A stretch of 64,000 nucleotides of DNA, from the NCBI GenBank assembly GCA_037349105.1, contig JAYJMM010000063.1, positions 868,001 through 932,000 on the forward strand, written 5' to 3'. The notes beneath the pieces were generated by a model. The model was not told the DNA's origin. It was given only the letters and a program-made list of their open reading frames with translations, and ran no database searches. Below, in pieces: positions 1-64,000 of this stretch. The position numbers were made by a program, and so were the translations under genes. This DNA is from Limnomonas spitsbergensis. Its lineage: Eukaryota; Chlorophyta; Chlorophyceae; Chlamydomonadales. The stretch's first letter is position 1. Each line of letters opens with the position of its first letter.

Positions 1-111
1 TGCCAATTGCTGCTTTGGCCATGCATCATCATGCGCATGGGGGTAGGTATCAGTGGCAGTCGCTGCGGCAAGCTGCGTGACCGCATACCGTTTTCTGCCC
101 TAACCATGCAG

Positions 112-3100
112 GATCATGCGATGGATGGTTCTTCACGGCACTGGGGAGAAGCAGATGCTGAATCTTGACAAGCGGCAGCTCATTCAGGCGAGCTGCATCC
201 CAGCATGGACAATTATCAAGTGCAACATTTCCCCCTGCATGTAAAGAAAGAACACCGCGGTACTTGCATGTGCTGTCCTTATCTTCATATGTCCCTGACA
301 TGGAAGAACAGCTCTGGGTAAATGTTAGAAGGTGCCTTGCTGGCCAGCTTGCTCAGCATGCCCAGATCCTGCACACACCCTATCACAGGGCTTAAACCTG
401 GACATCCCCATCCGAGACATGCGCCTCCTGGACTCACACATGTCACACTATGAGACCATCGGGCAGATCCTGACTCGAGAGAACTCCATCCTGTTCAGCA
501 TGGAGCATGTCAAGGGCATCATCATGGCCGACAAGGCGAGGCCCGGGAGAACCTGCTTGGGAGGAAACGCTTGTGAGGACATGCTTTCTTGAGGCCTCCA
601 ACATGCAGTGTTGATGTTTTCACGACTCAGCTACATGGCAGCCCCTGATGGCAGCTACTCCTTAGCTGCATGTCAGCTACGCGCCACCTTCATGCCAGAT
701 ACTTGCCAACTATGTGTCAGCTATGTGCTAGCTGTGTCAGCTTAAGTCAGTGACATGGCAGCTACAAGTCAGTTATATGGCAGCTACAAGTCAGCTACAA
801 GTCAGCTGCAAGTCAGTTAAATGTCAGGGACAAGTCAGTTACATGTCAGCTACACGTCAGGTACATGTCAGCTACATGTCAGGTACATGTCAGCTACAAG
901 TCAGGTACATGTTAGCTGTATTTCAGCTTTATTATGACATCTGGTCGGAGCCCAGGCTTTGCCAGCTATGCTGCTCAGCCTCGGGCCTGAGGCGGTGGCT
1001 CCCGCGCCCTGGCCAAGGTGGCTTCATAGCTGGAACGATGAGCACTGTCATGGCAGCATGCATGGAAGGGGCTTGGGTTTGAGTTCAGGTTTGAAAGATT
1101 GCAAGCTTTTCTGAAACAAATGTTGATTTCGTCCACTTTCGTGTGTGTCATGCAGCACGGATGCGTAGGATTCCGCCCTTGATTTGATGCGTTTTGATGT
1201 CGCGTCTCCTGCTGCATCGCGACAGGTCATCATTCCCATTGACAACGAGGACAAGAATGATGTCAAGGACAGGTTTATTATGTACCTCGAGCAGATGGTG
1301 CAGGTGAGGGACCTTACCGTGTTTAGGCTTCAGGGTTCAGGATTGAAGTTGTTTTGAGTTCAGGGTTCAGGATTCAGTGTTTTCCAGCAGATGGTGCAGG
1401 TGAGGGACTTAACGGAGTTCGGGATTTAGGTTTTAGGGTTCAGGGTGAAGAGTTCAGGGTCGAGGATGAACCTGTGTTTTGAGCTGGTGGTTCAGGTGTG
1501 GGTCCTCATTAGTTTTTAGAGTTCAGCGTTTGCGATCGTGGGTTTAGTTTCTTGTAGCAGATGGTGCAGGTGAGGGACCTCATCGGCCTCGTGGCTTTGC
1601 CATGTGAAAGGACTTGACCTTAGCCCTTAACCCTAAACCCCAAACTGCCGGGTTGAGGAGAGAAGGCAACCCTTTTAGATTCAACTCCTGAGCTATGTCC
1701 CGAATCTTGTCGTGTTCCTGCTCGGTGCCGCTGCATTTATGAGCTCGCTTCAGCTACCCGACCTAGGGCGGGCAGGGCTTGATGCTTGGGGCCACAGGCC
1801 AAATGCCGGTTTCGTCTCATTGGCCGGTTGGGTCCCAATTGGCCCTGTGGTGGCCGCCGGAGACCCACCAAAAGGTAGTGTAGCGCGCAGGGGAGGGGGG
1901 GCAACCAGCGGTTCTGGGGCGGAATTTATTTTCCAGAGCGCGTGTTTTGCATCCTTGAGCTAGCCCGAACGTTCATACAGAAAAAATCACGCCCCGTCAC
2001 CTCTGCTTGCCCCACCCCACCCCTGGTGGCGTGCACTTCAGCAAACACTGGTCATTAGTCATCCATCAGATGTGTCCCCCTCCTGCTGCTTGGGCCACTG
2101 GCCACTGGGGTCCCTGTCCGGGTGAGTCCCACGTGGCCTAGGTTTGGCGGCCTGGAGGCCTCCCTGAAGGCGGCATATTTCGGCAGTTTCAGCGTATCGC
2201 ACACCGCAATGCACTAAAACATACTCACATATACCACCGATAAATACATTAAAAACAACTAAAATACATTGTGTCCGTCTCAGGAGTACTCGACGCAGAT
2301 GCAGCAGCGTGCAGAAGCGGCGGAGCGGAGCACGGCAGCCGACTTGGACTTTCCGTACATCAGTCCTGCGGAGCAGTCGGGCAAGATGGCGTCTGCATTT
2401 GCGTTCGGCACCAGCGCCGGAGGCAACTTCCAGCATGATGATGAAGTGCTGCCCTTTGAGCTGCACGTGCTGGAGGTGGCACTGGGGGAGGTGTGTTGAG
2501 GGGGGGGGGGGGGAGCGGAAAGGGGGGAGAGAGAAGGAGGGAGGGCGGGAGCAGAAAGGGGGATGGGATGGGGGGAGGGGAGGAAGGGGGAAAGGGGGGG
2601 AGGGGGGGAGGGGGACAGGGGGGGGGCAGGGAGGGGTAGAAAGGGGGAAGGGGAAGGGAGGAGGGAAAAGGGGGAGGGGGGGAGCAGAAAGGGGGAGGGG
2701 GAAGGGGGGAAGGGGGGGGCAGGGAGGGGTAGAAAAGGGGAAGGGGAAGGGGGAAGGGGGATGGGGAAGCAGCCCAAGCAGGGGGGCTAGCCACACCTGG
2801 AGCCTCCGGCCAGAGGCCGGATTGCAGCTGACATGTAGCTAAATGACAAGCTTCTTCCTGTATCCTCTGGACCTGAATAATATATCCGCGTTTCTCCTCA
2901 ATGTGGGTTGCATGGTAGCCTCCCCAGTGCTACGGCCGATCATGTGGGGCTTCCTTAATCCCTCGGGTTTAGGGTTAAAGCCTAAAGCCTAAAGCCGTAA
3001 CCCTAAACTGGTGGGGCCTCCTTAATCCCTCGGCCACCACGGCTGTATTCTTTACTTATTCTTCGGGAGGATTGATCACGTCCAGCTTCTCCCCACTTTC

Positions 3101-6100
3101 CTCCTGCGTCCAGATCTGCAATCACCTGGCGCGTGAGGTGGACATGTTGCAGGCACAGGCGCAGCCAGCCCTGGACGATCTGACCAAGAACGCAGACCAG
3201 GTAGGGTAGAGGCTGCTCAGGACGGGACCAGGCCTCCAGGCCTCCTCTTCGCCGCAGCTGTCCATCTCGTTTCCAGGTAGGGCTGACGCTGCTTGGTGCA
3301 GTACCAGGTAGGATGCAAGGTGACGATCTGACCAAGAGCGCAAACCAGGAAGGGCTGATGCTGCTTGGGGCGGAACCAGGTATGACCTTTGAGTGACATA
3401 TAATGTAGAATGTATAATTTTCACCAAGAACGCGGACCAGGTAGGGCTGAGGCTGCTGGGGGCGGAAGCACATTCGGCACCAGGCCTCCTCTTCGCCGCT
3501 GCTCTGCCAATTGCATTTCCACTGGCCATTTGCAGGACCTCGCCCTGGCCTGCTGCTCACATCGCTACCACCTTGCCTGCCCTGCATGCGGTGGTGTATT
3601 TAAGATTATTCGTACCCTGAACCCTTGACCCTGAACTCTTTACCCTATTAGCCTCTGCTGACATGTCAGGGTTTCCCCCATATCCCTGCTTCCACACTTT
3701 TTATTTTGCTGTGACTTTACAAGGTGTGAAACCGACCGCCCAACCCTAGAAACCTGAGACGCTGACACAAAAAAAGAGCCGGGGTGCGCAAGGGGCCCTC
3801 GTCGACAACTGAGTTAAGGCGAGCAGGAACAGGAAAGGCACACGACCAACAAGCACTCACACGGCCGCAACAACTCGTGGAGCTTTACTGCACCTCCTTC
3901 AAGTACCTCATCCCCCATCTGATGCGTACAAAGTTCGATGAAGGTCTAAAAGAGAAACTGTTTACCCCGCCTCGACACCCCTCTAGCTAAAGCACACAAC
4001 CACCAGAATCCCACCCGAAAGCTGACGCAAACGTCTCCACCAAACCGAAAAAACGATACCCATCCCACAGAAGGAGACAACAGCTGACAAGGAGCCAGAA
4101 AGGGAGCTGTCTGGACACTGAGAGGGCAAAGGGCTGAGTAAAACCTTAAGGCATACCCCGCAAAGACACAACTCACAAACCAGCATCCAGCCACAAGGCC
4201 CTAACTACCCCCAGGCCCGCAGAACACGAAGCAAAACCGCAAACAGGACAAAGCACAGCCGAAACTAGGGACTAAGTCACAAAGGGGGCGAGGAAGGGGA
4301 CAGCGACCCAAAGGTTCACCCAATAGTGCAAGTTCAAAGCATGAAGGGATGCCTCCCGGGGAACAAACCGGCGCCACACTTACCTTGTCACTCTTATGCC
4401 GCCACACTTCCTTTGTCAAACATTTGATATCCACAAACTGCCACACTTACATTGACACACTTATGCGTCACACTTGTGTTGCCTTGCTCACGCCACCACA
4501 CTTCCGTAGCCACAATCACGCTGCCGAGCTTACACTGCCACATTACATAGCCACACTTACACTGCCACACTTCAAATATGTTACACTTCTTGCCCCACTT
4601 ATGCTGCCCCTCTTCCCTTACCCCCCTGGCCCCTGCCTGCCCTCCCAGCCTCAACTAGAGCGTGTGCGTCGCATCAAGACCGGCCTCCAACGCATGGTGG
4701 TGCGTACCAAGCTGGTGCGGGAGGTGCTGGAGAGGCTGATGGAGGATGATGATGACATGCTGCGGATGTGCCTGACACGCCAGGTGAGGTGCAGCAGGGG
4801 CGTGGGAGCAGGTGTAGCAGGAGATGTAACAGCTGGGAGCAGGTGTAGCAGGAGATGTAACAGCTGGGAGCAGTTGTAGCAGGAGATGTAACAGCTGGGA
4901 GCAGGAGGACAGGTGGGAGCATATGCAGCGGCAGGGGCAGGAAGAGGGGAAGCAGCAGGGATAGGAGGAGGGGTAGTGGGAGGCAGTAAGAAAAGGGGCG
5001 GGAGAGGCTGATGGAAGAGGAGGATGACAAGCTGCGGATGTGTCTCACGTGCCAGGCGAGGTGCAGTGGCAGGGGCAGGAAGAGGGGAAGCAGCAGGGAC
5101 AGGAGGTGTAGTGGGAGGGTGAAAGAGGAGGGGCGGGGGCTGATAGAGGAGGAGGATGACAAGCTGCGGATGTGTCTCATGCGCCAGGTGAGGGGCAGTG
5201 GCAGGGGCAGGAAGAGGGGAAGCAGCAGGGACAGGAGGTGTAGTGGGAGGGAGAAAGAGGAGGGGCGGGGGGCTGATAGAGGAGGAGGATGACAAGCTGC
5301 GGATGTGTCTCATGTGCCAGGTGAGGGGCAGTGGCAGGGGCAGGAAGAGGGGAAGCAGCAGGGACAGGAGGTGTAGTGGGAGGGAGAAAGAGGAGGGGCG
5401 GGGGGCTGATAGAGGAGGAGGATGACAAGCTGCGGATGTGTCTCATGCGCCAGGTGAGGGGCAGTGGCATGGGCAGGTAGAGGGGAAGCAGCAGGGACAG
5501 GAGGTGTAGTGGGAGGGAGAAAGAGGAGGGGCGGGGGGCTGATGGAGGAGGAGGATGCATTAGGCGGCGCAGACCTGCCTGCCCACTCGGTCTTGCTCAT
5601 CGGCCACTAGGGTGCATTGGACAAACGCGCGTGGGATGTGAGGTAGACGTGGCACAGACCGTCGGTGGTATATAGGTTCAAACGGTAGATTCCACACTGA
5701 ACATTTTTGTGAATCTAGTTTCATAGGCGTAAGGTGTCTACGTACCTGTCCACTCCGTATTTGGTATATGGTTTCAAATGCATGAGGCGCCGACCCCCGC
5801 CTGTCCACTCCGTCTTGCTCACAGGCCACCATCGTGCATCGACGGTCCCTGAGCCCCTCGGCCAGCATGGCGCGCGAGCACTCCCTGACGTCAAAGATTG
5901 CGGCGGGCCTCACGGCCCAGGCGACGCCCGTGCCCGTGCCCATGCCAGCCTCGTGGGGGGCGGACGCTCCCTTCCGGGCTCCTTCCCCTGCCTTGAGGCG
6001 GGACTTCCCGCATTCGCATTCGATGCGGAAGGACAGCCTGTTGGCGTCCAACATGAGACGGCAGGCCGCCATGTCCGGTGGGTGAGAGACCTGTAGGGCG

Positions 6101-9100
6101 GGGGAGCGACACGTGGGGCAACCTAGTGGCCCAAGTTTGGCATCAGGTCTGAGCCCCCGTATAAGATCTGAGCCCCCTTTTAGATCTGAGCCCCCGTATC
6201 AGATCTGAGCCCCCGTATCAGATGTGAGCCCCCGTATCAGATCTGAGCCCCCGTATCAGATATGAGCCCCCGTATCAGATCTGAGCCCCGGCATCAGATC
6301 TGAGCCCCCGTATCAGATCTGAACCCCTTTATCAGATCTGAACCCCGGCATCAGATTGGAGCCCCCGTATCAGATCTGAGCTCCCGCTTTAGATCCGAGC
6401 TCCCGTATCAGATCTGTGCCCCGGCATCAGATCTGAGCCCCCATTTCAGATCTGAGCCCTCGAATCAGGTCTGAGCCCTTGTATCAGGTCTGAGCACCCG
6501 TAACAGATCTGAGCCCCCGAATCAGATCTGAGCCCTGGCATCCAATCTGAGCCCCCGAATCAGATCTGAGCCCCCGAATCAGATCTGAGCCCCTGTATCA
6601 GATCTGAGCCCCGGCATCAGATGCGAGCTTCGATAAACCTTCCACCTGCAGCTCAAAACCCAACGGGACACTGGTGACAGTGCTGGTTGTGATGTCATGC
6701 TTAGGGCCTAGGGTCTAGGGTGCTCGTTGTAATATCACGTTAGGGGTTTGGGGGGGCAGGGTGCTCGTTATGATGTCATGATTAGGGGTTAGGGTTACGT
6801 TCCTTGTTATGTTATCATGGTTAGGGCTTTGGGTTTGAAGGGGTTAGGGTGCTGTTGCAATTACTTGTTTAGGGTTAAGGGGGGTTGAGGTGCTTGTTGT
6901 GATGTGATGTTTAGGGTTCGGGTGTAGGGGGGGGAGGGTGCTGTTTCTATTACTTGTTTAGGGTTTAGGGGGGTTAGGGTGCTGGTTTCGATTCCTTGTT
7001 TAGGTTTAAGCGGGGTCGGAGAGCTCGTTGTGATGTCATATTGATTGCATTTGCAGCTTGCCTTCCCCTCGAAATACACTGAGATCAAGAATGAGCTGCA
7101 GCAATACGTTCTGGAGGCGGAGAACCTGTTTGAGCCCCACTTTATTCTGGTGTTTTTAGCCCCTGTCAAAGCTCGGGTAAATTATGTAATTCATAGCCCC
7201 CCCCCCCCCCCCTTCTATTGTGCGTGCAGAGGACAATGAGGAGCTGCAGCGGAACATGATGGAGGTGGATAATCTGTTGAAATCGTACTTCATGCACATT
7301 TTCAGCCCCTGAATATGCCCGGATACAGTATGAACTTCTTGCCCCCCTCTTGTATTGTGCATGCAGAGGACAATGATGAGCTGCAGCAGAACATGATGGA
7401 GGTGGAGAACCTGTTGGAGTCCTACTTCATGCTGGTGGACTCGACGCACCAGAGCCTGGAGACCATTGGTGGGAAAGGAGGGTGTCAGACAGTGTCAAAC
7501 CCTTCACCCTTAAACCCTTAACCCTAAACCCTAGACCCCTAAACTATACCATAGGTGGGAAGGGTGTTGAAGGTAATGGCGCGGATGCGGCTTCGGTCCA
7601 GGCTGCGCTGTTTCCTTAACTCTCACGCCCCCCACGTGGCGTAGCTTTCTCTCTTCCTTTGGGGGGGGGACGTCAGGCAGTGTGTGTGTAGGGGGGGGGC
7701 AGCTGATCATCATTTCCCCCCTTTCTACGATTTGCGATTACTCCCTCCACCCGCGCATATCGATTTTTCCAAGGGGAGATGTCCGACAGTGTGTGGGGGG
7801 GGGCGGGGGGCAGCTGTTCATCCTTTTCCCCCTTTCTGCGATTTGCGCCTACACCCCCCCCCGAATAGCAATGTTTTCGAGGGGAGATGTCCAACAGTGT
7901 GTGTGTGAGGGTGGGAAGTAGCTGATCCGCTTGATTGGGCCAGGCTGTCTGTGTCCTTCTTCAACCTGCTTGGGCGGCTGTCTCGAGTGGGGGGATGTCC
8001 TTCTGGGGCGGACATCCTCCTGCTGGGCGGATGTCATTCCTCATCCTGCTGGGGCGGATGTCCTTCTTCTTCCTGCTGGGTAGGAGGCGGCTGTCTGGCC
8101 GTTGGGGGAGCTGATAGGCTGCCACGCTGACGAGCCTGCACTGTGTTAAGGTATCTAACGATTCGTACGCGGTGTGTGCCTAGTGTTAGTTTGAGTGAGG
8201 TTCTGGCCAGCTTTGGGGGAGCTGCCGGGCGGCCACCACCAGGCCAGTTGGGGCCAGACTGCGACCGGCCTGCAGCCAGTGGTCCATGGTAGGGGATTGC
8301 TGCGAACAGGTCCTCTCGGCAACAGGTCGTGCTGTCGCTGAAATGTTGGCAATGGCTTGTGCCACGCGTGCCCTCTCTTCCTCTGCACAGGCGAGTGGAT
8401 TTTGGATGACTCCAAAAGGACGTGATCAACATCTGGCTCAGGGGATCTAGCTGGTCTGCAGCCACACACAAAAAACAGCTTATCCCCCGTTGCGCCTGCA
8501 GCCGAGGGGATAAGCTTGTTCAGTAACATTCCGGCAGGCCGTTGGCCAGGGTGTGGTTGAAATGTAGCTGAAATGTGCGCCAAGTATAACCTGTGCCACG
8601 CGTGCCCTCTTCCAGCACAGGTAAATGGATTGTGGATGATATACCCAGGACCTCATCTACATCCGGCTTGATTGCAGCCAAAAGAAGCCCATCCCTCATC
8701 CCCCCATCCCCTGTGGCCTGCAGGGATTGCAGCTTGTTCAGTGCCATCCCAGCAGCCTGCGGAACGGTATGTAGCTGAAAAGGTAGCTGATGTGCACACT
8801 TAAGGTATACACATGTACCCTCCTCCTGCACAGGTGAGTACATCGATGACACGGAGGATCTGATCAACATCCAGCTGGACTACAGCCGGAACAAGCTGAT
8901 TCGCTTTGAGATCATGCTCACGACGGGGACCTTTTCGCTTGCGGTGTTCAGCGCGGTTTCGGGGATGCTCGGCGAGAACCTGTTGCTGCCTGAGATGATA
9001 CGGGAGGTGCGTGAGTGTGGCTGAATTGTGGCCATGATGTAGCTGAATTGTACTTAATGCTGTTTGAGATGATCAGAGAGGTGCGAGTGTAGCTGAATCA

Positions 9101-10265
9101 TAGCGATGATGTAGCTGAATTGTACTAAATACTGCCTGAGATGATCAGAGAGGTGTGTGGGGCAGTTTGTAGCTGAATTGTAGCCATGACGTAGCTGAAT
9201 TGTAGCTGATGTCGCACAAGATGACCAGAGAGGTGCGAGGGGCAGTGTTGTAGTTGAATTGTAGCCATGATGTAGCTGAATGGTAGCTGATGCCATGTGA
9301 GATGATCAGAGAGGTGCGAAAGGCAGCGTTGTAGCTTAATTAGTGCCATGATGTAGCTGTATTGTTATTACTGCTGCCTAAAACTACAAGTGAGTTGTGA
9401 GGGGCCATGTTTATTGCAGTGCTCACCCGGCCACCGGTAGGCCGATGGGTAGCCACCACTGGGTTGATGGGGATCAAGCCTTGACTGGACGGCCGATGGC
9501 CCAGGCAGCAGGGCTTGTTGCGCCAGGCCCCCATGTCCATGATGTAGTTGAACTACTTGAGCCGATCAGGCAGATGCCTGTCACCTCTCCGATCATCTCA
9601 GAAAGCATCAGCTTCACTTTGGCTGCCTAAGTGCAGCTGATGCTTTCTGAGATGATCAGAGAGGTGAGAGGCATCTGCGAGTGGGGAGAGGGTATGCATT
9701 TGTGCGGTGCAATGGTGCTATGCATTTGCGAACTGAAGTTTGATGCAATGATGCAGTTCATTGTTTGCTGATAGAGAGTCCATGTTGGCACTGGTTGCAC
9801 GTTCTTGTCAAACGTCCAAGGGTTCTGCAGTGCTCGGACCGGTTTGCGCCTTTGTGGGCACCGGTCTCATGCAATCAAGTGCTCGAAGCCCAACAAAATA
9901 CCAAATGTGATTGGTCGCCTGGCTTCTTAGGCCACGAAAGCCCACGATGCAATGCGATTGAGGAGTGTGTCTGCGAAGTTAGTGGCTTGCCTTCTTCCCT
10001 GTGTGCATGTCACATGCTCACCTCAGGCTTGTATCCCGCTCGCCGCCTCTCGCATATCCCCCCGCCCTAACCGGAATAGTTGGGCCGGCCGATGCAGCCG
10101 AGGTTTTTTAGCAGGGCCCAGAGGTGTGAGTGTGTGACACCATTGTGCTGCTTGCCTCTGCAGAAGGAATGGTACTTCGGAATCATCAACACTGGCGTCA
10201 TGCTGGTGTGTGGCATCACGTTTCTCGCCATCGTGCGAGTGCTGGCCATGAGGAAACTGATCTAG
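112..10265 (+). CDS. MRS2: MRS2/CorA-type magnesium transporter, ten visible exons, 5' end missing
   Basis: Exons read at 112-187, 389-535, 1226-1303, 2284-2490, 3114-3200, 4649-4783, 5825-6077, 7367-7468, 8834-9006 and 10164-10265 (stop TAG). All phases match and give 452 residues; the start codon lies upstream of the window. MRS2 family features appear in order: the IPIRDMRLLD block, FSMEHVKGII, LPFELHVLEVAL, the helical run around QPALDDLTKN, RVRRIKTGLQRMVVRTK followed by LMEDDDDMLRMCLT, VENLLESYFMLVD, then DDTEDLINIQLDYSRNKLI. TM1 is around FSLAVFSAVSGMLG and TM2 around INTGVMLVCGITFLAIVRVL. The family forms pentameric Mg2+ channels in mitochondrial, plastid or vacuolar membranes. The pore signature GMN, normally invariant, reads GEN here (8971-8979). 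Exon 7 encodes a longer, low-complexity insert before the long helix. The donors after exons 1 and 2 appear to be GC (CAG|GCGAGC, AAG|GCGAGG). The family assignment is firm; the first two donors are inferred. Confidence 0.9.
730..930. repeat. Short-period minisatellite in MRS2 intron 2
   Basis: Degenerate 10-12 bp units of the type CAGCTACATGT / CAGGTACATGT / CAGCTACAAGT repeat across the intron. The apparent + strand reading frame through it is an artefact of the repeat. Confidence 0.8.
1290..1582 (+). repeat. Three copies of the MRS2 exon-3 donor junction
   Basis: The true exon end and donor, GCAGATGGTGCAG|GTGAGG, at about 1291-1309 recur at about 1385-1410 and 1555-1580. Each copy keeps the AG|GTGAGG splice signal. 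They are separated by degenerate TTCAGGGTT telomere-like sequence. The first copy is taken as the real one because its upstream frame is open from a good acceptor. Confidence 0.8.
2495..2790 (+). repeat. 300-bp polypurine (GGGGA-rich) tract at the start of MRS2 intron 4
   Basis: An almost pure G/A strand begins within about 10 bases of the donor after exon 4 (GGGGGAG|GTGTGT). Proline-rich frames on the opposite strand are a consequence of its composition, not genes. Confidence 0.85.
3170..3460 (+). repeat. Copies of the MRS2 exon-5 donor junction
   Basis: The exon end GACCAAGAACGCAGACCAG|GTAGGG (to 3206) is echoed at about 3323-3360 (GACCAAGAGCGCAAACCAG) and 3423-3450 (CACCAAGAACGCGGACCAG, followed by GTAGGGCTGAGGCTGCTGG). 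Shorter pieces carrying CCAGGTAGG lie between them. Confidence 0.8.
4380..4600 (+). repeat. Degenerate CCACACTTACACTG-type repeat in MRS2 intron 5
   Basis: GCCACACTT(A/C)-type units recur about a dozen times at irregular spacing upstream of the acceptor of exon 6. The rest of intron 5 (3461-4379) shows no recognisable gene. Confidence 0.6.
4985..5560 (+). repeat. Five tandem partial copies of MRS2 exon 6 with its donor
   Basis: The exon 6 end (GAGAGGCTGATGGAGGATG ... CTGCGGATGTGCCTGACACGCCAG|GTGAGG, 4729-4790) recurs as units of roughly 125-140 bp starting near 5006, 5138, 5268 and 5407, with a truncated one near 5538. Units keep the reading GAGGATGACAAGCTGCGGATG and a CCAG|GTGAGG or CCAG|GCGAGG donor. 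No copy has a clear acceptor of its own, so they are unlikely to be used as cassette exons. Confidence 0.85.
5575..5850 (+). repeat. Duplicated acceptor and start of MRS2 exon 7
   Basis: Sequence around the real acceptor (CACTCCGTCTTGCTCACAG|GCCACCATCGTGCAT, about 5802-5838) has a degraded copy at about 5583-5618 (CACTCGGTCTTGCTCATCG). Flanking intron sequence (GGTATAT..GGTTTCAAA) is duplicated with it. The upstream copy has lost its AG. Confidence 0.7.
6141..6628 (+). repeat. ~19-bp AGATCTGAGCCCCCGTATC minisatellite, MRS2 intron 7
   Basis: About 25 tandem units of AGATCTGAGCCCCCGTATC with point variants; most units contain the palindrome AGATCT. It begins about 60 bases after the exon 7 donor. 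Intron sequence from 6629 to 7040 is dominated by degenerate TTAGGGTT-like tracts. Confidence 0.9.
7046..7320 (+). pseudogene. Two decayed copies of MRS2 exon 8 upstream of the real exon
   Basis: Copy 1 (7060-7155) reads NELQQYVLEAENLFEPHF. Copy 2 (about 7218-7312) has an intact acceptor (TGCAG|AGGACAATGAGG) and reads NMMEVDNLLKSYFMHIFSP, then a stop. Copy 2 is in the correct phase for splicing from exon 7 but has no donor before its stop, so inclusion would truncate the protein before the membrane segments. The real exon is 7367-7468. Confidence 0.75.
8385..8665 (+). repeat. Two degraded copies of the MRS2 exon 9 acceptor and exon start
   Basis: The real junction GCACAG|GTGAGTACATCGATGAC (8828-8850) is preceded by GCACAG|GCGAGTGGATTTTGGATGAC at about 8387 and GCACAG|GTAAATGGATTGTGGATGAT at about 8613. 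Both continue with recognisable but frame-broken versions of GATCTGATCAACATCCAG. Confidence 0.75.
9055..9680 (+). repeat. Repeated copies of the MRS2 exon 9 donor, ending in an inverted repeat
   Basis: The exon end GAGATGATACGGGAG|GTGCG (8992-9011) is echoed as GAGATGATCAGAGAGGTG near 9068, 9137, 9218, 9300 and 9645, spaced about 70-85 bases with GTAGCTGAATTGTAG filler. Near 9571-9610 the same sequence lies inverted, so 9571-9672 forms a long imperfect hairpin. Confidence 0.8.
10098..10140 (+). repeat. Partial foldback-family repeat next to the last MRS2 exon
   Basis: A copy of the AGCAGGGCCCAGAGGTGT arm of the dispersed foldback family (see 12907-13110), 25 bases upstream of the last acceptor. 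It probably supplies part of that intron's 3' end. Confidence 0.65.
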
Positions 10266-10794
10266 ATGGATGCCGGAGGAGTTGTGTGTGTTTATTACTC
10301 ATGTCTGTGCAGTTACACGTGTCCTACATGCATCCTGGCACAGGTCGATATCTCATGTGTGGCACATTGGCTTCCCAGAGCATATTGGCCTACAAGAGCA
10401 TATTAGCCTACCAGAGCATATACTAATGCCTGACCTGGTGTGTTGAGAAATCATCCCAGAGCATATTCTTCGCACCCTCTATCCATTTTTACATCGGATT
10501 TGTTTAGTCCTGGAAATAAGTTGGACATGCTTACCGCACTTGGAATAACTAGTGCAATAATGATGAACATTGATTGTGTAGGGGTGCTGAACCGTTGTTA
10601 GACTCGACATGTTTGGTGCGGAATCTTCGTCATGGGTTCGAGACTACGAGCTCCATGTGGCCAGGTTCAAACGGTGTACGGCACCAGTGCCGTATTCTTG
10701 AAGCCACGCTACTACGCTTCCTTCCCTTCTCGGCCAGATTTGGAAGTTTCAACATTCATTAAGGCATGTCCTCATCGCCGCATAGATACAGGTC

Positions 10795-12467
10795 ATGCAA
10801 ACAATGAAAGGAAGCACTGCAAGGCGTTCGTTTAGTGGAACAAGCAGCACAGTCGTTAGTGCAGCTAGCTCAAGAAGCCGGTTACTCACCGGTACAAACA
10901 AGGAGTCTCGTCGGACAGTGAATGTCCATACATTTGCTCAACGTCAGCCAAGTAGGTGATTACTCTACCTCCGAGGCCCGCACACGACAGCCGTGTGACT
11001 CGTGGAACATTCCGCAGGCGATCCCTCCGAGGCGTTATACTATGTTCGGGCGTTCGCCATCACGTTGGCCAAATACGTTGCGACAGACATCGCGGCGACC
11101 ATCGGTTTAGTCGCTCAACGAGTGGCGGAACGTGACGCTCGCACGACGGCCTTCCGGGTAGGTCCACGCCCCGCAGGCCAGCATGAGTTCAGGCCGCACA
11201 TGGGACCTCGGCTGACCACATGTCAATCGCCCGCATGGTTTGCAGGAAGAGGTGGCTGCCCTTGCAAATGAGGACATGTCTGCTCAGGGTATTCCAGCAG
11301 CTGGAGCCAAGGACAGAAGCGGCAGCAGCCCTGTCGAAGAAGCAAGAGACTTTGAGGCGAGTCACGAGCACACTGGTGTTCTGCTGTCTAGCCCAGCCTT
11401 GGCATGTGATGTGAATTAGTGGCATGCTGGTACTGGTATTCTGCTGTCTAGCCCAGCCTTGGCATGTGATGTGAATTAGTGGCATGCTGGTACTGGTATT
11501 CTGCTGTCTAGTACAGCGTGGGCACATGCCCTGGCCACAACAGGCTGTATGACTCGTTACTCGGTTGTGCGGCCTGCCAGAATGATTAGTGAAGTAAGAG
11601 TGACAGATGTGAATACTAAAGTAGATTTCAAAAAACAGCAGCCATTTCAATCTGAAGATGAAGAGGTCATTGATATAACACGTCTGGGCTATGATCAAAA
11701 GGCTCGGCCGCGTGGGCGCCGAGTTTCTGGTCGGGAGGAGAAGAAACTTCAGGCTAGATGAGAAAGGAAAAGACAAGATGTAGGATGCACGATGCAGCAG
11801 TTGGAGCAGAATAATGAGGTCAATTTGTTTTGTATTTTGTAGCCGCCACGCGGGATCTGCCACAGTTGTATAAGCTACGGTAATAGAACCGGGCGGGCTG
11901 GCGTTAAGGTCCAAGAGAAGGAGGTAGGGTCTAAGACAGGGGCCCGCATGTAGCGCGAGGGGCTCGTCTCCCGAAAGGGAGCCGGGCCCTGTTTGAGGTC
12001 CATCTGCCCATGCCTAACCCTGAGGGAATATGTCAAGAATGGTGCATACCCGCTGGGCCCTGCTAAACGCTCGGCCGCGTGGGGCTGGTGGGGGATGAGG
12101 GAGCACAATTCCAAGTACCAAACACAGCGAGGACCATGGTGCCGCAATATGTCACGTGGTACGAGATCATGTCCCATGGTGCTCATGATCCATGCCATGC
12201 TTACATACATGATCTTCAGTCGGGTGCCCATGCGGCTGAGCCTTTGCAGCATGGCCCAGAGGTGTTATGTCATTGACATGATCTTCAGACAATTCTGGAG
12301 CATCCCTGCTTGGTTAATGTCAGCACAGGTTGCTGTGGCTGCATACTGATAAGCCGCCTTTCACCATGCAGGCGGACGTTGACGAGCTGCGTGCATCGAT
12401 TGCGGAGTCTAGGGCAATTCTGCAGCAGCTGAAAAGTCAGCCTCCAACAGCTACCGTGTCTAGATAG
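10795..12467 (+). CDS. Small protein, probably plastid-targeted (tentative DUF6825-like), four exons
   Basis: Exons 10795-10951, 11018-11157, 11246-11356 and 12372-12467 join in phase to 168 codons (167 aa, stop TAG). The first ~50 residues are rich in Ser, Arg, Thr and Ala with almost no acidic residues (RRSFSGTSSTVVSAASSRSR), as expected of an organellar transit peptide. The mature part begins near DPSEALYYVRAFAITLAKYV, continues with IGLVAQRVAERDARTTAFREE, and ends in a likely coiled coil, DVDELRASIAESRAILQQLK. This order (short hydrophobic helix, AExDARxxxFREEV, C-terminal helix) reminds me of the small cyanobacterial/plastid inner-envelope DUF6825 family, but that comes from memory of the pattern. 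The third donor appears to be GC (GAG|GCGAGT). It lies about 530 bp downstream of MRS2 on the same strand. Function unknown. Confidence 0.6.
11385..11515 (+). repeat. Two and a half tandem 60-bp units in intron 3 of the small-protein gene
   Basis: CTGGTGTTCTGCTGTCTAGCC ... GTGAATTAGTGGCATG repeats almost perfectly with a 60-base period, starting about 30 bases after the inferred donor. The rest of the intron (11516-12371) carries a minus-strand SINE fragment but no recognisable exon. Confidence 0.8.
12040..12150 (-). mobile_element. Truncated copy of the tRNA-derived SINE family
   Basis: GGGCCCTGCTAAACGCTCGG ... GGGGCTGGTGGGGGAT ... ACCATGGTGC matches the body and 3' end of the fuller copy at 36540-36800. 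A further short piece lies at 12615-12665 in the opposite orientation. Confidence 0.6.
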
Positions 12468-12906
12468 CATCCGAGGCTCGATCTTCCAGTCCGTTTTTTA
12501 ATTTCGGATGCCACAGCTTTTGTGTGACGATTCATCAGTACCAGATCTGGCTGCATCATGTTCCAATACATCATGGAGGACCCCTGCATTTCATTGGCCT
12601 TAGTCATTCCCTTCAGGCCCCACACGGCTGAGCGTGCAGCAGGGGCCAGCGGGTATCTACTGTTCTAAACATTTCCACCCGACTTTTCGCCTTTTGTCTG
12701 AACCCGTATTGGGGGGGGTCCTCACATGCTTGCGGATTCTCCCTTGACTTTCCTAGCAGACTTTTTGTTTGCCGACGTGACCGTGCTTTATTGAAGCAGG
12801 GTCCAAAGGTGTAACGTCAGTAACATGCTCGCGGATGCATTTTTGCTAGACCAAGGTGTGTACCGCCATAAGCATATCACGGATGCATTTTTAGCAGGGT
12901 TCATAA

Positions 12907-13110
12907 GTCAATGACGTCACACCTCTGGGACCTGCTGAAAAAGGCTCGGCGGCGTGGGCGCCTATCGAAAGTGTTCATAAGTGTAACGTCATTGATATGC
13001 TTACAGATGCATTTTACATTTTTACCCCCTTGCCAACAGTTGGGCGCCCGTGCGACTAAGCCTTTTCGAGCAGGGCCCAGAGGTGTGACATCATTCACAT
13101 GCCCGCCTTT
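12907..13110. mobile_element. Foldback (MITE-like) element with ~52-bp terminal inverted arms
   Basis: The left arm (12909-12962: GACGTCACACCTCTGGGACC ... GCTCGGCGGCGTGGGCGCC) is the reverse complement of the right arm (13051-13104: GGGCGCCCGTGCGACTAAGC ... CAGGGCCCAGAGGTGTGACA). A roughly 90-bp loop separates them. Single arms or arm pairs recur at 10098-10140, 12785-12825, 20683-20715, 21240-21330, 22165-22215, 22783-22835, 33170-33215 and 37105-37157. No coding capacity. Confidence 0.75.
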
Positions 13111-13264
13111 AATTACAATTGTGAGCAATCTGGGGGGTCAGATTATGTTCGGGTTTGTAATTTTTCAAACGCCAGACCAATTTAATCAAATGCAGACACA
13201 TGTTCACAACCTGCTTCTCGTTCATACAAAAAACACCAAACAAAAAGTCCACCAGCCCCGGGCA

Positions 13265-16200
13265 CTACTTCTCATTCAGCATCCTTGTGGCATACGCACA
13301 TGCTCCGATTTGCCCAACCTTCCCATTCGTGATGATGTACAAGGGAGTCTTGACCAGGATCTCGTGGAACTTCTCCCGGCCGTCCTTCATCAAGAAGCCC
13401 TCTAGCAAGCTCCCGTGCGCAATGCGCTCCAGTAGCCGCGGGGCGATGCCCCCGGCAATGTACACACCGCCTGTACAAAACAAAAAGCCAGGCAGTGATT
13501 CAAATTTCAAAAAGCCAGGCAGTGATTCAAAAGTCAGGCAGTGATTCAAATAAACTGGCGTCAAGAGCATCAGTTAGGATTTATGCCTTAATCTCTTAGG
13601 ATGTGTGATCCAAACACGCTTCTTAACCTACGCGCTCATACAGAAGATGTAGACATTATCAAACACGCCATGCAGTCATTTGGCATCGCTGGTTAATGAA
13701 AAAATACCAACTAAAAGCCCACCAGATATTCCATAAACTGCAACAGCTAAATCGAGATTCCCTTGCTCAATAGGATATCAGCAGACCATTTATCGGTCGA
13801 AACAGCAAACAAATCGGTTTCACAAAAGACCATGCACTGATACACCGGGACACAAAATACATGACTCGTACCCTTGGCCAAGCTGCGCAGCGCCATTGCC
13901 CCAGCCTCGGCCCCAATGATGGCCAGGAACATGTCGACCGCCTCGATAGCCAGCGTGTCTTTCTTGTCCAGGGCCATGGTGGTGATCTCTGGAGCAGTCT
14001 GCAGCAAGACGTGATGGCCCGTTTTTCGTGTGGCCACCTTAATGACGCTACTGGACTCTAATTAGGCGACCGGTCCGTATCCAGCGGCCAGAGCATTCAT
14101 ATGCAATGGTAGTAGATTTTAGACCTAGAGAGCAGAACATTCAGATCTAGTGGTCACAGCTTTCATGCTCTAGCATTAAGATTAAGGGGCTAAAGCATTC
14201 ATATGTTTGTTTAGTGGCCAAACATTCAGATCCAGTGGCTAGAGCATTCAGATCCAATGGTAGAAGATTTCAGATCCAGTGGCCAAAGCATTCAGATCCA
14301 GTGGCCAAAGCATTCAGATCCAGTGACCAAAGCATTCAGATCCAGTGGCCAAAGCATTCAGATCCAGTGACCAAAGCATTCAGATCCAGTGGCCAAAGCA
14401 TTCAGATCCAGTGGCCAAAGCATTCAGATCCAGTGGCCAAAGCATTCAGATCCAGTGGCCAAAGCATTCAGATCCGGTGGCCAAAGCAATCAGATCCAAT
14501 GGCCAAAGCATTCAGATCCAGTGACCAAAGCATTCAGATCCAGTGGCCAAAGCATTCAGATCCAGTGGCCAAAGCGTTCAGATCCATTGGCCAAAGCATT
14601 CAGATCCATTGGCCAAAGCATTTAGATCCAGTGGCCAAAGCATTCAGATCCAGTGGCCAAAGCGTACAAAAAACAATGCTCAGAGCAGTTTGTAGCGAGA
14701 CGGCGGCAAGATATACTAGAGGCACAAGCATGGCAACGCATGCCATCAGAAGTTTCAATCAAGGTGAAGTATATGAAAATATCAGTCAAGCTACGGTGTG
14801 GATAAGAATACAGCACCTGCTGCATACCGTAGATCTCAATTGCCTTCCCTCAGGTATGAATTTTCGATTAGGGTATAGTAATGCTGCCCTCGGGACAAAA
14901 TCAGTTGTTTGATGCTCTGCCCCCAGGGTAGTTTTGTTTCACAATCCATTCCCTGGCATCGAAACTGGCTTTATTGGAGTACCACAAGCCGAGAACTGCA
15001 AGCCTAGTGTGGCCCACCCAGCTTCCAGTGCCGACACAACGTAAAAATATGAATGCAACGCTCAGGGACATATAGGCACGAGATCATATTATCCCCCAAA
15101 AGCATTTATCATTGATTAATGACTATCACATTAGGTAGCAAAAGATGCTCGGAAATATCCCCAAGAATACATCCATTGTTATTAACTCCACACATTATGC
15201 TGACACACACGAGTCTTCAGCGCTGCTCAAAATAAGGATAGCACCACGACATGCTACCCTCCACAAGCATTCATCCATTATCACCACGTCCGCAAATCAT
15301 CCCCGCGCATTCATCCATTGCCATGGTGACGCGAGTCTGAGGCACAAGTCCATGAAACCAAGCGAGGACCTGGTTTGGGGTTCAGGGTTTAGGGCAGCCA
15401 ATGAGCACTTGGTAGCGACCCACCTTGAGCGTGGCGTTTCGCAGCACGTCCGGACGGTTTGCACGTTCATCCGTGAGCAGGAACTCGTAAATTAGCTCCA
15501 GGCCAGCGCCACAGGCCACCTGCAAGCATCAGTCCAACAGCAGGGCCAGCATCACATTAAAGAAGGCGTCAAGCTGCTGCCGCAAGCACCCTATCAGCAG
15601 CAGAGGCAGTCAGGCAGCAGGGCCATCTTCACATCAAGGAGGGCACCAAGCTGCTGCACCAAGCTGCACCAAGCTGCAAGCACCCTATCAGCAGCAGAAG
15701 CAGAAGCAGAGCCAGCTTGACATCAATGAAGGCGCCAATACGCTACCAGCAGCAGTAAGATCAGCCACCTTCATTCCAGCGCAGCAGGACCGGTTTCATT
15801 CAAAGGCGGCTCCAAGCTGCTGACTCATTTTGGTGAAATGCATTTCTCCCACTACCAAGCGGGAGGCCTGCAACCCTGAGAAACCGGGCTCTCACGCACA
15901 AGAGCCCGCTGACCTGCTCAATTTCGCAGTGCCTGTACTTGGTGGTCGCGTACGCAGCCAGGGCAGCCTGCTTCCAGCCCCTGGGGGCGAAGTTCGCATG
16001 CGCGCCCTCCCCTGCAAGGATTAGGGTTAAGGGTTAAGGGTTTAGGGTTTAGGGTGGGGGCGAAATTCGCATGCGCGCCTTCCCATGCAGCACATCCAGC
16101 AGGCTCGTCAGCAGCAGCAGCAGCGACAGCATGTCCAACAACCTCAAATAATGAGCCTTTGGGTCCCTGTCCCTTCAGGTCTGCAACTAAACCAAACATG

Positions 16201-19200
16201 ACAGGAAATAGTATGTCCACCGTTCACACACTTTTGTTTCTGAACATGCAGCGACCTCGACAGGGTTTAGGGTTAAGGGATTTCTGAACATGCAGCGACC
16301 TCGACAGGGTTTAGGGTTTAGGGATTTCTGAACATGCAGCGACCTGTGAAGGGTTTAGGATGACGGTTTTTCTGAACATGTTTCCCTTCATACAGGGTTT
16401 AGGGTTTAAGGGTTCAGGGTTCAGGATTTAGGGTTTAGCGTTTAGGATTTAGGGTTGAGGATTTAGAGGCCTTCCTGAGCATGCAGCCCTCCGTGGAGAG
16501 TAACATGGGTGATAGGGGACATTCGCCACATCACAGGCTGGTCATCCTGTATGTTGCAGAAGCCTGTCCCAGCCTCCCTTCAGCGCCTGGATGGGTTATT
16601 TGGAGCCAATCATACACCGGTCACCGGAGTTCTGGTATCAATGTTGATATATATATATAATAGTGTTCGGAATTTTTGCATGTAAAATTGTGAACCATGC
16701 TCGCAATGAGCCCTTTGCACACCGACCCATTGTCACTAATTAAGTTTGAAGTTGGCACAGCATTGGATTCAATCAAGCTGGGCCAGGAATCATTCAATCT
16801 CGATCCACGTAGCCCTTCAAAACGACCGAGGGTAAAAAAGCTCGTTTCTGACAGGCTCGCGAGCCAATGATCCCCCCCCCCCCATCCCCCCCCCCCCCCC
16901 CCCGGCCTCATTATCATGCACCTTTAGCAAAAACAAGTACCGCGCAGCTACTTCGTGCAGAACATTAATTTCCCTCCAACATTTACACCCCCAAAACATT
17001 ATTTCAAAGCGGACCAGAATGCGTATTACGGCACCGCTACCCTATTATGATACTGCGTACCGGTATGCTCATGGTAGCTCACCTAGGGCTACGGCCAACC
17101 GGGTGGCTTCCTTAATCCACGCCTCAGGGCGTATCGTATTTATTTATTTATATACCGGTATGCAGGTACATAGATATCCATGCGCCGTCTATTTGAAATG
17201 CATTCCCGCAGGTATGAAATAAGCATTTCAAGAAATTCTCAAGGGCAGATTCAAGGGCAATCTCAGGGGCAATCTCAAGGGCAAATTCAAGAATTCAGAG
17301 GGGCAAAAATCTCTCGATTTTCCGACTTCCGGAAACGGCGTCGACAGTGAGGAATAGACACCAAAAGGGTGTGCATTCCTCATTCCCCTCCACAACAATG
17401 TCTCCACTCCATTCCCTCATGCCCCGCCTAAGCTAAGCTAACTATGAGGCAAGGCAACCGCCTACAGCGCCGGTATTCCAATGCCCCTTATGGTAACGGC
17501 GCGGACGCGGCCTAGGCCCATGCCGCGCTGTTTCCTCAGCCCTCTCGCCCCTGCGGAGCGCAGTTTTCTTTCATTCTCCAATGTCCCACTATGCTCAGCA
17601 GACCGCTGCCATGCCTCACCTGGGATCACGCGGTATGCATCCTGCTTGTCGTCCCACATCAGCTGCGCAGCTCCGAGGCCGGTTCCGGGGCCCATGACAG
17701 CCTTGGGGGCCTAGGTGGCAGAGGAAGGCACCAGCATGCATTCACACTGGTCACACAGACAATGACTTCGAAAAGCCACGCGGTCAATTAACGTCCATGC
17801 ATACAGCGCTGGCCATCCCTCGGTCGGATGCCAGCGCCGTGTCAAGGCCGCCATGGATGCAGTGTGCTGGAACTTGCGTTCGGTGATACAGCTCTTCAAC
17901 TTGCACAGTAGGCTTCATCTGCCACATACAGGATCCCACTGGAGTCCAAAATATTACGGCTGACCAAATTCGGATGGCAGATTGGCCTCGGCCAAGCATA
18001 ATTTGCAAGGTCCGTGACTGCCCTGCATTGGGCCCGAAATATAACATAATGCCAATCCGGGAATCAACGATATTTTAAATGCATATGCCCCCTCATGCCT
18101 AAAGGCTATGAATCGGCAAGATAATGGACCCATTGCGATGACAAAATCTTTATGGCACCTTTCTAATGGTTGTTTGGAATCCCAGCGTTACCCTGGCCTC
18201 AAATTATTTGGAATCCCAGCGTTACCTTGGCCTCTAATTGTCTGAAATCCCAGCCTTACCTTGGCCTCTAATTGTTTGGAATCCCAGCGTTACCTTGGCC
18301 TCTAATTGTAATTGTTTGGAATCCCAGCGTTACCTTGGCCTCTAATTGTAATTGTTTGGAATCCCAGCGTTACCTTGGCCTCTGGCAGGGCAAAGTTGAT
18401 CGGCACAATGTCTGATTCGGCCAAAGCAGGGATGCCGTATCCAACAGCTTCAAAATCGTTGAGGATCGCCACCCTAACAAGCAAGGATGGACAACCACGG
18501 GATTTTGTCACATGGTCAGGGTGTTCGAATGCAGGCAAGATGCGCTTGTCCAACGTAGGCAAACTTCAGGCTTGTCCAATGTAGGCAAACTTCAGGAGCA
18601 AAATTGCTGGAGATCAAACTTATATGCTCTCTCCCTGCCTTGTATTCAACTTATCATACACAGCGTTCTCTACTTTTTTTAAATGAATGTTTGAAAAATG
18701 TAAGGGGCTACATGTCAGTGTACCGGTATGCTCAAAACATCTTTCCTTACCCATACGGTTTTAACGGTTCGGTGACAATAATTTACGAAATGAAAGGAGA
18801 TTACCGGTATATAACGCTTTCCACCTCATCATTCATGGTGATGTCAAGCCTCAACAGCTACCCCTTCCAGGCAGCGAAAAACACCCGTCCATGCATATCA
18901 TGCAACACGTTGCATCCCATGCATCTCATGCATGTCATGCAACACGTGCATCTCCTGCATGTCATGCAGCATGTGCATCCCATGAATCCCATGCATCTCA
19001 TACAACACGTGCACCCCATGCATTCCCATGCATCTCATGCAACACGTGCATCCCATACATGCCCATGCATCTCATGCAACACGTGCATCCCATGCATCTT
19101 ATGCTTCCCATGCAACACGTGCATCCCATGCATGTCATGCTTCCCATGCAACCCAGCCATGCGGATCGGCACCTGAAGCCCAAGGTCTTCTGGAGGGACG

Positions 19201-20069
19201 GCCCGTCCACAATCCAGTTGATGTTAGTCATGGCGCAACGATTCCGGACCACCGCACCCGCCACCGCGAATGCTGCAGCCTGGGGCTTTAGTTCCGCCAT
19301 CTCGCTCTCCTTGAGGAAAGCGGTCACCACCTCATCAAAGGTGTCGTACTCTGTGGTCGGGAAGGTCTACGAGGCGGGGGCAGGGACAGGCGGAATCAAA
19401 ATCCTGATCTACAGGCTCGGTCCCATTGTGGGCGGAAATGCTCCCAGCTATCAAGGTTGGGGTTGGGGGGGGGGGGGGACTGTTTCCCAAGGACACAGAA
19501 TGCAGATTCTTGGGAGCTCAGAATGACGGAACCTCAATCACTTTCAGAGCCAGGTACCGATGGGGCGATGGGGGCCAGCCATGAATGCTTCTTTGCACTG
19601 AGCTCGCGCACATACTTCAAAACACGTGCAGGCCATTCCTAGAATGGAAAGGAGTGTTTATAGTGTGGGTGTGACTATGACACCGACGGGACCCAGCTAC
19701 CTAAGCAAAAGGGGTGAAAAGGTAAACCGGCAGACTGCCAGACTCCTAGTGGGAGCCACGGCTCAGCATGCTTGCATCACTGAACCCTGACCACTGTAGG
19801 GACCAGGCATTTGCCAATAATTAATAACGGGAGCTGTGCAATGAGTCCATGCACTTGCTTCAAAACAGTACAGGCGTTTTCTAGGACACAAAGGAGTGAT
19901 GTTGAGTGTGAACATCGACCATGGCACCGATTAGTGATGGACACCTGAGTCACCGGCCCTGACTTGCCTTGCTGTAGATTTCTTCAGTGGAAGATCCAGC
20001 CCTCCAGGCCGCAAGCCGTGCATTCGTCCCCCCAATGTCTCCCACGAGGACGACGGGTTGCTGAGAAAT
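13265..20069 (-). CDS. GLK: Bacterial-type glucokinase, nine exons (first coding exon uncertain)
   Basis: Exons in order of translation: 20069-19968, 19638-19599, 19350-19173, 18473-18374, 17710-17620, 16011-15914, 15519-15424, 13998-13872 and 13470-13265. All phases match, giving 345 residues to the stop at 13265-13267. Glucokinase landmarks follow in order: phosphate-1 loop VGDIGGTNARLA, MTNINWIVDG, the catalytic-Asp segment AILNDFEAVGYGIPAL, phosphate-2 loop MGPGTGLGAA, the sugar-binding GEGAHANFAP, CGAGLELIYEFL (the family usually has SGxGL), the helix AIEAVDMFLAIIGAEAG, the adenosine motif GGVYIAGGIAP and the C-terminal KVGQIGACAYATRML. It should phosphorylate glucose with ATP in cytosol or plastid. 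The first donor is a consensus GC site (AAG|GCAAGT). The start codon is probably in an upstream exon; 20398-20360 (MGFGFPAAAATAR) fits phase 0 but is a guess. Exon 2 is only 40 bp. Confidence 0.9.
13488..13560 (-). repeat. Three tandem copies next to the glucokinase exon 9 acceptor
   Basis: AAAGCCAGGCAGTGATTCAA recurs three times just upstream (in transcript sense) of the acceptor at 13471. It is intronic and lengthens the pre-acceptor region. Confidence 0.75.
14214..14668 (+). repeat. 22-bp minisatellite in glucokinase intron 7
   Basis: About 20 units of AGATCCAGTGGCCAAAGCATTC with a few point variants (GTGACC, ATTGGCC). It lies in the intron between the exons at 15424 and 13998. The 232-aa + strand frame crossing it is an artefact. 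Confidence 0.92.
15500..15745 (-). repeat. Imperfect repeats beside the glucokinase exon 7 acceptor
   Basis: Segments of the type GCAAGCACCCTATCAGCAGCAG and GGCCAGC(A/T)T(C/G)ACATCAA(G/T)GAAGG recur two to three times. They start at the exon 7 acceptor, where the intron-side copy begins CTGCAAGCATC. Confidence 0.6.
16018..16100 (-). repeat. Copy of the glucokinase exon 6 acceptor and exon start
   Basis: The true junction, read on + as GGCGAAGTTCGCATGCGCGC ... CCCTGCAAGG (15987-16019), is repeated at 16057-16092 with two or three changes and a good acceptor of its own (CATGCAG on -). Between them are degenerate CCCTAAACCCTTAACCC repeats. Confidence 0.8.
16255..16470 (+). repeat. Tandem repeat with telomere-like GGGTTTAGGG spacer
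   Basis: ATTTCTGAACATGCAGCGAC plus a TTAGGGTTTAGGG spacer recurs three to four times, grading into degenerate TTTAGGG units. It lies in glucokinase intron 5. Confidence 0.75.
18176..18392 (-). repeat. Six copies of the glucokinase exon 4 donor junction
   Basis: On the - strand the exon ends CCAGAGGCCAAG|GTAACGCTGG (donor at 18373). The sequence GAGGCCAAG|GTAACGCTGGG recurs downstream every 32-45 bases (copies near 18345, 18300, 18265, 18225 and 18190), each keeping a usable-looking donor; the copy near 18250 reads AAGGCTGGG. Confidence 0.88.
18880..19165 (-). repeat. CATGCATCTCATGCAACACGTG repeat after the glucokinase exon 3 donor
   Basis: Irregular units built from CCCATGCAT, CATGCAACA and CGTGCATC fill the first ~290 bases of intron 3, starting within 10 bases of the donor at 19172. 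Palindromic ATGCAT and CACGTG cores are frequent. Confidence 0.85.
19838..19897 (-). repeat. Degraded copy of glucokinase exon 2 and its acceptor
   Basis: On the - strand TTTTCTAG|AAAACGCCTGTACTGTTTTG ... mirrors the real acceptor plus exon (CCATTCTAG|GAATGGCCTGCACGTGTTTTG, 19638 downward). The flank CACTCCTTT is shared as well. The copy lies upstream of the real exon in transcript order and has lost the frame. Confidence 0.7.
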
Positions 20070-21239
20070 CTGCAGGAATCGGGGGGATGAGCATCACCAG
20101 GCGTACGATGTAGAGTCGATGAAGTTAAACCAGCGATGTAACTATCCGTCAATAATCTACATTGAGCACGCAGAATCTTCTTGTAACAGGGCGCCTGGAC
20201 GCCCTGGCCGGCCTGGCCGAACGGAGTTGCGCAAAATTTCTGTTTCCCAAACTTGATGCCATTTCTAACCAGGAAGTTTATTTGTTTCAACAAGAACGAA
20301 AGAAAGAATACGACGACAAGTAGATTGAGATCAACTGTATATCACGAGCGCGAGCGTACGCGTGCGGTGGCAGCAGCAGCAGGGAAGCCGAAGCCCATGG
20401 GCTAGCCCACCCCACTTTTCCACCCAAGTGTGACATAACTAACGCATAGCTAACCTACGGTTGTGTTTTTCTGGTCTACCTGAGCCCTTATCCTTCATTG
20501 ACAATCCCACATTGCATGCATGTGCTAGGCTGAGGGGTATGAACGCCCTGCTACGGATGGAGACAGCTTTCTATGCACGTTGCATGAGCTTTTTTGCCAA
20601 TCGAACAGTTGGACTGCGACACCGCCGAATCCAGGGGCCCAACCCTGGCCTAACCTCTGGGCCGAACCCTGGCTGAAACTTTGTGAGCAAGGCCCAAATG
20701 TGTAACGTCAATAATATGAGCTTTCACGGTGATGGCCTAATTCCATCCTCACTGCATGGATTGAAAGGGACACGGTACATCCTACGACCAGGCCATGCAT
20801 GACCAGGGCCTAAACAAATACGAAAATAAACTGTGGTACGGTAGGTTAATGACGTTACTCCTTTGGTCAGCAGCGTGATAGACGGTGCTGCCAGGGATGT
20901 TGGGTTAGGGGAGATGGCGGGCATGTGGAGGATGCGTTGCATGCATGCTTCCAATGCCCCAGCGTGCTGGATCAAGTTAGGGAGCGGGGATGGGAAGGTC
21001 CTCCGAACGGTGCTAGAGAGTAGAGACTTTTTGTACCGGGACAGGCTTGGGTGGGATGCCTTAGCTTTTGTGGAAGACGTGGTAGATATCGTTGAGGCGT
21101 AAACGTTTTGAAGAGGCTGGAACTTCCTTTGTCTTTCATTTCCAGCCTTTTGTCTGTCCCTTCACTTTATTTCCCACTTTTCCTAATTTCCCCCCTGAAC
21201 CCTGGTGTTTGTTTCGTTCATTCCTCTTAACCCTTTAGT

Positions 21240-21330
21240 TAGGCGCCCACGCGGCCGAGCCTTTTTGAGCAGGGCCCAGAGGTGTAACGTCATTGACCTC
21301 TGGGCCCTGCTTAAATAAAGCTCAGCCGCG
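21240..21330. repeat. Back-to-back foldback arms
   Basis: GGCGCCCACGCGGCCGAGCC ... GGGCCCAGAGGTGTAACGTC is followed directly by GACCTCTGGGCCCTGCTTAA ... GCTCAGCCGCG in inverse orientation. The arrangement is a near-contiguous hairpin, with arm order reversed relative to 12907-13110. Confidence 0.75.
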
Positions 21331-21949
21331 TCAGCAATGAAGAGGTCAACTAGGAAAGTGTTTAAGGTAGTGACCACCGTGGCTCCTAGCAGATCTTTAT
21401 CTTTCTGCATGGCTCAAACGTTTCGGATAAGGTGCCTGGTGCCGGCCCTCCTGTCTGGCCACTGTCTGGCCTGCCCCTTGGCTGGATGCCTGGACACAAA
21501 GGGGACCTGTCAGATGGACACAATTCTGCGGCCACCTACCGAGCCTGGTTTCAGCATCCCCTTCTGGTCCCCTGGAGCAAGGGGCTCCGGCGAGTCAAAC
21601 GCACGGTGCAGTCATACGCCTAACAGCAGGTCGTACAGCCGCACGCCAGGAGCGGCACCAGCACGAAGGCGTGTGCTCGCCTATGCACATATACTTATAT
21701 GATCAGAGACTGCAACTGGTCAGCATGGCCAACACTAGAGGACGGTGCAGCGGTCAGCACAGCTGACACTAGAAGATGGCACAGCGGTCAGCAGCGTGAG
21801 ACATGCTGCCGCCAACAACGTTGCACGTAGAAGGGGCCTCGACCAGCATGTGGAGGACGTGCTACATGCTTGCTTCTGATGCCCTACCATCAAGGAGCTA
21901 AGGGAGCGGGACTGGGTAGGCTCTCCGGGCGGCGCGACTGCCTTCCACC

Positions 21950-22165
21950 TGTTGCACCGATCCTCTCTCTCTCCCTGTCTAGATCTTTGGGCTCCATGTT
22001 CCTGCCCCTTCGCATAGGAGGGTGCCGTGGGTGCACCGATGCACCATGGTCCTGGCTGTGTATGGACGCTGCAGTTGAGCTTGCTCATCCCCTACCAGCC
22101 CCACGCGGCCGAGCGTTCAGCAGAGCCCAGCGGGTTCACACCATCCTGAAGTGTGAGGCTACTAA
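21950..22165 (+). mobile_element. SINE copy lacking its tRNA-like head
   Basis: GCTCCATGTTCCTGCCCCTT ... ATAGGAGGGTG ... CACCATGGTC ... CCCCTACCAGCCCCACGCGG ... CAGCAGAGCCCAGCGGGT aligns with the minus strand of the fuller copy at 36540-36800. The tRNA-related 5' part is missing, as is usual for 5'-truncated SINEs. Confidence 0.6.
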
Positions 22166-23665
22166 ACAATTAAGCGCCCTCGCAGCCGAGCTTTTTCGAG
22201 CAAGGCCCAGAGGTGTAATAATGGCATTGACTGGGAGGTGTCTGGGGAGGTGGCAGGGCTCCATAGGCTAATAGGCTACGTAGAGTCTTCCAGCAGCTAT
22301 AAGTGCTTGCCTTTTTCGAGAAAGGCTTTTGGGCATGAAGAAGTTGTTGTGAAGATTTTACAGTCCAGCGGGGCATCACATTTGAATATTTGATGGATGG
22401 GACTTGTGCCCGTAAACCGGTACATGCACTAAATACGCTGGGACAGCGAGCGAAAACCACTAAACCAGTGACCCCCATGGGCAAGCAACCAACACACAAC
22501 CACCGAGCAGCACAGTCCGGCGGCCAAACGTGTGCCGTAGGTAGGACGATCCTGCTGACCTGTACTATATTGTGCGGATCATACTTGCGCTGCAGAATAT
22601 TTTCCTGTCTGAACCGGTTTGCGGGAACCTATCCCATGCTCGACCATGCTTCAAATCTGATGCTCATCAGGAAATTCAAAATCCACTACACAAATCACAA
22701 TGTGTAATAGATATTTCGACAAAGCTAGAGGGGCTAGGGGCTTATGTGCGGCCAGGTTCGCTGAGGGCCGGTAGGTGAATTACCTTGCCCCTCTGGGCCC
22801 CGCTCAAAAAGGCTCAGCCGCGTAGGCGCCTAAATAAAGGGTAGGTAGGTGGGTTGTGCAACTGCCGCAGTCCGCAGTCCGCAGCACCGAATACAGCACC
22901 AGGGAGGCTTCAGGACACGCTGGAGACGCCAAGCTGGCTGCTCCACCAGCTTGACGGCCTACACCCGAGGGCGGCGGCGCGTGTGCGCCGTTCACCACAA
23001 ATCGCCCCCTCTGAAACTGCGCCTTCTGACAGCGGGCCGGAGTGAAGGTCTGTCCCTCCTAACACTGTGGAGAGGTGCGTGGTGCTCTGGATGCATGAGG
23101 CCTAGGGGTGGCCGCCACCGTGCTCGCCACCAAGGACGCTAGCTTTCAGCGAGGGTAGCTTGCGATGAGGCGAGATCTTAGGCAGCGAGCCTCTGCTAGT
23201 GGGGCTCCTGCTTTTGTTTTTGCTCCTGCATCGACTGTTCTGGCACCCACCCAGGCAGCATGGTGCTACAACAGTTGCAGCTGAAGCAAAAGTCTGCCAG
23301 CCTGCCGTGCGTTGCTGCGGCTGGTGCTGATGCTCTAGTTGTTGTGGCTGGCGCCGCCAGTGCTGGGCAGCAGCTGCATGGAAGGCTGCATAGCTGAATG
23401 GCGGATCGTGCAGTATTGTACTATTGTTCAGCCTTGGATGGCCGGTTCTTGATTGTCCCCGATCGATGATCTGGCAAGTGAGCTTGGCCTCTTGCATGGC
23501 GGTACTTTGACTTTATAACTGAGGTGTGTGGTGATGATGTCCTACTTACCGATCTCTATTTGGCAATCGGTATCGGCTTCCGCAAATTCAATGCGAGGTA
23601 GCGGAATCGCCGGGGTTGACGCCTGATAGCTGTCGCTGCAATACGCTGATGGCGCGACGTATTTT

Positions 23666-24885
23666 GCGGACGCTGCGTGAGCGCCCCTACGCAAAGTTCG
23701 TTATTTGTCACGTGTATGTGCAGAACCCTAAATCCTGAAAGTGCAACCACCATGTCATCGGACGAGTCAAATGCCTGCTATGAAAAACTGCTGGATCCTC
23801 GTTGGATACCGCATTGCAGGGTAGTGACGCCGGGGCCGGCGCCGGGGAAAATGGGCCGAAGGCCTATTTTTCCCGGCCATCTTGTGACCCCCGCCCCGGC
23901 GAACCCCGGCAAAAATGGAGGTTCGGCCGACTCTGCCATCGGCGGCAGCCGGGTATTTTTTCATATTCTCACAACTCTCCCCGGCTAAATATATTATTGA
24001 AAGGCAAATCTATAATCAGATAGCGGTATGAAGATTAAGCCTGACGCTCAAGTGAAAACAGAACCCCCTCCCGCGGGAGGACTGTTCCCTGCCCAGCACC
24101 TGCTGCCCAGCCCGCAACGGACTTTTGTGTTCTAACTTGCCAACGTGGCCACTACTGGCACCGAACTAAATTGATGTGGACAGGTCTTGCAAAGGCGCTT
24201 CTTTCGATATGTGACAAACATGCTAAGCTTCGTTTTCGAGAAGCCACGCAGGCCGCGAGAGCACCGCGCCTTGCAGAATCCTGGGAGAATCCAGCTCAAA
24301 TCGCAAGGTTAATTGTGCTCTAACTTTCCAACCCGGCCGCTCCTAGTGCCGATGGGAAGTGCTTCATGAAGATAATGTCAAGGAACATCATTCCATCGAG
24401 GCAGGCTCATGCAAGCAACATAGAAGCAAATTCAACACCCAGAAAGGCGGACGTAGAATGTCATGAGGTGCACATTTCAAAAAAAATGAAAGTGTGAAAA
24501 ATTCCACACCTGCCGGCCATTTTCAGACCCCCCGGCCGGCGCAACCGGCCAAAAAACATACCCCCGCCCGGGAAAAGCCGGCCATCTGGCTGACCCCGGT
24601 CACTACCCTGCCGCATTGTGTTTTGCTGTTATCGCTTTATCCCACTTTCGAATTTGTACGAGGTGCCAGCGGGCCGGGTATGTCCCTAGTGTCAGTCCAG
24701 TCGTCAAAATCGGTGAACTGCTAGCTTGCTGCGTGAATGCGTGCCCGCCGAGCATGTTGTCGCTCAGCAGCTGAGAGCCTGAGCTTGAGGCAGAAGGTTA
24801 CGCTTCTTTCGTCCACTCGGCGGCATTTCTTATACTCCGGAGCACGAACACTTCCTTAATCCGCATTTTTCAGCCCCCACGCTCC
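23666..24885 (+). repeat. Repeated unit interrupted by a hAT-like element
   Basis: 23672-23816 plus 24619-24872 match 45859-46270 almost base for base, including a small frame beginning MSSDESNACYE. In this copy the frame is split by the insertion at 23817-24610. The other copy is uninterrupted, so the pair gives an occupied and an empty site in one window. Confidence 0.88.
23817..24610. mobile_element. Non-autonomous hAT-like DNA transposon, 794 bp
   Basis: The ends are inverted repeats (CAGGGTAGTGACGCCGGGGC and, on the other strand, CAGGGTAGTGACCGGGGTCA). They are flanked by a perfect 8-bp direct repeat CCGCATTG (23809-23816 and 24611-24618). CAGGG termini with an 8-bp duplication are the hAT signature. 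Sub-terminal regions are rich in GGCCGG motifs. No transposase frame is present, so it depends on a partner. The uninterrupted homologue is at about 45990-46015. Confidence 0.88.
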
Positions 24886-24904
24886 ATGACACCACAAGAC
24901 GGCG

Positions 24905-25450
24905 TTGGGGGCGTTACCAGGGTAAAACGGCTTTTTACTAGGGTGAAAATGTCCGATACTAGGTAAACGCATCTACCATGGTAAAAGTCGTCTACCCTGG
25001 TAAGGGTAAGAGTACCTTGGTAAAGGAAATGTTACCATGGTGGTACCCTGGTAACAAAACCCCGGTATCTGTGTCCGTTACTATGGTAACAATACCCTGT
25101 TTGTACCATGGTACGTGTGTCCGTTACTATGGTAACCATACCCTGGTACAAATGTCCGATACTAGGTAACACTACCCTGGTATGCCCTGTCCGTTACTAT
25201 GGTAACAATACCATGTTATACCCTGGTACACCGTGTCCGATACTATGGTCACAATACCATGTCATACCCTGGTATACCCTGCCCGATACTATGGTTACAT
25301 TACCCGGACATACCCTGTCCGATACTATGGTTGCAGTACCTTATCTTACCATGTTATACCTTGGTATTTTGGTTCATTACCATGGTGACGGTACCTTGTT
25401 ATGCCATGTCTGTTACTTTGGTTACGCCGTTACGGTACCCTTTTATTTGT
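24905..25450 (+). repeat. Palindrome-rich TACCATGGTA / TACCCTGGTA repeat
   Basis: About 30 occurrences of TAC(C/T)(A/C)TGGTA, many embedded in GTTACTATGGTAACAATACC-type units of about 24-48 bp. Most cores are self-complementary. The + strand frame reading YYGNNTM-like repeats is compositional. Confidence 0.88.
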
Positions 25451-25699
25451 GTCCATTAACTAAAATACCCTACAAGTGTGGCTGTTGTTTGCCCCATCTT
25501 GGATTCCACAGCATGGGTATCTCCAATTACATGCACACCCATCAACATACAATATTAGTACATGCAGATCTCTCTCCATACAAATCAAAGATGGGATCGA
25601 GGCATGCCGTTGATTTATTAGTTCATTCACTATTAAAAACCTGGAAATGTGACCTCAAACGAACAAGCTTGTGTGCCATCATGCAAACATCAAATTGCA

Positions 25700-26930
25700 A
25701 ATGACAGATATACCTGTAATTATGCCTTATAGATCCAAAATGTAATGTCATATTTGGCAGGTGTGGGAAAGAAACGCATCCATCATATACCTACAAACCA
25801 AGCAGAATATGTGGAGGCCGCAATGTCAATAAGCTACCATAAGTGCACAAATGCTTGGCAATCATAAGTGCAAAAAACTAAATTTGGCTTAAGATATGGG
25901 ACAAGCAATTAGGAACTCCATCTTCGAGATCTAGTATTCGCCACCTTCAAAGACGCATTGTTGTTCCCGGATGCCGACTTCGGGATCTTGGGGGACTGCT
26001 CTGAATATGGAGGGAGGAGAGAGACGTTAAGAGAGACTTGAAATTCAACATCACAATGAAAGCCAATGAACACATATTACCAAGGTAACGTGAAATGACT
26101 TGGTTTACTTACTCAAAATGCAGTCAATCAACAAAGGCATTTGAAAACAATGCGCGGCATGCACTTACCCTCATCGAGATGCATGGCTGTGTACTTATGT
26201 AAAATCGGTTGTGTCGTCATCATCCTTACTTCCATTCAAGACGGTGAAGGCGGATCTGATAGATAGGAGGCAAGCAAGGTCGGTTTCGGTGAGCATTCAA
26301 GCTCTCATCTCAACATGGTGTTGAATTATTTGAAACATTTGAAATGGCCCACCCTTGTCCTCCTCATTTGTGCGGTCATTGCGGATGTTATCCTTTAACC
26401 TAGCTTGTAGCCTCAATCTCGGATTTTGCATCCATACTCATTCCCAATCCTGACTTTGGTACGGTATAGGAATATGGGAATATGGGAATCGTTATGTGAA
26501 GTGGCCTACAAACAAAAAATGGCAATTGTTATGCGTTTGGAACAAATGAAGTAAATGCGGTCATTTCAACAAAGAGATCGATGGCACTCACCTAGCTGTT
26601 TTTGTTTTTTCAATGTCAGTGGTGCATATGAGGGGGGCCCACAACTTGCTTTTACTGCCACTTAAGGTAGAAATCTCTCACTCGTTGTTTTGTACAAGAG
26701 GATCAACGTATGAACATTGCTTTCGAAAAGTGAGGCTCCATCCAATTCCTTGCCTGGAAACCCCCTTACGTAACTTGGTCAACATGGAGGAGGACCTTCA
26801 AAGGAAAATGAAGAGGTGAAACCGGTGATATTTGTAAAAACGAAGGCTTTGGACGCCAGACAGTTGGGATTGATAATTGGTTCAGATTCGGCCAAAATCA
26901 GGGGAGGGGTCGGGGGATGGAGAGGTGAAA
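25700..26930. other. AT-richer intergenic stretch, no gene recognised
   Basis: Lower G+C than the flanks, with no tandem repeats of note. The longest frame (26613-26819, +, 68 codons) has no features I recognise. Confidence 0.4.
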
Positions 26931-26933
26931 AAA

Positions 26934-28156
26934 TGTAACATAACTGGCACCTAGCAAGTGCCATGCTAATGCTTGTCAGAGATGGTAGCTAGGAAGCCAT
27001 GCTTTTAGTCATGCTAGTTCGCATATTACCCTGTGCGGATTGAAGCTCGTTTCCGTGTGTGTTTGTTTTAAGTAACTTCCTTCCGAAGTTCTGTGATTAC
27101 TTTAGTTGCCATGACTAGTGACACGTTAGCCATGACACTATGACTGTGAGCCCAATTCCACTTGTCACCGGAACGCGGAAATGGCTTGCCAGCTCACCCT
27201 CCCCAATTCCACTTGTCACCGGAATGGCACCGGAACGCCAGCGTGGCGCCAGCGTGGCGCTGCCGTACCCGTTAAGTGCCATATTTTGCATCGCTCCTAT
27301 TTTGAGCGATGCAAAAATACTTCGCATCAACGCTCCGACAGCGTGGATAACTTCGTCCTCATCTTCAATTTTTCATCGCCGTCATCGTTCGTTCGTTCCG
27401 AATACTCCTTTTCGCCCGTTCCTATTGCCATGGCCGACGCTTATCCTTAACAAGAGCCTCATTTGAATCTTTCCCGCGTAGAAGTCGGCACCGATCTGGC
27501 CAACCCAATGGCGAATTTCGACGCGTGCCCCCTAGCAGTCCCTCCGATCGCCTGGGCTATCGTTTAGCAGCGGCCTGCCATTTGCTACACCCAACTTCGA
27601 CAGTGCCGGGGCATCCCTTGCTGCACGTACCTTGCAACTCGGCATTTTGTCAAGCATGCCTATCATGCTAAGCGAGACAAGTAGACAGAACACTGTAGAT
27701 ACACGAAGCGATAAGGCAAATGCCTGACAGGCTGTTCACTAGAGAGAGTCGGTCTCAGCCGTACCCGAACACATTCCGGATACAAGTGGAATTGCGTTTC
27801 AAGTATTTTCATCCAGCGTGGCAGAAGCCTCGCCCAACCAGATAAATCGCCACCGGAACGCGTTCCGGTGAGCGCCCAAGTGGAATTGGGCCCTGTGCCC
27901 ATAACTGATAACTCTACTATGCGTGGTAGTAATTCTGATTTGTCATAGACTAGGGCATGCCTTGTTTGCCTAGCCTTCTTATTCTGAGACTCTGGTGCTT
28001 CGTGATCTAATTGTACGCCGACTCTGTCCGATTGTATCAAGATGTAACCAGCGATTCCCCACCGTGTTCCCGACTCCCCGGTCTCCGCTTCCTCTCTCAG
28101 CATGGACAGATAAGAGATACAAGTAAGGGCATTAATGTCTATTCTGCCCTGCTTCA
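26934..28156 (+). repeat. 5' LTR, interrupted by a 744-bp insertion
   Basis: It matches the 474-bp 3' LTR on either side of 27149-27892. The outer portions (26934-27148 and 27893-28156) add up to 479 bp. Confidence 0.88.
27149..27892. mobile_element. DNA element (MITE-like) nested in the 5' LTR
   Basis: The ends are inverted: CCCAATTCCACTTG then ACCGGAACGCG at 27151-27177, and the reverse complement at 27857-27890. A 5-bp CTGTG is present on both sides (27144-27148 and 27893-27897). The 3' LTR lacks it, so it postdates the LTR element. The CCCAATTCCACTTG motif repeats internally at 27203-27230. A TTTGCATCGCTCC ... GAGCGATGCAAA hairpin sits near 27285-27317. The exact ends are uncertain by one or two bases. 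Confidence 0.78.
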
Positions 28157-28158
28157 CT

Positions 28159-28174
28159 TGGTTTCACAGCCTGA
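28159..28174 (+). other. Primer binding site candidate of the LTR element
   Basis: TGGTTTCACAGCCTGA begins two bases after the 5' LTR and is identical to the site in the TRIM at 31827-31842. It starts with TGG, as needed to pair with a tRNA CCA end, but is not the plant initiator-Met PBS (TGGTATCAGAGC). The priming tRNA was not identified. Confidence 0.6.
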
Positions 28175-30482
28175 TTGATCCTGAATTGCCATCCCTGGCA
28201 ATTTTTGACGGACTTGTCACGCCTGGCCTGCGTCCCTGCGACTGAGAAATCGCGAAATGTTGGCCCAACCTCCGCGTAGTACCGTAGTGTCGTACGCGCA
28301 TTGTCAGCCAGCCATGTTGTATTGCTGTCGCTTGTGTACATTGCCTGAGTATCGCCTGTGTATCTCGCTTGACATCCCGTCTCGCTTGTGCCCTCGCGTG
28401 TACCTCTCGCGTGTGCCCTCGCTTCAGCCAGATTTGGTCAGCACTTCCGGTGGGCAGCAGTCGACAGTCAGCCTGAACTTCACTCAGCTGTCAGTTAAAT
28501 GACCAGTCATCGCCACAGCCGGCCTCAGCAAGGTCGTTCTGGGCAGGCTAGGTTATTCTCGACAAGCCCGTGCCTAGCGATTTGTGGATCGCTCGAGCTG
28601 CTATCAGACGTCAGCTGAATTTGCAGATGTTTTATTTCATAACGGCGTGGCTAGAAGATGACGGGACTATGGAACCCAGATTCATCACGTCCGGTTTTCA
28701 ATTTCCCAGATTTTTTCCCCCGGCCAAAACGTCTCGTTCTACTGTGCGTCCCTTGTGACCGTCCTCTACCGTCCAACTCAAAGGATGACAGGCAACGCAA
28801 TTCCCATCTGAAACCATGGCATAGACCTAAAGAGTTGTATTGCCTAGGCCGGGTGCATCACTTTGATGGTGGGACAACTCATGGAAACTTGTCATGCGCA
28901 ATTACTAGATGTGCCCCGGAGTGCACACATTTGTTTGAGGGAGGAGGAGAGATGGGTCAGCACTCAGGAGACGGGCATGAGAGGAGTTAATGCAGTGCGT
29001 CGAGGTAGGACCCCTGAGGAGCCGGTGAAGAGTAATTCCCGTGCATCCACTTGGGACCACTGACCACGATAGGCAGATTAGCCTCAACTCCTTCGGGTAA
29101 TGTCAAGACTGTGCTAAGTTTCGAGACGTAGATTCTTACATGTCAAAACAGAGGTTTCTTTGCACGGAGATGAGGTGTTCCTAGAATCAACCCGATATCT
29201 ATACACCGCCCACGGGATCGTTTGCGTGATTCGTCTTGGGTATTCCATTTTCCACGGCCCGTTGTGACATGCCAATGGATTAAGGATTTTTTCTCCTCTA
29301 GGTTGCGGATACTGCGTTAAGCCATCCAGACTTTTTCGGCGACATCTAGAACACGGCTTTGACCAAACGGCAGTTTGTCTTCGCGTGTGTGTCACCATGC
29401 CATCTGATCCGGAGCTCTTATGCACTCTCACCGTAACTGGCCGAGATGAGCTCGCGGATAGATGAGGATGTTCAGCTCACATCAGGAATGCACAATCATG
29501 GTTCCTTGTTGTATGTGCCGCATAGGATCTGCAGATCTTGCATATGCGCCACTGGCTGATTCATGGCTTATGATGTTTCCACTTCCGGCTGCGGAGCGCG
29601 ACAAGCGAGCGATTGCCTCACGCGTATTTTAGCGGCCTTAGCTTCATCATCTGGTGGATGAGTTTTGCAAAGCACATCAGTCCATCAGGCCAGGTTGCGA
29701 CAGAGTAGCCAAGCCATAGCTTGGGTTTCGTACCAGGGTACACCCTCGCTCCAGGCAGGAGAGTCATTATCCCTGGCCTGCCCCGTCTGGTGAGATAGGG
29801 GGTGATATCGTGTACTATGTTGCACTTTATCCATTCATGGGTTGAGCATTGATTGTGTTCTACACATTTGCTTGTAAATATATTGAGGATGCCTTCATGC
29901 ATCGCTTCAACATCTATCCCATGGCCACGTTAGCTAGGTTTTTGTAGTTCCCTCCGGAGTCGCTCTCTAGGATGTATGCATATCCTACACCACCAATTAC
30001 GTCAGGATTTTAGAGGAGCGGTTGTCGTTGGTCCTAGGGGAGAGAAAATTACGGTCCCGGGGAAAGGAAATTACGGATTATGTTCAAGAAGACGAAGAAG
30101 ACGAACAAGACGAAGATGGAACTGCAGACGCGTGATGAGGAGCTATTAGATGGTTAAAATGCTTACTACGGCGTGATGGAAAGTAGCATACCTATTGTTG
30201 TTAGGCTCCTATGTATGTCCTCGATATGTTGACGTCCTTCTGTAGATCCCATGACATGATATGTTACAAGAAATAATGTTCTGACTTTTGAGAAAATAAA
30301 TTAGTTGGCAGTTAGATTATTGTTTATGAACGAATACGTTGGACGCCCGCCGCTTGATCATCGTATGGTTTTCTAGTTTTTTTGCATCGTATGATTTTTT
30401 TGCATCGTATGGTTTTCTAGTTTTTAAGCATGCTAATTTTGGATGGCTCCGAGGGCGTAGCCTGTTTGATAAGGGGGGAGGA

Positions 30483-30956
30483 TGTAACAAAACTGGCACC
30501 TAGCAAGTGCCATGCTAATGCTTGTCAGAGATGGTAGCTAGGAAGCCATGCTTTTAGTCATGCTATTTCGCATATTACTCTGTGCGGATTGAAGCTCGTT
30601 TCCGTGTGTGTTTGTTTTAAGTAACTTCCTTCCGAAGTTCTGTGATTACTTTAGTTGCCATGACTAGTGACACGTTAGCCATGACACTATGACAGTGCGC
30701 ATGACTCTACTATGCGTGGTAGTAATTCTGATTTGTCATAGACTAGGGCATGCCTTGTTTGCCTAGCCTTCTTATTCTGAGACTCTGGTGATTCGTGATC
30801 TTATTGTACGCCGACTCTGTTGCTTTACCGATTGTATCAAGATGTAACCAGCGATTCTCCACCATGTTCCCGACTCCCCGGTCTCCGCTTCCTCTCTCAC
30901 CATTGACAGATAAGAGATACAAGTAAGGGCATTATTGTCTGTACTGCCCTGCTTCA
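30483..30956 (+). repeat. 3' LTR, 474 bp, uninterrupted
   Basis: TGTAACAAAACTGGCACCTA ... TGCCCTGCTTCA, preceded by the polypurine tract at about 30469-30482 and followed by target duplicate AAAAA. Confidence 0.9.
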
Positions 30957-31294
30957 AAAAACGTCAGCGTAAGTCGAGTTAGACCCAAAGTTGGACTTCG
31001 GATAAGAGTCGTCGATTGCACAGTACGGTATAAATGAAGTATACGAGCTGTCTCACCGGCATTTGCAAGCGTTCGCTGTAGCCACCACACCATTATGCCG
31101 ACCAGGATGGCAATGCGGCCCACAGAATCATTGTACTAGATGGCCATGGACTGAGGACACGTTTCGTCATGTCGACTAAGAGATTAATTACTAGTTGGGT
31201 CGTCTGCCGAAATGGACGATGAAATGAAAAGACGGACGGGGAATGCAAGACTACACGAATGGACAGCGAGAACATGAAATCGTAAATACGGCAA

Positions 31295-31334
31295 GAAGGA
31301 TATAGAAATGGAATTCCATGTCTATATCCTTCGC
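31295..31334. repeat. ~38-bp near-perfect palindrome
   Basis: GAAGGATATAGAAATGGAAT is followed immediately by TCCATGTCTATATCCTTC, giving a hairpin with almost no loop. It is not obviously part of a larger element. Confidence 0.75.
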
Positions 31335-31726
31335 GCGGGGTTCAGGGTTCACATTTTTCGACAGGCAGCTCCGTTGCACACTGGCACGTTCAGTCATTGT
31401 TAAGCCGCATATGGTGCAACGGCATGATTCCCTGATCCAATAACTGAATATACGCAATAGGAAACTTTATCCACACCAACTAAGCATACCGGTATATTCG
31501 TCCGCTGCCATGGTCATGCGGAAGCTTCACTGAAGTTGGCAGATCCAATCGTTACACTCTGAAACGAGACTCGTGTCAGCACATGCTCTGCTTCTACAAA
31601 TAAAGCGGCAGTGGCACCGGCAACACAACAACACTTCATGTCGACCGCCATGCAATCCATGCATCATGGCAGCGGCTGCTAAGCTGGTTGCTCGCATATC
31701 AACGGAGGAGGGGCGCTCATAGATGG

Positions 31727-32152
31727 TGTAGCGATATGGGGTACATATACCCCTAAGAGTCGCCCCAATACATCTAGATCCTTTTACATCACGATCAATG
31801 CCCCTCGTAGTGGCATATCGTTACAATGGTTTCACAGCCTGAGAAACATTCGGCCTGCAGGAAGACCTATGTTCGATCTTGGCAACGTAAAAAAAAGTGC
31901 ATCCCCAACCGCTACGACAGAGCGAGTAACACGTATTGGACGTGGTACCTAGTTCGAATACGAGTCGAGGCTGAAGTCCAACCCATATCGAAAGATTGGG
32001 AGAGGGAAGCCACCCTCAAGGACGGGCGGGTGGATTAAGGGGGGAGGTATGTAGCGATCTGGGGTATATATACCCCTAAGTAAGAGTCGCCCCAAAACAT
32101 CTAGATCCTTTTACATCACGATCAATGCCCCTTGTAGTGGCATATCGTTACA
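31727..32152 (+). mobile_element. TRIM (miniature LTR retrotransposon), 426 bp
   Basis: A 99-bp 5' LTR (31727-31825) and 103-bp 3' LTR (32050-32152) both run TGTAGCGAT ... ATCGTTACA. They are bounded by the 5-bp repeat GATGG (31722-31726 and 32153-32157). The PBS TGGTTTCACAGCCTGA follows at 31827, and the polypurine tract AAGGGGGGAGG precedes the 3' LTR. The LTR contains a TATA palindrome, perfect in the 3' copy (GGGGTATATATACCCC). The 224-bp interior is almost wholly one 70-codon frame (31826-32038) that starts over the PBS. PBS and PPT match the 4-kb LTR element nearby, suggesting a shared mobilisation system. Confidence 0.92.
31826..32038 (+). CDS. 70-codon frame filling the TRIM interior
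   Basis: Begins MVSQPEKHSACRKTYVRSWQ at the PBS and ends WEREATLKDGRVD, just before the polypurine tract. It is basic (RKKK run) in the first half. It may be a remnant of the 3' end of a polyprotein left after internal deletion, or a chance frame. I recognise no domain. Confidence 0.35.
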   Translation: MVSQPEKHSACRKTYVRSWQRKKKCIPNRYDRASNTYWTWYLVRIRVEAEVQPISKDWEREATLKDGRVD

Positions 32153-32159
32153 GATGGTG

Positions 32160-33835
32160 CATAGCGTGAATTCAACGAGGCACGCATTGGAGGATTTGGA
32201 GCGAAAAGCAGTTGTCCCCGGCCAAAATGTGTGAGGCGCGCAGTCTCTGACCTACAACAGATTCCTGTCCCAGATAGACGTGTTACAACTAGTCGACTCA
32301 TCAGCCTACAAGCAAGCGCACGCAATTGGAAGCAACTGGAAAAGGGCACCCCAAGAAACCCGCCACTCACCGAGCATAGATGTGCGCCTACCACGCTTAT
32401 ATTAGTTTCAGCCTACGGCATGCGCTTGGCAAAGGGCCACCATGGGTAAGTACGGAGCTTCGTGGGCACATTGCTTCCTTGTTTAACATGGAGCCACACT
32501 CATCATAACATTATGAGTGCCTGCTCGTGTGCGCATACATTTATGGTTCCAAATCTGCATGTTCGGTGTGGACGGCGCGGCGGTCAACAAGAAGAGACAC
32601 GTTGTCGGCAGCGGTGTTAGTTGGGCAAGGGGGCATGGCGTGCATGTGGAGGACGCTCTATATGTTTGATATGTTTGCTTTCATGAAAGGAAATTAAGGA
32701 CTCCCGGTACGTAGTTTCCCGAAGGTCGTGAACAAAGTTAAGGATTATCTGCATCTCTTGTTTGCTTTCATTAACATTATTGCATCAAGGACAAGCTCGG
32801 GGTTGGCCTCCCGGAAGGCGCCACAGACCTTCACCATGTGCTCGGGGGGAATGTATGGGTGGTAGCTAGGCTCTGGCGTTCGCGTATGATGCGTTCATGT
32901 CTAGTTTTTTTAGAACCTGCCTTCATAACTTTGGGAATCAGATTTGTTTTTCCTCTTTGGAAGGATTTTTTCTTTTCGCACCCCTCTTGATTTCTCTCTT
33001 CCGTCTATTTAGTTTTGACTTGTTCTGGGCAAAGCTCTAGAGGGGCTGGGTAATCTATCTGTTACATGTTATTTTTAGTGCGTGTTGACCTTCTCAGAAA
33101 CTTTATTCAAGTTATTCTTTTACTTTCCTTGCCCCTCTTGCCTTCAATTTCCATTTCTGTCATCAACCAAGTTGGACACGCCGACGCGGCCGAGCGTTTG
33201 AGCACATGCCCGGAGCTACCGGAGCCGCACCAAGCCACCAATGATAGCAAGATGTGTGCTAGTGTGCGCACACGCGTTTAACAGTTATGGCTCGGTACGG
33301 TTTGCTAGCCGTACTTAATAGCATGGCTGATGACCAGAGGATGGTATCATCAGAGGATGGCACAACAGTCAACAACGCGAGACACGCACGTTGCTGCCAG
33401 CGGTGTTGGGCAAGAGGGAATGGCAACCATGTATTTGAGGACTCTCAGTATTCTTGCATCCAATGCCTAGGCATCATCAAGGAGGCGCTGAGAGAGAGGG
33501 TTTGGTCACTTGAAGGCGCCACGGACTCCCACTGTGTTTTGTACGGAGGGAGTCTGAATAATGGGTGTGAGTTTGTTTATATCTTGTGTGGAGGATGTGG
33601 CTAGGTGGTAGACATTGCTGAGGGCTAGTTTCTAGAGGGCCTGGGGATTCTGATTTATTTCCATTTCTTTACTTATGATGGGGGGGGGGCTCCCATGCAT
33701 ACTTTCTCTCATACGCTCTATCTTGCTTTCTCTCTCCTCTCTCTGAAGTCTCTTGATTTGTTGAGGGCTACCCTCTAGAGGGGGTGGAAATCATGTTGCC
33801 TCCCTTTCGTTTTTGTGCCATGGTATTTTCATTCA
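32160..33835. other. Intergenic, dispersed-repeat fragments
   Basis: Two copies of the unnamed dispersed repeat (about 32575-32720 and 33355-33500), a foldback arm (33170-33215), and three copies of a CTCTAGAGGGG(C/G)TGG segment (33037, 33628, 33765). No gene recognised. Confidence 0.5.
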
Positions 33836-33837
33836 AT

Positions 33838-35290
33838 GGTGTGATTGCACGTGACGGTTGCGGGAGAGAGGCATGCCCAGTGGTTCACCCTATCGTTCTA
33901 GGTATAGTAATGCAATGAGCATTCTACACGATTCACTGAGATAACATCTTAGGCTAGCTTTTAAACGCGCGCCAAGAGTGATGGTAAAAGCTTAACATCA
34001 GCCTCGATAGTTGCATGATCATGCAATCGTGTGATTGCATGTCACGGTTGCGGGAGAGAGGCATGCGGGGTGGTTCACTCTATTGTTGGCTAAAGGTATG
34101 TATGGCCATGCGATAAGCATTCTACACCATTCACTGAGATAACATTGGCTAGCCTTAAAATACGCGCCAAGAGCGATGATGTAAGCTTAGCCTTAACCTC
34201 AATATTGCATGGTCATGCAATGGTGTGATTGCATGTAACGGTTGCGGGAGAGAGGCATGTGGGGTGGTTCACCCCTTGGTTATAGGTATGGCCAAGCTAT
34301 AAGCATTCTACAACATTCCTTGAGATCAGACATGCTAGCCTTTAAATGCGCGCTAAGGTGGATGATATGAGCTTAACACTAGCCTCGATATTGCCTAGTC
34401 ATGCAATCGTGTGATTGCATGTAACGGTTGTGGGTGAGAAGCTTGCATGGTGGTTATGGTGGTTCACCCCATTGCTTTAGGTATGGCCAAGCGATAAGCA
34501 TTCTACACCATTCACTGAGAAAACATAAGATAGCCTTTACATGCGTGCTAAGAGTGTATATATAAGCTTAGCATGAGCCTCGATATATATTGTTTGGTCA
34601 TGCAATGGTGTGATGATTGCATGTCACGGTTGCGGTAGAGAGGCATGCGGGGTTAGCGGGGTGCTTCACCCCTTGGTTATAGGTATGGCCAAGAGATAAG
34701 CATTATTAGCATTATACACCATTTACACATTTCTAGGAGACAAGATATGCTATCTTTTAAATGTGCGCTAAGATCGATGATATGAGTTTAACATCAACCT
34801 CGATATTGCCTGGTCATGCAATGGTGTGATTGCATGTGATGGTTGCGGGAGAGCTAGGCATGTGGGGTGGTTGACCCTGGCTAGCCTTGCTAAACGTATG
34901 GGCATGCGATAAGCATTCTACACCATTCACTTAGATAACATTGGCTAGCCTTTAAACACGCGCCAAGAGCGCTGATATAAGCTTAGCCTCAGCCTCATAT
35001 TACATTGTCATGCAATTGTGTGATTGCATGTAACAGTTGCGGGAGAGAGGCATGCGGGGTAGTGGTTCATTCCATCGCTATATGTATGGCCAATCGATCA
35101 GAATTCTACACCATTCACTGAGATAAGATATGATAGCTTTTAAATGCTCGCTAAGAGCGATGATATAAGCTTAACATCAGCCTCGTTATTGCCTGGTCAT
35201 GCATTGGTGTGGTTGCATGTCACGGTTGCGGGAGAGAGGCATGCGGGGTGGTTCAGTCACTCCATCGCCATATGTATGGCCAAGCGATAG
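33838..35290 (+). repeat. Tandem array of eight ~183-218 bp units
   Basis: Each unit begins with the imperfect palindrome ATGCAAT-(C/G)GTGTG-ATTGCAT, then CACGGTTGCGGGAGAGAGGC, GGGGTGGTTCACCCC, GGCCAAGCGATAAGCATTCT and CACCATTCACTGAGATAACA, ending with GAGCGATGATATAAGCTTA. Units start near 33838, 34023, 34213, 34396, 34600, 34818, 35014 and 35202. Unit divergence is about 10-15 percent by eye. No coding potential. Confidence 0.9.
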
Positions 35291-35449
35291 GCATTCTACT
35301 ACTACTACTATGATGATGATGATGATGATAATGATTATTTGTTCGATGAGGACGATGGCTACGAGGATCCGAGGTCTCATGCATTCGGAGGCATTGGAGA
35401 TAACAGCATGTACCACTTGCTGGGCAATAAGGGCAAGAAGTTTCGATGA
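35291..35449 (+). CDS. Possible 3'-terminal exon with an acidic tract
   Basis: From a potential acceptor (CGATAG|GCA) the frame reads AFYYYYYDDDDDDND, then YLFDEDDGYEDPRSHAFGG and DNSMYHLLGNKGKKFR, then stop (52 aa). The amino-acid mix looks protein-like after the microsatellite-encoded Tyr/Asp run. It abuts the tandem array directly and no upstream exon was found. It could be a fragment of a gene into which the array expanded. Confidence 0.25.
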   Translation, partial: AFYYYYYDDDDDDNDYLFDEDDGYEDPRSHAFGGIGDNSMYHLLGNKGKKFR

Positions 35450-36539
35450 GCTGATACGGCCCATGGTGAAAGGTGCCTGGCTGCCGAACGCAGCCATGCA
35501 TGTACAAGGCTTGTCTGCAGTATTTGAAGCAATTATTACCTGACCTGTTTTCGGGCAATTAGATGCTTTGGATATGGTTCTGTGAAATAGCCTGTTTCTT
35601 GTTGCTCAACATTGATGTTGCCCATGCTTATTTTGTGTACAAGTGGAATGAAGTGTATGAATTTGTTTTTTTCTCGGCATCGGCATTGGCATGAACCTCC
35701 TACCGTTTTTAGTGTAGGTTTATAACTCCACATCTGTGTTCCACACCTTCTGCAACACTGCAGGCTCCTGCCAGCCCTAGGTTTTATTACATTCTGAACT
35801 CCATCAATAATGGGATTCAGCATGTCATGATGATGAGACAAGAAGGGTTCAGAACGAAGTATTTCATTGTACCAGAAGTTCTCACCTGACTGGGTGAAGT
35901 ATGTAAGAAGAACAAGGACAGTGGGTGTCAGGACAGAAACTACTAATTTATATACACGCTACCAGCCAGAATGGACTGTTGCACTCAGGGTACTTCCGCA
36001 TGTCAAGAACAACAGCAGAGATTTCAATGTTTAACAACTCGACATCATCTCGACCAACCATCCATATGGCAAGGTGCGCATGTGCTGATAGTGCTGATCC
36101 TCGAGACACAAATTCGATCTTCTAGACCCACACTGTACCTACTGGAAAATAGAAATGTTTTTTGCCAGGGTGCTAGATAAGAAACCACTGCGGCCTCAAT
36201 GCAAATAACCTGTTTACTTCACATCGCTGGATGAAGACTGGAGGAGGGCCGCGGCTGCGTTGGGCAGAGGAATGGGCGGCTGAGTATGCGGAGGACTTGG
36301 CGGTGTGACTGAGAGCTTGTGTATTGAGTTGCGCTTCATTGGCGCGTCTTGATAACTGCGACGTATAGCTGGCCGTTAAGCGCCTCATGTGGTAGGAGGG
36401 GCCAGGAGGCAGTAGCTTCTTCACTCAACATAATAAGCTTGTGCGCACATCCCTTTGTTTGATAGCGTGCTAGGACGGTGTGAGGGGTTTGGCCGACTAC
36501 TTCAAATATCTCTCATTCTCTCCGATATTGTTTACATGT

Positions 36540-36802
36540 TTAGAACAGTGCATACCCGATGGGCCCTGCTGAACGCTCGGCCACGTGGGGCTGGTAGGGA
36601 ATAACTAGGTTCAATTGCAGCTACCATGCACAGCATGGGCCATGGTGCAGCCATGCCATCCTCCTATTTGAGGGGGCAGGGACATGGAACCCAGCGCTCT
36701 ATTCGAGGGGAGGGAGAAGATCGTGTGGCGGATTCGATCCCTCAACCTCTGGGCATGGATGCCACCAGCGTTTTACCACTTAACCATTTCCCCTCATTTT
36801 CC
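36540..36802 (-). mobile_element. tRNA-derived SINE, fullest copy
   Basis: On the - strand, from about 36800, an A-box-like TGGTTAAGTGGT is followed about 35 bases later by a B-box-like GGATCGAATCC. That is the internal RNA polymerase III promoter spacing. The body continues to about 36545 with segments found again at 12040-12150 and 21950-22165, ending in CCCACGTGGCCGAGCGTTCA and GCAGGGCCCA. No complete tRNA cloverleaf can be drawn. Confidence 0.7.
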
Positions 36803-36804
36803 GA

Positions 36805-37660
36805 TACCGTAGAACGCCTTAGACTCCGCGCACCCCCCAAAAAGAGGAATTTATTTTTTCGTCGCGCAGTTAAAAAGAATTAAAGAAACGGTTGCGCAGC
36901 GACGATTTTTTTTTAAGTAATTTAATTTCAGGCCGTGCATAAGTTCTTACGGGGACCTGACCGACCATTTGCGCATATTCCAGTTCAACTCCGCGCACCG
37001 CTGATTTCTTGATTAATTATTACCGCGCGCAGCGTGTCCGCGCACTCCAATAATTATTATAATTACGAGCGGAGTCAAAGTCTTTATACGGTATTGTTTT
37101 CATGTCAATAACGTAACACCTATGGGCCCGCTCAAAGCTCGGCCGCGTGGGCGCCCAACTGTTCAAAAGGGATTTAAGAAAGAATTAAAAGGAGGCGAGG
37201 GGGAAAGGAACTAAAGGAGAGGCCGGGAAGGGAAAAAAGACCAAAACCAACACCTGAGTTCCACTAGAGACCAGCCCTCAACAAAGCCTCTAAGAAAATA
37301 AAAGTCCACAAAAGCAAGCGTATCCCACCCCTGCTTGGCCGCGAGGGCGCCCCACTGATTAGAAGGGAGAAACGAAAATGGGGCAAACAACAACAACAAC
37401 AAAATTGTTTACATGTGTAACCGGATCTTTTCACACACACACATCACTTGATTGTCATTGATTGACACACATAGGGTGGCGGCGGCGGCGGCCGGCCTCC
37501 TAGTAATCCCTCACGTTCCATACATAACCCTAACGTCCGTATCGTTGTTTGCGGTAATTGATCAGGCTCCCCTCAGGCCCCCCCCTCACGCTCCCCCTCA
37601 GTTGATCCTGCTTTTAATGGCAGGCTTGCGGTTAACGATCAGAGTCCTCCTCACGCGGCC
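36805..37660. other. Intergenic, foldback arm and low-complexity sequence
   Basis: Contains a minus-strand foldback arm (37105-37157), a partial arm near 37335 and short ACACAC and GGCGGC tracts. Around 36820-37080 are A/T-rich segments with CGCGCA motifs. No gene recognised. Confidence 0.4.
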
Positions 37661-37662
37661 CC

Positions 37663-41599
<3,937 letters not shown>

Positions 41600-42440
41600 C
41601 TGCGCCGCTTATGTGTATGCCGTATGCAGCAAAAAAAGTTGTTGATGTCAGATCTAGATATTTGGTGAGCAAGGTCTAAGTGAGAACTGCTGACAACGGC
41701 AAGGGTCGCTTTCCACCAATCTTATTACGAACGTCGTCAGTAGCCCAAGTGCTCCAGATTTTGGTGCCAGGTTTACAGGGTTCTCCCGCGCGCCCCGACC
41801 GAAGTCGGGCTACGGAGCGGGGCTCCCAGACCGGCGTTCACACCCCGCCCCGACCCAGCGCTACACCGAGCCACACCTTTCGCGCGTTGGGGAGAAAAAT
41901 CGCGTGGGGTGGCAGAATTCGCGTGGGCGAAAACAGCGCGGCGTGGCTTGACGTGTAGGCTTGGTTTGGCTTCGCGTGTGGCGTGTCGACCCTGCTGAAG
42001 TCGGTTCGTCGGGGCGCGGGTGTCGGTGTCACTCAAGGTCGTCGTCGTCGTCGCTGTATTTATCTTATGTAGCTGTAATACCTATCATACTTTCATAATT
42101 ACGTGGATAGGAGATATCGAGGAGAGTCAATTTGAACATCTTCAGCAAGCATCTTCAACATCTTCACGCTACCTTTACGAGCTGAAGTGTGCATGGAAAT
42201 GATATAAAACAAGCAGCATAACGGTTACCAGTTATACATATAGACGAATGCATGCATGTGCATGACAGTGCCCATGCATGGCAGTACCCGTGCATGCGAC
42301 ACCCGTGCGCGTAGCACTTGCACATGGCTGGTTCATGCATGGAAATTTGGGGATGGCATACCATAGTATAAACATGGTGTGATAATTTCATCAATAAAAC
42401 AGCTTCACGTTTATATTCCCCCCTGGTAGGCCATTACATG
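41600..42440. other. Region upstream of the glycosyltransferase
   Basis: Presumed promoter side of the minus-strand gene. It includes a 65-bp fragment (41715-41780) of the unit tandemly repeated at 45040-45760, and a G+C-rich stretch (41785-41960) with no recognised gene. At 42250-42310 there is a small cluster of GCATGCATGT / CCATGCATGG palindromes. Confidence 0.5.
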
Positions 42441-42452
42441 GTGGGTTGTGAC

Positions 42453-43459
42453 CAGGGTTTTTTTTAGTGGTTACCGGTTACGACTCGTAACCAAATCGGT
42501 AACCAAACAATTAATTCAGCCTCGCAGAGGCTCAGTCGGGCGGTAACCAGATTTTTATTATTTGTTCTTATTTGCGCTACAAGATCGCAAGCCCCGAAAC
42601 CTGCTTTGTACGGTGAGGCAACGGCTAGACGGACGGCGTTCGATTCGAGTCACTAGTCGTAAGTGCCGAAGTGCCTTTCTTAACTCCTTTCGCAACAATG
42701 CCGCCAAGGGGGCCGAGCCTGGGCAAACAACGCTCGATTCTGTCGTTTCTTCCTAATACAAGTGATGCCGTGGCCGCAAATACTGACACTTTAATAGAGA
42801 TTCAGCCCATGCGGAAGCCTGGCCGACCAAGGAAGCCGGTTCCAAGAGCAAACCAGCAAACAGCGCAACCTTTGGAGGCTGGAGAGGGGGAAACAGATGA
42901 TGAGGACGAAGATTATGTGGAGGAGGGGGAGGCATACGATGACCTGATGCCTGATCTCAGGCTGGGCTCATCAGATGAGGGCTCATCAGATGAGGAGGAG
43001 GCAGATGAGGAGGAGGCAGATGAGAGGGAGCTCCATGATCTCATGCAAGAGCTCCTGGATCCCTTGCATGTGGTTCAGCATCCCATGCAAGGTGTCGACC
43101 CTTTCGACAACCTCCTGTCAGCCATGGATGCATCGTCAGGGGAGGAGAGGACTGCCAGGCCTGCCACAGCAGCCGGTGCTACTGAGTGCCGCTTCTCACC
43201 GGTGCCCCATGTGGACCTCATTGGCTTTGTCACTGTTAATGCTAGTAAACTTCAAATCATTTAATTCTGAGCATTTTCACAATGTGTCTACCTATGCAGA
43301 TAGAGCCATTTTTTCTGAGCACCGGGGGCGTTGCCCCCGGACCCCCATGTGGGGGGGAAACCCCCCCACACCCCCCGGCTCGCTTCGCTCGCCTGCTCGC
43401 TTCGCTCGCGCACAAAAAGTAACCAAAATTAATTGCAAATCCCACTAAAAAAAAACCTG
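42453..43459 (+). mobile_element. Second hAT-like element, 1007 bp
   Basis: The ends are CAGGGTTTTTTTTAGTGG and, inverted, CAGGTTTTTTTTTAGTGG. They are flanked by a perfect 8-bp duplication GTTGTGAC (42445-42452 and 43460-43467). It carries a 198-codon frame and, near its right end, a GGGGGCGTTGCCCCCGGACC hairpin region and GCTCGCTTCGCTCGC repeats. No transposase catalytic region is recognisable. Confidence 0.88.
42671..43264 (+). CDS. Acidic protein with an AT-hook, inside the hAT-like element
   Basis: A 197-aa frame. A basic AT-hook-like KPGRPRKPVPRA (about residues 48-59) follows a Ser/Leu N-terminus (SLGKQRSILSFLP). A long Asp/Glu-rich stretch then contains GSSDEGSSDEEEADEEEADE, and the tail DLIGFVTVNASKLQII ends at the stop. 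AT-hook plus acidic region could be the N-terminal part of a transposase or an accessory protein, truncated by internal deletion. ATG at 42671 or the in-frame ATG at 42698 may be used. Confidence 0.5.
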   Translation: MPFLTPFATMPPRGPSLGKQRSILSFLPNTSDAVAANTDTLIEIQPMRKPGRPRKPVPRANQQTAQPLEAGEGETDDEDEDYVEEGEAYDDLMPDLRLGSSDEGSSDEEEADEEEADERELHDLMQELLDPLHVVQHPMQGVDPFDNLLSAMDASSGEERTARPATAAGATECRFSPVPHVDLIGFVTVNASKLQII

Positions 43460-43617
43460 GTTGTGACACACCTCCCCTCTTCATTTAGTAAGACCTGCTT
43501 CTGTATGTTGAACACTAAATGATTTGCACATGATTAATGGTGCCCTGGAGGTTTGGATGCCTTGCCAACCCACCCACTTCAGCATACAGAACGAATGCAT
43601 AATTCTGCAAGAAGATG

Positions 43618-43977
43618 ATTATTCTGGGCTGCTGTTCACACCAGGGCTTCTTTGCTGCCTTGGCCTCCACACTTGCTGGACTGCAAATATTTCTTGACAT
43701 CCTGGTAGAGCACAATCATGTGCATCTGCAGGTATGTTCATTATGCCAGGGCTCACTGTTAAGAGTGAAAACAGAGAGTGACTGGCTGGGCTTGAGGAAC
43801 AGCATTATTCTGGGCTGCTGTTCACACCAGGGCTTCTTTGCTGCCTTGGCCTCCACACTTGCTGGACTGCAAATATTTCTTGACATCCTGGTAGAGCACA
43901 ATCATGTGCATCTGCAGGTATGTTCATTATGCCAGGGCTCACTGTTAAGAGTGAAAACAGAGAGTGACTGGCTGGGC
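43618..43977 (+). repeat. Two nearly identical ~174-bp tandem copies
   Basis: TATTCTGGGCTGCTGTTCAC through GAGTGACTGGCTGGGCTT occurs at 43618-43791 and again at 43804-43977 with essentially no differences. Each contains an open frame HQGFFAALASTLAGLQIFLD followed by CTGCAG|GTATGT, which would be a good splice donor. An exon duplication of an unrecognised gene is possible. Confidence 0.85.
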
Positions 43978-44117
43978 TTATCATAGAAGCTACACACTGT
44001 TTAAATGCTCAAGAAAATACATTGTATCAATTGAAATATTTCTGAAATTTATAATCCCAGTATCTTTGTATATGTATGCACTTTAAACGGCAAATGTACC
44101 ATTCACAGTATTTGCAT

Positions 44118-45047
44118 CTACACATGCTTTTGTTTCTTCTGATCTGCAGCTTGCTGGTGCAACAGCATCTGGGCATCATAACGTGCTTTGTAAGGAGATC
44201 TTGACTCGTCATCTAGATCCCTCCAGCGACGAGCACACGCTGCCATCACCACGGTCTGGCTCACACCTTCTCCACCACTGAGGCTTGTGAGCTCCAGCCT
44301 CACTGAATCTTTCACATCATTGCAGAACGAAATATATTGACTAGGAGGCTTCCTTGGCATGGTCGGATCTGCTCTCCTCTTCTGGCCAGCTCCTGTTGAG
44401 GTCCCCAGCTGCTACCCAGCTCCTGATGAGGCTCCCAACAGGTGCCCAGCCACTGATGAGGCCCCCAACTGCTGCCCAGCTCCTGATGAGGCACCCAGCT
44501 GATGCCCAGCCACTGATGAGGCCCCCAGCTGCTGCCCAGCTCCTGATGAGGCACCCAGCTGCTGCCCAGCTCCTGATGAGGCCCCCAGCTGCTGCCCAGC
44601 TCCTGATGAGGCACCCAGCTGCTGCCCAGCTCATGATGAGGCACCCAACAGGTGCCTAAGTCCTGATGAGGCCCCCAGCTGCTGCCCAGCTCCTAAAGAG
44701 GCCCACAGCTGCTGCCCAGCTCCTGATGAGGCCCCCAGCTGCTGCCCAGCTCCTGATGAGGCACCCAACAGGTGCCTAAGTCCTGATGAGGCCCCCAGCT
44801 GCTGCCCAGCTCCTGATGAGGCCCCCAGCTGCTGCCCAGCTCCAGATGAGGCCACCAGCTGCTGCCCAGCTCCTGATGAGGCACTCAGCTGCTGCCCAGC
44901 TCCTGATGAGGCACCCAACAGGTGCCTAAGACCTGATGAGGCTCCCAGCTGCTGCCCAGCTCCTGATGAGGCCCCCAGCTGCTGCCCAGCTCCTGATGAG
45001 GCACCCAACAGCTGGGTATAGTGGTTTGGTTTGCTGGTCGAGGTCAT
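44118..45047 (-). pseudogene. HMG-box protein with a decapeptide-repeat N-terminus, broken by two in-frame stops
   Basis: The last 81 codons (44360-44118) read PSQYISFCNDVKDSVRLELT, then CARRWRDLDDESRSPYKARY: an HMG-box pattern (aromatic-x-x-F near the start, RRW in helix 2, S/D-PY-A in helix 3). Upstream in exactly the same frame lie about 20 decapeptides GASSGAGQQL from a 30-bp minisatellite, back to ATG at 45047 (MTSTSKPNHYTQL). Two point changes inside repeat units create stops, TGA near 44631 and TAG near 44415. Either the full frame is a recent pseudogene or translation begins at 44360, giving a stand-alone HMG box. HMG boxes bind and bend DNA. Confidence 0.6.
44380..45012 (-). repeat. 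30-bp coding minisatellite
   Basis: About 21 units with the core CAGCTCCTGATGAGGC and CCCAGCTGCTGCC (+ strand); the 30-bp period preserves frame. A secondary pattern, an AACAGGTGCCTAAG variant every 4-5 units, indicates higher-order duplication. Confidence 0.92.
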
Positions 45048-45760
45048 AGCGCTTTTAGGGTAAACTGCGTCCCCGAGGCAGGCTGTCGGACGTGATGTCA
45101 GGGACGCGTGACATCACACTTTTTTGTGCGAGCCGAACTCTTCTTTCTTCTTGACCGTTCCTTCTTTATTTGTCTTGTCTACGTTCGGCATTCTAGTTAC
45201 GAACGTCGTCAGTAGCCCAAATGCCCCAGATTTTGATGTCAGGTTTACAGGGTTTGGCGGAAGAGGTCATAGCGCTTTTAGGGTAAACTGCGTCCCCGAG
45301 GCGCGCGGTCGGACGTGACGTCAGGGACACGTGACATCACACTTTTTGTGCCAGTCGGACTCTTGTGTCATCCTGACCGTTCCTTCTTTGTTTGTCTTGC
45401 CTACGTTGACCTAGTTACAAACGTCGTCAGTAGCCCAGATGCCTCAGATTTTGAGGAGGGCTTTCAGGGTTTGGCGGATGACGGTTTAGCGCTTTTAGGG
45501 TCAACTGCGTCCCCGAGGCGCGCGCAGTCGGACGTGACGTCAGGGACGCGTGACATCACACTTTTTGTGCCAGTCGGACTCTTGTGTCATCCTGACCGTT
45601 CCTTCTTTGTTTGTCTTGCCTACGTTCGGCGACTAGTTACGAACATCGTCAGTAGTAGCCGCAGATTTTGATGTCAGGTTTTTCAGGGTTTGGCGGGTGA
45701 GGTCATTGCGCTTTCAGAGTGCACTGCGTCCCCGAGGCAATCATCGCGTCAGGCTTGGCC
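45040..45760 (+). repeat. Four ~215-bp tandem units with CRE-like TGACGTCA sites
   Basis: Units start at about 45040, 45263, 45478 and 45695 with GAGGTCATAGCGCTTTTAGG-like sequence. They contain CTGCGTCCCCGAGGC and GACGTGACGTCAGGGACGCG, then CACACTTTTTGTGC, CTTGACCGTTCCTTCTTT, and ACGAACGTCGTCAGTAGCCC. One fragment lies 3.3 kb away at 41715-41780. Dense bZIP-type motifs suggest amplified promoter sequence, but this is inference. Confidence 0.85.
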
Positions 45761-45855
45761 TGTGTTGGAGGGATACGTTGCATCACACTTTTTGTGCGAG
45801 CCGAACTCTTCTTTCTTCTTGACCATTACTTCTGTGTTTGCCTTTCGGTGACTAG

Positions 45856-46283
45856 TTCGGACGCTGCGTGAGCGCCCCTATGCAAAGTTCGTTATTTGTC
45901 ACGTCTATGTGCAGAACCCTAAATCCTGAAAGTGCAACCACCATGTCATCGGACGAGTCAAATGCCTGCTATGAACAACTGCTGGATCCTCGTTTTGTAT
46001 ACCGCGTTGTGTTCGGCTGTTATCGCTTTATCCCACTTTCGAATTTGTACGAAGTGCCAGCGGGCCGGGTATGTCCCTGGTGTCAGTCCAGTCGTCAAAA
46101 TCGGTGAACCGCTAGCTTGCTGCGTGAGTGCGTGCCCGCCGAGCATGTTGTCGCTCAGCAGCTGAGAGCCTGAGCCTGAGGCAGAAGGTTACGCTTCTTT
46201 CGTCCAATCGGCGGCATTTCTTACATTCCGGAGCACGAACACTTCCTTTGTCCGCATTTTTCAGTCCCCACGCTCCATGACAG
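45856..46283 (+). repeat. Uninterrupted copy of the unit split by the first hAT-like element
   Basis: Matches 23666-23816 plus 24619-24885. The region equivalent to the insertion point reads TATACCGCGTTGTGTTCGG (45999-46017), with a single copy of the CCGC(G/A)TTG target. Confidence 0.88.
45943..46107 (+). CDS. 54-codon frame with a CPWC motif in the repeated unit
   Basis: The frame opens MSSDESNACYEQLLDPRF and ends RVCPWCQSSRQNR. The CxxC could bind zinc or be redox-active, and the frame is conserved in the other copy apart from the insertion. It may be an exon fragment or remnant of a mobile element. No family recognised. Confidence 0.3.
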   Translation: MSSDESNACYEQLLDPRFVYRVVFGCYRFIPLSNLYEVPAGRVCPWCQSSRQNR

Positions 46284-46284
46284 A

Positions 46285-47107
46285 AAATGTGCAGGCCGAT
46301 AGCCGGGCGCAAGGCGACAGAGGATAGATGGTTCGCGCTCTGACATTGATCAAGCATGGCGAATTTTGTACACATGGCCAAACTTCAATTTGGAGCCAAG
46401 TCAGTCCTACCTAGACTACTGCATAGTGCATACAATCCTAGCTGCAGCCCAGCCTTGACCCCACTACTCACCGATCCTACCCGGGATTCTACCTGCTGAC
46501 GACTGTTCTTCACGCCCTCATCGACTCCTTCCCGGCATCCCCAAGCCTGTTACTGCCTCGCCATTGCCTGGGCTCACTCGGCTCACTCTGTCAATGAAAG
46601 GCTTGGAGAGCCGCCTGAAGCTCGCCGACAGAGTGCTGGGATCAGGCAAGTATGGGTAGTGAAATCTTGTGATCAGATGTTTTTTGTAACACCTACTACC
46701 GGTAGGCAGATGTACGATATCAATCAGCTGCTGCTGCATGCAGCTGCTGCTTTGAACCCTTCCTGTTTAGCACTTCAGCACTCGTGCACTTGCAAGCTGT
46801 AAGTGAGCTGCAACTGACAGGCCATGTCCATTCCCGATATTCCATTCTTCCAGCTGGTTCCTGTTACCCTTAACCCTAAACCCTAAATGGTAACCCTAAT
46901 CCCTAACCATGAACCCTACACCGTAAACACTTAACCCTAAAACCTAAACCTAAACCCTAAAGAATACCTATACCCTGAACCCTCAACTCTTAACCTTGAA
47001 TCTTGAACTCTAAGGCATTCAACAACAATCCGCGACCTCGTGTCCCCCCCCCCCCCATATCATGAAGACGATAAGCCATGCGCTGCCACCTGTGTTCCTG
47101 CTTCCAG
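46285..47107. other. Region upstream of the first visible kinase exon
   Basis: Contains a telomere-like tract (46865-47010: CCCTAAACCCTAAA with many variants) and a C homopolymer (47043-47056). The exon encoding the start of the kinase glycine loop was not found and may lie further upstream. Confidence 0.45.
46865..47010 (+). repeat. Interstitial telomere-like CCCTAAA tract in the kinase intron
   Basis: Degenerate CCCTAAA/CCCTTAA units, the reverse of plant-type TTTAGGG. Similar tracts occur at 1320-1640, 2955-3005, 6700-7010, 7495-7550, 16015-16060, 16260-16460 and 48785-48830, almost all in introns. Confidence 0.8.
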
Positions 47108-49428
47108 GTAGCTTTGCCCATGTGTTGCTCGGGGAGCTTGAGGGCCAGGGCCCCGTCGCAATCAAAGTGCTGCTGCCGGCGCTGTGTGACCCGCAGCTGA
47201 GGCACTTCGCGACCTGTCAACGGCATTTCAAGCGTGAGGCGGAGCTGCTCATGAGGCTGAGTCACCCGTGAGGCGGAGGGAGGAAAGGGGGGAGGAATAG
47301 GGGGTGGGGGAGGAGGAGGGGGGAGGAGGAGGGGGGAGGAAGAGGGGGGAGGAGGAGGGGAGAGAGGAAACTAAGGAGGAAGAGGGGGGAGGAGGATGGG
47401 TGGAGAGGAGGGGGGCGGAAGAGGGGGGAGGAGAAGGAGGGGAGGAGGAGGGGAGGAGGAGGAGGGGAGAGGAAGAGGGGGGAGGAGGAGGGGGGGAGGA
47501 GGAGGGGGGAGGAAGAGGGGGGGAGGAGGAGGGGGGAGGAGGAGGGGGGAGGAGGAGGGGGGAGGAAGAGGTGAACTGTCTCTGCTGTGGGGTTATGATG
47601 CAATCCAGTACGACATAACTGGGCAGTACGGCTGCAATACAGCATGTGTGAGCTGAGAACTCTGCTGACCTGCACCTCTCAGTGCACAGGAACATGATCG
47701 TGAGCAAGAGGATGAACACATGAACTGCAGCGTGAACACGCCTTGACTCTCTCCCCATTGGTCGTCCGAATCTCCCAGTGCACAGTAATGTGATCGTGAA
47801 CAAGTGCATGCACATGAACGGAAGCGTGAACTTGCATGCTCCTCCTCCCCACTGGCTGCCCTGAACCTCTCAATACCATTAGCGAAGCTTAAGACAAAAT
47901 TTAGATATAAGGTTTTTAAGGTTTTGCATGATTGGCTGCTTCCCCTCTCTACTGGACAGGAATGTGTTGTGCTGCTATGGACTGGCCCTGCTGCAGCCAA
48001 GCCACCCGGGCATGCCGCACAACTACGCGCATCCGGCACCAGCTATAGTACTGGAGCTGTGTGAGGTGCGCTGGAGCTATATGAAGTGAACCTTTGTGCA
48101 CCTTGACGGACAAATAAACATGTTTTGCATCCGGTGCCGGCCATAGTATGGGAGCTGTGTGAGATACGCTGGAGCTATCAAGTGGACCTTGGTGCACCTT
48201 GACAGGTAGATGAACAATCATTGCAGCAGTAGTGGGCTCGTAGTACTGTCAGAGGTGTGTGAGGTGCGCCGAAGCTGTATGAAGTGGACCTTGGTGCACC
48301 TTGACGGACAGATAGCTGGTTCTGCTTTCCGGTCTCCCCTGTTTCCGTATTTTGTTGTTGGGTCCTTGCCTATTGTTGTTGTTGGGTCCTGCTTTCCGTT
48401 GGTGGTTTGTTGTTGAGTCCTTGTCTTTCGGCTGATATGGCTTTGGCTCCTCTGTTTGGTGTTGCCTGTACTTCGTCTGTTGCCCTGTTGCTGGCGGTAC
48501 TGTTTTACTCCTGTGTCTGTTGTCCCTGTTGCTGGCGGTACTCTTTTACTCCGGTGCCTGTTGTCCCTGTTGCTTGCGGTACTGTTTTACTCCGTTGTAT
48601 TTCAGTCTTCGTTTCCTGGTCTGCCTGTGGCCCTTTCTAAAAAGGCTGTGTTGGATGAGTCAGCTTTGTACTAACGACAGATAAACAATGATTGCAGCAG
48701 TAATGGGCTCGTACTCCGCTCGTAGTACTGTCAGAGCTGTGTGACAGACAGCCTGTATGACAGACAGGCTGCTATTGAGGGTTTTATGGGTTGAGGGTCT
48801 GAGGGTTTTAGGGTTCTAGGGTTTTAGGTCCAGTTTGAATCATGTTGCTGGTTTCCCCCATGTTCACTCTGCCTGCTGGCCCTTTCGAAAGAGCCTTTGG
48901 GTGGTTGGGTGGTTGGGTCAGCTTCGTTACAGTGGACAGCTCGACAAGCATTGCGGCAGTAATCGAATGGTGGTGCTAGAGCTGTGCGAGGTTTGCTGGA
49001 GCTGCGTCCACGCTCTGCATCATCATCCGACGCTTTGCTGCCTCTGCATCGCTGGCCTGGCTGGCTTGTCATCTTCTCAAAGGATAGACTGCTATCCACC
49101 CACCATGCCCACTGTGGCCGCAATTCACTTTCAATGTTATCATGAGTTAATGGAGCTTCGAAAGGGAGCAACGAAATCATGGATAAGAGGGGTTGTCCCT
49201 AGAAAAATTTCCAAGGAGGGGCAAAAAAATAAAAAAGATCGATGCGATTGTGATTATTTAAGAAAAGCAAGCTCTGCTTACGTTGAAATTGTCTTCAACT
49301 ACTTGTTTGAAATTTGTCTGCAACTCCCTTGCCTGCCTCTTCCCTTGGCCTTGCCTGCCTGCATGCAGGGTGGCTCTGTTGCCGATATGATCTTCAAGCA
49401 GATGACGGAATTCTCTAAACTGTACACG
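47108..49428 (+). CDS. Protein kinase, three exons of the N-lobe; gene continues past the window
   Basis: Exons 47108-47267, 47960-48065 and 49369-49428 join in phase. They encode the rest of the glycine loop ([10 protein letters not shown]), the ATP-anchoring Lys in VAIKVL, the alpha-C helix [20 protein letters not shown] with its Glu, strand 5 and the hinge IVLELCE, then [20 protein letters not shown] at the start of the C-lobe. The HRD, DFG and APE motifs must lie after the satellite-filled intron that begins at 49429. The pattern AIKVL...HPNVL with ELCEGGS is typical of plant/algal TKL-like serine/threonine kinases, but the group cannot be fixed from the N-lobe alone. Exon 1 starts in phase after a split Gly codon, so at least one coding exon precedes it. 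Confidence 0.82.
47268..47572 (+). repeat. Polypurine GGAGGAGGGGG tract at the start of a kinase intron
   Basis: About 300 bases of nearly pure G/A beginning at the donor (CACCC|GTGAGGCGGAGGGAGG). It parallels the tract after MRS2 exon 4. Confidence 0.9.
47665..47830 (+). repeat. Two copies of the kinase exon 2 acceptor
   Basis: Sequence like the real acceptor and exon start (CTGGACAG|GAATGTG, 47953-47966) occurs as GTGCACAGGAACATGATCGT at about 47680 and GTGCACAGTAATGTGATCGT at about 47778. Both are preceded by CTCTC(A/C)C-type pyrimidine stretches. Confidence 0.65.
48045..49015 (+). repeat. Five copies of the kinase exon 2 donor region
   Basis: The real end (GGAGCTGTGTGAG|GTGCGCTGGAGC, 48053-48077) is repeated at about 48151, 48250, 48735 and 48980. 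Filler CTTGGTGCACCTTGACGGAC, GATAAACAATGATTGCAGCA and TAATGGGCTCGTA is shared between copies. Most keep GAGCTGTG(T/C)GAGGT-like sequence. Between 48340 and 48600 a ~50-bp CCTGTTGCTGGCGGTACTGT repeat occurs three times. Confidence 0.8.
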
Positions 49429-49439
49429 GTGTGAAGAAA

Positions 49440-52400
49440 ATACGGGATGGCATGGGATGATTGGAAAGGGATGGGATGATGGGGAGGGGGTGGGATGATG
49501 GGGAGGGGATGGGATGATGGGGAGGGGATGGGATGATGGGGAGGGGATGGGATGATGGGGAGGGGATGGGATGATGGGGAGGGGATGGGATGATGGGGAG
49601 GGGATGGGATGATGGGGAGGGGATGGGATGATGGGGACGGGGTGGGATGATGGGGAGGGGATGGGATGATGGGGAGGGGATGGGATGATGGGGAGGGGGT
49701 GGGATGATGGGGAGGGGATGGGATGATGGGGAGGGGATGGGATGATGGGGAGGGGATGGGATGATGGGGAGGGGATGGGATGATGGGGAGGGGATGGGAT
49801 GATGGGGAGGGGATGGGATGATGGGGAGGGGGTGGGATGATGGGGAGGGGATGGGATGATGGGGAGGGGATGGGATGATGGGGAGGGGATGGGATGATGG
49901 GGAGGGGGTGGGATGATGGGGAGGGGATGGGATGATGGGGAGGGGGTGGGATGATGGGGAGGGGATGGGATGATGGGGAGGGGGTGGGATGATGGGGAGG
50001 GGGTGGGATGATGGGGAGGGGATGGGATGATGGGGAGGGGGTGGGATGATGGGGAGGGGATGGGATGATGGGGAGGGGATGGGATGATGGGGAGGGGATG
50101 GGATGATGGGGAGGGGGTGGGATGATGGGGAGGGGGTGGGATGATGGGGAGGGGATGGGATGATGGGGAGGGGGTGGGATGATGGGGAGGGGATGGGATG
50201 ATGGGGAGGGGGTGGGATGATGGGGAGGGGATGGGATGATGGGGAGGGGATGGGATGATGGGGAGGGGATGGGATGATGGGGAGGGGATGGGATGATGGG
50301 GAGGGGGTGGGATGATGGGGAGGGGATGGGATGATGGGGAGGGGATGGGATGATGGGGAGGGGATGGGATGATGGGGAGGGGGTGGGATGATGGGGAGGG
50401 GATGGGATGATGGGGAGGGGGTGGGATGATGGGGAGGGGATGGGATGATGGGGAGGGGATGGGATGATGGGGAGGGGATGGGATGATGGGGAGGGGATGG
50501 GATGATGGGGAGGGGGTGGGATGATGGGGAGGGGATGGGATGATGGGGAGGGGATGGGATGATGGGGAGGGGATGGGATGATGGGGAGGGGATGGGATGA
50601 TGGGGAGGGGGTGGGATGATGGGGAGGGGATGGGATGATGGGGAGGGGGTGGGATGATGGGGAGGGGGTGGGATGATGGGGAGGGGATGGGATGATGGGG
50701 AGGGGGTGGGATGATGGGGAGGGGATGGGATGATGGGGAGGGGATGGGATGATGGGGAGGGGATGGGATGATGGGGAGGGGGTGGGATGATGGGGAGGGG
50801 GTGGGATGATGGGGAGGGGATGGGATGATGGGGAGGGGGTGGGATGATGGGGAGGGGATGGGATGATGGGGAGGGGATGGGATGATGGGGAGGGGATGGG
50901 ATGATGGGGAGGGGATGGGATGATGGGGAGGGGATGGGATGATGGGGAGGGGATGGGATGATGGGGAGGGGATGGGATGATGGGGAGGGGATGGGATGAT
51001 GGGGAGGGGATGGGATGATGGGGAGGGGGTGGGATGATGGGGAGGGGGTGGGATGATGGGGAGGGGATGGGATGATGGGGAGGGGATGGGATGATGGGGA
51101 GGGGATGGGATGATGGGGAGGGGATGGGATGATGGGGAGGGGATGGGATGATGGGGAGGGGATGGGATGATGGGGAGGGGATGGGATGATGGGGAGGGGG
51201 TGGGATGATGGGGAGGGGATGGGATGATGGGGAGGGGATGGGATGATGGGGAGGGGATGGGATGATGGGGAGGGGGTGGGATGATGGGGAGGGGGTGGGA
51301 TGATGGGGAGGGGATGGGAGGATGGGGAGGGGATGGGATGATGGGGAGGGGATGGGATGATGGGGAGGGGATGGGATGATGGGGAGGGGATGGGATGATG
51401 GGGAGGGGGTGGGATGATGGGGAGGGGGTGGGATGATGGGGAGGGGGTGGGATGATGGGGAGGGGGTGGGATGATGGGGAGGGGGTGGGATGATGAGGAG
51501 GGGGTGGGATGATGGGGAGGGGGTGGGATGATGGGGAGGGGGTGGGATGATGGGGAGGGGGTGGGATGATGGGGAGGGGGTGGGATGATGGGGAGGGGGT
51601 GGGATGGGATGATGGGGAGGGGGTGGGATGATGGGGAGGGGGTGGGATGATGGGGAGGGGGTGGGATGATGGGGAGGGGGTGGGATGATGGGGAGGGGGT
51701 GGGATGATGGGGAGTGGGTGGGATGATGGGGAGGGGGTGGGATGATGGGGAGGGGGTGGGATGATGGGGAGGGGGTGGGATGATGGGGAGGGGGTGGGAT
51801 GATGGGGAGGGGGTGGGATGATGGGGAGGGGGTGGGATGATGGGGAGGGGGTGGGATGATGGGGAGGGGGTGGGATGATGGGGAGGGGGTGGGATGATGG
51901 GGAGGGGGTGGGATGATGGGGAGGGGGTGGGATGATGGGGAGGGGGTGGGATGGGATGATTGGGGGGGGGTGGGATGGGATGATTGGGGGGGGGGTGGGA
52001 TGGGATGATTGGGAGGGGGTGGGATGGGATGATTGGGAGGGGGTGGGATGGGATGATTGGGAGGGGGTGGGATGGGATGATTGGGAGGGGGTGGGATGGG
52101 ATGATTGGGAGGGGGTGGGATGGGATGATTGGGGAGGGGGTGGGATGGGATGATTGGGAGGGGGTGGGATGGGATGATTGGGAGGGGGTGGGATGGGATG
52201 ATTGGGAGGGGGTGGGATGGGATGATTGGGAGGGGGTGGGATGGGATGATTGGGGAGGGGGTGGGATGGGATGATTAGGAGGGGGTGGGATGGGATGATT
52301 GGGAGGGGGTGGGGTGGGATGATGGGGAGGGGGTGGGATGATGGGGAGGGGGTGGGATGGGATGATTGGGGGGGGGTGGGATGGGATGATTGGGAGGGGG

Positions 52401-55400
52401 TGGGATGGGATGATGGGGAGGGGGTGGGATGATGGGGAGGGGGTGGGATGATGGGGAGGGGGTGGGATGGGATGATTGGGGGGGGGGTGGGATGGGATGA
52501 TTGGGAGGGGGTGGGATGGGATGATTGGGAGGGGGTGGGATGGGATGATTGGGAGGGGGTGGGATGGGATGATTGGGAGGGGGTGGGATGGGATGATTGG
52601 GAGGGGGTGGGATGGGATGATTGGGAGGGGGTGGGATGGGATGATTGGGGAGGGGGGTGGGATGATGGGGAGGGGGTGGGATGATGGGGAGGGGGTGGGA
52701 TGATGGGGAGGGGGTGGGATGATGGGGAGGGGGTGGGATGATGGGGAGGGGGTGGGATGGGATGATTGGGGGGGGGGGGGGTGGGATGGGATGATTGGGG
52801 GGGGGTGGGATGGGATGATTGGGAGGGGGTGGGATGGGATGATTGGGAGGGGGTGGGATGGGATGATTGGGAGGGGGTGGGATGGGATGATTGGGAGGGG
52901 GTGGGATGGGAGGATTGGGAGGGGGTGGGATGGGATGATTGGGGAGGGGGTGGGATGGGATGATTGGGAGGGGGTGGGATGGGATGATTGGGAGGGGGTG
53001 GGATGGGATGATTGGGAGGGGGTGGGATGGGATGATTGGGAGGGGGTGGGATGGGATGATTGGGGAGGGGGTGGGATGGGATGATTGGGAGGGGGTGGGA
53101 TGGGATGATTGGGAGGGGGTGGGGTGGGATGATGGGGAGGGGGTGGGATGATGGGGAGGGGGTGGGATGGGATGATTGGGGGGGGTGGGATGGGATGATT
53201 GGGAGGGGGTGGGATGGGATGATGGGGAGGGGGTGGGATGATGGGGAGGGGGTGGGATGATGGGGAGGGGGTGGGATGGGATGATTGGGGGGGGGTGGGA
53301 TGGGATGATTGGGAGGGGGTGGGATGGGATGATTGGGAGGGGGTGGGATGGGATGATTGGGAGGGGGTGGGATGGGATGATTGGGAGGGGGTGGGATGGG
53401 ATGCTTGGGAGGGGGTGGGATGGGATGATTGGGGAGGGGGTGGGATGGGATGATTGGGAGGGGGTGGGATGGGATGATGGGGAGGGGGTGGGATGGGATG
53501 ATTGGGAGGGGGTGGGATGGGATGATTGGGAGGGGGTGGGATGGGATGATTGGGGAGGGGGTGGGATGGGATGATTGGGAGGGGGTGGGATGGGATGATT
53601 GGGAGGGGGTGGGATGGGATGATTGGGAGGGGGTGGGATGGGATGATTGGGAGGGGGTGGGATGGGATGATTGGGAGGGGGTGGGATGGGATGATTGGGA
53701 GGGGGTGGGATGGGATGATTGGGAGGGGATGGCATGGGATGATTGGGAGGGGGTGGGATGGAGGATGGGGAGGGGGTGGGATGGGATGATTGGGAGGGGG
53801 TGGGATGGGATGATTGGGAGGGGATGGCATGGGATGATTGGGAGGGGGTGGGATGGGATGATTGGGAGGGGGTGGGATGGGATGATTGGGAGGGGGTGGG
53901 ATGGGATGATTGGGAGGGGGTGGGATGGGATGATTGGGAGGGGGTGGGATGGGATGATTGGGAGGGGATGGGATGGGATGATTGGGAGGGGGTGGGATGG
54001 GATGATTGGGGAGGGGGTGGGATGGGATGATTGGGAGGGGGTGGGATGGGATGATTGGGAGGGGGTGGGATGGGATGATGGGGAGGGGGTGGGATGGGAT
54101 GATTGGGAGGGGGTGGGATGGGATGATGGGGAGGGGGTGGGATGGGATGATTGGGAGGGGGTGGGATGGGATGATTGGGAGGGGGTGGGATGGGATGATT
54201 GGGAGGGGGTGGGATGGGATGATTGGGAGGGGGTGGGATGGGATGATTGGAAAGGGGGTGGGATGGGATGATTGGGAGGGGGTGGGATGGGATGATTGGG
54301 AGGGGGTGGGATGGGATGATTGGGAGGGGGTGGGATGGGATGATTGGGAGGGGGTGGGATGGGATGATTGGGAGGGGGTGGGATGGGATGATTGGGAGGG
54401 GGTGGGATGGGATGATTGGGAGGGGGTGGGATGGGATGATTGGGAGGGGGTGGGATGGGATGATTGGGAGGGGGTGGGATGGGATGATTGGGAGGGGATA
54501 GGATGGGATGATTGGGAGGGGGTGGGATGGGATGATTGGGAAGGGGTGGGATGGGATGATTGGGAGGGGGTGGGATGGGATGATTGGGAGGGGGTGGGAT
54601 GGGATGATGGGGAGGGGGTGGGATGGGATGATTGGGAGGGGGTGGGATGGGATGATTGGGAGGGGGTGGGATGGGATGATGGTGAGGGGGTGGGATGGGA
54701 TGATTGGGAGGGGGTGGGATGGGATGATTGGGAGGGGGTGGGATGGGATGATTGGAAAGGGGGTGGGATGGGATGATGGGGAGGGGGTGGGATGGGATGA
54801 TTGGGAGGGGGTGGGATGGGATGATTGGGAGGGGGTGGGATGGGAGGATGGGGAGGGGGTGGGATGGGATGATTGGGAGGGGGTGGGATGGGATGATGGG
54901 GAGGGGGTGGGATGGGATGATTGGGAGGGGGTGGGATGGGATGATTGGGAGGGGGTGGGATGGGATGATTGGGAGGGGGTGGGATGGGATGATTGGGAGG
55001 GGGTGGGATGGGATGATTGGGAGGGGGTGGGATGGGATGATTGGGAGGGGGTGGGATGGGATGATTGGGAGGGGGTGGGATGGGATGATTGGGAGGGGGT
55101 GGGATGGGATGATTGGGAGGGGGTGGGATGGGATGATTGGGAGGGGGTGGGATGGGATGATTGGGGAGGGGGTGGGATGGGATGATTGGGAGGGGTGGGA
55201 TGGGATGATTGGGAGGGGGTGGGATGGGATGATGGGGAGGGGGTGGGATGGGATGATTGGGAGGGGGTGGGATGGGATGATTGGGAGGGGGTGGGATGGG
55301 ATGATGGGGAGGGGGTGGGATGGGATGATTGGGAGGGGGTGGGATGGGATGATTGGGAGGGGGTGGGATGGGATGATTGGGAGGGGGTGGGATGGGATGA

Positions 55401-58400
55401 TTGGGAGGGGGTGGGATGGGATGATTGGGAGGGGGTGGGATGGGATGATTGGAAAGGGGGTGGGATGGGATGATGGGGAGGGGGTGGGATGGGATGATTG
55501 GGAGGGGGTGGGATGGGATGATTGGGAGGGGGTGGGATGGGATGATGGGGAGGGGGTGGGATGGGATGATTGGAAAGGGGGTGGGATGGGATGATGGGGA
55601 GGGGGTGGGATGGGATGATGGGGAGGGGGTGGGATGGGATGATTGGGAGGGGGTGGGATGGGATGATTGGGAGGGGGTGGGATGGGATGATTGGGAGGGG
55701 GTGGGATGGGATGATTGGGAGGGGGTGGGATGGGATGATTGGGAGGGGGTGGGATGGGATGATTGGGAGGGGGTGGGATGGGATGATTGGGAGGGGGTGG
55801 GATGGGATGATTGGGAGGGGGTGGGATGGGATGATTGGGGAGGGGGTGGGATGATGGGGAGGGGGTGGGATGATGGGGAGGGGGTGGGATGATGGGGAGG
55901 GGGTGGGATGATGGGGAGGGGGTGGGATGATGGGGAGGGGGTGGGATGGGATGATTGGGGGGGGGGGGGGGTGGGATGGGATGATTGGGGGGGGGTGGGA
56001 TGGGATGATTGGGAGGGGGTGGGATGGGATGATTGGGAGGGGGGTGGGATGGGATGATTGGGAGGGGGTGGGATGGGATGATTGGGAGGGGGTGGGATGG
56101 GAGGATTGGGAGGGGGTGGGATGGGATGATTGGGGAGGGGGTGGGATGGGATGATTGGGAGGGGGTGGGATGGGATGATTGGGAGGGGGTGGGATGGGAT
56201 GATTGGGAGGGGGTGGGATGGGATGATTGGGAGGGGGTGGGATGGGATGATTGGGGAGGGGGTGGGATGGGATGATTGGGAGGGGGTGGGATGGGATGAT
56301 TGGGAGGGGGTGGGGTGGGATGATGGGGAGGGGGTGGGATGATGGGGAGGGGGTGGGATGGGATGATTGGGGGGGGTGGGATGGGATGATTGGGAGGGGG
56401 TGGGATGGATGATGGGGAGGGGGTGGGATGATGGGGAGGGGGTGGGATGATGGGGAGGGGGTGGGATGGGATGATTGGGGGGGGGTGGGATGGGATGATT
56501 GGGAGGGGGTGGGATGGGATGATTGGGAGGGGGTGGGATGGGATGATTGGGAGGGGGTGGGATGGGATGATTGGGAGGGGGTGGGATGGGATGCTTGGGA
56601 GGGGGTGGGATGGGATGATTGGGGAGGGGGTGGGATGGGATGATTGGGAGGGGGTGGGATGGGATGATGGGGAGGGGGTGGGATGGGATGATTGGGAGGG
56701 GGTGGGATGGGATGATTGGGAGGGGGTGGGATGGGATGATTGGGGAGGGGGTGGATGGGATGATTGGGAGGGGGTGGGATGGGATGATTGGGAGGGGGTG
56801 GGATGGGATGATTGGGAGGGGGTGGGATGGGATGATTGGGAGGGGGTGGGATGGGATGATTGGGAGGGGGTGGGATGGGATGATTGGGAGGGGGTGGGAT
56901 GGGATGATTGGGAGGGGATGGCATGGGATGATTGGGAGGGGGTGGGATGGGAGGATGGGGAGGGGGTGGGATGGGATGATTGGGAGGGGGTGGGATGGGA
57001 TGATTGGGAGGGGATGGCATGGGATGATTGGGAGGGGGTGGGATGGGATGATTGGGAGGGGGTGGGATGGGATGATTGGGAGGGGGTGGGATGGGATGAT
57101 TGGGAGGGGGTGGGATGGATGATTGGGAGGGGGTGGGATGGGATGATTGGGAGGGGATGGATGGGATGATTGGGAGGGGGTGGGATGGGATGATTGGGGA
57201 GGGGGTGGGATGGGATGATTGGGAGGGGGTGGGATGGGATGATTGGGAGGGGGTGGGATGGATGATGGGGAGGGGGTGGGATGGGATGATTGGGAGGGGG
57301 TGGGATGGGATGATGGGGAGGGGGTGGGATGGGATGATTGGGAGGGGGTGGGATGGGATGATTGGGAGGGGGTGGGATGGGATGATTGGGAGGGGGTGGG
57401 ATGGGATGATTGGGAGGGGGTGGGATGGGATGATTGGAAAGGGGGTGGGATGGGATGATTGGGAGGGGGTGGGATGGGATGATTGGGAGGGGGTGGGATG
57501 GGATGATTGGGAGGGGGTGGGATGGGATGATTGGAGGGGGTGGGATGGGATGATTGGGAGGGGGTGGGATGGGATGATTGGGAGGGGGTGGGATGGGATG
57601 ATTGGGAGGGGGTGGGATGGGATGATTGGGAGGGGGTGGGATGGGATGATTGGGAGGGGGTGGGATGGGATGATTGGGAGGGGATAGGATGGGATGATTG
57701 GGAGGGGGTGGGATGGGATGATTGGGAAGGGGGTGGATGGGATGATTGGGAGGGGGTGGGATGGGATGATTGGGAGGGGGTGGGATGGGATGATGGGGAG
57801 GGGGTGGGATGGGATGATTGGGAGGGGGTGGGATGGGATGATTGGGAGGGGGTGGGATGGGATGATGGTGAGGGGGTGGGATGGGATGATTGGGAGGGGG
57901 TGGGATGGGATGATTGGGAGGGGGTGGGATGGGATGATTGGAAAGGGGGTGGGATGGGATGATGGGGAGGGGGTGGGATGGGATGATTGGAGGGGGTGGG
58001 ATGGGATGATTGGGAGGGGGTGGGATGGGAGGATGGGGAGGGGGTGGGATGGGATGATTGGGAGGGGGTGGGATGGATGATGGGGAGGGGGTGGGATGGG
58101 ATGATTGGGAGGGGGTGGGATGGGATGATTGGGAGGGGGTGGGATGGGATGATTGGGAGGGGGTGGGATGGGATGATTGGGAGGGGGTGGGATGGGATGA
58201 TTGGGAGGGGGTGGGATGGGATGATTGGGAGGGGGTGGATGGGATGATTGGGAGGGGGTGGGATGGGATGATTGGGAGGGGGTGGGATGGGATGATTGGG
58301 AGGGGGTGGGATGGGATGATTGGGAGGGGGTGGGATGGGATGATTGGGGAGGGGGTGGGATGGGATGATTGGGAGGGGGTGGGATGGGATGATTGGGAGG

Positions 58401-61400
58401 GGGTGGGATGGGATGATGGGGAGGGGGTGGGATGGGATGATTGGGAGGGGGTGGGATGGGATGATTGGGAGGGGGTGGGATGGGATGATGGGGAGGGGGT
58501 GGGATGGGATGATTGGGAGGGGGTGGGATGGATGATTGGGAGGGGGTGGGATGGGATGATTGGGAGGGGGTGGGATGGGATGATTGGGAGGGGGTGGGAT
58601 GGGATGATTGGGAGGGGGTGGGATGGGATGATTGGAAAGGGGGTGGGATGGGATGATGGGGAGGGGGTGGGATGGGATGATTGGGAGGGGGTGGGATGGG
58701 ATGATTGGGAGGGGGTGGGATGGGATGATGGGGAGGGGGTGGGATGGGATGATTGGAAAGGGGGTGGGATGGGATGATGGGGAGGGGGTGGGATGGGATG
58801 ATGGGGAGGGGGTGGGATGGGATGATTGGGAGGGGGTGGGATGGGATGATTGGGAGGGGGTGGGATGGGATGATTGGGAGGGGGTGGGATGGGATGAATT
58901 GGGAGGGGGTGGGATGGGATGATTGGGAGGGGGTGGGATGGGATGATTGGGAGGGGGTGGGATGGGATGATTGGGAGGGGGTGGCATGGGATGATTGGGA
59001 GGGGGTGGCATGGGATGATTGGGAGGGGGTGGGATGGGATGATTGGGAGGGGGTGGGATGGGATGATTGGGGAGGGGGTGGGATGGGATGATTGGGAGGG
59101 GGTGGGATGGGATGATTGGGAGGGGGTGGGATGGGATGATTGGGAGGGGGTGGGATGGGATGATTGGGAGGGGTGGGATGGGAGGATGGGGAGGGATGGC
59201 ATGGGATGATTGGAGGGGGTGGGATGGGATGATGGGAGGGGGTGGGATGGGAGGATGGGGAGGGGGTGGGATGGGATGATTGGGAGGGGGTGGGATGGGA
59301 TGATGGGGAGGGGGTGGGATGGGATGATTGGAGGGGGTGGGATGGGAGGATGGGGAGGGGGTGGGATGGGATGATTGGGAGGGGGTGGGATGGGAGGATG
59401 GGGAGGGGGTGGGATGGGATGATGGGGAGGGGGTGGGATGGGATGATGGGGAGGGGGTGGGATGGGATGATGGGGAGGGGTGGGATGGATGATTGGGAGG
59501 GGGTGGGATGGATGATGGGGAGGGGGTGGGATGGGATGATTGGGAGGGGGTGGGATGGATGATGGGGAGGGGGTGGGATGGGATGATTGGAAAGGGGGTG
59601 GGATGGGATGATTGGGATGGGGGTGGGATGGGATGATGGGGAGGGGGTGGGATGGGATGATTGGGAGGGGTGGGATGGATGATTGGGAGGGGGTGGGATG
59701 GGATGATGGGGAGGGGGTGGGATGGGATGATTGGGAGGGGGTGGGATGGGATGATTGGGAGGGGGTGGGATGGGATGATTGGGAGGGGGTGGGATGGGAT
59801 GATGGGGAGGGGGTGGGATGGGATGATTGGGAGGGGGTGGGATGGGATGATTGGGAGGGGGTGGGATGGGATGATTGGGAGGGGGTGGGATGGGATGATG
59901 GGGAGGGGGGTGGATGGGATGATGGGGAGGGGGGTGGGATGGGATGATGGGGAGGGGGTGGGATGGATGATTGGGAGGGGGTGGATGGGATGATGGGGAG
60001 GGGGGTGGGATGGGATGATGGGGAGGGGGTGGGATGGGATGATGGGGAGGGGGTGGGATGGGAGAATGGGGAGGGGGTGGGATGGGATGATGGGATGAGG
60101 GTGGGATGGGATGATGGGGAGGGGTGGGATGGGATGATGGGGAGGGGGTGGGATGGGATGATGGGGAGGGGGTGGGATGGGATGATGGGGAGGGGGGTGG
60201 GATGGGATGATGGGGAGGGGGTGGGATGGGATGATGGGGAGGGGGGTGGGATGGGATGATGGGGAGGGGGTGGGATGGGATGATTGGAGGGGGTGGGAGT
60301 GGATGATTGGGAGGGGTGGGATGGATGATGGGGAGGGGGGTGGGATGGGATGATGGGGAGGGGGTGGGATGGGAGGATGGGGAGGGGGTGGGATGGGATG
60401 ATGGGAGGGGGTGGGATGGGATGATGGGGAGGGGGTGGGATGGGAGGATGGGGAGGGGGTGGGATGGATGATGGGGAGGGGGTGGGATGGGATGATGGGG
60501 AGGGGGGTGGGATGGGATGATGGGGAGGGGGTGGGATGGGAGGATGGGGAGGGGGTGGGATGGGATGATGGGGAGGGGGGTGGGATGGGATGATGGGGAG
60601 GGGGTGGGATGGGATGATGGGGAGGGGGTGGGATGGGAGGATGGGGAGGGGGTGGGATGGATGATGGGGGAGGGGGTGGGATGGATGATGGGGAGGGGGT
60701 GGGATGGGATGATGGGGAGGGGGTGGGATGGGATGATGGGAGGGGTGGGATGGGATGATGGGGAGGGGGTGGGATGGGATGATGGGGAGGGGGTGGGATG
60801 GGATGATGGGGGGGGTGGGATGGGATGATGGGGAGGGGGTGGGATGGGATGATTGGGAGGGGGTGGGATGGGATGATTGGGAGGGGGTGGGATGGGATGA
60901 TGGGGGGGGGTGGATGGGATGATGGGGAGGGGGTGGGATGGGAGGATGGGGAGGGGGTGGGATGGGATGATGGGGAGGGGTGGGATGGGATGATGGGGAG
61001 GGGGTGGGATGGGAGGATGGGAGGGGGTGGGATGGGAGGATGGGGAGGGGGTGGGATGGGAGGATGGGAGGGGGTGGGATGGGATGATGGGAGGGGATGG
61101 GATGGGATGATGGGGAGGGGATGGGATGGGATGATTGGGAGGGGTGGGATGGGAGATGGGGAGGGGGTGGGATGGGAGGATGGGGAGGGGATGGGATGGG
61201 AGGATGGGGAGGGGGTGGGATGGGATGATTGGGAGGGGGTGGGATGGGATGATGGGGAGGGGGTGGGATGGGAGGATGGGGAGGGGGTGGGATGGGAGGA
61301 TGGGGAGGGGGGATGGGATGATGGGGAGGGGGTGGGATGGGAGGATGGGAGGGGATGGGATGGGATGATGGGGAGGGGGTGGGATGGGATGATGGGGAGG

Positions 61401-64000
61401 GGGTGGGATGGGAGATGGGGAGGGGGTGGGATGGGATGATGGGAGGGGGTGGGATGGGATGATGGGGAGGGGGTGGGATGGGATGATGGGGAGGGGGTGG
61501 GATGGGATGATGGGGGGGGTGGGATGGGATGATGGGGAGGGGGTGGGATGGGATGATGGGGAGGGGGTGGGATGGGATGATGGGGAGGGGGTGGGATGGG
61601 AGGATGGGAGGGGGTGGGATGGGATGATGGGGAGGGGGTGGGATGGGAGGATGGGGAGGGGGTGGGATGGGATGATGGGGAGGGGGTGGGATGGGAGATG
61701 GGGAGGGGTGGGATGGGAGGATGGGGAGGGGGTGGGATGGGATGATGGGGAGGGGATGGGATGGTGATGGGGAGGGGATGGGATGGGATGATTGGGAGGG
61801 GGTGGGATGGGAGGATGGGGAGGGGGTGGGATGGGAGGATGGGGAGGGGGTGGGATGGGATGATGGGGAGGGGGTGGGATGGGATGATGGGGAGGGGGTG
61901 GGATGGGATGATTGGGAGGGGGTGGGATGGGATGATTGGGAGGGGGTGGGATGGGATGATGGGGAGGGGGGTGGGATGGGATGATGGGGAGGGGGTGGGA
62001 TGATGATGGGGAGGGGGTGGGATGGGATGATGGGGAGGGGGTGGGATGGGATGATGGGGAGGGGGTGATGGGAGGATGGGGAGGGGGTGGGATGGGAGGA
62101 TGGGGAGGGGGTGGGATGGGAGGATGGGGAGGGGGTGGGATGGGATGATGGGGAGGGGGTGGGATGGGATGATGGGGAGGGGGTGGGATGGGATGATGGG
62201 GAGGGGGTGGGATGGGATGATGGGGAGGGGGTGGGATGGGATGATGGGGAGGGGGTGGGATGGGAGGATGGGGAGGGGGTGGGATGGGATGATGGGGAGG
62301 GGGTGGGATGGGAGGATGGGGAGGGGGTGGGATGGGATGATGGGAGGGGGTGGGATGGGAGGATGGGGAGGGGGTGGGATGGGAGGATGGGGAGGGGTGG
62401 GATGGGATGATGGGGAGGGGATGGGATGGGATGATGGGGAGGGGATGGGATGGGATGATTGGGAGGGGGTGGGATGGGAGGATGGGGAGGGGGTGGGATG
62501 GGAGGATGGGAGGGGATGGGATGGGAGGATGGGAGGGGATGGGATGGGATGATTGGGAGGGGGTGGGATGGGATGATGGGAGGGGGTGGGATGGGAGGAT
62601 GGGGAGGGGATGGGATGGGAGGATGGGGAGGGGGTGGGATGGGATGATTGGGAGGGGGTGGGATGGGATGATGGGGAGGGGGTGGGATGGGATGATTGGG
62701 AGGGGGTGGGATGGGAGGATGGGGAGGGGGTGGGATGGGAGGATGGGGAGGGGATGGGATGGGAGGATGGGGAGGGGGTGGGATGGGAGGATTGGGAGGG
62801 GGTGGGATGGGAGGATGGGGAGGGGGTGGGATGGGATGATTGGGAGGGGGTGGGATGGGATGATGGGAGGGGGTGGGATGGGATGATGGGGAGGGGATGG
62901 GATGGGTGATGGGGAGGGGGTGGGATGGGATGATTGGGAGGGGGTGGGATGGGATGATGGGAGGGGGTGGGATGGGAGGATGGGGAGGGGATGGGATGGG
63001 ATGATGGGAGGGGGTGGGATGGGATGATGGGGAGGGGGTGGGATGGGAGGATGGGGAGGGGATGGGATGGGAGGATGGGGAGGGGGTGGGATGGGATGAT
63101 TGGAGAGGGGTGGGATGGGAGGATGGGAGGGGGTGGGGATGGGAGATGGGAGGGGGTGGGATGGGAGGATGGGAGGGGGTGGGATGGGAGGATGGGGAGG
63201 GGATGGGATGGGAGGATGGGGAGGGGGTGGGATGGGATGATTGGGAGGGGGTGGGATGGGAGGATGGGGAGGGGGTGGGATGGGAGGATGGGGAGGGGGT
63301 GGGATGGGATGATTGGGAGGGGGTGGGATGGGATGATGGGAGGGGGGTGGGATGGGATGATGGGGAGGGGGTGGGATGGGATGATTGGGAGGGGGTGGGA
63401 TGGGATGATTGGGAGGGGGTGGGATGGGAGGATGGGGAGGGGGTGGGATGGGATGATTGGGAGGGGGTGGGATGGGATGATTGGGAGGGGGTGGGATGGG
63501 ATGATTGGGAAAGGGGTGGGATGGGATGATGGGGAGGGGGTGGGATGGGATGATTGGGAGGGGGTGGGATGGGATGATTGGGAGGGGGTGGGATGGGATG
63601 ATTGGAGGGGGTGGGATGGGATGATTGGGAGGGGGTGGGATGGGATGATTGGGAGGGGTGGGATGGGATGATTGGGAGGGGGTGGGATGGGATGATTGGA
63701 GGGGGTGGGATGGGATGATTGGGAGGGGGTGGCATGGGATGATTGGGAGGGGGTGGGATGGGATGATTGGGAGGGGGTGGGATGGGATGATTGGGAGGGG
63801 GTGGGATGGGATGATTGGGAGGGGGTGGGATGGGATGATTGGGAGGGGGTGGGATGGGATGATGGGGAGGGGGTGGGATGGGATGATTGGGAGGGGGTGG
63901 GATGGGATGATTGGGAGGGGATGGCATGGGATGATTGGGAGGGGTGGGATGGGATGATTGGGAGGGGGTGGGATGGGATGATTGGGAGGGGGTGGGATGG
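49440..64000 (+). repeat. Giant G-rich satellite filling a kinase intron, at least 14.5 kb
   Basis: It starts about 12 bases after the kinase donor and runs off the window. From 49450 to about 51945 the unit is 19 bp (GGGATGATGGGGAGGGGAT, grading to a GGGGGT ending). From about 51946 a 24-bp unit dominates, with G-runs of 3, 3, 3 and 5 separated by AT, ATGATT and A. From about 59200 the variants GGAGGATGGGGAGG and single-base slips increase. Long frames on both strands arise because the units contain no stop codon. It contains a 3.19-kb higher-order duplication (about 52720-55840 versus 55910-58880). Confidence 0.97.

Follow-up and report, generated by a model that had tools for sequence, protein, structure and literature searches.

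Local duplication lengthens introns in Limnomonas spitsbergensis, both in the window (the whole stretch of 64,000 nucleotides that was analysed) and at paralogous loci on a second contig, C120. The copied stretches include splice sites and filler between the copies is frequent, but the process does not look as though it is aimed at splice sites. A copy crossing the splice site was present in the adjacent intron at 18 of 92 junctions, as compared with 0 of 92 when the introns were reversed (score 18). The simplest reading is that duplication occurs everywhere, is tolerated where it falls in an intron or over a splice site, and is purged within exons. The junction copies are probably the exon-edge-straddling part of this general habit, with units of the form R-filler-R arising from staggered breaks and arrays forming later. 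Recurrent intron growth by local duplication, as proposed in the initial annotation of the window, is supported. Intron lengthening is usually ascribed to transposons; here it is old introns that are lengthened by a measurable and apparently ongoing local process, and paralogue pairs allow single events to be polarised.

Gene models and copied junctions

Exon placement relied on tblastn, on conservation between paralogues and on open reading frames, and the junction test set comprised eight copies of five genes, three of which are represented by pairs of window and C120 paralogues. The MRS2-type Mg transporter, glucokinase and the kinase-like gene have open joined frames in both copies of each, and their paralogues have equal exon numbers and common intron positions. 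The fourfold distance between glucokinase and its C120 paralogue is 69/167 (JC 0.60). In the frame check of the exon models, the joined frames of the glycosyltransferase-like gene and of a small middle gene were not open, which leaves their exon boundaries less certain, and in the middle gene the first donor is misplaced by about 1 base; together these two genes account for 16 of the 92 tested junctions, and none of the 16 passes. Position 112 may not be the start of the first exon of MRS2. A Pfam search of 10 candidate ORFs returned no families.

Table 1. Genes, exons, copied junctions and a telomere-like tract in the window (matches as identical/aligned positions)
Feature	Positions	Strand	Basis or remarks
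MRS2-type Mg transporter	112..10265	+	tblastn, open frame, paralogue C120:7044559-7056999
MRS2 exons 1-5	112-187, 389-535, 1226-1303, 2284-2490, 3114-3200	+	
MRS2 exons 6-10	4649-4783, 5825-6077, 7367-7468, 8834-9006, 10164-10265	+	
MRS2 exon 3 donor (1303) and copies	1290..1580	+	copy 1556-1580, 25/25
Intron-interior telomere-like tract 2976-3008	2944..3036	.	23-26-bp direct duplication on flanks
MRS2 exon 5 donor (3200) and copies 3322-3380, 3423-3521	3174..3521	+	47/57; another copy 78/100
MRS2 exon 6 donor (4783) and four crossing copies	4720..5557	+	133-bp array
MRS2 exon 7 acceptor (5825) and upstream copy	5555..5839	+	36/44; AG lost
MRS2 exon 8 acceptor (7367) and upstream copy 7205-7259	7112..7396	+	50/55; longer alignment from 7112
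MRS2 exon 8 donor (7468), CCCTAAA tract 7497-7553, weak copy 7548-7564	7462..7564	+	
MRS2 exon 9 acceptor (8834) and upstream copies 8379-8453, 8513-8688	8379..8898	+	copies diverged
MRS2 exon 9 donor (9006) and copies	8984..9401	+	81-bp array
Glucokinase	13267..20069	-	open frame; paralogue C120:7060146-7064812
Glucokinase exons 1-4	20069-19968, 19366-19173, 18473-18374, 17710-17620	-	
Glucokinase exons 5-8	16011-15914, 15519-15424, 13998-13872, 13470-13267	-	
Glucokinase exon 5 acceptor (16011), 38-bp telomere filler, 35-bp upstream copy	15982..16089	-	32/35
Glucokinase exon 3 donor (18374) and tandem array of copies	18157..18383	-	40/40; TRF 5.9 copies
Glycosyltransferase-like gene	37660..41608	-	7 putative exons, by-eye placement; 0/12 junctions pass
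Kinase-like gene	46598..49431	+	open frame; paralogue C120:7072415-7074603
Kinase exons	46598-46645, 47108-47267, 47960-48065, 49369-49431	+	end uncertain; satellite follows
Kinase exon 3 donor (48065) and copy 48241-48333	48046..48333	+	44/52; further copy near 48973

The initial annotation had listed 14 junctions with fragments repeated in the neighbouring intron, and nine of these hold (donors 1303, 3200, 4783, 9006, 18374 and 48065 and acceptors 5825, 7367 and 16011). Two are weak: the acceptor at 8834 scored 0 in the strict test, although longer alignments show both of its copies (58/83 and 120/177), and the copy of the acceptor at 112 matches at 32/43 (p 0.005 against shuffled introns) in a target of only 1.2 kb upstream because the preceding exon is unknown. 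The remaining three were not upheld. The donor at 39088 scored 0 in the shuffled-intron test and gave a 17/20 match (score 12.5) in a second test; the segments 47676-47737 and 47772-47831 match each other but neither matches the acceptor at 47960; and 19860/19638 is intron interior rather than an acceptor since the glucokinase protein runs ...EEIYSK|TFPTTEYD... across it. The copies of the MRS2 exon 3 donor are separated by degenerate telomere-like tracts (TTTAGGG/TTCAGGG, variants read by eye; tract 1321-1460), and by eye there is another copy near 1385. The copy at the MRS2 exon 8 donor (15/17, p 0.010) lies under the main threshold. In the upstream copy of the glucokinase exon 5 acceptor the AG has been lost.

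Frequency at junctions and in control positions

Against shuffled introns, 21 of 71 junctions passed at p 0.02 where about 1.4 were expected. Two further C120 genes, MBOAT and RAB, with seven and four placeable junctions in exons chosen from ORF lists, gave 3 copied junctions of 11, some of the MBOAT repeats having been visible in those lists prior to the test. No copied junction was found in the glycosyltransferase (0/12), RAB (0/4) or the middle gene (0/4), and the process is thus uneven. The initial annotation had taken exon-interior copies as its yardstick, and over these the junctions are in excess, since only 8 of 339 exon-interior sites pass the same test; the telling control is the intron interior, where 1254 of 3295 sites pass (38%), or about 12% with each array counted once. 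Junctions (17/86) are rarer than raw intron-interior positions (p 0.0003) and slightly commoner than array-collapsed ones (p 0.03 at score 18, 0.06 at score 16; 21/103 with the two extra genes, p 0.011), a slight excess that would be expected in any case: the exon half of a junction hardly changes, which eases detection. Junction copying is above chance yet below the average intron-interior rate. Copied units include anything from 4 to about 69 bp of exon, which means that no fixed anchor exists.

The anchoring at splice sites suggested by the initial annotation is not borne out by these comparisons, and on the intron-interior control it was rejected as the main driver. That the junction itself is a hot spot, copied preferentially through transcription-coupled nicking, R-loops or splicing intermediates, is improbable: it could draw on the small excess over array-collapsed positions and on telomere-type tracts near 10 of 105 splice sites as compared with 20 of 420 intron-interior 70-mers (p 0.056), but the higher raw intron rate, the variable exon share and the expected ease of detection argue against it. 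Copying through cDNA was rejected because the copies carry intron sequence.

Selective retention of the copies, as decoy or alternative splice sites that would regulate these genes, is very unlikely. The splice dinucleotide is kept in 11 of the 18 best copies and an array is present at the exon 9 donor in both MRS2 paralogues, but divergence in the best copies is equal between the exon half (352/393 identical) and the intron half (353/399), and most copies pass in one paralogue only. Counting the best copy per junction alone, AG was lost in 5 of 8 acceptor copies (about 22% under neutrality, p 0.015), as compared with loss of the dinucleotide in 2 of 10 donor copies (p 0.09 for the difference); the AG loss points to selection against working upstream acceptors. 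An artefact of assembly from long noisy reads is extremely unlikely. The assembly was made from PacBio continuous long reads, but polishing used Illumina reads and the long-read coverage was 63x, according to excerpts of the genome paper (PMC11228838), which also report RNA-seq and IsoSeq data for this species. Moreover, the copies are mutually diverged, exact exon frames survive, and donor arrays occur at the same junction in two paralogous loci on different contigs.

Spaced repeats, empty sites and telomere-type tracts

In 38 paralogous junction pairs, 14 junctions pass in one member alone and 2 in both; three of the one-sided junctions (MRS2 exon 4 donor, exon 8 acceptor and exon 9 acceptor) are matched in the other paralogue by a copy that is weaker or more diverged. 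Empty sites were obtained for 2 of 29 duplications tested. At the glucokinase exon 5 acceptor the paralogue (C120:7062218) has a single copy and no filler, and the tract of the MRS2 paralogue at C120:7055286-7055348 has its empty counterpart at window positions 8647-8843 (76% identity). In a dispersed repeat, a telomere tract lies within one copy and the others read straight through, a case found by eye that had not passed the scripted test. Tract-less counterparts thus number two by script, of nine tract cases tried, and one by eye.

In 239 kb there are 59 isolated two-copy repeats, of which 46 are spaced (by at least 4 bp), 2 contiguous and 11 overlapping, and 38 have filler of 10-150 bp. 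The 11 pairs with an identity of at least 90% comprise 9 spaced and 2 overlapping ones and no contiguous one. The spaced repeats suggest repair of staggered breaks, and repair copying, one of the routes named in the initial annotation, is a likely one. Simple tandem duplication, produced by slippage in replication or by unequal exchange with neither breaks nor filler, and with spacers that are decayed parts of copies, is rather unlikely. It would fit the 425 of 484 local repeat pairs that share a copy with another pair, that is, lie in arrays, and the many head-to-tail TRF arrays with units of 10 to more than 100 bp, which class as minisatellites, but not the spacing of the pairs of at least 90% identity, nor the telomere filler of glucokinase and of the dispersed repeat, which is missing at the empty site.

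In the favoured reading of staggered-break repair, closely spaced nicks on opposite strands would produce a staggered break, and fill-in of the overhangs would leave a stretch R of about 15-100 bp on either side of the mended break with filler between. The filler is varied in sequence; in some cases it is telomere repeat that probably came from telomerase or from captured telomeric DNA, and R-filler units may then grow into arrays by unequal exchange or slippage. Such an event within an exon would destroy the gene. If R extends across a splice site, the outermost copy (the first donor or last acceptor), which we infer to be the site used, would still splice, and the inner copy and filler would become intron, so that the intron would grow inward.

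TTTAGGG tracts number 59, whereas 19 other orders of these letters yield 0-13 each (mean 4). A direct duplication abuts 23 of 58 tracts and 275 of 1500 random places (18%), but the flanked tracts are not independent (7 lie close together in L018, another 5 in L019, and a further 3 at C120:7077.6 kb). They therefore represent some dozen places, and the p value of 0.0002 is too good. At a stricter score the tracts within 70 bp of splice sites stand at 10/105 against 17/420 intron-interior 70-mers (p 0.027). Of the 40 repeats whose spacers measure 5-150 bp, only 4 have telomere filler, and telomerase would thus explain a minority. The single contig end that was read (C63) carries a G-rich satellite and no telomere. 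That the filler represents captured, pre-made telomeric fragments or a spreading telomere-bearing element, not telomerase action at a break, is unlikely; many of the tracts are degenerate and sit within larger arrays, and copying of existing R-telomere units would multiply them, but the flanking duplications vary by place and the places are therefore not copies of one element.

Four of 56 acceptors have a telomere repeat within 70 bp upstream, all in the CCCTAAA orientation, a bias that is suggestive only. We offer only tentatively, as a doubtful extension of staggered-break repair, that telomerase-assisted mending is a regular way in which introns of this lineage grow, the CCCTAAA strand supplying a ready-made branch point and pyrimidine tract. 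A break just within an exon would then give a telomere repeat and a copied AG|exon start that work as an acceptor immediately; the old upstream AG would decay, and splicing would filter the orientation. The telomere cases tie together break repair, perhaps telomerase, and splice-site turnover.

Relation to described systems

Introner elements have one common sequence, are widespread and create introns. Here every unit is local, and an introner-like shared element looks unlikely because the spacers that were compared by eye differ between places apart from the telomere tracts; the initial annotation had likewise denied a mobile intron with a shared sequence. Its statement that no such system is described was too strong, given the precedents in excerpts of PMC4202315, PMC4974935 and PMC2246262. 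Daphnia neointrons, in the excerpted text, have direct repeats flanking and inside the introns that were read as staggered-break repair, with a 'passive trend toward increased length' (PMC4202315), and the insertions here are similarly bounded by direct repeats, as in the 46 of 59 spaced pairs and the glucokinase acceptor with its empty site. However, the Daphnia introns are new, at intronless sites, with exon-derived repeats of 4-12 bp, whereas here old, paralogue-shared introns carry units of 15 to more than 100 bp over existing splice sites, many arrays and some telomere filler. Direct repeats overlapping splice sites were also read as staggered-break repair in Drosophila, again for novel introns and not existing ones (excerpts of PMC2809761). 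In tandem genomic duplication, exon or junction DNA is likewise duplicated in tandem and splice signals are inherited (PMC4974935, in part), but here an existing intron lengthens and no additional intron results. Interstitial telomeric sequences (ITS) are short internal tracts with ITS-less counterparts, some with target duplication, in the portions seen of PMC2246262 and PMC7215372; internal tracts above chance and ITS-less counterparts occur here too. Plain duplication accompanies 4.5-16% of known ITS in those portions and 23 of 58 tracts here, where arrays are counted, so that the figures are not like for like, and unlike known ITS some duplications here cover splice acceptors. Minisatellite expansion alters gene structure in human paralogues, according to the headings of PMC2812944. 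Among 120 MRS2 homologues, three have an internal repeat above threshold, and the sole copied-exon-like case among these is P0002 from Chlamydomonas sp. UWO 241.

Gene models and their paralogues

The genome holding the window has 260,226,709 bases in 124 contigs, and the named best MRS2 homologues are chlorophycean. PMC11228838 describes Limnomonas spitsbergensis as a snow alga with a genome of 260.248 Mb in 124 contigs (PacBio and Illumina), RNA-seq and IsoSeq data and a mean intron of 788 bp; according to one table of PMC11247165, introns average 229 bp in C. reinhardtii and 934 bp in UWO241. In P0002, the predicted MRS2 protein of this last alga (Chlamydomonas sp. UWO 241), the segment CNHLAREVEILH is doubled, which may reflect an exon copy annotated as coding sequence.

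Paralogues of MRS2, glucokinase and the kinase lie on a second contig, C120, in the same gene order and with identical intron positions; there an MBOAT-like gene sits between glucokinase and the kinase. The three genes with paralogues give a joined open frame in both members of the pair, and the exons placed for the glycosyltransferase-like and middle genes give none. Apart from MRS2, the names of the window genes are presumptive, drawn from motifs and the sequence-only initial annotation. At fourfold-degenerate sites the two MRS2 copies disagree in 60 of 164 positions (JC 0.50) and the two glucokinases in 69 of 167 (JC 0.60), and paralogous introns vary freely in length (e.g. 201 versus 2719, 1448 versus 817 and 1608 versus 721). 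GC-AG introns seem frequent here; in two cases the GC start is present in both paralogues.

Features of the window and of the paralogous block on C120 (bare coordinates are window positions)
Feature	Coordinates	Exons	Basis or description
MRS2		10	tblastn, open frames, splice consensus
Glucokinase		8	open frames, splice consensus
Glycosyltransferase-like gene		7	placed by eye; open frames, splice consensus
Kinase-like gene		4	open frames, splice consensus
Small middle gene		3	open frames, splice consensus
Segmental paralogy, gene order kept	0-20 kb and 46-49 kb; C120:7044-7075 kb		
GC instead of GT at intron start	187, 535, 19968, 46645, 11356; C120:7064711, 7072463		
Dispersed repeat, core GACGTTACACCTCTGGG	12271, 12818, 12913, 13092, 20709, 21291; C120:7033138, 7037171		16 core matches (<=2 mismatches) in 239 kb
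Direct repeat	43618-43979		176 bp, exact, 10-bp spacer
30-bp array	44382-45014		21 units
219-bp array	45040-45857		~3.7 units, after the 30-bp array
Satellite GGGATGGGATGATGGGGAGGGGGT	49444-64000		strand-asymmetric, GC skew near 1; follows last kinase exon seen

Junction copies and their position

The 60 bp around each junction were aligned to the adjacent intron, and the alignment had to cross the junction by at least 5 bp on both sides. As the initial annotation had claimed, splice-junction fragments recur in adjacent introns: at score 18, copies were found at 18 of 92 junctions (10/46 donors, 8/46 acceptors) and at 0/92 with reversed introns, in a small, non-random sample of one syntenic block plus the window genes. 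At score 12 the figures were 23/92 and 2/92. Copies were found at 6/18 MRS2 junctions in the window and 7/18 in its paralogue, at 2/14 and 1/14 in the two glucokinases, at 1/6 in each kinase, and at 3/7 in the MBOAT-like and 0/4 in the RAB-like gene of C120; no crossing copy was found in the glycosyltransferase-like (0/12) or middle gene (0/4). A separate test against shuffled introns, with first-exon acceptors counted, passed 21 of 71 junctions at p 0.02.

The proposal that duplication is anchored at splice sites was not supported. Under the same test 17 of 86 junctions passed (the set before the kinase paralogue joined) versus 1254 of 3295 intron-interior positions; this 38% is inflated by array members, and with one founder counted per array it becomes 12%, so that the junction rate falls between the two. 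Low complexity accounts for little, since reversed introns passed at only 112/3295 intron-interior positions. Copies were commoner at junctions than at exon-interior positions (8/339), as had been expected, in these few genes. The exon portion of the crossing units ranges from 4 to ~69 bp, and no favoured offset from the junction was seen among them. A neutral duplication process, with exons guarded by selection, therefore suffices to explain the junction copies. Duplication may have a mild additional preference for junctions, for which p is 0.01-0.06 depending on threshold and gene set.

Of 38 paralogous junction pairs, 22 passed on neither side and 2 on both, while 7 had a passing copy solely in the window and another 7 solely in C120; in 3 of these 14 one-sided cases the opposite paralogue does hold a copy, though a weaker one. 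In one of the two shared cases, the MRS2 exon 3 donor, the copies look independent by eye, because each resembles its own paralogue's intron start. The best copies are ~89% identical to their source in both halves (exon 352/393, intron 353/399), a closer match than the paralogues show with each other at fourfold sites.

Spaced copies and telomeric filler

Slippage predicts contiguous copies, whereas repair of a staggered break with filler (DNA between the copies) would leave a spaced pair. Isolated two-copy repeats made up 59 of 484 pairs in 239 kb; 38 were spaced by 10-150 bp, 11 overlapped and 2 were contiguous. A script found the empty site for 2/29 duplications.

Filler can be identified where it consists of telomere repeat: TTTAGGG-type tracts number 59, whereas the 19 permuted units average 4. 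Duplication directly flanks 23/58 tracts versus 275/1500 random places, a comparison whose p-value is too good because 15 of the 23 lie in three clusters and the 23 represent ~12 places. The clearest junction case is the glucokinase exon 5 acceptor, which in the paralogue reads CTGCTCCGCAG/GGGAGGGCGC (slash, splice junction) without a tract; in the window the old AG is AT, followed by 38 bp of CCCTAAA-type repeat and a fresh copy, TTGCAG/GGGAGGGCGC, that bears the exon. With this tract and its flanks as query, putative tract-like DNA was matched on 11 contigs besides C120 and C63, the contig of the window. GAACCCT repeats lie between three acceptor copies in the MBOAT-like gene, and a tract inside one dispersed-repeat copy has a 42-bp duplication, other copies being uninterrupted by eye. 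Titles and abstract openings of the open-licence literature searched held no description of telomere filler at splice acceptors.

Telomere-like tracts lie within 70 bp upstream of 4/56 acceptors (all CCCTAAA) and downstream of 6/49 donors (4 CCCTAAA, 3 TTTAGGG, one donor with both), together 10/105 splice sites versus 20/420 interior 70-mers (12 CCCTAAA, 8 TTTAGGG; p 0.056, or 0.027 at a stricter score). Three of the four acceptors pass the copy test; the one that does not, at exon 4 of the MRS2 paralogue, has a short repeated unit by eye. The CCCTAAA orientation (4 versus 0, p 0.06) could be useful at acceptors because CCCTAAC and CTTAAC are branch-point-like and the strand is pyrimidine-rich. 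AG is lost in 5/8 upstream acceptor copies and GT in 2/10 donor copies (one now GC), which suggests that working decoy acceptors are selected against (p 0.015 versus neutral decay, 0.09 versus donors).

From its sequence, the 176-bp direct repeat would be a very young duplication. The last 400 bases of C63, in stretch L009, are of the satellite kind, without telomere repeat. One sampled stretch, L012 (C3:200001-210000), has 36% GC versus 51-61% in 11 other sampled contigs and may be organellar, foreign or unusual.
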